Of a stretch of DNA of 64,000 nt, positions 1 to 64,000 are shown one piece after another; position 1 is the first letter of the stretch, and every line of letters begins with the position of its first letter. The translations under genes were made by a program, and so were the position numbers. The DNA comes from Daucus carota subsp. sativus. Its lineage: Eukaryota; Streptophyta; Magnoliopsida; Apiales; Apiaceae. The DNA lies in the NCBI RefSeq assembly GCF_001625215.2, contig NC_030383.2, forward strand, positions 62,672,949 to 62,736,948, written 5' to 3'. The notes under the pieces are model-generated. The model was not told the origin of the DNA. It ran no database searches and saw only the letters and a program-made list of their open reading frames with translations.

Positions 1-804
1 AGTGAGGTTCATTGCTTTAAGTCTTGAAATCAATATTGCTCATTCCTTTCTTCCACTGATTTCTTCAAATTCTTATCAATTCTTATCATATCTTTCATAG
101 TTTGCACTTTCACTTCTACTTCCTTATCTTACGCAACTTATTTTCTTCATCAATTTTCATTTCATTCTCGCATCATGCCATTGCTTTCAACTGAACACAA
201 CCTTAAGATATGTTTTCATTTATCCAGATGTTAGACTGCTAGTAGTGATTGCCAGTGTTTTCATGTATATATGTCAGAATTGTAAGTTTATTTGTTATAT
301 GGTCTTTTTTATATATTTAGCTAGATTAAAAGTATATCTAATCATTGATATTTATTATGGTTCCTAGCTACTCAAAAGATATGTTATAAATTCAAGTTCC
401 ATATTGAGTATACATAGCCCTAAATAATAAATACAACAAGATCTTGACTTTGATTATAAGTTGTGTACCCTGCAGAGAACTTCAAACTCATTGTAAATAT
501 ACAATGATTGTTTAATTGCTTTATACAATTTCTGGTATCTGTCTGGCTATTCCTTATAGGTCATATGATGCATATTATTAGAATCAAGAATTTGATTGTA
601 CTATTAAACTTGAAAATGTCCCTCTTTATAAATAGGCAAATTAAAGGCTGCTCTTGTGATTACAGAGATGTTTGTACCTTAATCCGTTATTTATGTTGCT
701 GAGAAATAAAACTACTTAAGCCAAGAATCTGATACTTGTTTCAGATTTTTTTTCCCCTCTGGCTTGTTCTGAGTCATATGCTCTGTTATATATTATCAGG
801 TCAG
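1..804 (+). other. Region upstream of the U-box gene
   Basis: AT-rich sequence before the first coding exon of the U-box gene. It probably holds its 5' untranslated exon(s) and promoter, because the sequence just before the ATG at 805 (TTATCAGGTCAG) reads as a splice acceptor. I see no convincing coding exon here; the short open frames lack any family signature. Confidence 0.4.
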
Positions 805-3800
805 ATGGACACTAAGTCTGTAAGCTGTCTCATTAACACCATTTCCCGATTTCTCCATCTGCTCTCATCATTTGAAATGAAGAATATGCCTGCTCAAAAT
901 GGTTATAGGAATATAGCCAGCTCACTGAAGATCTTGAAACTAATTCTTGATAATGTTGTTGAATCAAAAGTGAGTTCAGATGAAATTCTGTGTAAAGAGT
1001 GTGAGATTCTGGATGTAGCAGTAAACGAGGCTAGGGAGTTCATTGAGAACTGGTCTCCTCAGATGAGCAAGTTTTGCAGTGTGAGTACCCTTTTTCCTTT
1101 AGAAATTGATTCCTTGATGCTAGACAAAAAGAAGATGCCCCTGTATTAACAAGAAGTTTGTGCATCACTAAAAATTACATTGCTCACCTTTTTCCTTATT
1201 TTGGATTGTAATCTCTTCAGGTCCTCGGGGGTGAGCCTTTGTTGCTTAATATCCAAGGCTCTTCAGTCCGTATTTCTCATATCTTATGTAGATTGTTAGA
1301 GTCATCTCCGTCCTCATCAAGTTTATCCGAGGTTCAGGTATGGAAAATGCTGTTTTTTGGCCCTTATAATTTTCAACATTGTAGAATTTTACTGCAAGGC
1401 CTGGTAAGAATTTAAATCCCTGACCTTAAACGATGTTGCTTCTTTACTAGTCCTTCCCTGGATTGGATTTGCAACCTCGGGAACACATGTGGAAATAACA
1501 TTTTACTTTGTAGAGTTTTCCTACATTTTTTACATTCGAGTTTTCCATTTACTGTTTAATCTAGTTTTATTGCTGTGGTAAAGACAAGTCGTCGTTTCTG
1601 TGTGTCCAATATAACTAGTCATGTAAGGAACTAATGTTGGTATTCCGTTTCAGCATTGTAAGCAGGAATTCCAGTGTGCTGAACTGAAAAAAATATCAGA
1701 ACCAATTGAAGATGCTTTAAAGAGACAACAACGGGGATTGGCTCCTGATTCTGATAATCTATCAATTATCATAGAGTCTCTTAGCTTGACTGCTGACCTG
1801 GAGCTGTTAAAAGAGAGTATTGCATTAGAAAAGGAGAGGATGAAGGCTGTGACTAGAAAAAGCCAAGGGGATATAAATCTTATTAGTCAATTGGTAAACC
1901 TTATCTCTGATATCCGAAATTGTTTGGTTAAGTATGAGATCTTTAAGTCTATTAATGGAATTGCTGTCCCTCTATATTTCCGTTGTCCTTTGTCACTGCG
2001 ACTCATGTTAGATCCAGTTATTGTGGCCACCGGTCAAACCTACGAGAGGACCTCCATTCAGACATGGTTGGATCATGGGTTAACGATATGCCCTATAACC
2101 CGACAAATGCTCTCGCACACTAATCTTATTCCAAATTATACAGTTAAAGCTTTGATAGCAAATTGGTGTGAGGAAAACAAAATAAATCTCGCAGAGTGTA
2201 CTAGAGTCGTCGCCAAGACCCCCAAAATGGAAGCTCTGTATTTGCAAGATGCCATTAGGGATGATCGCCATCATTCACGAGACAGTAGCAATTCCTCATC
2301 AAGATCATCTCTTGAAGTTAATAGCTTCGAGAAGCCAAGGGTTAACGGTAATCCTGGATTTAGTGAGAAAAATTCTATTAGTAATGATTCAAATAAGTTT
2401 GACCATTCATCCCCCGAACAGTCCTGCCATCATAGTAGAAGTGGATCTGCTTCTAGCCAGATTACTAGCGCTGGTTATGTACCCACAATATCGTCTGATG
2501 GATCAAGGACTTCCAGTAAGAATAAGGATGAGCGTGATTTGTCTGGAGAAATGACATCTGAATGTCAATCTTCGTCTTCTTCTAAAAGGAATGTCAGCCC
2601 TGCTCCATCGTTGACAGGGAAACAGTACCACAGCTCAAACGTTTTGGTCGAAAGGTCTGCTGGTGGAGATCGTAACTACCCAAGAACGCTCTCTATGCCA
2701 TTGGATTCAGGATCTAATGATCTGACTACAAATTCTCATGTGAAGAAACTGATTGATGACCTGAGAAATCCTTCTAGCGAAGTGCAAACTACAGCTACAG
2801 CAGAATTGCGTTATCTTGCAAAACACAACCTGGAGAATCGTAATATTATCTGTAATTGTGGAGCTATTGAACCATTAATTTCATTGTTGTACTCGGATGT
2901 GAAGCAAACCCAAGAACATGCTGTAACTGCGCTACTGAATTTGTCAATTAATGGAAATGTTAAGACCATTATTGCTGAAGCTGGAGTTATTGAACCACTC
3001 ATCCATGTTCTTGAAACAGGAAATTCAGGAGCCAGGGAGAATGCTGCAGCAACCGTGTTTAGCATCTCAGTGATAGAGGAGTACAGGATAAAGATTGGTC
3101 GTTCTGGGGCAGTTAAAGCACTGGTTGGTCTTTTAGAATCTGGTACTTTAAGAGGGAAAAAAGATGCTGCAACGGCATTGTTTAATTTATCAATATATCA
3201 TGAAAACAAGGCTCGTATAGTTCAGGCTGGGGCTGTAAAGCATCTTGTTAAGTTGATTGACCCTGAATCAGAAATGGTCGACAAAGCTGTTGCCGTACTT
3301 GCCAATTTATCAACAGTTACAGAGGGGGGTTTGGCAATTGCACGGGAGGGAGGCATACCATCATTAGTTGAGATTGTTGAAACAGGATCACAGCGGGGTA
3401 AAGAAAATGCTGCCACCATATTGCTGCAATTGTGCATTAGTAGTCCCAAATATTGTCGTCTGGTTCTACAAGAAGGAGCAGTCCCACCTCTGGTTTTGCT
3501 ATCCCAGTCTGGCACAACAAGAGCCAAGGAGAAGGTATGCTGCTTCAATCAACTTCGTTTTATATTTTATATTTTCTCTTCTGTCCACGCTAGTAGTATC
3601 ATTTTGTTAAAATCTATGTCAAGTATTGTCAACTTTTTTTTTTTAATCTAAATATTCAAGGCACTATATAGAACCACAAGTTCTTCACTCCTTGGCGGAT
3701 CTACTAAAATCCCTTCTAACTTGTACTCTCATATATGTAGTTGCCTCGAAGAATGAATATATGATGTCTATGTTACTGCACTGTGGTTTCTTTACTTTGC

Positions 3801-4170
3801 GGTTTACCTAACTTAGATATGTGAAAATACCACTACCTCTGTTTTTTTTCATTTGACGCTTTGACTTTTGGCACACACTTTTAAGTGCTTTGACCGGCTA
3901 GTTAAAATTATTTTTTTCTCAACAAAAATATATAATCAAAATTTTAAATCACAAAAAGAATCAAACATCAAACAAAAAATATAGAGGGAGTTCAATCTAA
4001 CGAGTAAAACTGGAATATCATGGTTGTTTTATGTTTCTGGTTCCCTGTTTACCTCTCATGTTCAACAAACAAGAAGATGATAAGAGTTTATAATATTCAT
4101 GCAGGCTCAACAGCTTCTGTGTCACTTCCGCAACCAGCGTGAAGGGGGTTCAGGAAGAGGAAAAACATGA
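805..4170 (+). CDS. PUB3-like: U-box/ARM-repeat E3 ubiquitin ligase (PUB3/PUB4-like), four coding exons
   Basis: Probable E3 ubiquitin ligase of the plant U-box class, acting in cytoplasm or nucleus to ubiquitinate proteins bound by its ARM repeats. Coding exons read from the sequence: 805-1080, 1221-1337, 1654-3534 and 4105-4170. All junctions are GT-AG and in phase 0, giving 779 residues, close to the usual 760-830 of PUB3/PUB4. Residues about 1-230 form the plant-specific UND-like N-terminal region. The U-box is about 236-310 (FRCPLS, DPVIVATGQTYERTSI, CPITRQ). A Ser-rich linker follows, then ARM repeats from about 493 to 758 with repeated ALLNLS/ALFNLS/VLANLS motifs. The C-terminus HFRNQREGGSGRGKT is typical of this subfamily. 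The start is the ATG directly after an acceptor. The frame is intact. Exact orthology (PUB3 versus PUB4) is inference from the U-box residues. Confidence 0.93.
3836..3990. mobile_element. Degenerate Stowaway-like MITE in the last intron of the U-box gene
   Basis: Ends resemble the CTCCCTCCGTCCC terminal repeat (left CCTCTGTTTTTT, right ATAGAGGGAG) and a TA flanks the left end. It lies wholly within intron 3535-4104, so it should not affect the protein. Confidence 0.4.
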
Positions 4171-4997
4171 AACAGATTCCTTTGGTACATATCGGCTGTT
4201 TTTTCATTACTTTTTATGCGAGTTACTGCCTTTAGCGTCATTCCATTATTCTCTTTCATTCTAAATATTCTTGTTCCTAGCTTTAATGCATCTGTAATGT
4301 AGTGAGATTTAGCGAGCTCGATTCTTAAAGTTTGGATTTCATCAAGCCATCAAAAGCGTAGTTGATTTATATCATGTACTTAATTTAGGTCATAGCTTGT
4401 GTTTCCATATTTTTTGAAACTAGTATCTGTAGATATGTTCTGTCTATTGTCTGCTGAAATTCATTTGGTTTCACGATTTGATGAGGTTCGAATGGAACCG
4501 GTTGTATTGCAAAACTTTCTTTATCTATGTTGGACGTTGAGTCCAATCTATCACGGATCATGCAACGTTCATCCATCTTTCACTTCTTAATACCAGACTG
4601 TCTAATGTTTTGAAGCCTGGAACGCTATTTCTTGTAACGTTTCACTACAAAACGTCAGACCGTGTTATGTTGTGTAGAGATTTTAGACCTAAACACAACA
4701 TGATGTAATATTTTCTTCCAAATATCTGGATTATCCGACGTTAATAAGTGATATTTTGGGTCATTTCTCCGGACTCTGGTATTTTGAGATTAATTGTGAA
4801 AATGTGATATATGGGCATTTTCTAATGTATGTTTTGTTTAGGTAAGAATGGATGCTTGGTTTTATCAGCTCTACTGACTAGCAGATAAACAATGCAAATG
4901 TCCAGATTTTGAAATTATTTATTTTTCTGCAAAAATAATTATTCATTAACATACTTCGATAAATAAGTTGACTCGAACACAATTTGTCAGTTCTTTT
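4171..4997. other. 3' flank of the U-box gene
   Basis: Probable 3' untranslated region for the first few hundred bases, then AT-rich intergenic DNA. No gene is recognisable. Confidence 0.4.
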
Positions 4998-5130
4998 TTT
5001 GACAATTTTTTTGACAAATATGGCTTATAGCCTTACAAATGAGTATTGTTCTGAGCCAGGGTCGAACCCATGACCTGGGACGATAGAGGATAAGCCCTTA
5101 ACCACTAGGCTATCCAACCGTGCTCATTTA
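4998..5130 (-). mobile_element. tRNA-derived SINE
   Basis: Read on the minus strand, the element begins with a tRNA-like head. It has an A box (TAGCCTAGTGGTTAAGG) and a B box (GGTTCGAACCC), the internal RNA polymerase III promoter, followed by a tRNA-unrelated body and an A-rich tail. An 11-bp direct repeat TCAGTTCTTTT flanks it (4987-4997 and 5131-5141), as expected of target-primed insertion. It is not a working tRNA gene because the cloverleaf cannot be completed. Confidence 0.85.
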
Positions 5131-5349
5131 TCAGTTCTTTTAATACTTCCAAATATATATATTATTTTATTAAAAATGGGTCGAAATCGATTCGCTCAAC
5201 CAGATTTTTTGAGATCATCGAGGAGGCAACAGCCACACGATCATATTCTACCTCAGTAAGAACCCTGCTAGACTTTAGAGTTCAACCCATAGGAATCCAA
5301 ATGGATAAAGGCCTGTGTTAGAAGCAATGATCTCAATTTCAGACTCTTA

Positions 5350-5813
5350 GAGGGGTGTATTGGATTGGGATTTTAAAGCATTTTTTTGCATTCATGAAAT
5401 CCGAGGGTATTCGATTGAGATTGTTTGAAATCCATTAAAATCTTGAGGTATTAAATTGGGATTTTAAATTATGCTACAAAATCTGGTGGTATTTAATTGG
5501 GATTTTAAATTATGCTTTAAAATCCGATGGTATTCAATTGGGATTGTTTAAAATCCATTAAAATCTGATGGTATTCAAATGCTGATGGATTTTTTTTCAT
5601 TTCATAAAATGATGGATTTTGTGGCATTCTTCGGTATATTTTAAGTTTTTTGAAATCCCATCAAAATCAATGGGATTTTGAAGCATTGTACCTAAATCCC
5701 ATCAACTCTGCGACATTTTATCAAGAATCCGCACAAAATCAAAATCCCATACAATCCATTAAAATCCATAGACTAAAAACAATCCATTAAAATCTCAATC
5801 GAATACACCCCCG
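5350..5813. mobile_element. Tourist-like (PIF/Harbinger) MITE
   Basis: Non-coding 464-bp element with inverted ends (GGGGTGTATTGGATTGGG on the left; the right end reads GGGGGTGTATTCGATTGAG in reverse complement). It is flanked by the 3-bp repeat TTA (5347-5349 and 5814-5816). Internal copies of the 'AAATCCATTAAAATC' motif are tandemly repeated in both directions. Confidence 0.75.
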
Positions 5814-5903
5814 TTAATTTTGTTCTATTTTTGAACTGTATACTTTAGTTCTTCTGTTAATCACTATACGATTTAATAAACAATTTCAAAATTTAAGTAT
5901 ATA

Positions 5904-6217
5904 CTAGCGTTAAACCCGTGCAAAGCACGGACGGCTATATAATTTTAAATTTATTATATATAATTTAAATTTTAACATCATTTTATTAGTGTTTTATTAA
6001 TAACTATTATATAATAGTAATATATATTAATGATAGTAAATTTATTTTTTTATTTTTTAACCAATTATAAATTATATTTAAAAGAATGACTGTTTAGAGA
6101 TCTAAGACTATGAGAACTCTACATGTACCAGATTTTTTTAGTTATAAAGTGAATGATCAAACCAAAATTTTGTACGAATACAAATTATACCCATAGCTTA
6201 GTATAGTATAGTATAAA
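5904..6217 (-). mobile_element. Short non-autonomous Helitron
   Basis: On the minus strand the 3' end shows the hairpin CCGTGCTTTGCACGG followed by TTTAACGCTAG and a flanking T, the Helitron CTRR-type end. The 5' end (TTTATACTATACTATACTAAG) matches the start of the Helitron at 46130, with the initial TC degraded to TT. About 314 bp, AT-rich, non-coding. Confidence 0.7.
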
Positions 6218-6563
6218 TAGTTAAGCTTTTGAACTGTTAACATTATTTAAATATGTTTATTTTTCTAAAAAACAATTCGAAATTTTGATAACATACGCCT
6301 TATTTATTAAAATAGAATAAAAAACGGAAAAAATGGGATATTCACAACGTACAGTGAAACTAGAAATTTTAAGTAACGCAGTAATGTAGAATCCCAGAAC
6401 CCTTTAAAAAAATCCAAATACATAGCAGCCTTTAAAAAATTTCACAACTATTAACCTAAAATCCTAGATAATCCATTTTCTTATTTTCATATTATCCTAG
6501 ATAATTATTAACGCTAATTAATCATTGATGTACTTAATCTTGTTTGATTGCTGTGTGATTTAT

Positions 6564-9014
6564 TTAATCACAATGTCCAATCAGAGAAGGCATGCAGCAG
6601 TCATCTTCAAATTTCATGTCCTCCACACTTGAAGCCATTCCACCTCCCATATAGCTCTCTGCTTCAAACTCCATGTTTAACAAGAATCCATAAGGATCTT
6701 CTTCATCGCACGCAGACTTAAGCATGATCATTTCGTTGAGATGATTCGTGTGAATTTGATGAGAAAGATGAAGGAAATTAGGGTTTAATTGTGGAACTGT
6801 TGGGAGATTATTAGGGTTTTGGTGATGAGGTGCAGGGCTTTGGGAAGTTGTGATTTGGTGGAGGTGATAATTATTTTTATTACAAGCAGCTGGAAGCATA
6901 ATTTGAGGGGAATGAGGAAAAGTGTGAGCACCAGCAAATTTTGCCTCAGAATGATACACATTTTGTGGGCTTAGTTGACTGTTGATTTCTGTCTTTGATT
7001 TGTAAAAGACTCTGCATAGCACCCAATCTTCCTGCATCATATACACAAACACCTATCAATTGGTATAGAGTATGTGGTAAAATAACATTCTTTGGTACCC
7101 TAACACCTCAAATTCAAATGATCCGGTTATCATCGGAGCTCTAGGATAGAGGTCTCCCGTCATGCTACAATACAAACCACTAAAATATAAACGTAATTAA
7201 ATAGAATGAGAAGGGTTTTCGGGCCGGGGATGGACCCAAAAATGAGCCTCGACAGGTTTAACTGACGTCTAGTAGGGTCAAGGAACAATAATGGACATTC
7301 TAGAGCTTGGGAGGCTAGTGGAGCTGGGATGTATTGAGTAGGGTTTGAGAGTGACCGCTATATTAATGACATATAGAAGGTGAGTGACATTGTTTAGTAG
7401 TAATTTTTCTTATTTTGTGTCTAGAGGTTAAAACAAAGAATTTGAATTAGAAAAATCAACGCAAATATATATGGATATGTTGTAAGCCCCGCAGGAAAAA
7501 GCACGAGGCATGTCGGTGTAAATATGCATGCAAAACATCTTGTAACATGGCTTGTTTCTCAGATATTGGTGAAATGTGTCCTCTATCTATGTTACCAAAA
7601 GTTGTTTTAACAATGTTATAAAGTTGGACAGAGTACTTCTGATATGACTAGAGCTACAAAAAAAAAAGGGAAAGAGAAATTAAACTCGGTTCGGGGTTTC
7701 TAGGAAGTTTCTTATAGCAACAAACGAAAAAGAGAAAGAGAAAAACAGAAATTTGATAAGATTTGTGTCTTCGATTCGGGTTTTCTAGCTAGGAAGTTTC
7801 TTATTGCACTATATAGGGATCCCTTCTCAGATTGCGTGAAGTACAGGAACGGGGCTAACCTAATTAAGTTGAAGTCGTTGAACATGAAATAATTATATGG
7901 ATTTTTTTTTTTCAAATTCCGCCAAATCAGGAGAAATTAGGGTTAATAGGCAAAAAAATCACCGAACTCATGATCAAGTTGCAATTGGGTCACTGAACTC
8001 AAAAAGTTTGCAAACAGATCACAGAACTGGATTTAACTTGCAGTCAACTCACTGAACTAATAAAAATTTGCATTTAGATCACTGTGCCGTTAAGTATCAG
8101 TTGACTTTAACGGAATCCGTTAATAAAAATTGAAAAAATATAAAAATTCGCTTTTTTAAAAACTCGATTTTGAAAATTTAAAACTTCGAAAAAATCTGGA
8201 AATTTGGAAAAAGTCTGAATTTTTTGGATTTCCAGATTTTTTTGAATTTTTGAATTTTTTACAAAATTTTTAGATTTTTTTCGAAGTTTTTACATTTTTC
8301 ATATTTTTTAAAAACATTCCATATTTTTTAAAGTTTCTTCAAAATTTTCAGATTTTTTTTAAGTTTTCATAATTTTTTGAGAAAATTGAATTTTTATATT
8401 TTTTTCAAATTTTTTTATATTTTTTATTATTATCTTTAACGGATTCCGTTAAAGTCAACTCATTCTTAACGGCACAGTGACCTAAATGCAAGTTTTTATT
8501 AGTTCAGTGAGTTGACTGCAACTTAAATTTAATTCTGTGATCCGTTTGCAAACTTTTTGAGTTCAATGACCCAACTGCAAGTTGGCCATGAGTTCGGTAA
8601 TCTTTTTGCCTATTAACCCGGAGAAATTATATATATTTTAAGCCTCGATGATGAGCATCCAAAAACTATCGGTACTGAAGGTGATTAAAATTATTTAAAA
8701 AATTAAGACATAAAATGGATACTGAAAACAGCAGGTGATTTTTACCTTGGGAGGGATTAAAGGATTTTCGAGACGAAATTCATGCATGATCCAACCGGTT
8801 TTGACGCCATTAGGAGCCCTATTTTTGTAGAAGACCAGAGTCTTTCTCATCCCAACAATGCAACTATTAGTCCCGGGATCCACCACTGTACGATCTTTTC
8901 CGGTGGCTTTCCAGTATCCAGAGGTGGTGGCTCTATTTGTTCGGAATCCGGTAGCGTACTTGCGGTCTCTGAAGCTGAAGAAGTACCAGTCTGTTGAATT
9001 CAGCTTTGCGGCAT
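6564..9014 (-). pseudogene. NAC transcription factor, exons 2 and 3 only (first exon not present)
   Basis: DNA-binding transcription factor of the plant NAC family. Exon 2 is 9014-8746 and encodes subdomains [31 protein letters not shown] and [17 protein letters not shown]. Exon 3 is 7031-6564; it completes subdomain E (EDWVLCRVFYKSKTE) and gives the variable activation region, ending MPSLIGHCD. The intron (7032-8745) holds a MULE-type MITE. Splice sites are canonical and frames are open. Exon 1, which should encode LPPGFRFHPTDEE (subdomains A-B), is missing from the 790 bases upstream, where the sequence turns foreign and then into a 100-N gap. The gene is therefore either truncated or its first exon is hidden in the gap. 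It resembles the NAC021/022 group, with moderate certainty. Confidence 0.75.
7940..8619. mobile_element. MULE-type MITE with long inverted repeats, in the NAC intron
   Basis: 680-bp non-coding element. About 190 bp at each end are inverted copies (GGGTTAATAGGCAAAAAGATT type ends, with 'ACTGAACTC' and 'TTAACGGAATCCGTTAA' inside). The core is a low-complexity A/T-rich palindrome. A perfect 10-bp direct repeat GGAGAAATTA flanks it (7930-7939 and 8620-8629). Long inverted ends plus a 9-10 bp target duplication mark the Mutator superfamily. It is related to the element at 58442. Confidence 0.85.
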
Positions 9015-9804
9015 CTTCAAAATCAGAAGAAGAATATTACAGGTAGATATTTATTAGACTACTAACGGTGAACATTAAAAAAAGTTGAAAGTATTTTAGC
9101 TACATGCATAGTGATAATCGAAGGTGGGGTACTGACAAACAATTGGACAGAGATTCTGGAATTATTAGTAGTGTTTTTTTTCTTGGAACAGGGCAGATTT
9201 GATTTGAGAGAAAGCTCTGGTACTTTTTATATTAGAATAATTGTCCTTACGGTGCATAATTAAATTATATGATCCGTGGCCATTGCTACATGACATGGTG
9301 CAGCAGACAGCAGCATGCTTCTGTAGCAATGCAATTAGGAAAGGAACCCAGACTCGCAGACGGAGAAGGATATACGGATCCAGAGGAGCTGTCGGAGGAG
9401 GAACGCGGGGGGACCCCCGAAGCTGGTGCTGATGCGGGTGCCAATGCTATTGCTGAAGGATGCCTAGCTGTTCGGAGCGATGCTAGTGCTCTGATCTGGG
9501 GCGATGCCTGTGTGTCCGGAGCGGTGCTACTTATACTGCTACCCAGGGCTGCGGATGGAGCTGCTGGTCCCGATTACAGATGTTCAAGCATTAGATTAGT
9601 TGGGCTTTTATATGTGTTTTGGAATATTGTGTTTAAAAGTTGGATTTGGAATTTTTGGTTGAATGCTTGTTGTGTTGGCCCGTGTAGACATATAAGTGTG
9701 GATGTTTGTGTCGCAAGATACCAAGTTGGCTGGAAAAGGGAAGTTGGAAAGGGGGGATCTAGAGGGGGTATCTGGGAACGGTGTGGTAAGGATGAGTGGA
9801 GTGT
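9015..9804. other. Unassigned sequence between NAC exon 2 and the gap
   Basis: 9015-9250 looks like intron of the NAC gene. 9300-9570 is clearly GC-richer than its surroundings, with imperfect GCTGGTGCTGATGC-type repeats (Gly/Ala/Asp-rich in one frame). 9570-9800 resembles a 3' untranslated region. This may be a fragment of another gene, perhaps captured by the CACTA element, but I cannot name it. Confidence 0.35.
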
Positions 9805-9904
9805 NNNNNNNNNNNNNNNNNNNNNNNNNNNNNNNNNNNNNNNNNNNNNNNNNNNNNNNNNNNNNNNNNNNNNNNNNNNNNNNNNNNNNNNNNNNNNNNN
9901 NNNN
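9805..9904. other. Assembly gap (100 N)
   Basis: Exactly 100 N, the conventional placeholder for a gap of unknown length. It lies where both the NAC first exon and the left terminus of CACTA-1 are expected, so missing sequence may be far longer than 100 bases. Confidence 0.98.
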
Positions 9905-10128
9905 GCGAGAGTGAGAGCGGGAGGGGAGGGAGGGAGGGAGGGGGGAGAGGGGGGAGAGAGGGGTGAGCGGGGGAGGGAGGGAGGGAGGGGGGAGAGAGAG
10001 AGAGTGGCGAGGGAGGAGGGAGGAGGGGGGGAGGGAGGGGGGGAGAGAGTGAGAGAGGGAGGGGAGGAGGGGAGGGGGGGAGAGGTGAGCGAGGGAGAGG
10101 AGGGAGGGGGGAGGGAGGGGAGGAGGGG

Positions 10129-10160
<32 letters not shown>

Positions 10161-10310
10161 GAGGGAGAGGCGGAGAGGAGAGAGAGAGAGGGAGAGAGAG
10201 AGAGAGAGAGGGGGAGGGAGGGGGAGGTAGGGAGAGAGAGAGGAGGGAGGTCGAGAGAGAGAGAGGGGGAGGGGGAGAAAGGGAGAGAGAGAGAGAGAGA
10301 TTGCAGAGAG
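9905..10310. repeat. (GA/GGGA)n purine-rich low-complexity tract
   Basis: About 400 bases of almost pure G and A on the + strand with GAGAGA and GGGAGG units, directly at the edge of the gap. Long open frames through it on either strand are products of the repeat, not genes. Such tracts often break assemblies, which explains the gap. Confidence 0.95.
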
Positions 10311-10411
10311 AGATTGCAACCCTACTAATTGCACATATAATAGACAATGACAACCAATAAGAAAATAAGCATACTCGATCAATCAAGTAGATAACAAATA
10401 TGAATTCGTAC

Positions 10412-12260
10412 CTCTTCAACCTTCCTTTCCATTTGAGGAGTATCATCCTCGACCATCGACCCCACAAGTGTAAAATCTCCCCACCAATCATGAATTCCAT
10501 TGAACCCTTGTACTTGGATCGGCAGCTGGATCGGAGGCCTCTAGTGCGGTTTTTGCAAAATTCGCGAATCTCTTCTTCAGACATTTGTCGCTGAAATTGA
10601 AGGGGGTTCGCACGGACCTCATTGAGCACATTGCGCACGACCGAGAAGGTACACATTGTCGGGAATGACGGCTTCTTGTCTCTGACCGGAAGATCCACCG
10701 GCTTCGCCTCTTGTTGAATCCCTGTAACGTGAGGCAAGAGTCGGAATAAGTTGACTAGCACGAGCCTCGGGGAATCCAACAAGGTAGTCCTTCTTAGGCT
10801 TTTTGCCTTCGGGAACTCCGGTTGCTGACAACCACCATTCCAAGGGCTCGTCTCTATCCCCTGTTTGTGTAACCGACACCGGCCTGCTTTCTAGAATAGA
10901 AGCATATCGTGTCTACAGAGAAATGTGCATCAATCAGTACATTAAACAACTTAAAAAGTAAAATGGACATTGAAACTTTAAAAAAAAACCACAAGACAAT
11001 CATTTAATTACCGCTATGGCCATTGCAGCAGGCGTGGTATACACGGGGTGCTCGGGATCACTTCCAACCCTTGTATGCGTCCGGTTCCATACTTCAAGGC
11101 GAGTTGGATTCTTTCACGTTCCTTCCTTTTCATTTCCTTCCAAAAACAATTTAAATCATCAATATAATATATATGTGAATTAAATCTTAAAAGTGAAATT
11201 AAGGTGTGTATGATAATAGATATTTATATATACCTCCTTCACTTTATTAAAAGACCGGGCACCGGCACTATGCACCCGCTCGACGTTCTTGCGGTTCGTA
11301 GATCCAACGGATGACCTATGCAAGTGCCCCTCATTCTTTTCCCAATAATTTAATAAATCCTTCCAAAAAAGTTCAGACCAATATCCAGGTCTTAAACTCA
11401 ATTTTGATATTCCGCTTTCCTTTGATTTTTGCTCAATATTTGTCTTGAGCTCATTCAACGTCCTCTTTATTGTGTTCTTGATATGCTTCTCAATTATATT
11501 TTTTGCTTCGGACCGGCTTTGTCCCTTTTGTTGCTTGAAATATAACTACAATTATAATAAAATCAAGATAAATTACATACATATGGTTAGACTATTTACA
11601 CATAATACAAATAAATAAAAAAGCATGCATACAAATCACGATGTGAGCATAAGAAGAGTAGCTTACATTAAATTCCTCGACTACGTGTTTTAGCCATTCA
11701 CCATCATGTTCAACAATGTCGGTGAACGTGTAATGTCCAACGGGCCACCTTTCACGAACAATAGCAAGCAAAGTCTTCTTTGCTTGATCATCTTCAATAC
11801 TACCAAAATGTGAAAAGAGATTATATGTACATATATATGTATGTCAACAAAATTTAAACAAGTGCAAGATACATATATATATATATACAGATAGATAGAT
11901 ATACATATATATATATATATATAAGTTACTACAAGTAGACTTACTGTCCTCCTGAAATATTGATACGGATTGGTTTCGGAGGGACTTTTCCAAACAAACC
12001 GGCTGAATGGGATCGTGGCCTCCTAATTACCCTTCGTCTGGAACTTCCTCTTCATTCGGATTCTCCCCGCCTTCATCCGAATCAGTTGGCTCATCACGTA
12101 TAGCCAAGGTGCTAGACTTTCCTTTACCCTTCCGAGTGGAAGTTGTCTCCTTGGCTTTCCCTTTTCCCTTGCCTTGGTTGTCTCCTTGGCCTTCCCCTTG
12201 CCCTTGCCTTTCTTGCCATTAAGGCAATAATCATCACCACAAGGATGACAAACCACCACA
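10412..12260 (-). CDS. TNPA-like second CACTA protein (Transposase_24 type), multi-exon, approximate
   Basis: Second CACTA-encoded protein. In En/Spm the equivalent TNPA binds subterminal repeats. Minus-strand exons can be followed by eye. A basic N-terminal region (KGKGKAKETT, about 12250-11950) contains RRPRSHSAGLFGKVPPKPIR. Next comes IEDDQAKKTLLAIVRERW (about 11818-11667), then an exon at about 11560-11236 with WKDLLNYWEKNEG, STNRKNVERVHSAGARSF. LEVWNRTHTRVGSDPEHPVY follows (about 11100-11013), then EPLEWWLSATGVPEGKK (about 10913). The last visible exon contains FNGIHDWWGDFTLVG and ends at 10412 with QMERKVEE before a donor. The 'NR...H..GSRSF' and 'W.RTHT' motifs are typical of plant Transposase_24 proteins. 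The exon that should carry the C-terminal coiled coil is not seen and may be in the gap. Frame changes in the first and last visible exons may be introns I cannot place or decay. Confidence 0.55.
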
Positions 12261-13256
12261 AGGTGCCCTAATCAAACACCATAAACACCATTGGTTAGAA
12301 TATGAATAAAAAAATAATCGACTTTAAATGGAAACTACAACCCCTTTATGAATCAAAATGCAAACCACAACCCCTTAATTATATCACATAAATTTCATTC
12401 ACAACCAATTATGCAAGCCACAACACCTTATGAATCGACTCATTTTTGAACATATAAACGCCAAAATGAATGAAACCACAACCCCTTATAAATCAAAATG
12501 CCAAAATACAAACCACAACCCCTTAATTATATCACATAAATTTCATTCACAACCAATTATGCAAACCACAACACCTTAATTATATCAAAATGCCAAATGC
12601 AAACCACAACCCCTTAATACAAACACAAAACCAATTCCAAGCCCTCCTTATGAATGTGAGTACAAACTAAAAATTACAAAAATATAAAAACAAATAAAAA
12701 ACAGAGATTTCCAAACTAACATATACAAATTAACATATACAAACCAAAACGGTCATATACAAACTAAAACTAACATATACAAACTAAAACTAAAACATAT
12801 ACAAACCAAAACTAACATACACAAACTAAAACCTATTGTTTTCATTCTCATGACATAACCGACGACAAGAACTTGCATGTATATTTCCAAACTAACATAT
12901 ACAAATTTTATATACATACAATGCATACATATAAAAGCTTGAAAACTAAACAATTAAATCAAACAAATTGAAGTTCAATAGAGCTCTATACTAACACAAA
13001 TTTAAGCTCTATACTAACACAAATTAAAAGTTAGGAGAGGGTTTCGGATTCTACCATTGAAGAGGATTTTGGAGAGGGTTTCCGATTCTTGATTCTTGCC
13101 GCCATTGCACTTGATTCTTGCCTTGAAAGAGTTAGGAGAGGGTTTGATTCGAGTTTGGAGTTTGAAAGAGTTTGGAGAGGAAAGGGGTGCAGAGTACTGT
13201 CGTTCGTGTGAGAATAAAAGAGGAAAGGGGGGCTTTTTTTTGTTTATATACTGACG
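12261..13256. other. AT-rich CACTA-1 interior
   Basis: Low-complexity sequence with tandem copies of 'AACCACAACCCCTTA' (12340-12620) and of 'ACATATACAAAC' (12720-12840). No protein-coding potential is recognised; the short frames there follow from the repeats. Confidence 0.5.
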
Positions 13257-13425
13257 CACCAAAACCGACCGGCAATCCGGTCGGTTTTGACCTGGAAATC
13301 TGTGCAGTACCATCAAACGACGTCGTTTGTGTCGCGCGGGTGTTTTAATTTTTCACGAAAAAATTCATTTTCCGCGTAATTTTTCAAGGTCGGTCGGTTT
13401 TACTGTATAGTCGGTCGGTTTTGTG
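13257..13425. repeat. CGGTCGGTT palindrome cluster
   Basis: Contains an AACCGACCG...CGGTCGGTT inverted pair (13262-13291), the palindrome AACGACGTCGTT (about 13317-13330), and two further direct CGGTCGGTT copies. This is the same motif set as at the element's right end, here between the two transposon genes. It is a probable transposase-binding or regulatory array. Confidence 0.75.
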
Positions 13426-14155
13426 TTTTTGGGAAAATATTTTATTAATTTAATATTTTGTTTATATAAAGTATTATTATAAAACGTTATAAAAGTGTAT
13501 TTCGATTCATCGAAATCATCTGAATTTTTGTGTCGACGTTGATGAGATTATTTTATTAACATCCGTACGGTTGGATCGTTTAAATAATAAAACATCAATT
13601 TTTGAATAATTAAGAGTGAACGAGATAATTCAAAATAAGACTTCTGGTATATGATTAGTCTTCTGTTTAGGGGATCCATACATATAAGAATATTTTTTAA
13701 AAGGTCTAAAAAATTAAAACATCTTAGTCAAGTTTATAATTAACATGTGTGACTTCGTAACGTGAAATTTAGTCGAACCGGGTTTTTTAAAAATATTTTC
13801 TTAATTTAAAATTTTATTTATGTATATTTTCACAATAAAAAGGTTATAAAGGTGTATTTCGATTCATCGAAATCATCTGAAATTTTGTCTCAACGTTGAT
13901 GAGATTATTTTATTAACATCCGTACGGTTGGATCGTTTAAATAATAAAACATCTAATTTTTGAATAATTAAGAGTGAACGAGGTAATTCAAAATAAGACT
14001 TCTGGTATATGATTAGTCTTCTGTTTAGGGGATCCGTACATATAAAAATGTTTTTTGAATTGTCTAAAAATTTAAAACATCTTAGTCAAGTTTATAATTA
14101 ACATGTGTGACTTCGTAACGTGAAAATTAGGCGAACCGGATTTTTTAAAAATATA
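13426..14155. repeat. Tandem duplication inside CACTA-1, period about 358 bp
   Basis: Two adjacent copies (about 13426-13790 and 13790-14155) share long identical stretches, including CATCCGTACGGTTGGATCG and GACTTCTGGTATATGATTAG. They diverge by small substitutions and indels. No coding potential. Confidence 0.85.
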
Positions 14156-14160
14156 TAGGG

Positions 14161-14362
14161 AAAGTCGGTCGGTTATATTTGCAATCGGTCGGTTTTCTGC
14201 TTTACCGAATGGTAACCGTGGTCGGTTATATTTGCAATCGGTCGGTTTTCTGCTTTACCGAATGGTAACCGTGGTCGGTTATATAGCAGTTCGGTCGGTT
14301 TTCTGCGTATTGAATGGTAAAAGCGGTCGGTTATGTGACTAGTCGGTCGGTTTTCTGCGTAT
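14161..14362. repeat. Tandem CGGTCGGTT array
   Basis: Four or more tandem units of roughly 60 bp, each with two CGGTCGGTT cores and a GAATGGTAA spacer. It lies just downstream of the 3' end of the TNPD gene. Confidence 0.8.
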
Positions 14363-14523
14363 TTTAACAAAAAAAACAAGGTTTTGTTGTTTCCTTTCTC
14401 TGCCTTTACCTGCGACAAAACCAACAACCATCCAACAAACTAACAAATCAATAATCAATAATTTCATGAAACTAACAAATTAATAATCAATAATTCAACA
14501 ACATCATAAAATATTCAATTATA

Positions 14524-17500
14524 TTAATCAATTTCATCAAATCCATCATCATAATCATCCTCTTCTTCATCTTTGTCTTCTTCTTCTTCTTCTTCTTCTT
14601 CTTCTTCTTCTTCTTCTTCTTCTTCTTCTTCTTCTTCATCATCATCCTCTTCTTCATCTTTGTCTTCTTCTTCTTGTTCATCTTCTTCATGTCGAACGAA
14701 CGGTAAGGAACCATATTGTGCAAAATCAACAAATATAGAGAATGCACTAGTAGCATTTGATCTATCTTCTTGATAAGCTTCTTCAATATCATTTGATATT
14801 TTGATAGATTCGCTTATCGGACGACTTTTAGACTTGACGACCGTAAAATATTTGCCATGTGGATTCAATACACTGGGAGCATAGTAAACCTGGGAAGCTT
14901 GACTAGCCAAAATAAAAATCTCATCCGACTTCAATCTTGAAGTAATATCCACGGTCACGACCCTATTTTTATCAATCACAACACCATTTCCGACACTATC
15001 AAACCATATACATTTGAATAAATATACATAATTTCCTCCTCGATAAATAAGCTTGACAATTTCCTCCAATTGTCCATAATAATCACTATTGTTATCATGT
15101 GAAGTGCCCTTAACAATGACACCGGAACCGGAAGATGTTCTCGTACAAAATTTGTATCCATTGACTTTACAAGTCTCAAATGTCATTACCCGCATAGCCG
15201 GTCCCTCAAACAAATATTGAAGAAGAGGTCGGTTTACATCATTTCGTCCAACCTAAAAATATTAAAATTATATTGATGAAATATATTCAAATTTCAAAAG
15301 AAATTGAAAAAACAATATATACCTTTTTCAATAACCAATCTTTAAATCGGGTCTTTATGTAACAATCTAATTGTTGAGGTGTTGTCTCCGGACGTTGACT
15401 CATAACACGATCTGTAAACCGCCTGAAATAAATTATAATAAATAAATTAAAATAAATTATCAATAAATTATAATAAATTAAAATGAATTTAAATAAATTT
15501 AAATAAACCTAAAAAATTATAAATGATACCTTAGATAAGGTTGAATTTCTGGAGAGTTTAGAAGTACATATTCTTCTGCTAACTTTCGCTCTTTATCGGT
15601 CAAATAACGACTTCCCTCTTTACCAAGACATTCAATTGGATATTCAAAAACTTCTAATTTTTCGGAGCCATCACCATCAAAACGAGCTTCATTGCGACGT
15701 ATTTTATTATGAATTGAGTCCGTGGCAAAGTAGAAGGAACAAAAATTAAGAATCTCCTCTTCCATATAACGTTCGGCAATTGAACCCTCGACTCGCGCTT
15801 TATTACCAACCTTTTGTTTAAATTTCCCTAATAACCGTTCAATTGGATACATCCAATGCCAATAAGCGGGTCCCGCTAGTCTAATTTCTTCTGCTAAATG
15901 TATTACCAAATGCTCCATCGAATCAAACCAAGTCTGAGGAAAAATTGTTTCCAATAAACACAAAGCTCTAATAACCGATTTCGTCATTAGATCCAAGTCG
16001 GATCTCGTAATCACAGATGAACATAATTCTTGAAAAAAATTGGAAATCATTGTCAAGGCATCCACAATTGGTCCCGGTAGAAGCTCGCGAATTGATAGAG
16101 GCAACAATTTTTGAAGGAAAATATGACAATCATGCGATTTAAATCCAAAAAACTTACACTCCTTAGCATTGCAACAACGAGATATATTTGAGACATAACC
16201 GTCTGGAAGTTTCAACGACTCAATCCACTGACATAGAAGTTTGAGTTGTTTTCTACTAAGAGAGTACGGAGCTTTTGGTTTTTTGCCATTTTCATCAATC
16301 CACAAATGAGGCAACACACCGAAGTGTTTGCAATCCGACCTTGCCTTGTGGTGATCTTTTGACTTCTTGCCCCCAACAATGGTAAAAAATATGTTCTCAA
16401 ACACATTTTTTTCGGTATGCATGATATCAATGGAATGTCGCAAACTATGTGAAGACCAATAAGGGAGATCATAGAACATCGGGGCATGAGTCCAATGATG
16501 CTCAACCCCATATCCATCACTTCTTTTCTTTTTGTTAGTCTTTCCGGGTGGTGGAAAGTCTATGCTATCAATCCAAGTTTTAACTTCCTCCCCGGATAAG
16601 CGTCCACGCCACAACCTTTTTTCCGAATGGTCAAACAAGCTACTCTTCTTACGCAATGGATCATTAGGTTCAAGAAAAATTCGGTTAGTGCCATGAAAAG
16701 AACATTTCCCAGAATGTTTTAACTGAAACCCCTGCACACTTCCCAAACACACTGGACATGCAAGCTTTCCTTTCCCCGACCAACCACTTACCATACTCAT
16801 GGCAGGAAAATCACTGATTGTCCACATAAGAGCCGCTCTCATGGTAAAATTTTGTTTTAGAGATTGGTCATATGTTTGCACTCCGGTATACCATAATGTC
16901 TTCAATTCATCAATGAGAGGTCTAAGATATATATTAATATTTTTCCCAATACTCTCCGGACCCGGTATAATATCCGTCAAAAACATATACGGTCTCTTCA
17001 TACACATGGACGGCGGAAGATTATACACAACAATTACCACGGGCCATACACTATATGTTTTGTTACCCGTATTCCCAAACGGGTTGAAACCATCGGTCGC
17101 AAAACCAAGTCTTACATTACGAATTTCTTGAGCAAATGATGGATATCGGAGGTCAAAATTCTTCCATTCGTCTCCATCCGCAGGGTGAGAAATTTCTTTT
17201 TCATTGACCTCTCGATTTTTGTAATACCTCATGTGGTTGGATGTATGTGCCGACATATATAAGCGTTGCAGTCGGGGAATCAAAGGAAAATGTCTTAAAA
17301 TCTTTCTCGGAATTTTCTTACCATTTTTCCTTGATTTATCCAAATATCGATTACAACTACATATATCACACACAATTTTATCTTTGTCATCTCCATAAAA
17401 TAGCATACAATCATTCTCGCACACATCAATTTTTTCATATTCCACCCTTAAACTTTTCATAACCTTTTTCATCTCATAATAAGACTCGGGTAATGTGTGC

Positions 17501-18093
17501 TTTTTTGGTAACACGTCCATAATGATCTTAATCAAACTGTTGAAGGCTTTGTCACTACAATTAGACGCATTTTTGAACTCCAACAATTTTGCGGTAAAAC
17601 TTAATCTTGTAAATTTTGTGCAACCGGGATAAATAGGAGCACCATTTTCAACAATCGCCTTATAAAATTCTTTAGCACTATCATTAGGAGCTTCTTCAAC
17701 ATTAGTAGTACCCGTGGTATCATAAAATTCATGATTCGAACCGGCAAAATCATGTAACATGGAGTTGATATCAACATGATCATCTACTACCCTACGACAT
17801 TCTCGCGTTTCACATGATTTTCGCTTTTTATTTTTTTGCGAAACCTCTCCGTGCGAAGTCCATACCGTATAACTCTCCATCATACCCTCGGATATCAAAT
17901 GAAACCGAACATCATCTACCCCTAACCAATTCAAATTTTTACAAAGCTTGCAAGGACATTTCATCATACCTCCCTCCATTTTCAAGCTTGCAAAATTCAA
18001 AAATTCCTCTACACCTTCCCTATATTCTAAATTAAGAGTAATTTTATCTCGTTGCAACCGGTTACTAATCCAACTTCGATCAAGATTTGTCAT
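14524..18093 (-). CDS. CACTA TNPD/tnp2-type transposase, intact, three coding exons
   Basis: Cut-and-paste transposase that should recognise the CACTA ends and excise the element in the nucleus. Exons: 18093-15530, 15422-15323 and 15252-14524, joined by GT-AG introns of 107 and 70 bp, giving 1130 residues. Domains in order: N-terminal transposase-associated domain (DRSWISNRLQ; CPCKLCKN), the tnp2 core (about 270-520: DFPAMSMVSGWSGKGKLACP and HSLRHSIDIMHTEKNVFENI), DUF4218 (SMEHLVIHLAEEIRLAGP) and DUF4216 in exon 3 (YGQLEEIVKLIYRGG; VTVDITS). It ends in a run of about 20 Glu encoded by a TTC/TTCTTC microsatellite (about 14578-14640). An acceptor lies directly before the ATG and a GTAAGC donor at about 18258, so a 5'-UTR intron (about 18094-18258) is likely. 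No stop or frameshift interrupts it. Confidence 0.93.
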
Positions 18094-18410
18094 CTACATA
18101 AATATATATACACACCACGCACGTATGTATTAACATAACATAAAACATATACACATTACAAATTATCCAAGAAATTTATATAAACAACATTCATACAAAT
18201 TATTCTCAACAAAATAAATAAAATCACAATGTGATCATAATTAAGAAGAGTAGCTTACTTTGTTTTTGATAATTGATTCCTTCCTTTCTTGTTCTTCTTT
18301 TTCTTCTTCTCCTTCTTTTTCTTCTTCTCCTTCTTCTTCTTTTGATATTTGATAATTTCCAAGCTTTGTTGTATAATGAAAGTGGAGAGTAGTTTTTAAC
18401 TTTTTAGCTC

Positions 18411-19000
18411 ACACAAAACCGACCGACTATCAAAAATAAACGGTCGGTTATGTCTATTTAAACAAAACGATGTCGTATCACTGCTAAAACGCACCTACCC
18501 GCCGTTTTTTAAATAATAAAATATACAATGGGGGTCAAAACCGACCACCGGGTGGTCGGTTATGTTGCAAAATAAAACGAACGTCCGTTTCTGGTCGGTT
18601 AACGAGCAGAACGCTACTTTCCCAGCATTTAAAACCGACCATATTAAACCGACCGCCCAAAAGCGACCACCAATTCGGTCGGTTTTATTTTGCACAAACG
18701 ACGTCGTCTTAGCACTTAGCCAAAATAAATCAAGAAATAAAAATAAAATAATCAAAACCGACCGAGGTCGGTCGGTTTTATAGTATGCAAACGACGTCGT
18801 TCTTCGGTGCCGCAGAGCATTCTCAAGACTTAGCCAAATAAATCGATAAATAAAACTAATAAGAACAAAACCGACCACCATATCGGTCGGTTTTCTGCAC
18901 TTGATTATGCTATAAACGGTCGGTTATGACCCAATCGGTCGGTTTACTGAGTTACGGCAATGGTAACCTCGGTCGGTTATGACTTTAGTCGGTCGGTTTT
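18411..19000. repeat. Palindromic CGGTCGGTT array upstream of the transposase gene
   Basis: At least six AACCGACC...GGTCGGTT inverted pairs with loops of 5-30 bases, alternating with ACGACGTCGT palindromes (about 18465, 18697, 18785). It lies between the divergent transposase gene (minus) and the accessory ORF (plus), so it could act on both promoters. Motif density is seen directly; the role is inference from TNPA-type binding arrays in En/Spm. Confidence 0.8.
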
Positions 19001-19471
19001 GTCGCTTAAATTTTTAAAAAAAATAATTTGACGGAACTGGTTTTATATCAGAAAACTCATAACAAACGCAACCATTTATTCACAAGTCGTCTGATAAAAA
19101 CCAGTCCCGTCATTGATAACTCCCTAAAAAATTGTTTAATCTTCAAAATATTTCAAATTAAAATTTATGCGAACAACAAATTAAACTCACACGCTTTATA
19201 AAATCAAACTCAAAAAAATATATCAAAATCAAATCAAACTCAAAATCAAATAAAATAGATGAGTAAATCAAATTCAAAGTCCAAAATCAAATAAAATTAA
19301 TCTTAATAATATTTAAATTTCAAAATCCTATCAAATTCCTAAGCAATCAAGGGGTATGAATATTGGGAGTGTAACTCATAGAATTCAATACAAGGTAATG
19401 GAAGGGTGACTCTTGGGATTGTAACACTAATACAATTCAATGTAGAGACTTTTTAGTTGCTTAACACTTGT

Positions 19472-19482
19472 GCTATAAAAAG
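19472..19482 (+). promoter_or_regulatory. TATA box of the CACTA-1 accessory ORF
   Basis: GCTATAAAAAGGG lies 56-66 bases upstream of the ATG at 19538. It also decides the start: the earlier in-frame ATG at 19457 is upstream of this box and would not be in the transcript. Confidence 0.65.
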
Positions 19483-19537
19483 GGCTCTAATCTACCACAA
19501 ATTAACTACAACTACTACAATCACAATCAAAATTACA

Positions 19538-19852
19538 ATGGCAGTCACAATCAACTACAACAACAACACCGTCACAATCGATGGAGTCTCCTATGGCATT
19601 CTCGACATCCCCGATGACATTTGGGTGGAAATGGATTGGGATTATAGAATCCCAATCATGTTCATGCAAATGGATCACTATCTCGAACAGGAGCGGTTAG
19701 AGGAAGAAAGGCGGGCAGCGCTACGCAAGCAAGAGTGGTTGATTCGCTTCGCGGGGATGATGACCGCGAAGTTGAAGCAACAAAAGAAGGACGAGGACAA
19801 GGAGGACAAGGCGGGCAAAGGCAAAGGCAAGGCGGGCCCTTCGGGGATTTGA
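19538..19852 (+). CDS. Small charged accessory protein of CACTA-1 (unrecognised family)
   Basis: 104-residue ORF on the strand opposite the transposase, upstream of it and inside the element. I recognise no family. The N-terminal half is hydrophobic/acidic (GVSYGILDIPDDIWVEMDWD). Then comes a charged helix likely to form a coiled coil (HYLEQERLEEERRAALRKQ), and a Lys/Gly/Asp-rich tail (KKDEDKEDKAGKGKGKAG) ending PSGI. A TATA box and a purine-poor leader precede the ATG, and an AT-rich 3' region follows, so it looks like a real transcription unit. By position it could be a regulator or partner of the transposase. This is inference. Confidence 0.55.
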   Translation: MAVTINYNNNTVTIDGVSYGILDIPDDIWVEMDWDYRIPIMFMQMDHYLEQERLEEERRAALRKQEWLIRFAGMMTAKLKQQKKDEDKEDKAGKGKGKAGPSGI

Positions 19853-20442
19853 AGTTGTTACAGTTGTTTTCAAGTGTTTTATTATGAATTTTATTTAAGT
19901 ATTTATAAATATATATGTTTATGGGTGTTCTTATAAATTATGAATATGAATGAAATGATTATATATTTTGCTTCAAAAACGGACTCCTTCTTCATTATCA
20001 TGCATTCATGCTTACAAACTCGACTAAAAATCGAATTCAAAGAACATTCACAATTAAAGAGAAACTAAAAATCAAAATCAAAATCAAACTCAAATTCAAA
20101 ATCAAACTCAAATTCAAAATCATATACATAAAGAAACATATATATACATACATACAAAAACACATATATATATACATACACAAAATGCTAAAGAGAAACT
20201 GAGGGAGAGATCGATATACCTTTCAATTGAGATTGAACCCTAATTGAGATTGATATCCAAAATCCAATCGAGACCGAACGGAGTTTAAAATCCATATTCT
20301 TCATGTGCATAGAGATTAGTTGGCAGAGACACAGAGAGAGGGGAGTAGAGAGAGATTTTTGGGAAGAGAAGAGGAAGAAAATAAGTTGGGGAAAAAGAAA
20401 GATAGACTGGTGGGGGAGAATCATATTAATCAAAATTACGAG

Positions 20443-20886
20443 TTAAAACCGACCGGTGCCGGTCGGTTATGATATTTATACAAAAACGGCGTCGTAACCC
20501 CTTCCCTGACGAGTTTATGTTATCCATTTTCCACATAAATAAAAAAAATTATATGAATATATAAGGATAAAACCGACCGCTGGCGGTCGGTTTTCGTTTT
20601 CGCGATCACACGTCGTCGTTTAAACTCATAGTTTATTTAAAAATCAATTAAATTCTTTAAAAACACATAACCGACCGATGCTGTGGTCGGTTAAGCATTG
20701 TACACGTCAGCCGTAAACCCGACCACTGTTGTCCCGGTCGGTTATAAAATGCCTGGCCTTGCCAGCAAGGCAAAACGACGTCGCTCTGCGACGTAACCGA
20801 CCGATTTAGTCCGGTCGGTTTTAAATCGACGCTTTTTTTTGGCGGTCGGTTTTATCCGGTCGGTTTTGTCCTGTTTTTTTGTAGTG
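20443..20886. repeat. CACTA-1 right subterminal repeats and terminus
   Basis: About ten CGGTCGGTT/AACCGACCG cores, mostly as inverted pairs, again alternating with ACGACGTCG palindromes. They end in TTTTTTTGTAGTG at 20886, the CACTA terminal inverted repeat in reverse. The next three bases (AAT) should be the target duplication. Confidence 0.9.
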
Positions 20887-21049
20887 AATTTAGCATAGCA
20901 TTAAAATAGGTGCCCAATCATTTCTCAATGCATACTTCTTGTGGGACTGAGGGAGTATCTAATACAATAATCCATGAAATACAAGTGAAAATCAGATGCT
21001 ATTACAAGTACAGTACTATATTGAAGATTATCGATTAATATTATGATTA

Positions 21050-21428
21050 TTATCCCCTTCCGCTGGGGCCATGATCTTGTATAGGATTGGGGGAAGGTCG
21101 AGGTTTAAACTGAGTGTTGATATTTCGATAGCTGTGATGAGCTTTCACTGAGAAGAAGTTCAAAGGTCGAGAAGAAGGTCGAGGTTTAAACTCCATTTTA
21201 CTATTTTCATAATCTGCATATGCAAACCAGCGTTAATAAAAAAAAGTCATCAGTCTCAAATTCACAGGTGGACTAAATAATCATCAACAATATATATATT
21301 TTTCGGCTTATAATTAAAAAAATAAAAATAGTATGTAATAAGAAACCTGCATGAGTTAAAATTAACTGCATGATGATAATGATCAACAGGACTGAATAAA
21401 TAGATCTTGTCGGAGAGGAGGAAGCCAT
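21050..21428 (-). CDS. Secreted peptide precursor a (two exons, 81 residues)
   Basis: Member of a three-gene family in this window. Exon 1 is 21428-21347 and exon 2 is 21213-21050, joined by a 133-bp phase-1 GT-AG intron. Exon 1 encodes a signal peptide (MASSSPTRSIYSVLL...THA) and exon 2 begins with the split Asp codon. The mature part carries two copies of FKPRPS: one mid-chain (EFKPRPSSRPLNFF), one near the end (FKPRPSPNPIQDHGPSGRG, the C-terminus). No cysteines are present in the mature part. The layout (signal peptide, variable region, Pro-rich conserved C-terminus) is that of post-translationally processed plant peptide hormones. PNPI recalls CLE peptides and GPSGRG recalls PIP-type peptides, but neither motif is complete. 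The gene sits 2 kb downstream of RLK1 on the same strand, immediately outside CACTA-1. Confidence 0.8.
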
Positions 21429-22593
21429 ATATAGGTTTCGGTCGTAAAAAGCCCTGTTTTGAGTGTTATACCATGAATTCATATGATTCAAGTGACTATT
21501 TATATACACCTAGGTTTATATGAACGGAAAATATGATTGGCTTCTACTCCTTTTGAAAAATGAAGCTAGCTGACGGAATTCAGGGTTTAGAAACGAAGGA
21601 AATTGTTCTGAAATTGTTCGCCTTAGCCTAATGCATGTCAAGTATAACTGCTGCCACACGCGAGTCTCTTTAATATTATATTTATATTAACACCTCTCTT
21701 ATAAATATATTATACAATATAAAAAATGAAAATAAATAAATAAATAATAATATATATATATTTAATAACTGGGTGGAAGGAATATATTATATATTTATTT
21801 AATTATTTTAGAGGGTGCATATTCATTATGGCCTAAATAAAAATATGGTTGGACAGGTTCAAGGTAAAATTCACTTTTGACAGTAATGTAATTTTTTAAA
21901 ATTTCAAGTCATTCTAAAGTAACAAAGTGAAAAATGCTTATTGTGGATGATTAAATTTTTCTATACCTTTTAAGTTAGGAAAAAGAATGTTGAAAGAGTC
22001 CAAAAAAAAATTCTCCGCTCAATTTTCTATTGTGAGAATCGGAAATTAATTATTTATGTGAGAAGTTGGGTGGACTTTAAGTCAAGGGCTTCTTATAGCT
22101 AATAATTCTCATTTTAAGCTAAAAATTGTATGTCTGTGTAATAAGTCGAAAGTGACTTAAAATAAGAAATAAGCCAGAAGTCGAATTAAAATTAAAAAAT
22201 TATATAGTTTGAGATATATTTTTTTGAGTGACTTAATTCTTTTACAACTTTGTTTATAAAAGTTACGCGTAAGTCATAAATTACGTATAAATAAATGTTA
22301 TTTTTATTATTATATTTTCAATAACTCATAAATAATTAATAAGTAAAATAATTCAAAGGACATTTCTCTTTTTCTTTTATAATGGAGGCGCTAGCTAGTT
22401 AGCATTGAACTGAAAATTCTGATGAGCTTAGACTACGTTAGTACATTACTGCCTTCTGTAATGTTGGCTTCTTTACTCATTCGAATATAGATAGTTTCAA
22501 AAGAGGTCTTGCAATTCTCTTTTGAGATGATCTTGTATTTTACTCTTACATAGGTGATCATCTTTTGCCGGATACGATTAAGTTACCGTCTTA
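21429..22593. other. AT-rich intergenic DNA
   Basis: Promoter region of peptide gene a, then low-complexity A/T sequence. No other feature recognised. Confidence 0.4.
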
Positions 22594-22957
22594 GGGACTG
22601 TTTGGGGTTGCTGTTGCAGACAGCAACAGCAGCTTTTTGCTGAAAAGCAGGTGAAAAACTGTTTGGTAAATCAAAAAGCAGCTTTTCCGAACAGCAGCTT
22701 TTAGCTAAAAAGCTGCTGTTAGAAAAAGCAGGTCCTCCCATGCTTTTGGAAAAATCTGCTTTTCAGCTTTTGCAGAATGCTGTTACAGATTTCATTATAA
22801 AACCTCACCAAAAACATTATTATTTTTATATTATAACTCAAAATAAGTAAATATCAAAAAATTACCAAACAGTTATCTGATTTCTACAACAACACTTATT
22901 TTACCAGCACTTTTTCTGACAGCACATCAATTTTTAACAGCACTACCAAACAAACCC
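22594..22957. mobile_element. MITE with TTA target duplication
   Basis: 364-bp element with inverted ends GGGACTGTTTGGGGTTGCTG and, in reverse complement, GGGTTTGTTTGGTAGTGCTG, flanked by TTA on both sides (22591-22593 and 22958-22960). The interior has many AAAAGCAGCTTTT-type palindromes. TTA target sites suggest the PIF/Harbinger group. Confidence 0.7.
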
Positions 22958-23440
22958 TTAGTCATATACGAGGAGTAAGAGCATTTTCATCAACATCTAA
23001 AATATCTTAATTTTGTAAAAAAATGCCTTATATATTATATTTTGGATTAGATGGAGTCATAAAAAAATATTATTTGTGATATCTTATTATTGTTGTCATA
23101 TTGCATTAATTACACATGGATATAATCAAGTTTTCATCCATTTTACTAGATTTTCATAGTTATTTGCTTAATAATTTACAAAAATTATGTGAGTTAATGA
23201 TAACTAACTCTTTGGATATAATATAAAAGTTGTATTGAACAAATAAGAGGACAAATATTATAAGACATTTTATTTTAACAAACAAAACTATTAAAATTGA
23301 AATTAGGAAGGAGTACTAACTTAAAAACACACTAAACAACACCCTTTCTAACCAACACCACCAAAACTCAACATGGTTTTTTTTTTTTTTTGGACAGAAA
23401 ACTCAACATGGTTTAAGCAAACGGAAACTGAATGGTGCAT
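22958..23440. other. 3' flank of RLK1
   Basis: AT-rich sequence, presumably including the RLK1 3' untranslated region. Nothing else recognised. Confidence 0.35.
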
Positions 23441-26400
23441 TTAAATCTGAGCTCCTGATAACTTCTGGGCCACAAAACGCATAGTAGGTCTTGCCCCAGG
23501 TGCGGATTGTGTACATGCTAGCGCTGCACTAACAACAAGTTTCACTTGCTCTGCTATTCTGTTGGTTGGAGGGGGAAGTCGTTTGTCTAGTGCATCCTTA
23601 GCTGCTAACTCTGGATCACTGGACAAAGTCGAAAGGAGCTCCCCAGGGTGTCTTCCCATCATTACCTCCAACGCCACGACTCCAAAGCTATAAACGTCTG
23701 ATTTAACTGTGACTAGCATACTCAAGGAGAGTTCTGCACATGAAAAAATGTAATTAGATATAGTACAGATAACGTGTTTATGCACACATGAAAATGAGAT
23801 GAAAAAATGTACCTGGTGCCATGTAGCCATAAGACCCTGCAGCATTAGTCCAGTTTGATGAGTCTGTGCCCAACAATCTTGCAGTGCCAAAATCTGAGAG
23901 CCGCGGTTCCAGTTCTGACTCGAGCAAGATGTTATTCAGTGTTACATCTCTATGCACAATAGGCGGAGAACAATCATGATGCAGGTAAGATAATGCATGA
24001 GCCAATCCAGTAACAATTTTCACTCTTGCATCCCAACTCATGTTAGCCCCCTCATCACTATACAACAACTTTCCCAGGCTACCTTTCTCGACAAATTCAT
24101 ATGCCAAGTATAGCCAATTATCCCTGGAACAGAATCCATGGAGTTTAATAATATTACGGTGCCTGACTTCTGTCAGTGTTCTAATCTCATTCTCAAAGCT
24201 CCGTCGATTATTTGTTGTAGCATCGCCAAAGTCTGTTATATCAAGTCTTTTAACCGCTATAATCACACCATTAAACAAGTTTGCCTTGTACACAGTTCCA
24301 AATCCTCCTCTTCCAATGCAGTACCTTTCACCAAAATTTTCCGTGGCCTTAACAATATCTCCAAATGTAAATTTACATTTTCTTTCCCATATCAGTGACT
24401 CGAGTTTCTTGGAACTTCTCTTGATTTTCTTATGATGCATAAAATTTCCAACAATAATAATCCCGAGAAGGAAGAGGCTGACCACTGCAACAATGACACC
24501 AATGATGACTTTCTTACTGGAATTGGATTTTTTGGATGACTTCAAAGACTTTGACCAACACAAGGGAAATCCTTTTGCATTTCCACACAAGAGTGAGTTT
24601 CCAGTGAAATTTTTTGCCGCATTTTCTTGGAAGAAGGGTATGGGGCCAGACAAGTTATTGTAAGAAAGATCAATAGTTTGCAAACTTGACAGGCCTTTAG
24701 ATAGTGAAGAAGAAATTCTACCTGATAGCTGATTATTTGAAAGATTTAAATTCTCCAAAACCTTCAGTTTTCCCAAGTTAGAAGGGATGGTGCCTGAAAG
24801 GGAATTGCTACTCAGGTCTAAATTAATATTCAACTGACGTAAGTTGCCAAGTTCAGACGGTATCTTTTCTGAAAAACTGTTCTGTCTCAAGCTCAAGCTC
24901 AACAAGCTCTCACAATTCCCAAGCTCTTTTGGTATGCTTCCCTTCATCATGTTTTTCGACAAATCAAGATGTGTGAGCTTCGACAGTTTGCCTAGACTCT
25001 TAGGTATGTTCCCAGTCAACAGGTTATTGCTCAAGTTGAGTTTCAGCATAAGGACACTATTTCCAAGTTCAGATGGAATTTCCCCTGTCAACTGATTTGA
25101 ATCCAGTTTCAGAGCTTGCAAATTCTTTAAATTTCCAAGCTCAGTTGGGACTGCACCAGAAATTTTGTTCCGTGACATCTCTATGTTTGCAAGACTTTCA
25201 CAATTTCCCCACTGGGATGAGAGTTCACCTGTAAACTTATTTCCACTCATAGAAATGTAAACAAGATTTGGATGAACACCAAATGCTTCAGAAACATTTC
25301 CAGAGAACTGGTTTTCATCGAGGCGGACTCTGCTCAGTTTGGAGCACTTCCTCAGGCACATTGGCAAAGACCCTGAAAAGTTATTTTCATTCACTAGAAA
25401 CCTTTCAAGGGCCAAACCACTGCATAGTCCTTCTGGCAATGCCCCGGAGAACTTGTTTTCGGAAAGACTGACGGTGGACAAATTGAGAATATTTTTCCCC
25501 AAGCCCTCTGGAATACTGCCAGTAAATCTGTTGGAATGAAGAAAAAGTGACTTCAAGCTTCCTAAATTAACAAGTGAATCAGGCAGCGCTCCAAAAAATT
25601 GGTTACTTTGGAGATCAAGTAATTCAAGCAGTGCTAAGTTTCCGATCTCAGGAGGAATAGTTCCACTAAGATTGTTGAACTGCAACTGCAGGACTACCAA
25701 TTTTGTGAGGTTCCCTATTGTTGCTGGAATGGAACCTTCCAGTTGGTTTCCTGACAAGTCTAATTCAAGAAGCTTTGTCAAATTTCCAATCTCTTGCGGA
25801 ACTGGTCCAGTGAGCCTATTCTGAAACAGATAGAGATCCGTGAGATTTGATAACGTACCAATTTCAGGAGGAATATTGCCAGAGAAGGTATTGTTCTCTA
25901 TGTAAAGTGAAGTTAGCTCAGACCAGTTGCTGATGGTACGAGGCGATAGCTCACCCGACAGAGAATTATCTGCTAGGTGTAGTACAGAAATATGTTCAAG
26001 ATTTTGAAAAGACAGAGGCAGAGGTCCAGTAAGCAAATTCCCTGCTAAAGCCAAAATTTTGAGCTTGGTGCAAAATCCAAGCTCATCAGGAATACTAGAG
26101 TTCAAAGAGTTATATCTGAGATCAAGTGTTTGGAGCTGCCCAAGTTGACCTATAGAAAAAGGAACATGCCCTCCAAATGAGTTGTTGTACAATTCAAGAA
26201 CTAGAAGATTATGTAAAAGGCCTATTTCATCAGGAATAATTCCTGAGAATGAATTACTTCCAATGCGAAGTTCTTTTATCTTGGAAAGCTTTGAAATATT
26301 TCTAGGCAGTGAACCTTCAAAAAAATTGAAAGAAAGATTGAGGATCTCAAGATTAGGCAAATGCAGAAACACTGATTCGGGTATGGAACCTGTCAACTTA

Positions 26401-27008
26401 TTAAGCGATAAATCAAGAAAAGTTAATTTCCTACAATTTACCACAAAAGATGGGAATTCTGAAACAAGCTCATTGTAGTATAAGTTGAGGTGTGTCAGAA
26501 GTGGCATGTTCGAAAACATGTACCACTTTGCATTTTCCATGTAGTTTGATCCCAGGTCTAGATACTGTAACTTCTGAAGATGACTAATTTGGTAAGGAAT
26601 GCTCCCACTCAAATAGTTGTCGCGAAAGTTCAAGTACTGAAGTTGTTTCAGATTTCCAATCTCTACTGGTATGACATCCGAAAAGAGGTTGCTGCTCATG
26701 TTCAAGGAAGTGAGGCTTGAAAATGCAGAAAAGTCGAAGTGAGTAAGTGTTCCATTGAGATTTTGACTGGAAAGGTTGAGCTTAGAAACTGCTCCTGCAG
26801 CATTACAGGTAATGCCAGTCCAGTTACAGAGATTTTTGAGGTTTTTTATGGACCATGAACTGAGAGAAGCAGATGGTTGTAAAGTGTTTTTCCATTTGAC
26901 AAGAGCTTCTGCCTCTGTTCTTGGTGATGATGTTATATTTTGTGCAAGTGCAGTGATGAAAAGAAGATGAAATTGAAGAAAAACAAGAAGTTTCAGAAAA
27001 TTTCCCAT
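23441..27008 (-). CDS. LRR receptor kinase, MIK2-like (RLK1), two exons
   Basis: Plasma-membrane leucine-rich-repeat receptor kinase of the MDIS1-interacting receptor like kinase 2 type, 1162 residues. Exon 1 is 27008-23813 and exon 2 is 23733-23441. The 79-bp phase-1 intron lies inside the MAPE codons of the kinase activation segment, typical of the family. Signal peptide about 1-23 (MGNFLKLLVFLQFHLLF). LRR N-cap LCNWTGITC. About 25 LRRs with LxxLxxLxLxxNxLxGxIP. Transmembrane segment about 832-855 (VIIGVIVAVVSLFLLGIII). The kinase has the glycine loop GRGGFGTVYKA, Lys in AVKRL, HRD in VHRDVTLNNILLE and DFG in SDFGTARLL, so it should be active. In Arabidopsis MIK2 perceives SCOOP peptides; the ligand here is unknown. 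The MG start is shared with RLK2. Confidence 0.94.
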
Positions 27009-29200
27009 TCCTTTGTGTATTAGTGTTTAGGAGCCAACATTATACCGGATTTATAGCGGTGCATGTGTGTACACAGACACGTTTAGGTTGTACTTGGTTG
27101 TTGGGTGAATGATTCGGCAAGAAATGAAATGAAAAATAAATTATGTTATGCTTAGTTATTACTAAATTAATTCAATTTGAGATGGAATACTGTTATCCTA
27201 ATTTTTTTTAAATCTCATTATAACAATTTTACACTAACTTAAATTTCTTTTAAAACTTTCCTCCTATCTAAACTAGTTTCAAGTAATTTTACTAATTGCA
27301 TCTCATTCTTTCCAACCAAACACAACTGTTAATTACTTATTCTAGCTTTGTAATAATTGTGGAAGGGCTAAATGACTTCATTAAATAACTGAAATTGATT
27401 TACAAAACTATTGGCGATAATTTAAAAAGTATGTTTATAGGATCTTTTTATATTAACAACTATTTTTTATTTAGACATATTAATGGTGATTTTTGTGCAT
27501 TAAAGATCATCATTATTGTATAAAAAAATTGAAATCAATAAAAATGCATCATCTACCTAAAAGATGGTTGTTAGCCTACTATGCACGCACTTGAAAATCT
27601 GATATTTATATTATCAATTAGCAATTGATATTATCATGATAAAAGTTTGTTAGTAAGTCATGATACTATTTGGTATATGTATTAATATTTTAAATTGTTA
27701 TAAATAGAATTTATCACTTTATATGTTAATAATTGACAGACAAATATAGCTCTCTATAGGAACTTGGCTATAATTATAGAAAACAGGCATGGTTGGAGAT
27801 GCTCTAACCTCCCTATCATTTTATACATTTTATAAATGATATAACATTATTATATATAGAGCGAAAGAATTGGTTTACAAATCATCCGATGGTGAGTTTT
27901 ATTATAATTTAAATTAAACAAAGCATCAAAGATTGTAACTAGCTAGGAAACCGCAAAGTTAGGGAGAATTCCATTCTTAATTCAGAAAAGAAATACAGTA
28001 AAAAGCGAAAATTATATAAAGAATATATAGAAAGATAGACCGAGAAAACCTGAAAGCACGTTGACTCGATATTTTTAATCTCAAGATTCTGTAAAACAGA
28101 TTTGGCGCGGGACAAGTCATGTTCTAAAAGAAACCAAATGGCGCGGGGACAAGTCATGTGAGAATTTTATCCAGAAAGCTCTAAAGCAGAATTATTGTGG
28201 AAATTTTGGTCTACACAAAAGCATTGTGTAATTATTAGAAATTCTACGATGATTAATGACTAACAATTATGAGTCAACAAATCGTACTAGCTGGGAAATT
28301 GTCAGCTGTGAATGTGCAAGCTTAAAATAAAGCATTTGCTGCTTAGGAGAAATAAATATAATATTTCTCAAACACTGGAATATCTCTGCGCTGTATGATT
28401 ATTTTCAATATATAATATTTTATTATTTATATTTTAATTTTATTACTTTTGTATATTTTTGTGTAGTATTATAATTATGACTTAGTGAGTCTGCACAAAA
28501 AATAATCACAAGCTATGGCCTTAGAACTGACCCATATTTCTGGAAAGATTTAATTACAAAACGTATTTCCCTTTAATTCAGATAAATTATAGTTTATTAT
28601 ACATCTGAATTTTATAGAATTGCAAAATAGATCTCTTGACATGTTTTAGTGACACACCTTGAATCATTTTGGTCGATTTTTGTCTACCTATCAATGTGAA
28701 ATTTAAAAAGGTGAAATTAATAGATTTAATTTTTCTATTGTACTCTTTTAATTCAACCTAATGATCGGTCAGAATAGACGAAAAATGGGTCAAAAGAGTT
28801 CAACATATAAAATTTAGGTAAAAAAGATTAATTAGACCAAAATTACGAGATGTGTTTTGAAAATAACTGTTTTCGAAATAACATAACCAACTGTAGAGAG
28901 GAAAACCGACCATCTTCATATTTTTTGACATGCCTCAACCTATATATCTTATGATGAACTCATTTCGAAATTCCTATCTTATGTAACTAATTCTTGCGTG
29001 GAACTCAAATTTATTTGAGTTGTAACCGGATCACGTATCTTATAATGAGTTTTTAAGAATTCTTATCTTATGTAACCAGTTCTAGATGGAAACCTAAATT
29101 TACTTAATTTCTAACAGGATCCTCGCGAAATCATTAGCTATTTGGCTAAACTTGAAATCCTCGATATTGGTGATATTCTTTTCAAAACAATATTCACAAT
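27009..29200. other. Upstream region of RLK1
   Basis: Promoter-proximal and intergenic AT-rich DNA. About 28080-28160 holds two copies of a GGCGCGGGACAAGTCATGT motif about 60 bases apart. No gene is recognised. Confidence 0.35.
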
Positions 29201-29388
29201 GGGTTTGTCTAGTGTGTGCTCATTGTCACGTGCTAAGCATTAAATCTATGAAATTGGAGGGTTTTGATTGGTGTGATTATTGTAAATGCAGGGTCCACCA
29301 TTATTAAAGAAACTAAGCCAATAGAAACCATTCAATTGCATCAATTTTGATGCTTATTGTGTAACCATGAGCACATCATAAAAAAATC
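29201..29388. mobile_element. MITE, GGGTTTGTCTA family, copy A
   Basis: Inverted ends: left GGGTTTGTCTAGTGTGTGCTC and GCTAAGCATTAAA; right, in reverse complement, TATGATGTGCTCATGG and AATAAGCATCAAAA. Related copies lie at 34943-35122 and 41530-44405. Non-coding. Confidence 0.6.
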
Positions 29389-29705
29389 GATTCACAAAAT
29401 ACATCTAATTTCTCCAAGCTAATAGAAGTTTAATTGGGAAATGATAAATTTACGGGAGGCCAATTCATAAATTCATGGGAGACCAATTTCTAAATTTTAT
29501 TTAGTAAATAAAAAAAATTCTCAACAGTTCAATTCCAAGAGAGATTGTGAAGTATTTTTTTTTAAAAGTGGAATTATACAAATTCAATAATGAAAGAAAT
29601 ATAACATCCAAAAAAATAATAGAGTCAGAACAAATATAAAACTGATTGTGAATTTAAATTAGAATTATGCTCTGAACAGTTGTTTAGATCCACGAAAAAC
29701 ATATA

Positions 29706-29920
29706 CCCCCTCCGTCCCACTATATTTTTTTCATCGTAGAACGTAATCTCAACACGCATTTTAAAACTCTTATTAAGTATAGTTTCATAACTTATTTGAT
29801 TATTTTTTTTTCAAATAGAAATTCAATGTTTAGACTTTTATTTAGAAAAAAAAATATATAAACAGAAGCCTTAAAATGTGCGTCGTCATCCATCCCCGAG
29901 CATAAAGAATCTGGTGGGAG
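29706..29920. mobile_element. Degenerate Stowaway-like MITE
   Basis: Left end CCCCCTCCGTCCCACTAT and right end GGTGGGAG, each flanked by TA. Interior AT-rich, non-coding. Confidence 0.5.
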
Positions 29921-30253
29921 TACCTTTGTGATATTTATGGAGTAATTAGCATTTTGCACCTCTTATTTGATTTGATCTGAAATATAAAACTATGTTTGTT
30001 TACATGTTTTAGTTTTTAACTCACTTCATTTTACATGTGCATTTGACTAATTTTTTTTGAAATTGACTTTACTTTTAGTATGAAAAAGGGTAGAATAGTG
30101 TTTAAGCGTGTTTCCACGCTCACGGCCCGGCTGACCTTTTAAAATACTAGATCATACAGGGTTAAGAAGAAAAAGAGGACAAATTTTGCACAATCGAGAG
30201 TTGTGGATTGCAAAGTGATATATAGGTTGGGATAATCTTCTCCGACACTGATT

Positions 30254-30520
30254 TTAATTTGAGATCATCTTCTTCAAATTTGTGACGCCAGAATGGTTAG
30301 TCTTGACTAATAAGATAGAAACAGCTTTTTCATCAAGCAGGTTTGGAACCCTACACCCTGTACAAAGGACGTCTCCCTTCAAAAACTTCATTTGGTCTTT
30401 ATATCGTGTTATCGAAGACCTCGTTTCAAAAAAATACGTCGCCATGAAAGTTATACCGAGAGTAACTAATAATCGGCCCAGAACATTCCACCAATACAAC
30501 CAACAAATCAAACCATACAA
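30254..30520 (-). CDS. Unrecognised 88-codon ORF, doubtful
   Basis: Open frame with a hydrophobic N-terminal stretch (CWLYWWNVLGRLLVTLGITF) followed by a charged region with two Cys (VLCTGCRVPN). I recognise no family, there is no paralogue in the window, and an 80-codon frame overlaps it on the other strand. It begins about 160 bases downstream of the peptide b stop. It could be chance or a transposon remnant; listed only because of its composition and position. Confidence 0.15.
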   Translation of the reverse strand: MYGLICWLYWWNVLGRLLVTLGITFMATYFFETRSSITRYKDQMKFLKGDVLCTGCRVPNLLDEKAVSILLVKTNHSGVTNLKKMISN

Positions 30521-30683
30521 CTAACGATTGACTGATACAATATAGTTAAATTTTGCTAACATACTGATCGAGTGAGTACCATGTAAGCTAATAGTATACA
30601 TAGATATATGCTGTGGGAATCGACAGTATTTGAACTTAATTCTTATAACAAATATTCCCTGTGCCAAGCCTGGCCTAGAGGGG

Positions 30684-31328
30684 TTAATTATGTATTGGAT
30701 CCGGGGCACGTCTCGGTTTAAGTTTAAACTCGGATCTTGGATCGGACATTTCTCTCAGTTTAAACCGTTCAAAGTTTACGGGAGCCCCGTGAAGCGGTAC
30801 AGCGAGTTCTCGATTTCTCGAATCTGCAAGTACAATTTACAAAACCGAGTTAAAAAAGAATCTAATATATTCACAATTAGTACAATTCCTAATACATTCT
30901 CGCAATATAATTATGTAGGTTAAGTGATATAAATTTACTCGAACTAATGCTTAATAACAAATAAAATATTTAATGAGGCCGTTTGAGTTAGTTTCAAAGA
31001 AGTGACTTCTTGCTTATAATAAAGAAGTGGGGTAGATGTGAGAAATAAATAAGTTAATAAAGTGTATGGAAAAAAAGCAGAAGCTGTGAAAGAGAAGCTA
31101 GCATTCTCAACTTTTTAAAAATGCTTCTACTTATTTACACAAACGAGTTAAGAGAAGCAGAAGCCAGAAGCACCTTCTGCTTTTACGAAACAAACAGACT
31201 CAATATCTGTTAATTGAAATTAAAGTAGAAAAGGGAAGAGAAGCAAGAAATTAACCTGCATGAGTTGAAATCATGATGATGATAATTAGGACAGAATAAA
31301 TAGATCTCGCCAAAGAGGAGGAAGCCAT
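30684..31328 (-). CDS. Secreted peptide precursor b with CLE-like C-terminus (two exons, 70 residues)
   Basis: Paralogue of peptide gene a. Exon 1 is 31328-31256 (signal peptide MASSSLARSIYSVLI...STHA) and exon 2 is 30823-30684, after a CTTGCAG acceptor. The intron is again phase 1 and creates the same Asp codon, and the combined frame is open for exactly 71 codons. The intron (30824-31255) contains a 227-bp MITE, which separates the exons and hides the gene from simple ORF searches. The mature region contains RFKLREM and ends FKLKPRRAPDPIHN. The last six residues, PDPIHN, equal the end of many CLE dodecapeptides (consensus RxVPxGPxPxHN), and K-P-R is shared with peptides a and c. The gene lies between RLK1 and RLK2, same strand. 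That the product is a signalling peptide is inference. Confidence 0.8.
30975..31201. mobile_element. MITE in the intron of peptide gene b
   Basis: Inverted ends GAGGCCGTTTGAGTTAG (left) and GAGTCTGTTTGTTTCG (right, reverse complement), with internal AGAAGCAGAAGC/GCTTCT palindromes. About 227 bp, non-coding. Target duplication not resolved. Confidence 0.5.
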
Positions 31329-32094
31329 ATAGGATTCTCTATTTCTCTCTGACCGTGTTAGGGTTCGCCAATCTTCAAAACCTTAAATTTATTTCGTTCA
31401 GGTAACTCCATATTATAATATCCTAATATGCTAATATGAATAGGCTAATATGAATGAACAGCAGCCATTATAGACTTTAATGCTCCTAAGAACATACCGA
31501 AGGTTCGCTAAAGCGAAATATGACCCCATTGAGGATATTTTCAGAATTAAAAGGAGAACTTTTGAAGTTAGTAAAATAACTAGCTAGCACCTCACTTTTG
31601 ACTAGATAAATTATATTTCAATTAAAATAATTGAGTAAGTTGCGAGGACCACAAATGAAAATACAATTCTTATATACTTTTATGAACTAATTTATACTGT
31701 TTTGGGAATAAATTTTGAGATATTCAGTATTTTTCTTACAAATTATATTTCACAAACATAATTTTAGGTTAATTTCAGGTTATATTCTATATAAAGTTTG
31801 ATGTCTTATTCAATTTTGTTGAAATTTTCAAGAATAATGACCTTAATATTGATTAGTTATATTTTATGTGAAGTTGAAGAGATATCAGAATTTTAAATTT
31901 TTACTATATAATATAAGAAATTTATAAAATATATCTGGCCGGAAATTGTACAGTATTGTAACTTTGGCTTAAATCTTAAATTCATGTGTTCATGAACTTT
32001 GAAGTGACTATTATATAAACGTGGGTTTACATAAGCCTAGTGTAAAAGCAATAATAAAGTCAAAGCATTTGTTAATCCTCTTTTGTTTCTTCTA
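31329..32094. other. Upstream region of peptide gene b
   Basis: AT-rich promoter and intergenic DNA; nothing else recognised. Confidence 0.35.
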
Positions 32095-32374
32095 CTCCCT
32101 CCGTCCCATTCATTTCTTTACACTTTCTTTTTTGGATGTCCCAGTCAATTCTTTACATTTCAAAACTTACCAAAATTAGTCAATGGGTCCCACCACTTCT
32201 CCACTTTTCTTTCCTTTTCACACTACTTTTACTCCACTATCTTCTTTTTATACATTAAAAATCAATGGGTCACACCACTTTACCCACTTTTCTTCCTTTT
32301 TTCCACTACTTTATGCATATTCCTTGACCTCCGTGCCCAACCCATTTGATAAGAAATGGGTGGGACGGAGGGAG
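32095..32374. mobile_element. Stowaway MITE (280 bp)
   Basis: Near-perfect inverted ends CTCCCTCCGTCCCATTCATT and their complement, with a TA target duplication (32093-32094, 32375-32376). Non-coding. Confidence 0.88.
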
Positions 32375-32467
32375 TATTATTCATCATCTTCATTTAGTAA
32401 TCTTGGTCAACAGAGCTAGTTACTTGTTTAGACAGAAGATCAATCAAAACAAGAATATTGAATAGTA

Positions 32468-32769
32468 CTCCCTCCGTCTCAATTTATAGGTCCATTTTGA
32501 AAAAAAAATTTGTCCCAAAACACATGTCCCTCTCTTGTTTCAATACAAATTTATCTACATATTAATTGTGATTTTTTTGAAACTCAACATTATTTTCATT
32601 TCTCAATGCACTAATCCCTATATTTATTGTGATTTTTTTGAAACTCAACTATATTCTTACTTATCAATGCACTAATTAATGATACACGAGATAAGATTCT
32701 ATCTAACCAACTTTTTTCTTAATATGCGTGTTTATTCCAAAATGGACCTATAAATTGAGACGGAGGGAG
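32468..32769. mobile_element. Stowaway MITE (302 bp)
   Basis: Inverted ends CTCCCTCCGTCTCAATTTAT (about 30 bp matched) with TA on both sides (32466-32467, 32770-32771). Internal 45-bp direct repeat of the 'TGTGATTTTTTTGAAACTCAAC' type. Non-coding. Confidence 0.88.
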
Positions 32770-34156
32770 TACTACCTTTCACTGAAATAATTAACAATCT
32801 GAACCAGACTTTGAATGTCTATTATCTTAATTAAGGCAGTGAAAAGTTGTAGTACAATCAAATTCCAAGAGAACTCCCATAAATAGATCCCTTTTTATAT
32901 TCAAATAACAGCAGCATATATATACTTAGAAGCACCTTTTCTACTATAATTAAAGATTTTACCATCCCCTTCAATATGTAGGATTTGCAATTCAAACATT
33001 TGCTGTAGTTACTCTTCGAATAATTGATTTATCAATAAATCCATTAGGGTTCCTAAATCAATGAATATGAGGATATGTAAAATATTAACATAAAGTAAAT
33101 TTCATTAAGAAATAGTTTATCAGCCTCTTAAAGTAAAAATAAATGTATGAGAATATATGTGTGTGTCTATGAAATAATTAATAAATAACAATCAATAAAT
33201 CTCTATGAGAATATAGTTTCATTTGATCATTTATATATAAGTTTATTGTCAAATACACGTGTAAATATACAATTTTCAGTAATGGTCCATGGACAGGAAA
33301 TTAGATGAATAGATAATTTAAATTACCATCACATATTAATGGATTCATTTTCTCATATGACCAAACACAAATTAAGCTAAGTGGAATGTATGGAACTGAT
33401 AACATAACGGCCGTTTAGGTAAACTTTTAAAAATATTTTTTGGATAAAGACTTCTAAATAATTAAATTGTTTAGGAAAAAATTAGAAGTCTTGAAACAAT
33501 ATTTAATTAACATTCTCAGTTTTTTATAAATACTTCTTATTTTTTATAAAAAAAAAAGTTCTTAAGCACTGCCAGCCAGACTGGCACGAAAATTCTGTGT
33601 TTCTTTGATTACAATCCAGTCCTTTTGCTTTACTAATGATTGCTTTACTAGTGCTCTATAAAGAAAGATGGAAAAGGAAGAATGAAAGTAACTTGAATGC
33701 AAAACGAATTATTGTGGACACATTATGACCTAGCTAGAGAAGCAACAAATAAGTTTTCTTGTGGGAAAATTTTTAATCTAACTCCTAGGAATTAATCCCG
33801 TACTCTAATTCCTCTAATATTTTCAATATTTTTGTTGGGAATTTACAGTCTATTTTGTTTCTGCTTAGGTTATTTGACTACTTAACTTTTCCGTTTTATA
33901 TATACTAGACGATAGTCAAATTTCGAGAAGCCACAATGCACCCAAATAAAATATATGCACAGAAATAAAGCTGAGTCATTCAAACCAATTATTCTCTACG
34001 TAATTTAGATGTCTCTTTGCATTTCGGGAAGTCAAATTGATTAAATCTTGATCAATTATAAAAAAATATTTATTTATTATTTTGGAAAATAGAAAGTTAC
34101 ATAATGAAATAAACTAGATTTACTTTTTGATGATAATTTTTTTATTTTTTTTTCAA

Positions 34157-34157
<1 letters not shown>
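32770..34157. other. AT-rich intergenic DNA
   Basis: No gene recognised. A partial MITE-like end (GGCCGTTTAGGTAAACTTTT, about 33411) resembles the element at 30975. Confidence 0.35.

Positions 34158-34198
<41 letters not shown>
34158..34198. repeat. (TA)n microsatellite
   Basis: About 20 TA units in a row. Confidence 0.95.
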
Positions 34199-34201
<3 letters not shown>

Positions 34202-34942
34202 TTTAGTCAATGTGTCGTCAATTTGACTAGTCAAAAGTCAAAAGGGACATGTACATTCAGACGGAGGTCTTCCCTCCCAATTTATTTGTGTTGTTTGACT
34301 TTTTTGTCAAATCGACCAAATTTTGACTGAAATTTTACATATATAAAATAATTAGAAAAAATTATGAAAAATATATTACTAGAATCTACATCTATTCTAC
34401 TTTAAAATGTATTTTTTTTTTCAATTTTGAAGATTCATGTATGAATAATTACTAATTATCAGCCAGATCAATTTGACCACAAAAAGTCAAGACAGATATA
34501 TAAATTATATTGGGGGTACTAAACAAAGATCGGCAAGCCCTACCTTCTGAACCTAGCTTGTCACTGCTACTAAGTGCATAGCTTGGTTTACTCTGCAAAA
34601 AATCAAATCAGAAACTATGAACCACTGTCGTAACAATTTTTTATCAGTATCTACAACTGCAACTACAAAAACAAAAATTATTCGATTATACTCTGAACTG
34701 TTATTTTATTTATATAAAATATTAATATTTTATTTTTACAATTTAAAATATTTACTTATTTTAAACATTCCAGCCAATGACTGCGTGATGGTAGGAGTCC
34801 GGTAGTGACGGCAAGTGGAGAGAAGACGTATACACTGGTAGTAATTGACCTAAAGTAATCCAAAATATTATATCTTTAACATTCAACAAGTTGTTATCGA
34901 AAACAATACTAACGTTACTCGGATATTACAGAATATAGTATA
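34199..34942. other. Intergenic DNA
   Basis: Contains a degenerate 'TTGTTTGACTTTTTTGTCAAA' type repeat (about 34260-34500). No supported gene. Confidence 0.3.
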
Positions 34943-35122
34943 GGGTTTGTCTAGAGTGTATTTATGGGCACATGCTAAGTATCAAATTCTATAAATTTGG
35001 TGGATTTTATGATTGGTGCGGTGGTTGAATCTGTTGGCGGTCCATCATTATAAAGAATCAAAATCACTCAAACTTATAAATTTTAGTGCTTAACATGTGC
35101 CAATGAGGCACCATAGGAAAAC
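34943..35122. mobile_element. MITE, GGGTTTGTCTA family, copy B
   Basis: Inverted ends GGGTTTGTCTAGAGTGTATT and, in reverse complement, CGGTTTTCCTATGGTGCC, with matching GGCACATGCTAAG subterminal blocks. It lies just beyond the stop codon of RLK2, probably in its 3' untranslated region. Confidence 0.6.
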
Positions 35123-35172
35123 CGTACAATATAAAGACATTAGACTTTGCTTTAAATGACCAATTAACCCTT

Positions 35173-38100
35173 TTAGGTTTCAGGAGCATATGTACTGACT
35201 TCCACATGAGTTTTTCTTGATAGTTCTTGCGCCACAGAATGCATGGTAGGTCTCGACTCTGGTGTGGAATGTGTACATGCTAGCGCTGCACTGATAACAA
35301 CTTTCACAACCTCTTCTGTTCTCTCTGTCGGCGGTGGAAGTCGTTGATCAAGCACATCCTTCAGAGCTAAGTCAGAATTTCCGGACAAAGTTGAAAGGAA
35401 CTCCCCAGGGTGTCTTCCCATGAATATCTCCAATGTCACAACTCCAAAGCTATAAACATCTGATTTAGCCGTCACTAGCATACTCAAGGCAAGTTCTCCA
35501 CATAAAAAAAACAAACATACATGTTAGTAACAGATGTACAGAGAATTATTAAATGTACCACATTAAGAACACATGATAAAGGATAATGAAATTTAATTAA
35601 GAGTAAACTTCAGAGTTGTGGCCAAACTTTACACCGATTTCCAAAAAGTTGGCCAGAGTTCCAAATTCTCAGAAAGGTGGGCCAAATTTTGGCTCTGCTT
35701 TTTAAAAGTGTGGCTCCCGTAAAACAGGAGCCACACTTTTAAAAGTGGAGCCAAAGTTTGGCCACCTTTGTGAGATTTTGGAACTCATTTTTACCCCTCT
35801 GCCGGTTACTCCCGTTAGTGACATTTAACGGGAGCCACATTTTTAAAAAGCGGAGCCAAAGTTTGGCAACCTTTCTAAGAATTTGGAACTCTAGCCAATT
35901 TGAAAATCGGTGTAAATTTTGGCCACAACTTTGAAGTTTACTCGTAAAATAATTAAGTACCTGGCGCCATGTAGCCATATGACCCTGCAACATTAGTCCA
36001 GTTTGAGGATTCGGTACTTAAAAATCTTGCGGTGCCAAAATCCGAGAGCCTTGGCTCCAGATCTGGCTCGAGCAAGATATTATTCAGTGATATATCTCTA
36101 TGCACAATAGTAGGAGAGCAATCATGATGCAAGTAAGAAAGTGCATGAGCCAATCCTTTAACAATTCTTACCCTTGTGTCCCAACTTAATTCAGAAGGCC
36201 CTCCATCACTGTACAACAATGTCCCTAAGCTGCCTCTCTCGACAAATTTATATATTAAGTAAAGGGAATTGTCCTTGGAACAGAATCCATGAAGTTTGAT
36301 GATATTCCGGTGCCTGACTTCGGTCAAGGTTCGTATCTCGTTTTCAAAGCTCCATCGATTATTTGCCAAAACATCACTGGAGTCTGTTATATTGAGCCTT
36401 TTAACTGCTACAATCTCACCATTAAACAACTTGGCCTTGTATACAGTTCCGAATCCTCCTCTTCCAATGCAGTACCTTTCACTAAAATCTTCAGTGGCTG
36501 TAATAATATCTTCAAATGTAAATTTTCCTTCTCTTTCCCAAATCAGTGACATAATTTGTCCTGAAATGAATGTCTCTAAATCCCTTTTCTTGATTTTCAT
36601 ATGTCTCCTTAAACATCCAAAAGTAACAATCCAGAAAACTACGAGGCTGCCCACTGCAACAAAGATACCGATGAGAATTTTTTTACTGGACTTGGATGAC
36701 TTCAGAGGCGTAGACAGACAACGAGACAATCCTTTTGCATCACCACACAGAAGGGAGTTCCCAATGAAATATTTTGCAACTTTTCGTTGGAACGAGGGTA
36801 TAGGGCCAGACAAGTTATTGTAGGAAAAATCAATCGTTTCCAGACTAAACATATCAGCAGAGAGTGAAGAAAAAATACTACCCGAGAGTTGATTATGTGA
36901 GAGATTCAAATCCATCAAAACCTTCAATTTCCCCAAGTTAGAAGGAATGGTCCCTGAAAGTGAATTGCTACTCAGGTCCAAATTAATTTGCAACTGACGC
37001 AAATTTCCAAGTTCTGAGGGTATCTCTTTTGAAAAACTGTTCTGACTCAAGCTCAAGCTTAATAAGCTTTCACAATTCCCAAGCTCTTTTGGTATTCTTC
37101 CATTCATGTTGTTTGTAGACAAATCAAGATGGTTGAGCTTTGTTAATTTGCCTAAACTCCGAGGGATGTTTCCAGTCAAATAATTATTACTCAAGTTGAG
37201 TTTCAACAACAGGACTAAGTTTCCCAGTTCCTTTGGAATCTCACCTGTCAACTCATTCGAATCCAGCTCTAAAGCTTGTAATTTTTTTAAGTTTCCAAGC
37301 TCCGCTGGTACTAGGCCTGAAAGTCTGTTTTTAGAAATCTCTATGTTTGTAAGACTTTCACACTTACCCCACTGGGATGAGAGTTCACCCATAAAGTTAT
37401 TGCCACTTAGAGAGATAAAAACAAGATTCGGGTGAAAACCAAATGCTTCAGAAATATTTCCAGAGAACTGGTTGTCCTCGAGACGGACTCTACTCAATTT
37501 AGAGCAGTTTCTTAAGCAAATCGGCAAAGCCCCAGAAAAATTGTTTCCAATTACTGTAAATAATTCGAGGGCCAAGCCACTGCACAATCCCTCTGGCACC
37601 GCACCAGAGAAGCTGTTGTATGACAAGTCAACAACAGATAAAAAGGAAGTATTTTTTCCTAAGTTCGTCGGAATGCTGCCATGAAATCTGTTGGTGAACA
37701 AAGAAAGTGTCTGCAAGTTACTCAAATTAGTAATGGAATCTGGAACCTCTCCATACATTTGGTTATGGCTGAGATCAAGAATTTCAAGCAGTGGTAAGTT
37801 ACCAATCTCAAGTGGAATGGTTCCGCTAAGATTATTGTTAAACAGATGTAAGAGTGTCAATTTGGTCAGGTTCCCTATTGTTGATGGAATTGAATCTTCA
37901 AGATGGTTTCCTGACAAGTCTAATTCCAGAAGCTCATTCAACTTACCAATCTCTCTGGGAATTGGTCCTTTGAGTTTATTATTGAATAGATAAAGGTATG
38001 TGAGACTCGACAACGTACCAATTTCAGCAGGAATATTACCAGTGATGGCATTTTTTTCTAGGTACAGATTTGTTAACAAAGACCAGTTGCCGATGAAATG

Positions 38101-39090
38101 TGGTGAGAGCTCACCAGACAGCAAATTATCTGACAGGACTAGTACAGAAATTTGTGTAAGATTTGAAAAGGACCAAGGCAAAGGCCCAGTGAGCGAATTG
38201 GTAGCTAAAGCCAAGAAACTGAGCTTGGTGCAAAACCCAAGCTCAGGAGGAATAGTAGAGTTCAAATAATTTTCTCGGAGATCAAGTGACTGAAGATCTC
38301 TAAGTTGACCTATAGAAGAAGGAATCTTTCCTGTAAATGAGTTGTTATACAATTCAAGAACTTGAAGATTATATAGAAGACCCAGACTATAAGGAAGAGA
38401 CCCTGATAACTTATTTCTTCCGAAATAAAGTTCTTTTACCTTGGAAAGCTTGGAAACATTTTCTGGCAATGGCCCTTCAAAAAAATTATCATTAAGCAGG
38501 ACGGATTCAAGATTAGATAAACGAAACACTGAATCAGGAATGCGTCCTGTCAACAAATTAATCGACAGATCAAGGTAAGTTAAGTTGACATACTGATCCA
38601 ACAGGGACCAGCTTAGATTATCTAAGTAGTTTGAGCCCAAGCTAAAATGTTCTAGTTTATGAAGTTGGCCAATTTGGTAAGGAATGGTACCGTTAAGACT
38701 GTTATTGAAAAAGCTCAAGTACTGAAGCTGTGTTAAATTTCCGATTCCTACAGGAATACTACTTGAAAAAAGATTGTTGCTCAAGTCCAAGGAAGTGAGG
38801 TTTGGAAATGAAGAGAACCTGAAGTGAGCAAGTGTGCCGTAGTGTTCTTGATAGGAAATGTTGAGCTTCGAGATTGTTCCTGCACCACAAGTAATGCCAG
38901 TCCAGTTACAAAGGTCGTCGAGATTGTCTAGGGACCATGAATTGAGAGAATCAGATGGTAGTAAGCTGCTCTTCCATTTGACGAGAGCTTCTGCCTCAGT
39001 TCTTGGTGATGATGTTATTTTTTGTGGAAGTATAAAAATGAAGAGAACATGAAATAGTAGTAAAACATAAGGATTGCGCAGTGTTCCCAT
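35173..39090 (-). CDS. LRR receptor kinase, MIK2-like (RLK2), two exons
   Basis: Paralogue of RLK1 with the same architecture, 1150 residues. Exon 1 is 39090-35961 and exon 2 is 35495-35173. The phase-1 intron is at the identical site but 465 bp long because it contains a palindromic MITE. Signal peptide MGTLRNPYVLLLFHVLFIF. The start at 39090 was chosen because RLK1 also begins with MG; in-frame ATGs at 39108 and further upstream exist. LRR N-cap LCNWTGITC. About 24 LRRs. Transmembrane segment about 800-822 (ILIGIFVAVGSLVVFWIVTF). Kinase with GRGGFGTVYKA, AVKRL, VHRDISLNNILLE and SDFGTARFL, all catalytic residues kept. The C-terminal tail KTHVEVSTYAPET is longer than that of RLK1. Confidence 0.94.
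35601..35942. mobile_element. Palindromic MITE in the RLK2 intron
   Basis: Inverted ends GAGTAAACTTCAGAGTTGTGG / GAGTAAACTTCAAAGTTGTGG with about 100 bp of matching subterminal sequence (CCAAACTTTACACCGATTT). Inside is a perfect 18-bp stem (TTTTAAAAGTGTGGCTCC and its complement) around 35699-35741. The element makes up most of the intron between the two kinase exons. Confidence 0.75.
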
Positions 39091-39773
39091 TCCTATGTAT
39101 GTTTTCATATTTGTGAGTTTGTTTCTGTGTTCTTTGTGGGAAGCTAATAATATATCATGGAATTTATATATACTTAGTGTTAGGCAGGGTTGTTGATGAA
39201 CCGAACCAAACCGAGATTTGTTGACGAACCGAACCAAGCCAAGGTTTGACCGAACAATCTTAATAATTTATTGTGGCAAACCAAGCGAACCAAGCAATAG
39301 ATACAGAACATGTGTTCGAGTTTGAAATCAAGAAACTTAGAGGCGCTGGCAACATGCTAGCTCGACTCGAACTCATTTTCTTAACCAACACATTTTAATG
39401 TTCGAGCTTGAACTCCGTTCTAAACGAACTAAACAGAACTCTATTGAGCCGAATTCAAACTTGTTCGCGAAAATTTCAATTCATAAACAGACGTAACACT
39501 AGTGTACAGTGTACTTGATATTGTCCTATATCCTATATATTTAAATTAATATTAATTACCCGACCAAATCGCCAACGCCTTCTGTTTGAAATATCCTCAT
39601 ATTTGTGATATTTTGGATTCAAAGTATCAATCGACGGCCGGAGAACTTTTTTTTCCTCATCAAATGTATATATTTGTTTTGTGTTATACGTGCATAATGT
39701 TAAATGTGATAGGCAATATATTCGCTTTCATAACCCATCATTCCATAATCGTGAATTTAATTAAATGTGTAGT
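39091..39773. other. Upstream region of RLK2
   Basis: A TATATATA-type TATA box lies near 39160-39172. At 39190-39470 there is a decayed repeat rich in CGAACCGAACCAA and GCTCGAACTC units, as in many dispersed plant repeats. No gene. Confidence 0.4.
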
Positions 39774-40136
39774 CAGTGGCGGATCTAAAGTTTACGTCAT
39801 GGGGACATGGGTCCCCAGTCAATTCTCAGCCCATACTCGTATATATATCATTAGATTTAGTTAGTGTTAGTTGGCCATTACCTCTATTAATATTAATACT
39901 GAGAATATATTATGTAAGTATTTTTATTAAATCCCAGCCAATTAAGAACAATCAAAATTATAGTTGGATTAATTCATAATAACCTATCAAAGCCCATCAA
40001 TAATGTGGTTGGATTAATTTATAATAAGGTGAAACAACATATGTATAAGCCATTTTTCATCGTATCATAATTGTCTTTAAAAAAATTTTGTTAATTATTA
40101 TGTCCCCTATAAAATTCATTCATGGGTTCGCCACTG
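39774..40136. mobile_element. hAT-type MITE (363 bp)
   Basis: Short inverted ends CAGTGGCGGATC and GGTTCGCCACTG. Flanked by an 8-bp duplication with one mismatch (TGTGTAGT 39766-39773, TGTATAGT 40137-40144). The right end plus flank is repeated once more directly downstream (about 40150-40232). Non-coding. Confidence 0.75.
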
Positions 40137-40232
40137 TGTATAGTGCATATTGTAAAAAAAAATTGTTAATTATTATGCCCGTATAAAATTCTTTCATGGG
40201 TTTGCCACTGTGTATAGTGCATATTGTTGAAA

Positions 40233-41529
40233 TGTGGCATGCATGTATACCACAATAATTCATAATTCATTAGATCTCAAGTCAAGAGTTGGGACCAAAG
40301 GACCCGTACATACCAGGCTGACTTCATAGTCAGTCGTGCTCATCATTGTATAGGAGCAATTTCTTAAGCCCACTCCTTTCAAAATCAAAAGGAAATTCTA
40401 CCCAATAGCTTCTTATGAATGATGTGAAGCCATGACTTTTAACTTTTAAGGATCACTAGAGTTTGTTAAACCAGCGGACTTGGACCGAGTTGTATTAATT
40501 CCAGTCACTCTCCGTTTGCGTTAAATGTAATCTTGAAACTTTGATAACATTAGTAGTCCATTTTGATTTTGATACCAAATCAAACAAGTTCAAAATCTTT
40601 AAACAGACCAATTATAGTTTGAATGAGGTTTGAAGTATTCTTTTTTTGATTCAGGTTTGCAGTTCCTCAGTTCATTTCAAGATTTAGACTTTACAAACAT
40701 TAATTTTTTTGATTTTCAAATTTTCTGAATTTGACAGATCATTGTAGCTATTATCTCTGTCAACATTTTATTAATTAATTGCAGACCATTCCTAGAACGA
40801 ATTATGTTCACCATGTGTTATCGGGAAGAGGCACCATGAGGTCAAATTCTGATCGCTTCTTGTTACCGGAAAGAAGAAACACCATTCTAATTAATACAAT
40901 CGAAATTAATTTCGACCGTATGTGGTCGAACATATATATTTTCCGATTGGGTTTCTAATTTCCACTAGCTTATATTCAACCACCTCTTTTGGGTCGAAAA
41001 TAACCGTTAACGGCAGAAAATAGCTATTTTCGATTAGAATCTGAGTCGAAAAATAACCGCTTTTATTATAGTGCGGGAAGAGACACCATTCTAGAGGTTG
41101 AATTTCAGCCACTTTTTGTTACTCGAAATGAGGTATAGTCGTAGGAATATTATCTCTATATTAGTGCAGCAAGATTTCTACTTTAACATTTAAAAGAATT
41201 TCACCAAGTTTAAGTTGTGTTTTTTTTTTTATGTCACTAGATGTGTAAAACCTGATCCACTGCATAACTATGGTTTTTGAATCATTCTTTCCTTGAGTTT
41301 GATTTAAACAGACCAATAGTCCAATTTAACATTTATGCATTCTGCCGAACAGTTGATGTATAATTCAAAGTCATATTCATAATAGTTTGACATTGATAAA
41401 GCCCTAATGGAAATGGACAAAGGAAATTGCAAATCTAAATCGTGGAAAGAACTGGTTACACCTCTTTCACCCTATTGGTCTGTTTAGATATTTGAACACA
41501 ATAAACACGCAAGAGACAAGTATTAAATG
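40233..41529. other. AT-rich intergenic DNA
   Basis: At 40900-41075 a GTCGAAAATAACCG-type repeat ends in TATTATAGTG, possibly a decayed CACTA end. Nothing coding recognised. Confidence 0.3.
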
Positions 41530-42482
41530 AACGGTTCTTCTATGGTGCCTGTGAGCACACAATAAATACTAACTAGTTGATAACCCGTGCCAAGCACGGG
41601 TTTAAATAAAATTTTAAAATTTTTATTTATTAAAAGAATAATGTCTTTTTTTAATTACATCATCATATTTTTATTATACCTATTTAAACTATTGTTTCTA
41701 AATGATATTTAAATTATTGTTATTTAATATAAGACTTTCTATATATTAAAATTTGATCATACTTTAAATTTATTTCATAATAATATGAGTCACTGTTCTA
41801 TTGAGTCCACAAAATAAGAGTATTGGCGTCCAAAATTATTTAAACATATTCTACTCGTTTCAATTTTAATTTTTTTAGTCTACAATATTTGTAAACATCT
41901 TACAATTTGCAGGTTATGTTCCACAATATAATCGTTGCAATCAAAAGATAAAACAATTATATTATAAATCACTAAACACTATATATGTTTTAAAATATAA
42001 CTCATAAGTAGAATAATGATATTAATGATTTTTAATGTTGAAAGATGTTAATGATTATTGATAATTATATATTTAAAACTACTTAAAGATGGTAAATTAT
42101 ATATATAATTTGAATAATTAAAGATATTATTTATGATTAAACTAAAAGATTATGACCGGTACATACTGCGGATTAAATGCGGACTCTATGGAACTTAACT
42201 CTAACAGTATGTTTTATTTTAGTAAAATTACTATGTTGTTTGATGATTTTTAAATTGTGAAAATAATATTCAAAATCAACACATATAAGTTCGTTTATAG
42301 CATCTTTAATCTCGAACAAAAATTCAAATTTTTAAGTCGCAATTATTTTATTCATTTAATAGGCAAACATTATATATAATTCTAGTTGGAGTTTTTGCAA
42401 ATCTAACTGTTGTTGTAGTTGTTTAATAAATTGATATTGTAGTTTGCCAAAATTAATTAACTTTCCAAAAGTAATTTGATAT

Positions 42483-43085
42483 CAAATATTTTGACATATG
42501 TCTAGAGTTTCGGTTCTTTTATTTTATGTTGCAATATGGATAATGACTTCATTTTCTTTGAGTTTCTATTTATCAAGTCAGTGTTAACACCACATTATTC
42601 GTCTTTATCGCAATTTTCTGAAAAACACTGAATGATAATAATAATTATTATTAAAAAATATATGACCAAGTTTTTTGGTACTTTGGTATCAATATTGAAT
42701 CTTATTTATTTTAATTCTGATATATGATAGAAATTTAATAGATCTGTTTCGTAAATTAAATTGTATGAGTTTTAAAAGTTAAAACGAATATTTGACGTAT
42801 GTCTACAGTTTCGGTTCTTTTATTATATGTTGCAATATGAACAATGACTTCATTTTTTTGGAGTTTACATTTGTCAAGTCAGTGTTACCACCGCCTTATT
42901 GGTGTTTATCGCAATCTTCTTAAAAACACTGAATGATAATAATATTTATTATTAAAAAATATATGATCAAATTTTTTGGTACTTTGGTATCAATATTGAA
43001 TCTTGTTTATTTTAATTCTGAAACATGATAGAAGGTTTATAAATTTATTTCGTAAATTAAATTGTATGAGTTTTAAAATTTAAAA
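42483..43085. repeat. Tandem duplication within the Helitron, period about 300 bp
   Basis: Two copies (from about 42485 and about 42788) share CGGTTCTTTTAT, AATGACTTCATTTT, AAAAACACTGAATGATAATAA and TTTTTTGGTACTTTGGTATC. Confidence 0.85.
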
Positions 43086-43689
43086 CGAATAATTTCGTTG
43101 ACATTATTATTCTATTAATAGGATATTATATTAACATCAATATAAACTCCTTATTTATTTGAACTCTGAAACATGATAAAGATTTATAGAGTTGTTCTGT
43201 ATATTAAATTATTTGAGTTTTAAAAAATTAAAACAAATAATTTTGTTGGTAATATATTTTTATTAGTGAGAGAATTATTATAACATAAAATCCTGTCAAA
43301 TATAGAATTTTTTTGATAATAGTAATAATTTTTAAATAAAAAATAATATGATGATAGTCAAATTTTGATATGAATTTTATAGAACTGTTTCATAAGTTAA
43401 ATTGTTAGCGATTTAACTATGTGGATAGGATAAATGTTATATTACAAAATCCTAAACACCATATAAGTCTTTTTATAGTAGTATAATAATCTTAACCAAT
43501 ATTCAAATTTTTAATAATAAAATCCGAATCAATATAGAAGTCTTTTCATAATTATATAATAATAATTATAAAACTCTAAAAATGTATAATAATAAGTATA
43601 AAATCCTAACAATATGAAAATCTTTTCATAATTCTATAATGATTATTGTTATTAAATAAAAAATTTATATAACATTGTCCTAATCAATA

Positions 43690-44258
43690 TTGAAGTTTTT
43701 AATAATAAAATTCTAATCAATACAGAAGTCTTTCACTGTCCTAATGAATATTGAAGTCTTTAATAATAAAATTATATTCAATATAGAATTCTTAAAATCT
43801 TAATGAATATGAAAGTGACCAAATTTTGGTACTTTGGGTACCGATGTTCCACTGAAAAGTGGTTTCGCTTATTAATAAAAAGTTTTAATAATAAAATTCT
43901 AATCAATACAAAAGTCTTTCACTGTCCTAATGAATATTGAGGTCTTTAATAATAAAATTATATTCAATATAGAATTCTTAAAATCCTAATGAATATGAAA
44001 GTGACCAAATTTTGGTACTTTGGGTACCGATGTTCCACTGAAAAGTGGTTTCGCTTATTAATAAAAGGTTTTAATAATAAAATTCTAATCAATACAGAAG
44101 TCTTTCACTGTCCTAATGAATATTGAGGTCTTTAATAATAAAATTATATTCAATATAGAATTCTTAAAATCCTAATGAATATGAAAGTGACCAAATTTTG
44201 GTACTTTGGGTACCGATGTTCCACTGAAAAGTGGTTTCGCTTATTAATAAAGGGTATT
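43690..44258. repeat. Three-copy tandem array, period about 178 bp, at the Helitron 5' end
   Basis: Three nearly identical units, each ending in GGGTACCGATGTTCCACTG AAAAGTGG TTTCGCTTATTAATAAA (hairpin CCACT-GAAA-AGTGG). On the minus strand every unit begins like a Helitron 5' end, so the array looks like repeated copies of the element's own start. Confidence 0.9.
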
Positions 44259-44460
44259 GATTCTCATGAATTTCGGGCATTTTTATTGGTCGTCTAATCA
44301 TGAATATGGATAGCCCTCTACATTCACACCAACACCGCCAATAAAAATATATCAAACTGATCAAATTTAGTGTTTGTTGTGTGTCCTTGGAGACACATTA
44401 GAAAAACTATTAAAAAAAAGGTCAAGCAAATTAATATTGATCATTTAACTGGGGTCGAAC

Positions 44461-44749
44461 TAGAGATGCACAAAAAATCTGTTCAGGCTGGATCCAAACC
44501 GGGCCAAAAAAATCCTGATTTTTTAAAAACAGATCGGGTCCGGGGTTTTTTGAAAATACTAGGCCTGTTATACTTATAAAAGTTCCGTATTTTTTTAAAA
44601 ATCTGGATAAAATCCGGATTTTTTAAAAATATTAAGCCTATTTTAGACTCTCGGACCGGGCTGGACCAGATCAGATTTTTTTTTCAGATAGAGTTTTTAA
44701 GATTTTTTCCAGATGGGATTTCAGATTTCAGAGTTTCTGCACATCTCTA
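44461..44749. mobile_element. hAT-type MITE (289 bp)
   Basis: Inverted ends TAGAGATGCACA / TGCACATCTCTA. 8-bp target duplication with one mismatch (GGTCGAAC 44453-44460, GGTCAAAC 44750-44757). The interior is rich in AAAAAATCCGGAT-type palindromes. Confidence 0.8.
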
Positions 44750-44855
44750 GGTCAAACTCCCAAGTCTTAGATACTCGTTCAAACTGACAGCTTGTGCTGT
44801 ATGTAAGTTATTATAGTACTATATAATAAAACCCTGGCGTTTAAGAAACCTGTAC

Positions 44856-45262
44856 ATGGCCTCCTCCTCTCGGGCAAGTATTGTTTATTTGACTCTCATC
44901 ATCATGATCTTCATCTCGCTGTTGGTTTTAACTCATGCAGGTTCGTATACCTTTATCTTGCACTCGACATTGAGTCTTGAAATCTAATGAGCTTTTATTT
45001 GACATGTATACTCCCTCTGTCCCACTCATTTTTGTACTTTTTTTTACTGCTCGACATATATTTTAATGCTCCTATAAAATTTGGCATCAGACCATTATTA
45101 TAGCTGTTTTTAGTTAAGTTATTTGTGTTTTATTTTCCAGATGAACGCAGAATGTTATTAACACGTGGCAAGCCAAGATCTTTAGCAGGGCCTAAATTGA
45201 AACCCCGGCTGCCTGGTCATGCGCCGATGATCTCTAATTATAATCCTGGGGCTCATGGCTAA
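44856..45262 (+). CDS. Secreted peptide precursor c (two exons, 68 residues)
   Basis: Third paralogue of the family, on the plus strand. Exon 1 is 44856-44940 and exon 2 is 45141-45262, with a 200-bp phase-1 intron that contains a partial Stowaway end (about 45010). The signal peptide MASSSRASIVYLTLII...LTHA is followed by the same split Asp codon. The mature region has GKPRSLAGPKLKPRLPGHAP and ends YNPGAHG. The motif (F/L)KPR and a Pro/Gly-rich end are shared with peptides a and b; the terminal residues differ, which would suit different receptor specificities. No cysteines in the mature part. The frame spans both exons without a stop. Confidence 0.8.
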
Positions 45263-45536
45263 ATTAGAGTCTCTCTTGGCTGGTATTGATGGCTTGAATA
45301 TATAATTTTTGTTGTTTCTGCATCTCTCTTCAACTTTGCTGTATTACTAATGGCCCCAGAAACTTGTAAACGCAGACTTTTTGACAATTTATGAAAAGAA
45401 AATCTTCGAATTTTTGTGTATTTGAAATTATTTAATAAATGATTGATATATTAACTAATTAGTGGAGGACTTATATTATCTCTTTTCTCGAATTCCGAAT
45501 TCATTCTTAAAAGAAATAAATATCTACACATTTTAC

Positions 45537-46888
45537 TAGGGCCGTGCCTAGATTTTAGGTGCCCTGTGCAAAATTAAAAATATATGCCCCAACAACAAAA
45601 AAATAATAGTAATTATGTAAAATTATAATAAATAATCATTTTTTTATTTTGATATAATTATAAAAAAAATAAAAAACTGGAAAAACAAGTACAAAAATAG
45701 TAAGATATAATAATCATAAATAATATAATCATACAAAAACTAATTTAAATGTAAAATTTATTAAATTTTGATATAAAACTTTAACTAACTGATTAATTAA
45801 TTCTAATTTAACTTTTTCATTGAATATATAAACATTCAATAGAAATCTAATTTAAAATAAATTAGATATCCAAAATGGAATTATTAAAAATAATATAATG
45901 TACACGAAAACTAGTGTTGACCGTTGTATTTAATTATTAAAATTAGTAGTCCAAATTACTAATCAAATAGATTAATATTCTTATTACATATTTTTCTTAT
46001 TAATTTTATTTAAAAAAATTATAAATTACTTTTTCATTTCATTTTTTTTGAAAGATAAATTACTTTTTCATTAAAACTAATATAATACTTTTTAATTTTG
46101 CTAAGATAATATTTTTATAAAACAATAAATCTATACTATACTATAATAAGCCAACATGGGTATAATTTGTAGTCTAAGGTTTTAGTTATATTTTTTGGTT
46201 TGGTACTCTCCTTTTGGTACTACAAGTCTACAAATGTGGAGTCTATTCCATTATCATATAATATTTCATTAAAAAAATTATAATGATGTTATAAATAAAA
46301 TTATAAATATACAATTTTGAATATCTTCTTTTAACAAGAACCTTCATATAACTCTTTTTAACTTTAACGTGTTATATCTCAATATAAACACGAACCATTA
46401 TATAACTCTTTCCAACTCTCATCTTAAAAGTTATTGTTGTCAAAAAACCAAAATTACAAAATTATGTTGAAATTCGATTGATTTACTAAATCTTTCAAAG
46501 GTATTACACGATCAGCTATATTCAAAAAAGATTTGAATTTTCTGTTTTTTTTTTAATTTTTAAATCTACGTTACTAAATTCGGATAAAATGTACTAAAAT
46601 GTACTAAAATCCTGTGTGCACGTATTAGGGTTTGTCCATTTTCAAGTAATCGGGTGAAAATATAGTCAGTTGAATTATATAATTTAATTAAAATTCAATC
46701 CGTTAATACTAAAATACTAATAAAATGATGTTATAATTTAAATTATAAATAATAAATTACGAACTATATACCCGCCCGTGCTTTGCACGGGTTAAAGGCT
46801 AGTACATATAAATCTACAATACATGTGCCCCTCAAAATTATGGGTCCTGTTCCGTCGAACAAATCGCACACCCTCAGGCACGGCCCTG
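45537..46888. mobile_element. hAT-type element containing a Helitron
   Basis: Inverted ends TAGGGCCGTGCCT and AGGCACGGCCCTG. 8-bp target duplication with one mismatch (CATTTTAC 45529-45536, CCTTTTAC 46889-46896). Non-coding. A 673-bp Helitron (46130-46802) is inserted near its right end. Confidence 0.82.
46130..46802 (+). mobile_element. Complete non-autonomous Helitron (673 bp)
   Basis: Starts TCTATACTATACTATAATAA after an A. Ends with the hairpin CCCGTGCTTTGCACGGG, then TTAAAGGCTAG before a T: the classic TC...CTAG structure inserted between A and T. No coding capacity. The 5' end matches the element at 5904-6217. Confidence 0.9.
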
Positions 46889-46896
46889 CCTTTTAC

Positions 46897-47094
46897 CGAC
46901 GTGGCGTCCATGTCAGCTGAAGAACGTTGGTGAGCGGGACCCACACCTATTATAACCGACCGATTTGGTGCAGTCGGTAATGGCGGTCGTAAATGACCTT
47001 TGGTCGGTAAGTCGGTCGGAAATGTCCGCTTTTTTTTCCGACCAATTTGATTGGAGGGAAATTTTGATCGGAAATGCCCGTTTTTCTAGTAGTG
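46897..47094. mobile_element. CACTA terminus remnant
   Basis: Repeated GACCGACCG/GTCGGTCGG cores followed by CCCGTTTTTCTAGTAGTG, the reverse complement of a CACTACTAGAAAAA end at 47094. The rest of the element is not recognisable to its left, where the hAT element lies. Confidence 0.7.
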
Positions 47095-47494
47095 TAAAAT
47101 AGTGTCATCGATGGTCTCTCATACCAGACCCGTCTATAAAAATGGTTAACCTTGTGACGAACGCAGATGACGGGACGTTCTTGCAGAACAGTTGGAAAAC
47201 TAAAGTGAACAATTTGAAATTAGGTTAATCAAATCATACCGCTAAATTGCAGGGAGTAATTAGATAAATGATATATATATTCGTTAAAGTATGTGCTTTA
47301 ACCCATTTGAAAATAGACAAACCCTGTACATCACCAAATATAACTACATTCAAGTCGGGTATGACCTAGATTAAAATGGATTATCCATAAAAGGCTTAAA
47401 TGACTGAAATGAACATAGGTTTGTATGGGGTGAGTTTTTTAAGAAAGAGGAAAAAAAATCATTTTCCAATTTTTGTATTCGGAAATTAAGAATA
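47095..47494. other. Intergenic DNA
   Basis: No feature recognised apart from a short GACAAACCCTGTACATCA stretch (about 47322) like the ends of the GGGTTTGTCTA MITEs. Confidence 0.3.
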
Positions 47495-48149
47495 CTAGCT
47501 TATAACCGTGCGATGCACGGGTGGTTTATAATATTTATAATTTTTGGTCTATATTTTAAATTTAATTGAAATATAAATCGATTATACTGACCGAATTTCT
47601 AAATATTTTGACTTAATTAATAATAAAAAGGTTAATTAGAACACTTTATATATTAAGGAGACGCGTAGAATAATACCGACCAACTGATAAAACTCGAACG
47701 ACTAATAAAATTATTCATATTTCAATTTTAATATAATAATAAGAGTGATCGACACTTTGCATCCCTTATGTTTAGGCGCTTTTTCGATTTGGTTTCAAAC
47801 AATTTTTTTTGGTAGTATGCACCCTAAAGTTTGAAAAGCGCTTCGTTTTGCACCCATTTGACCAATCTCCGTTTATTTGACCGTTAAAATTAACAGATGT
47901 GAGTTTTACACTTTGCACCCCAACTTTGCACTTTGCACCCCACATCTGTTAATTTTTTTCCATGAGTATTTTGAATTTTTTTCATGAATGTAAGCTTGAA
48001 AGTTTTTTGCTCCTGCTGTGTTCCAATGTAAGTATGCCAATGCACACTTGCAACTATAAGCTTATGTTATCAAATAAGACAAATTTTTTTGATTATAGTG
48101 TTTTAACTAAACTTAATTCATTAAGATTAGCATATTTTTTCACACACAT

Positions 48150-49320
48150 TATACTAGTAATGTATAACTTACTGAATGTTCCTGTGTTGAATGTGGACAA
48201 CCCATCCGAGACACTATGATTGCCAGTAATTATAGTCTGATTAATCCCTGCTCCGATCATCATCAAGTACTTCTTGTTTACCGGTATGTTAATATACTTT
48301 TGGTACACACCAGCCGCAATACTAATCAAGAAATACCCATTGCCGCCATCAGTGTTGTTTGGAGCTGCTGCAACAGCATCATTAATCATCGTAAAATTTC
48401 CATTTCCACTAGGATCTACTACAACCTTCTGAGTCGCATTCACAGCAGGTCCGCATGGATAAAGCCTCAATTTTCCATCATCTTCAGAAACTGAAACGTC
48501 GGGATTTTTCCTACCTCTTCCTCTTCTTGTTGTATTAACCCAACCATGTTTGAAAATAGCGAGTGACACGCTATATAGCGTACTCCCAATATTGGATAAT
48601 AGAGCCAAAAATACATCTTTAGGAATCGACGGTGATGTGAGGGCATCAAGCTCTGCAAAGCAAGTTAGCTGGTTGGTTAGGGTTGCACTGAGCAAAGTAT
48701 GCATATCTGTTGGGTTTAATTTATTCTAAACTTGTTTTAGTTATTTATTTGATTAGTTTTCGTATTGTAATAAATGGCCAGCTAAGGACTGTAGTTTAGA
48801 CGGAGTCTTGGTGCTGCAGAGTTTTCAGGACTCTAGGATAATAATAAGAGTAATCAGTAGAAGTGGATAGATGTTAGGTTTTGTGCTATATATATTTGTA
48901 TTTGCAGCAAACTAAATCATAGCAGGAGTTAACGTGCATCTTTCTTTTCTCAGTTTTAAACATTACTCTTATCAGAAATATAAGATAGTTTGTTTAATTA
49001 TTCCAACAATATCATATGCCTTATGACTCTTGATAGAATCCGAAGAACGGATACTCTCAAGAGTTTTGGAAAAGAAATCCAAGTTCAGCATAGCTAGCTA
49101 GAAGTTGGCAATTTTCAAGAGCAAGAAGTGTGTTATCAGACAGTGTGTCTGGGGACTCAAGATAACGATCGACTAATGCAAGAAAATTAGTTGTCATCAA
49201 AATCGAATGTTGAATAGAGAATCTGCCGTGATCATGTATGTTGGCAGATTCAGGCATGATGGATTTGCAAAATGGGGGGAAAGGAGTGTGGTTGCATGTA
49301 GTCTCTTTGGATGCTGACAT
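48150..49320 (-). pseudogene. Captured pectin methylesterase/inhibitor fragment, broken
   Basis: Fragment of a pectinesterase with N-terminal inhibitor domain, a cell-wall enzyme in its intact form. 49320-49090 encodes part of the PMEI-type region (ILMTTNFLALVDRYLESPDT, TLLALENCQLL). A one-base frameshift follows near 49080. The other frame then continues LDFLSKTLESIRSSDSIKS up to a solo LTR. After it come MHTLLSATLTNQLTC and the start of the catalytic domain (VVVDPSGNGNFTMINDAVAA, KKYLMMIGAGINQTIITG). It stops before the catalytic QAV/DFIFG region, so no enzyme can be made. The LTR target duplication restores the frame exactly, showing that the LTR entered after capture. Confidence 0.85.
48708..49008. 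mobile_element. Solo LTR (301 bp)
   Basis: Begins TGTTGGGTTT and ends ATTCCAACA (TG...CA). Flanked by the 5-bp duplication ATATC (48703-48707 and 49009-49013). It lies inside the captured pectinesterase fragment. No internal retrotransposon region remains. Confidence 0.88.
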
Positions 49321-49961
49321 GGAGCAAAGTGAATAGAGTGAGTTTTAAGACACTCATGAAAAAAAATTAACAATGTAGGGTGCAAAGTGCAAAGTGTGAG
49401 GTGTAAAGTGTAAACCCCACATCTGTTAACTTTAACAGTTAATTAAACGGAGAGTGGTCAAAAGGGTGCAAAGCGAAGCGCTTTTCAAACTTTAGAATGC
49501 ATACTGCCAAAAAAAATTGTTTGAGACCAAAACGAAAAAGCGCCTAAACATAAGGGGTGCAAAGTGTCAATCACTCTAATAAGAGTGATAATATAATAAT
49601 AATATACAAAAAACTATAAAGTATCAATAAACAGTATAGATCTATGATAATATCTTTTTTATATATATGTTGCATGTGTTAATTTCGAAAAATCTGTTTT
49701 TCAGTTAGGAATCTGAAAAAGATAATATGTTTTAGTTAAAAAGGGTAGTTACTATGTTGTCCAATGTTATTTTTTGAAAATTGAGTTTTTTTAGTTAGAA
49801 AATAAAAAGAGATAATAATTTTAGTTAAAAATAATAATTTCCTTTAATGTTTCGACTTTAATAGTATAATATAGATATATAGGACAACATTACATGGAGA
49901 GACTCCTTATATGGAGTTACATAGTACACCATTGTAAATCATCAATTTTATTATAAATTCT

Positions 49962-51213
49962 AGAGTGATTGACACTTTGCATCCCTTATGTTTAGGCGCT
50001 TTTTAGATTTAGTCTCAAACAATTTTTTTTGGCAGTATGCACCCTAAAGTTTGAAAACCGCTTCGTTTTGCACCCCTGTGACCATTCTCCGTTTAATTGA
50101 CGGTTAAAGTTAACAGATGTAACCTTTTCACTTCGCACCCCACAATTTTAATTTTTTGTTTCATGAGTATTTTGAGTATTTTTTTTCCCTTTTCCCTCTC
50201 CACTGTTTCTACTGCTGCTTGTCCATCTTACCTGGTCAAGTGCAATTGTTTACATTGATGACCAGACAACCAAAGAGCTCGGAAGACCGTATTGAAGGGT
50301 TAACAAGAAGCAACTTAAATAAAAAATGATGCAGAAGTGCATATCAAATGGAGTTAAATTTCATCAGGCTAAGGTTGTAAAAGTTGTACACGAGGAAGCC
50401 AAATCTTTATTGATATGTAATGATGGTGTGACCATTCAAGCTGCTGTAGTTCTTGATCAACCCGTTTCTTAAGATGTCTTGTTCAATATGACAAGCCATA
50501 TAATCCAGGATACCAAGTAGCTTATGGAATAGTGACAGAAGTAGAAGAACACCCTTTTGACGTGAATAAGATGATTTTCACGGATTGGAGAGATTCCCAT
50601 CTTAATGGCAATACAGAATTAAAAAAAAGAAACAGTAAAATCCCTACATTTCTTTATGCTATGCCTTTTTCATCTGACAGAATATTTCTTGAAAAAACAT
50701 CCCTTGTAGCTCGTCCAGGTTTAGCCATGGGAGATATTCAGGAGAGAATGGTGGCATATTTTTCAATATATATTAAGGTTGTGTTCGTGAGATGGATCGG
50801 AATGGATGGAGAATGAAATGAATTTTATACTTGGTTAGGAAAAATGTCTATAAGTTTTATTTCTTGAATCATTTCATTACTGTTATTTTACCTGGAATTA
50901 TAATCCAAATGTTTTGGAAGAAATGATCATTATATTTTTACATCATATTTCCTTATAATTCTTATCCAAATGGTTAGGAGAAGTGAAAAAAAAAATACTC
51001 AAAATACTGATGGAAAAGAATTAAAATTGTGGGGTGCAAAGTGAAAAAGATACATTTGTTAACTTTAACGGTGGTCAATTAAACAGAGAGTGGTCAAAGC
51101 GATACAAAACGAAGCGCTTTTCGAATTTTAAGGTGCATACTGCCAAAAAAAATTGTTTGAGACCAAATCAAAAAAGCGCCTAAACATATGGGGTGCAAAG
51201 TGTCAGTCACTCT
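49962..51213. mobile_element. Pack-MULE carrying a lycopene beta-cyclase fragment
   Basis: Terminal inverted repeats of the same family as the element at 47742 (AGAGTGATTGACACTTTGC at both ends). The captured fragment of a carotenoid gene lies between them. Both flanks carry AAATTCT next to the ends, compatible with a target duplication. Confidence 0.85.
50222..50757 (+). pseudogene. LCYB: Captured lycopene beta-cyclase fragment, broken
   Basis: Encodes the middle of a plastid lycopene beta-cyclase (beta-carotene formation in its intact form): TWSSAIVYIDDQTTKEL, MMQKCISNGVKFHQAKVV, HEEAKSLLICNDGVTIQA, then YNPGYQVAYGIVTEVEEHPF, IPTFLYAMPFSS and TSLVARPGL. Two in-frame stops (after RPY and QLK) and a one-base deletion in the VVLDATGFSR region break it. 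The N-terminus, transit peptide and C-terminal third are missing. It is a non-functional piece carried by the MULE; the functional donor gene must be elsewhere. Confidence 0.9.
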
Positions 51214-51329
51214 AAATTCTATTATAGAATACATATAAAACCTGATTCTGATACAGAATACTATAACATATATATGTTTTAAGTAATTTAACACTTAAAA
51301 TTTGATGAAGAAAGTATATTTTCGAAACT

Positions 51330-51378
51330 GATTCTATAACAGAATAATTCTGGATGATTATTATTCTGTTATAGAATC
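51330..51378. repeat. Perfect 19-bp inverted repeat
   Basis: Arms 51330-51348 and 51360-51378 (GATTCTATAACAGAATAAT and its complement) with an 11-base loop, in AT-rich DNA upstream of the chimeric receptor gene. Possibly the core of a decayed MITE. Confidence 0.8.
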
Positions 51379-52190
51379 ATGTTGAGATATTGCATAATTT
51401 TAGATGATTTTTAGAATAAAAAAATTTTATAACTTCGTTTTTTGTTTAATAATCAAAATTTGTAATTATATTTCATAAAAAATATAATAGAATATATATT
51501 ATGTATATATTTATTATGATGTGCTATGTAACTCGAGGGTATGCTATGGAGTGCTACCCATATAAGAGGAAAAGAGTTGTGTTTGTTTGGAAAATTTGAC
51601 TGCAAAAAAGTCATCCCCAACAATAGAGGGAATTCAAGAACCTAAACAATTGCATCAAAACTACTACAATTTTTTTACACTTATAAGCTTATAGATGAAC
51701 TACTAACTTATTCGGCATCTTTCCTAACTTGAAAAAATCATATATGAATAATGTTTGCAGGATTGATCTACCGCCCTACCTATAAAACATCATTTTGGTT
51801 TCATGAATATTATGAAATAATATTTAAGAAGATTTTGAAATCTAATCCCCTCGCAGAAAAACAAAGTTAAGTTGTTACTTCCGGGCATCTAACTGAGTTG
51901 GAGAAAGCATTAGTTATTATCGACGGAAATTAAGTTATTAATAACAGTTAGGGGACAAACACTCAAATTTTAAAATCTAAATGTATGTTTCACTTAGTTG
52001 TTAGAGTCCAAAGGTGAAAGGAACCTCAGATTAATATCGTTTCTTTAAGTGGACTATTGTGTTTAGTTGTTATTTTTTGTCTTTGCCTTAGTGTCACAGA
52101 GTGTCCGAGTCTGTCTTTAAGATCACTCATCAACTCTGCTCAATCACATTATATGTTACAACATACAGAAAAAAAAAAGTTACTAGACAA
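51379..52190 (+). other. Upstream region of the chimeric receptor gene
   Basis: AT-rich promoter DNA; nothing else recognised. Confidence 0.35.
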
Positions 52191-55162
52191 ATGAGAATGT
52201 TTCACAAGTACTCTTTTGTTCTTCAACTATTTTGTGTTCTTTTCATCTCTATGCTTCCGCTAAATGTAACATCATCGCCAACAGCTGAAGCCGAAGCTCT
52301 TGTGAAATGGAAGAACAGTTTAGTACCATCTTCCTCACTCGAGTCGTGGTCAATAAAGAACGTTGAAAGCCTTTGTGACTGGACTGGCATTGCCTGCAAT
52401 ACTGCAGGAACAATATCAGTGCTCAATCTTTCGGGTCGAGGACTCAATGGAACACTTGCTCATTTTAATTTCTCTGCATTTTTAAATCTCAGTTTCTTGG
52501 ACTTGAGCAGCAACTTATTTTCAGGGAGTGTACCGGGAGAGATTGGAAGTCTAGAACAACTTCAGCATTTGAACCTTTTTGATAACTATTTTAGTGGGAC
52601 TATTCCTTACCAAATTAGTCATCTTCAGAAGTTGCAATATTTAGACTTGGGATCAAACAACTTTGTTGATCCTGAGTGGTCCGCGTTTTTGGACATGCCA
52701 TATTTGAGACACCTCGGCTTATGCTACAATCAACTGGCTTCACAATTCCCATCCTTTGTAAGTAGCTCTGTTAACTTAAGTTTTCTTGATCTGTCGTTGA
52801 ATAAGATGAAAGGGTCTCTACCTCATTCAGTGTTTACCAATCTGGCTAATGTCGAATTTCTTAACCTTACTGATAATTTATTTGAAGGGCCACTGCCAGG
52901 AAATATTTTCAAGCTTTCTAAGCTAAAAGCACTTCATCTCGGAAGGAATAACTTTTCAGGGTCTATTCCTGATGGTATAGGTCTTTTACATGATCTTGTA
53001 GTTCTTGAATTGTATAACAATTCATTTAGGGGACATATTCCTTCATCTATAGGTCAACTTAGGGAGCTTCAAAAACTTGATCTCAGTCAAAATTATTTGA
53101 ACTCTAGTATTCCTCCTGAGATTGGAATGTGCACCAAGCTTAAGTTCTTAGCTCTAGCTGTGAATTCTCTTACTGGGAGTTTGCCTTTGTCTTTCTCGAA
53201 TCTTACACAGATTTCTGAACTTGGCCTATCAGATAATATTTTATCCGGTGAGCTCTCACCTCATATCGTCAGCAGGTGGACTGAGTTAACATCACTGCAG
53301 GTTCAAAACAATACCTTCAGTGGTAGTATTCCTCCTGAAATTGGCATGTTAACAAATCTCAGTTACCTTTTTATGTATAATAATAAGCTCACAGGATCAA
53401 TTCCTGGAGAGATTGGGAAGTTAGACAAGCTTCTGAGACTAGATTTGTCAGGAAACCATTTAGCCGGCTCAATCCCATCAACAATCGGGAACCTGACCAA
53501 ATTGGAAATCTTGCATTTGCACACCAATAATCTTAGAGGAACTATTCCACTTGAGACTGGAAACTTAAAACTGCTGACAATTCTTAATCTTGCGGATAAC
53601 CAGTTGTATGGAGAGGTGCCAGAAGGACTCTGTAGTGGTTTGGCTCTTGAAATATTTGTATTAAGTGGAAATAACTTTTCAGGAACTTTGCCTACGTGCC
53701 TGAAAAACTGCTCCAAACTAAGTAAAGTTCGTCTAGACAGGAACCAATTCTCGGGCAATGTTTCTGAAGCGTTTGGTGTTCATCCAAATCTTGACTTCAT
53801 GTCTTTGAGTGACAATAAGTTTACAGGTGAACTCTAATCTTATTGAGGAAAATGTTAAGATATTATTTTTGTTATGTCAACTAGATTTGGCCTTACATTT
53901 TTTTCTAGCATATATATGAACTTGCACTGCAACTATTCATTAGCTTTTGACAAATTTCATCTTTATTTGTGACAGGGGAATTTCCTACAACAATTTGCAA
54001 TTCGGCATCCCTTGACATTCTTGATTTGTCAAGTAACAACTTAAGCGGTGCACTTCCACATTGTTTGGGAGAAAGTAACATTAATCTCTCTATACTGGAT
54101 CTCCACAAGAACCAATTACAAGGATCAATACCTCCAACCTTCACAAAGAGCTGCCGACTGAAGACTTTTAACATAAACAGCAATGGCTTTGAGGGGTCGA
54201 TACCCCTAGCATTGGCCAACTGTAAGCAGCTAAAGATCTTTGATCTTGGAAAAAACAACATAAGTGACACAATTTCCCCATGGTTAGTTACTCTTCCAGA
54301 ACTACAAATTCTTGTCTTACGATCAAATAGACTTTATGGAAATTTGAGCTTTAGCAACATAGCACATCCATTCCCCATGTTGCGTATCATGGATCTTTCT
54401 CACAATCAATTCAGTGGCAACCTACCTACCAATTTCTTTGACCATTTTAAAGTTATGGTGAATTTAGATAAACTGGTTGACATTAATATAACAAAGCAGG
54501 GGTCATATTACGAGGCCTCTGTTTCGTTAATTGTCAAAGGGCTGGAGGTTGAAGTAAAAAAGATTCTTAATATCTACACAAGTATTGATTTATCAAATAA
54601 CAAGTTCAATGGAGAAGTTCCAGAGATTTTGGGCGAACTTAAATCACTCCGGTTGCTCAACCTATCTCATAACAGCCTTACAGGAAATATCCCATCCTTG
54701 CTGGGAAACATACTTCAGCTTGAATCTTTAGATTTGTCTTCAAACCAACTGACAGGAAGAATTTCTTGGCAATTGACTAGTCTGACATTTCTTTCAACCT
54801 TGAACTTTTCTGAAAACAATCTTTCCGGAGAAATTCCACAAGGATGGCAATTCAACACTTTCAGTAACGACTCGTTCATGGGTAACTTGGCCTTATGTGG
54901 AGTTCCTCTGACGAAGAAATGTAAAAATGATGAGTCGCCAACACAAGAAGTTGAGAATGATAATCCTCTTGGTGATGATGATAATTGGTTCGAATGGGAT
55001 GTGATCCTCATGGGGTATGGATGTGGATTTGTAGGCGGATTGTCCACAGGATACATTATTTTCACAACTGAAAAGCCTAGACGGTTTGTGAGGTTCGTCA
55101 TAGGATCTCAGAATAAGTTGATCCGAAGATCAACAAAGAGCAGAATAAATTCACCGTTTTAA
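52191..55162 (+). CDS. Chimeric receptor-like protein: MIK2-like LRR ectodomain fused to a Cf-9-type RLP C-terminus
   Basis: Predicted plasma-membrane receptor without kinase, 940 residues. Exon 1 is 52191-53826 and exon 2 is 53976-55162; the 149-bp intron is GT-AG and the joined frame (ACA G|GG GAA) stays open. Exon 1 encodes a signal peptide (MRMFHKYSFVLQLFCVLFIS), LRR N-cap LCDWTGIAC and about 18 LRRs closely similar to RLK1 and RLK2, lacking two LRRs before VPEGLCSGLALE. Exon 2 is unlike those genes: TGEFPTTICNSASLDILDLS, an island (LVDINITKQGSYYEASVSLI), a C-cap with MGNLALCGVPLTKKC, an acidic stretch (ENDNPLGDDDNWFEWD), a transmembrane segment about 888-910 with GYGCGFVGGLSTG, and a short basic tail. 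That is the layout of Cf-9-type receptor-like proteins that signal through SOBIR1. The start at 52191 was chosen because it gives a clean signal peptide. Without splicing, the first exon would stop at 53837. Confidence 0.8.
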
Positions 55163-55239
55163 TGTTATCTGCTCTGAATCACGCTATATAACATGTAAAT
55201 ATTCGATATGCAAACTTGTGCAGTAATTCGTGTTCTACT

Positions 55240-55520
55240 TTATAATATGCAGATATATCAGTATTAGAAATACTGTCTACGACATCGGTGCTTAGACATC
55301 GGTTGGTTAGACTACCGATGTGCATACTGTTTAAGACATCAGGTTTTTTTTTAAACGATGTCATCATGAAATTTAGGCATCGGCAAAGGAAATAACCGAT
55401 GTCATAGTTATTTATAAAAAATGAGAATAGTCGATTAAACATCTGGTTGATAAAATAACTGTCGTAGAGTTTTCTTAAACATCGGTTAAATTTCTAACCA
55501 TTGTTAAATAGTATTTTTTT
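55240..55520. repeat. CACTA-like subterminal repeats (ACATCGGT)
   Basis: About eight copies of GACATCGGT/ACCGATGTC in both orientations, a pattern typical of CACTA subterminal regions, just after the receptor gene. No termini are clear, so it is probably a remnant. Confidence 0.5.
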
Positions 55521-55910
55521 TAAAACTGAAAAAACAACAGCTACTATTGCGCCCCGTTTTATTTCCCACACTTAACAAAAATAATTCACCTCTTTTCTTT
55601 TCCCTCCCGACACTTAATCAAAATATTCTAGTAATTTAGTAATTCGGTGCCTTGCAATCTAGTTTGTTACAGAGAAAAAGGTAACTATGACTCAATCTGA
55701 ACTGTTAAGAGGTTCATCAAAGGAGCTCAGAAAACTTTTTAGATCCACGAAGAACCCATTTTTACCTTTCTGATTATGTATGTTCTGGATCAGACTTTAT
55801 TATAAGCATTTCCTATGAAAACTTGTTCAGAAGTTTGCCTGATGAATTTACATGTATTCGAATCAGCCATTGGTGACAGCGGAAACAAGGGTCATAAGTA
55901 TTAAGTAGTA
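55521..55910. other. Intergenic DNA
   Basis: Nothing recognised. Confidence 0.3.
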
Positions 55911-56140
55911 CTCCCTCTGTTCCCGTGAGAAGTACATGTTTGTGACAGAGAACGCGGCACGCATTTTGAGGTTGTTGAGATCTATAAATTTTTTTCTTCT
56001 CAATAAAACTTTAATATTTAAATTTTAATTCATAAACAAAAAATTTAAAAATAAGTTGTAGAACTATACTTTGTAAAAGTCTTAAAATGCATGTCGAGCA
56101 ATGCGATACAACTGTATATAAACGAATAAGACGGAGGGAG
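55911..56140. mobile_element. Stowaway-like MITE (230 bp)
   Basis: Ends CTCCCTCTGTTCCCGTG and (reverse complement) CTCCCTCCGTCTTATTCG, TA on both sides. Non-coding. Confidence 0.75.
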
Positions 56141-56746
56141 TAATAGACTAAAAGGATGATGGTTAAAAACTCGCAACTCTTAAGTAATCCGCCTCCAGAG
56201 ATAAGAGTTGTCTCACTCCCTACCCAAAGGAATCCAACTTAAGGGATACATACCAACCAGCTTTGTGCTTACTTGACTTGGAAAATTTGTAAACAATTAA
56301 ATTATGCTTCTCCTAAGGACTTGCTAATACATTGAACTAGTCTAGAAAATTATCATAACTTCGTGTAGAAAATGTGTTTTTGCAAACAGTCAATTTGCTC
56401 GAAACTAGACTTCTGGTCTTTCCGATGAAATATACCTCACTGTCCACAACGTTCTAGACGAAAATAGTTGATTCTGCAAAGTCAATCTTTCTGCAGCTTC
56501 TACTTTCATTTGCACTGTCAATTGGTGTTTTTACATACGCATATGAAAAATAAGAAAAAATTGAGGTAAATGGTCTTCAAAGACAACACCACACTACCTC
56601 CTAACTCCTTCGAAAAATTACTTTGCTCAGAGATTGAATTTGTTTGATTTATGTTAGTCTTTCGATCTAGAGATTTATATTTTACCTCAATCTCGCCACT
56701 TTGACGATGAATGCTCGTTTCTACTTTCACTCATTTTCTTCACAAA
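56141..56746. other. Intergenic DNA
   Basis: Nothing recognised. Confidence 0.3.
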
Positions 56747-57042
56747 TTTAATTATAATATACTAGCACTAATAAAACTTATTAGATTCTAACAATAAAGT
56801 TACTAATTAAGACTCTAGTTATTCATTCAAGAGGAAATATGATGGTTTACAACCTAACTGAAGTCAAGGTAATAAGATTAGAATTTATCAAGCAAATTTG
56901 GTTATAATATACTTGCATTGATAAAACTTTTTTAGATTCTAACAATAAGTTACCAAGACTCTAGTTAGTCGTTTAAGAATAGGGTGTGATGGATTACAAC
57001 CTAACTGAAGTCAAGGTAACAAGATTAGAATTTATCAAGCAT
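56747..57042. repeat. Two-copy tandem repeat in the promoter of the fourth receptor gene
   Basis: Copies of about 147 bp (56747-56895, 56896-57042) share TAGATTCTAACAATAA, ACAACCTAACTGAAGTCAAG and AAGATTAGAATTTATCAAGC, with scattered differences. Confidence 0.85.
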
Positions 57043-57061
57043 TAGAAGTCAGAGTCGGTGT

Positions 57062-57105
57062 TAATAAATGGCACTGTGTCGGTGCAAACACAGTGCCATT
57101 TATTA
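57062..57105. promoter_or_regulatory. Perfect 17-bp inverted repeat next to a TATA box
   Basis: Arms 57062-57078 (TAATAAATGGCACTGTG) and 57089-57105 are exact complements around a 10-base loop. A TATAAATATG box follows at 57121. Position suggests an operator-like or cruciform element of the receptor promoter; the role is unknown. Confidence 0.6.
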
Positions 57106-57679
57106 TCCTTATGCAAACTCTATAAATATGTCCCAGGATTCCTAACAAGAAATATAAACAAAGTATTAACAACCTAAACACAAGAAACAATGAAAATAGT
57201 TCTGAATCCTCTTATTCTACTACTATGTTATGTTCTTCTTATCTCTCACTACAACAAAAACACCATTAGACAACACTAATCAGACAACGCACGGTGAAAA
57301 AAGTGTTGTTTGGAAAAAAGACAAAACACTTTCTTTTCGTCCTCGAAAAACTATTGTCTAACACCTACGACCTACAACGGTTAAAAAACTGTTGTCTAGT
57401 AAATTCAATCAGACAACGGTTTCTTAACTCTGGTATTGTGTAATGATGCATGTTAGACAACTGTTTTGAGAGCCGATGTGTGAAGAAACTTCAGACAATA
57501 GTTCAAGAAACCGTTGTTGTAATCAGACAAGTGTTTTATTTGTTGTGTTGTTTACAAGCAGTTCAAACAAGGGTTTCAAATAGTGTTGTGTGACTAGGAA
57601 GCTAACATACAAGTGTTTTTGTTAGCATTGTATGATGGCCTTATAGACAAGCCTTTACTAACTAATAAAACCATTGTTT

Positions 57680-58080
57680 GTTAGACACTACAGGATAAAA
57701 AATACCTTTTTATAATAAGACAAAATTTACATTTGATTAGTATTGTTGAAATAACAAACAAAATAAACATAAAAAAATCTGATTTTTTTAATACATGACT
57801 AATATTGTTAGTTCTCGACATCAGTATGGTTAGATCATCAAAATAAATATTTATAAATTAATACAGAGCTAATCATACACATAACAAAGATTCTATCCAG
57901 TACTTTCTAAATTGTAAACATAAAACACATACTTATACTTACGTTCGAAGTACAAAATTGTCTTGGTATTACAAATGAATAATACATGTTTGCATATATG
58001 CATAATATAAATATATATTTTAATACAAAGAGTAGAAAAACAATAATTGATCAAGGAAATGCGAATTTTTAACTCATAAA
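57680..58080. repeat. Internal duplication of CACTA-2, copy 1
   Basis: Matches 60080-60480 over most of its length, including GTTAGACACTA, GACTAATATTGTTAGTTCTC and AACATAAAACACATACT. The spacing suggests a nested or duplicated subterminal block. Confidence 0.75.
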
Positions 58081-58441
58081 AATGAAAATATATTATATAA
58101 CGGTTTTCTTCTCATAAACCGTTGTCTACACTACTTTTATACAACGGGTTTTCCCTGAAGCGTTGTTTGAGCCTAATTTAGACAATGGATTCTCTTACAA
58201 CGGTATAACGTGCATAACAGTTGTGTCATTTTCAATGATACAACAGAGTTACATATAGAAACCGTTGTCGGTTAGACACTACAGGACATATATACTTGCA
58301 TAAATAGCTTACTAGATATATATCATCATACTATCATTCAGTCATGCATCTCCCATCTTATCACGCTAATAAGTCTTGATCGTTTTATAGCTGAAAAAGC
58401 TCTCAAAAATAGCAATGACAACGGGTAAAACTAGAGCTAAC

Positions 58442-59416
58442 GGGTTAAATGGCGTTTTGGTCACCCAACTGACTACTAACTTTCAATTGGGTCATCCAAC
58501 TCAAAATGTTTTCAGTCAAATAACTAAACTCTTTAAAATTTTCAATCAGGTCACTTGCCGTTAGTGACGTTAAATAGTTGACGGAAAGATGAGTTGGCGG
58601 TAATTTTTTCCAGAATTTCTCATTTTTATTAAAGTTTTATGATTTAAAAATTTTCAAAATTAAAAATTTTAAAGGTTTTCAGAAGTTAAGAATTTTAACA
58701 ATTTTCAGAACTAAAAATTTCAAAATTTTTAAAAAAAAAATCTTATTTTTAAGTTCCCATTTAAAGAATTCTTTTCATAAATTTTCATTTTTTTAAAAAA
58801 TTTCCGATTTAAAAATTTTCAGAATTTAAAAAATATTAAAAAATTTAAAAAAACAGATTTTTTTACATAAATTCCCATTTTAAAGAATTTTTCATAAATT
58901 CTCTTTTTTTTAAAAAAAAAATTTGATTTAAAAATTACAAGATTTTTTTTTTAATTTTCAGAATTTCAGAATTTATAAATTTTTAGAAAAAATTTTAAAA
59001 ATGAAATTTTCAGAATTTCAGAACTTTTTTTCATAAATTCTCATTTATTTTGAAATTTTTCAGATTTTTTGAAAAAAAATCTAAAATTTTATGAAAATGA
59101 AAAAGTAAAAAAAATCGGTTTTTTGATTTTTTTTTAATTCTTTGAAAAAGTTTCATTTTTTGAATTTTTTAAATTTTTAAAAATTTACAAAATTTTTTTT
59201 AAAAAAATTCAAAAATCGGATTTAATGACGTGGCAGCTCGTCTTAACGGACTTCCGTCTAAAGTCAATGTCATTTAACGGTCGTGAAAATTTTAACGTAT
59301 TTAGTGATTTAATTGAATATTTTCTTTTGTTATGTGACCTGATTGAAAACTTTTTGAGTTGGATGATCCAATTGAAAATTAGCGATCAGTTAAGTGACCT
59401 AAATGCTATTTAACCC
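58442..59416. mobile_element. MULE-type MITE with long inverted repeats, nested in CACTA-2
   Basis: Inverted ends GGGTTAAATGGCGTTTTGGTC / GGGTTAAATAGCATTTAGGTC with about 170 bp matched. An A/T-rich low-complexity core lies between them. Perfect 10-bp duplication TAGAGCTAAC (58432-58441, 59417-59426). Related to the element in the NAC intron. Confidence 0.88.
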
Positions 59417-59643
59417 TAGAGCTAACTCAACCAGACGATAAACTAAGAGATAAGCAGTGTGTCTGTGTGTCTTAACCGTCATGACATCATAGACTTCGAA
59501 ATCCAGATTAATCTTTATGCGCTCTCACATCATAGATAAACTTGTCTAACTCATTTGATAACAACTCCAGGTCTAGTAATTAAAGAGATATCCTTTGGAT
59601 AAAATTGTGCAAGGCAGAAAATTAATTCCTAGGATCCAAAGAG

Positions 59644-59693
59644 CAAATATAACGTAGTAGCTCCAACAATATGGAGCTACTACGTTATATTTG
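59644..59693. repeat. Perfect 21-bp hairpin
   Basis: Arms 59644-59664 and 59673-59693 are exact inverted copies (core AACGTAGTAGCTCC) with the loop AACAATAT. Not part of the terminal repeats of CACTA-2. The length is like a small-RNA stem but short for a plant microRNA precursor. Confidence 0.85.
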
Positions 59694-60079
59694 AAGAATA
59701 TGGGCTCTTTAGCCTAAATTTGAAGAATATGGAGATGAAATGAACTCCAACAAACTCCTAGCAGATATAGATAGAGAGCACATGTAGGGAATATTGTTGG
59801 AGATATTGTGTAATTTACTTCTTAAATAGTTAAGAGTTGATTGTTTATATTATTTTTAGAGAAAAGTTAAGGAGTTTGTATAAAATACTATACTGGCATC
59901 ACACTAATTCAGCGGGAGCTGAAAAAAAAATATACATTGTTTTTTCGAGGTTAGGGGGGGCTCTAGCATCCCCTAGCCCCCCTCTGGTTCCGCCACTGCT
60001 TACAACGGTATAACTTTCGTAACAGTTGTGTCATTTTCAATGATACAACATAGGGCGTATAAAAACCGTTGTCTGTTAG

Positions 60080-60480
60080 ACACTAAAGGACAAAAAACAC
60101 CTTTTTACAATAAGACAGAATTTACGATTAAGTTGTATTGTTAAGAAAACATACAAAATAAACATAAAAAATTTTGATTTGTTTTACACATGACTAATAT
60201 TGTTAGTTCTCGACATCCGTACGGTTAGATCATCAAAATAAATAATTATAAATTAATATAGGGCTAATTGTATACATAACAAAGATTTGATCCGTACTTT
60301 CAAAAATTGTAAACATAAAACACATACTAATATTTTTTTAGATACATAAAATTGTCATGGTATTAAAAAAGAACAATACATATTTGCATATATGCATAAT
60401 ATAAATATATTTTTTTAGATAAAAAATATAAAAATAAGAATTAATCAAGGATACGAGAATTTTTAACTCTTCAAGAAAAA
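60080..60480. repeat. Internal duplication of CACTA-2, copy 2
   Basis: Second copy of 57680-58080. It is preceded by ACAACGGTATAACTTTCGTAACAG, which matches the block before 58260. It contains CGACATCCGTACGGTTAGATC. Confidence 0.75.
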
Positions 60481-60799
60481 TTAACAATTACCCTTTTATC
60501 GTTAAAAAAAAATTATAAGATTATTGTTAAAAAAATTACAAGATATATTGTTAAAAAAATTATAGGATTTTTGTTAAAATTTTTGGAAGATCCAACCGTA
60601 CGAATGTCAAGATATATTGATTTTAGTCATGTAAACAAATAATCAAAAATTTAGACATATTAATTTTTTTGGCTGATCCAAATATCAATACATATTAAGT
60701 TTAATCATATGAAAAAATAATAAAAAATTATACAGTCGTCACTTAACCATATGAGTTCCGGATTAACAAAATAATTATCTCTTTTATTCAGGATATGTC

Positions 60800-61570
60800 A
60801 TTTTGATCTACTTGTTTCCCCCTCCCCAATTTTTCTAAACTCCCGCCCTTCAGCTCAAACCTAATTGAGCTTTCCCTCCTGCCTCTCACCACAGAAATCT
60901 CATCCTTTCATTCTCAAACCTAAATCTAATTTTCTTGTGGATCCCCTTCTCTCTCAGCTCTCTCCCCCCTTTTAAATAATTTAAAAGGAAGAAGAAGAAG
61001 TGTTGTGAAGCTGGAGAAGTGTGGTGCTGAAGAGAGTTTTAGGGGTAGAAGACAGAGTGTTCTAACCCTAGAACTAGGAATGTGAAGGCGGGGTTGATTA
61101 GCTGCTCTAGTGGAGAAAAGGGTTGTTTTGGTGATGTGGGTAAGATTCTTTTGGGGAAAACGACCAGAAATTCCAAAGCAGAGATGGGTCTCTCTCTCTC
61201 CCTCCCTCATCTTTCTCCCACTCTCCCCCTCCCCCTCCCTCTCTCTCCATGACTGTTTATGTTAATTCCATTTTCATGTTATGAATTTGAGAGTTTGAGG
61301 AGAAATTAGTCAAAGGGCTAATTTAATATTTTTGCTGAGTTGTTGTATTTAATTATTATTGTTAGTTATAGATGTTCAATGTTTTTGGATTGTGTTTTAT
61401 TGCTTGAATTGTAGTTTAGATGAGTTATTATTCTCTTCTATTTTAAGGTTTTTTTTCTATTCTTGTGATGGGCTTTTTGTGATTGTTAAGGCTTTTTCTA
61501 TTTATGTGAAGAGCTTGTTGAGATTGTTAAGGCTTTACGTGTATAAATGAATGTTTCCATCTATATGTGG
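60800..61570. other. Gene-like but unassigned sequence inside CACTA-2
   Basis: Higher GC and pyrimidine-rich tracts (CTCTCTCCCTCC, about 61190-61250), unlike the surrounding AT-rich element. It could be the captured promoter and 5' untranslated region of the LRR gene whose exons follow at 62108. No coding frame is supported. Confidence 0.3.
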
Positions 61571-62107
61571 AACTGTTTCTTAGTATAAATATATTTGTGG
61601 TTCTATAGAATGATTCTGTGTCGCTCGCAATTTGGAATAATATTTGCTAGCTTCTTAAACATAACATTCATGAATTTTTTTACTCTGTTGGAGACTCATT
61701 TATCGTTGTAAGAAATATCCACTTTGTTCTCCTATATTAAGAGTGTGCTATATCTGCTCCTACCATCCCCATCAGTATCTACTTTTTATACTTCCTTAAT
61801 ATGGCCCAAGATAGGAAACCAGTGCCACAATTCATAGAAGCAACTTGACATACTTATTAGTTATTAACATGCTTTGGTTAAATTTGGAAGCCACCAGTTA
61901 GCTTTGCAATATAGGGATCGTAGATTTTGATCTGGATAATTTTGTTTACTCAGAAACATGCCATTGATACTCAACTGGGTGTAAGGTTTAATGTACAAGC
62001 ATATTATTTCTGCAGGGACCTTGGTATTTTGTTTAGCTCAGTCTTGCGCTGGTCCGGTCATGGCTCAAATTCATCATGTACTAACTGCTTGTTATTTATT
62101 GCTGCAG

Positions 62108-62694
62108 GGACCTTGGTAACACAAATTTGTCTGGTGTTTTGGTACTTGATCTCGGAAAACTCCAATATATCCAATATCTGTGAGTACTTATGAATGCTGT
62201 TAAGTTTCCAGAAAATATAAATTAACACAGATCTTTTAACGATCTAAAAAATGTAATCCAAACTTGTTATGATTCAGTAAGCTTTACAAAAATAACATTC
62301 ATGGGACTATCCTAAACGAGCTGGGAAATTTGAATAATCTAATAAGCTTGGACTTGTACAACAACAATCTCACAGGGATCATTCCTCCTACTCTGGGAAA
62401 GTTGCAGTCTCTTATTTTCTTGTAAGTCGGCCTTCTCACTAAAGTGTCTCCATTTATATATGCCTGTAAAAATTTATTCACCTAAATTATCATTCAAGAA
62501 GACTGCTGGCTTATTGGAAAGGGGGATTCTAGATAAAGTCACGAGTCCCTTTTCTTTGTATATATCTCAAACATCACTCTATGTACTGACTGTGAATTAA
62601 AACTTGACATTCTCTTTGGCAGGCGTCTGAGCAATAATCGTCTCGTTGGGAGAATTCCCAGGGAACTTGTTAATGTTTCCACCCTAAAAGTCGT
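62108..62694 (+). pseudogene. Captured exons of a small extracellular LRR protein (SERK/LRR1-like)
   Basis: Three exons of exactly 72, 144 and 72 bp (62108-62179, 62278-62421, 62623-62694) with GT-AG introns: one LRR per 24 codons, as in SERK and the kinase-less LRR1-type proteins. They read LGNTNLSGVLVLDLGKLQYI, then [20 protein letters not shown] and [18 protein letters not shown], then LSNNRLVGRIPRELVNVSTL. The signal-peptide exon and the final C-terminal exon are absent. The next acceptor (62880) instead leads into a transposon-type coiled coil. YKNN...GNL favours LRR1-type over SERK. A transduplicated fragment, not a full gene. Confidence 0.8.
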
Positions 62695-62884
62695 GTAAGT
62701 GATCAACATTTCGTTTAAGTTGCATATCTAGAGTAGTCAATTTACTATGAATTTCATCCAGACATTCATCATCTAGCTCTATTTTGTAATTTGTATGACC
62801 GATACATAAATTTATTAGAATATTGCATTCATTAACATTTTAAAAAGAAATTGACAAAAATTGTGTGTTTCTTATGCCAGGGCT

Positions 62885-63000
62885 GATGCATTCAAATGGA
62901 AAGGCAGGTAAATGAATTAAAGAAGAGGGCAGAAGATACAGAAGCCAAGATTGATCTTCTTACCAACCAAGTGGTTATTATTAAAGAAAGGTCCAATATG
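62885..63000 (+). pseudogene. Possible TNPA C-terminal coiled-coil exon of CACTA-2
   Basis: After a TATGCCAG acceptor the frame reads QMERQVNELKKRAEDTEAKI and LLTNQVVIIKE, a short coiled coil. CACTA-1's TNPA-like gene ends its last visible exon with QMERKVEE, so this is probably the equivalent C-terminal exon. Tentative. Confidence 0.4.
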
Positions 63001-64000
63001 CCTCTAGATGTTACCATTTATTGTATGTATTTTAGGTATTTATATATTTGGGATTTGCCACCCTCACGGGAAATATTTGTGGATATTAGATGGTTTATGT
63101 GATTTGGTTGTAACCCTGGTTATTAGTACGTAATGAAAAGTTTTGTTTACAAATTTTTGGCTTTTTAATTACATTCTCTAGCTTATTTTAATTGAGTTAT
63201 GTAAAATCATTGTCAATTATGTTTTTAGGTAATGGGATAATATATGTCCATTGTCATATAGAACATGATACAATAATCATTATTCATTAAAAACATTGTC
63301 TCATAAAATTGAAAACAATGATTTCTTGTTACAAAACCATTGTCCAAACAGATGACTTGCAATAATGATGAAACAGAAACAATTGTTAAAACATGTAAAA
63401 GACAACCAACTATCTAAAATAAAACCATTGTCTGACATAACTAAACACAATCACCTCAATAATTAAAATATTGTTAGAAGGGCCTTACACAAGTGGGCAG
63501 GTGTTCGAAACCCGTTGTACAAGAGAGGAAAGAACGAGCTTCTCTATTTCAACTACCGTTGTATGATCCTCTTTCCAACAAGTCTGGAGAGCTACTAAAA
63601 CTGTTGTGGATATCCCCTCTAACAACATCATTTTTGAAAAAAACTATTGTTAACAAGAGTTTCTAACAACACCACGTTTAAGAGAAAACGTTGTTGGTTC
63701 TGGGTGTTGCACAACAATTTTTTTAACGTAAACCATTGTGTTCAGCACTATCACACAACGGTGCGCACCGTTGTCTGATACGCATATCAGACGGCGTCTC
63801 GATAGACCACGGTTTTCCGTGGTCTCAGACAACGGGCAAAAACCGTTGTGTGATGCTGAATCTGTCGTAGTGTCTTTACTTCCACAAAATGTAAAATCCT
63901 CACCAAGAACCGAGGCAGAAGCTCTTGTCGCATGGAAGAACAGTTTATTGCCATCTTCTTCACTCGATTCTTGGTCCATAAGTAATCTCCAAAACCTGTG

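Follow-up and report, generated by a model that had tools for sequence, protein, structure and literature searches.

MIK2-like receptors are widespread and expanded in many plants, and SCOOP peptides act via MIK2 and a BAK1/SERK co-receptor. Another plant system with adjoining ligand and receptor genes is SCR-SRK at the S locus of Brassicaceae, in which SCR is cysteine-rich, SRK is an S-domain kinase, and the pairs are alleles at one locus. The SCOOPs were described as limited to Brassicaceae, and their SxS motif was reported to be essential, by Hou et al. 2021 (PMC8448819). According to that paper and Rhodes et al. 2021 (PMC7846792), MIK2 perceives divergent peptides, and their genes are tandemly clustered, some with two motif copies. 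The latter source also states that the ends of CLE, Pep, IDA, PIP, and CEP peptides differ from those of SCOOPs, and it reports no obvious MIK2 orthologue in Nicotiana benthamiana.

The locus analyzed here lies in a stretch of 64,000 nucleotides (the window), in which three two-exon genes, g1, g2, and g3, are interleaved with LRR receptor genes, R1 to R4. As at the S locus, receptor genes adjoin genes for ligands, here candidate ones; unlike SCR-SRK, g1-g3 are cysteine-free, the receptors are of the LRR type, and the genes are tandem paralogues. Similar to PROSCOOPs as outlined in the available sections of PMC7846792 and PMC8448819, g1-g3 encode a signal peptide, a short propeptide, and a short C-terminal motif, and they share with SCOOPs the two motif copies (found in some SCOOPs), the divergence of members, and the tandem clustering. 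However, they carry a KPR-x4-P motif in place of SxS, and their interleaving with receptor genes is a linkage that the same sections do not mention for SCOOP genes. We read g1-g3 as candidate ligands perceived by some MIK2-clade receptor, with a probability of about 0.38.

Gene models and first exons

The exons of the three genes are as follows.

21347..21428, minus strand: g1 exon 1 (82 nt), signal-peptide-like MASSSPTRSIYSVLLIIIIMQLILTHA
21050..21213, minus strand: g1 exon 2, motifs FKPRPSSRP and FKPRPSPNP, C-terminus PSGRG
31256..31328, minus strand: g2 exon 1 (73 nt), signal-peptide-like MASSSLARSIYSVLIIIIMISTHA
30684..30823, minus strand: g2 exon 2, motifs FKLREMSDP and LKPRRAPDP, C-terminus PDPIHN
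44856..44940, plus strand: g3 exon 1 (85 nt), signal-peptide-like MASSSRASIVYLTLIIMIFISLLVLTHA
45141..45262, plus strand: g3 exon 2, motifs GKPRSLAGP and LKPRLPGHAP, C-terminus NPGAHG

The two-exon genes claimed by the sequence-only reading were present at these positions, and their spliced products consisted of 81 (g1), 70 (g2), and 68 (g3) residues. The phase-1 intron with an Asp junction codon that it described was found in all three, with GT-AG introns of 133, 432, and 200 nt in g1, g2, and g3, respectively, the donor CAG/GT, and the acceptors TGCAG/A, TGCAG/A, and TCCAG/A; intron stops interrupt all three frames when unspliced. The claim of a signal peptide ending in THA also agreed with our results, exon 1 being hydrophobic and signal-peptide-like in each gene, with a best 12-residue Kyte-Doolittle mean of 2.8-3.4. 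By hydropathy, THA end, and length (68-81 residues), g1-g3 encode short precursors with an N-terminal signal peptide, as SCOOP genes do. The g2 intron (30824-31255) exceeds the g1 and g3 introns two- to threefold in length and carries a short inverted repeat (31073-31086 and 31171-31184), perhaps a small element inserted there.

In a self-comparison of the window with a cut-off of E 1e-4, the exon-1 DNA of g1 matched that of g2 (80.7% identity over 88 columns, E 2.7e-14) and that of g3 (74.7% over 99 columns, E 1.7e-10). The likeness between g2 and g3 was weak and fell below this cut-off, the best piece in a separate tblastn search having 76% identity and E 0.004. Both matches of g1 begin 3-11 bases 5′ of the ATG and stop 3 bases beyond the donor, and the introns and outer flanks of g1 gave no match to g2 or g3 at E 1e-4 in the same self-comparison. 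The differences in exon-1 length among the genes are multiples of three. Exon-1 dN/dS was 0.48 for g1-g2, 1.2 for g1-g3, and 0.41 for g2-g3, with about 20 synonymous sites each; the value of 1.2, obtained from few sites, was counted against the reading of these genes as secreted ligands.

A blind scan of the window for a signal-peptide exon, a phase-1 intron, and a short second exon yielded 19 exon pairs from 6 start sites, and all 6 pairs containing KPR came from g1, g2, and g3. The pairs from the three other start sites were all KPR-free and had no MASSS start or CAG/GT donor. Simulated first-order Markov windows (n = 15) gave 0-14 exon pairs each, none with KPR. The likeness among these genes exceeds that expected by chance. 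On the basis of tblastn and the blind scans, the presence of a further peptide gene (a fourth one) was rejected for this window. A KPDPLHNYGF run followed by a stop (41248-41280, plus strand), with a CLE-like end, was also discarded; it has no matching exon 1, its nearest acceptor, judged by eye, is not of phase 1, and it is probably due to chance.

Second exons and the KPR motif

The KPR near the C-terminus, which the sequence-only reading had noticed, is common to g1, g2, and g3 and is the sole 3-mer found in all three second exons; some 3-mer was common to all three in 2.0% of 100,000 shuffles. The best three-way 9-mer, searched for without a motif (KPRPSPNPI, KPRRAPDPI, and KPRSLAGPK), was reached by 0/300 shuffles, and the best three-way 6-mer by 10/300. 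Pairwise local scores of the second exons were reached by 42/5000 (g1-g2), 1148/5000 (g1-g3), and 201/5000 (g2-g3) shuffles. The second exons diverge far more than the first exons, and their pairwise likeness is weak.

In each precursor, the motif [FLG]K[PL]R-x(4,5)-P occurs twice, and five of the six copies have a gap of exactly four residues. Two copies occurred in 0/20,000 shuffles of each gene, the motif having been defined post hoc. When no motif was predefined, the internal repeat was significant in g1 (0/2000) and not in g2 (214/2000) or g3 (686/2000). Over 11 aligned C-terminal codons, synonymous versus non-synonymous changes per site were 5.0/8.5 versus 5.0/24.5, 7.5/8.6 versus 7.5/24.4, and 8.0/8.6 versus 6.0/24.4 in the three pairs. 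Synonymous change is thus denser than non-synonymous change in every pair, in a very short stretch and under a protein-based alignment, which favors this outcome. This codon alignment used the last KPR of g3, whereas the three-way 9-mer uses its first. None of the three second exons contains SxS, and SCOOP membership of g1-g3 was ruled out.

Neighboring receptor genes

The receptor genes, with approximate limits for R1 and R2, are as follows.

23441..27008, minus strand: R1, MIK2-related LRR receptor kinase, kinase over two exons (the second at about 23441-23750)
35215..39267, minus strand: R2, second LRR receptor kinase, ectodomain 70% identical to that of R1
52092..55162, plus strand: R3, LRR gene with in-frame stops, R1-like part to 53837 and a further LRR part from 53951
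63873..64000, plus strand: R4, start of a fourth receptor, about 124 bases, cut by the window end

Four MIK2-like receptors had been proposed at this locus, which holds for R1 and R2, with their LRR and kinase parts, but not in full for the others, since R3 is broken and kinase-less and R4 comprises only about 124 bases. Judging from their sequences, R1 and R2 are MIK2-related LRR receptor kinases, and the term MIK2 clade rests on pairwise likeness. R3 gave no kinase match and has in-frame stops from about 53834 to 53951; its LRR part from 53951 looks like a receptor-like protein, and R3 is either a pseudogene or a fusion of a MIK2-type beginning with a different LRR end. Upstream of R4, translation from about 63783 revealed no Met in its frame.

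R1 shared 43% identity with Arabidopsis MIK2 (182/427 aligned columns, ectodomain only), which is below the value of at least 60% identity to Arabidopsis MIK2 that defines a MIK2 orthologue in Hou et al. 2021 (PMC8448819). R1 resembles MIK2 in its N-terminal cap, an RVR..N.FSG..SEAFGV.P block, and its fold, but differs in having about five extra LRRs N-terminal to the aligned region, in which R1 371 corresponds to MIK2 240. At the positions of MIK2 D246 and N268, which we take to be those reading SxS and whose letters were confirmed at these places in the MIK2 PDB chain, the residues are E and Y in both R1 and R2, and Q and F in R3, respectively. The absence of SxS, together with these differences in R1-R3, argues that g1-g3 are not SCOOPs, and the SCOOP code is lacking at this locus on the peptide and the receptor side alike. 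An RxR pair, which presumably contacts the C-terminus of CLE-, RGF-, IDA-, PIP-, and CEP-type peptides, is kept in R1 and R2 and is KxR in R3.

In the three receptor pairs, dN on the concave versus the variable convex face was 0.34 versus 0.23, 0.38 versus 0.27, and 0.43 versus 0.22, with uncorrected p values of 0.013, 0.048, and 0.0003, respectively, from Fisher tests on estimated sites in pairs that are not independent. The corresponding dN/dS values were 0.44 versus 0.42 (R1-R2), 0.55 versus 0.84 (R1-R3), and 1.06 versus 0.41 (R2-R3), and the concave excess is clear only in R2-R3, a pair that includes the broken R3. As evidence of a ligand-binding surface, the concave-face signal is weak, and the dN/dS values do not demonstrate positive selection.

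Linkage, possible function, and surroundings of the locus

The peptide genes sit between receptor genes, as the sequence-only reading had stated, but the alternation itself is unremarkable; 10/35 orders of three peptide and four receptor genes have no adjacent peptide genes, and alternation was accordingly rejected as evidence of function. The exon-1 dS values of the peptide genes (0.36, 0.29, and 0.61) are on the order of the receptor dS values (0.61, 0.57, and 0.59), which is what joint duplication would produce. Any tandemly duplicated block ends up with its genes interleaved, so the linkage is equally well explained without a ligand function. The proposed ligand interpretation stands in part: the linkage and the resemblance to secreted precursors are consistent with it, whereas tandem duplication accounts for the linkage without it.

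The three genes probably encode secreted signaling-type peptide precursors. The secreted propeptide would be cut to release one or two [FLG]KPR-x4-P peptides, which would dock onto the concave side of an LRR receptor kinase and bring in a SERK protein as co-receptor. The receptors may be of the MIK2 clade and perhaps encoded by the adjoining genes, and peptide and receptor genes may have been duplicated as a block; these steps are less certain. Perception by the MIK2 clade is suggested by the linkage, the receptor class, and the joint absence of the SCOOP code, and it is weakened because known MIK2 ligands need SxS, which g1-g3 lack. That these very neighboring receptors perceive the peptides seems unlikely, and less likely still is a linked, co-duplicating module in which pairs of undescribed KPR-x4-P ligands and MIK2-clade receptors diverge together. 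If true, such a module would mean that, outside Brassicaceae, the MIK2 clade reads a second peptide code, one free of SxS. Candidate ligands located beside MIK2-like receptors would allow perception to be tested directly with a few synthetic peptides, and the linkage would offer a handle on ligand-receptor co-evolution.

The precursors encoded by g1-g3 also resemble those of CLE, RGF, IDA, PIP, and CEP peptides, which are likewise secreted, lack cysteine, and carry a proline-rich motif at the C-terminus, and g2 ends in HN, as CLE does. The CLE domain has 12-13 residues (R-x-V-P-x-G-P-N/D-P-L/I-H-N), the PIP core is SGPS, the CEP core is of the PGHSPGVGH type, and the RGF motif is led by DY. 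It is possible, although on the unlikely side, that g1-g3 belong to another signal class (CLE-, RGF-, PIP-, or CEP-like) perceived by other LRR receptors, their linkage with R1-R4 being a by-product of tandem duplication. The ends PDPIHN (g2), PSGRG (g1), and PGAHG (g3) are consistent with this, PDPIHN and PNPIQD of g1 resembling the CLE end, and the gene order requires no function. However, when compared by eye with the CLE consensus, LKPRRAPDPIHN of g2 fits the last six positions only, FKPRPSPNPIQD of g1 fits partly, and g3 does not fit; P4 and G6 are missing in g2, and CLE membership was rejected. Comparison by eye with the PIP, CEP, and RGF consensuses gave just short C-terminal likenesses, without the RGF DY, the PIP core, or the CEP core. 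None of g1-g3 clearly fits the CLE, RGF, IDA, PIP, or CEP consensus, and KPR is not known to be part of any of them. Searches of Pfam, NCBIfam, and PDB at E up to 10 gave no match to g1-g3, in libraries that may hold no models of such families.

The second exons are short, basic (K+R 9, 10, and 8 versus D+E 3, 6, and 1 in g1, g2, and g3, respectively), proline-rich (8, 6, and 6 P), and without cysteine. This composition would suit secreted non-signaling products such as basic proline-rich antimicrobial peptides, a reading that we regard as quite improbable, since a short motif kept amid divergence with the nearly fixed KPR-x4-P spacing seems better suited to recognition. That g1-g3 are decaying, unexpressed copies of a former gene, as the disruption of R3 (the next receptor after g3) and the strong divergence of the second exons might suggest, is more doubtful still, given that every frame stays open across both exons, that the splice sites are intact, and that exon 1 changes in length by threes.

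Several other elements were observed in the window. An open frame at 15517-18093 (minus strand) encodes a TNP2-type transposase with the Pfam domains Transposase_21, DUF4218, and Transpos_assoc, and CGGTCGGTT-type repeats occur near it at 14167-14358, with similar ones at 18882-19026. A ACCGACCG-type sequence lies downstream of g1 at about 20560-20870. At 47722-51230, a repeat of about 200-250 bp is present in four copies in both orientations with 78-89% identity, perhaps a miniature transposable element, and a pectinesterase fragment (48093-48725, minus strand) lies amid these copies. Upstream of g3, 42485-44251 contains tandem arrays with units of 301 bp (2 copies) and 186 bp (3 copies, 98% matches).
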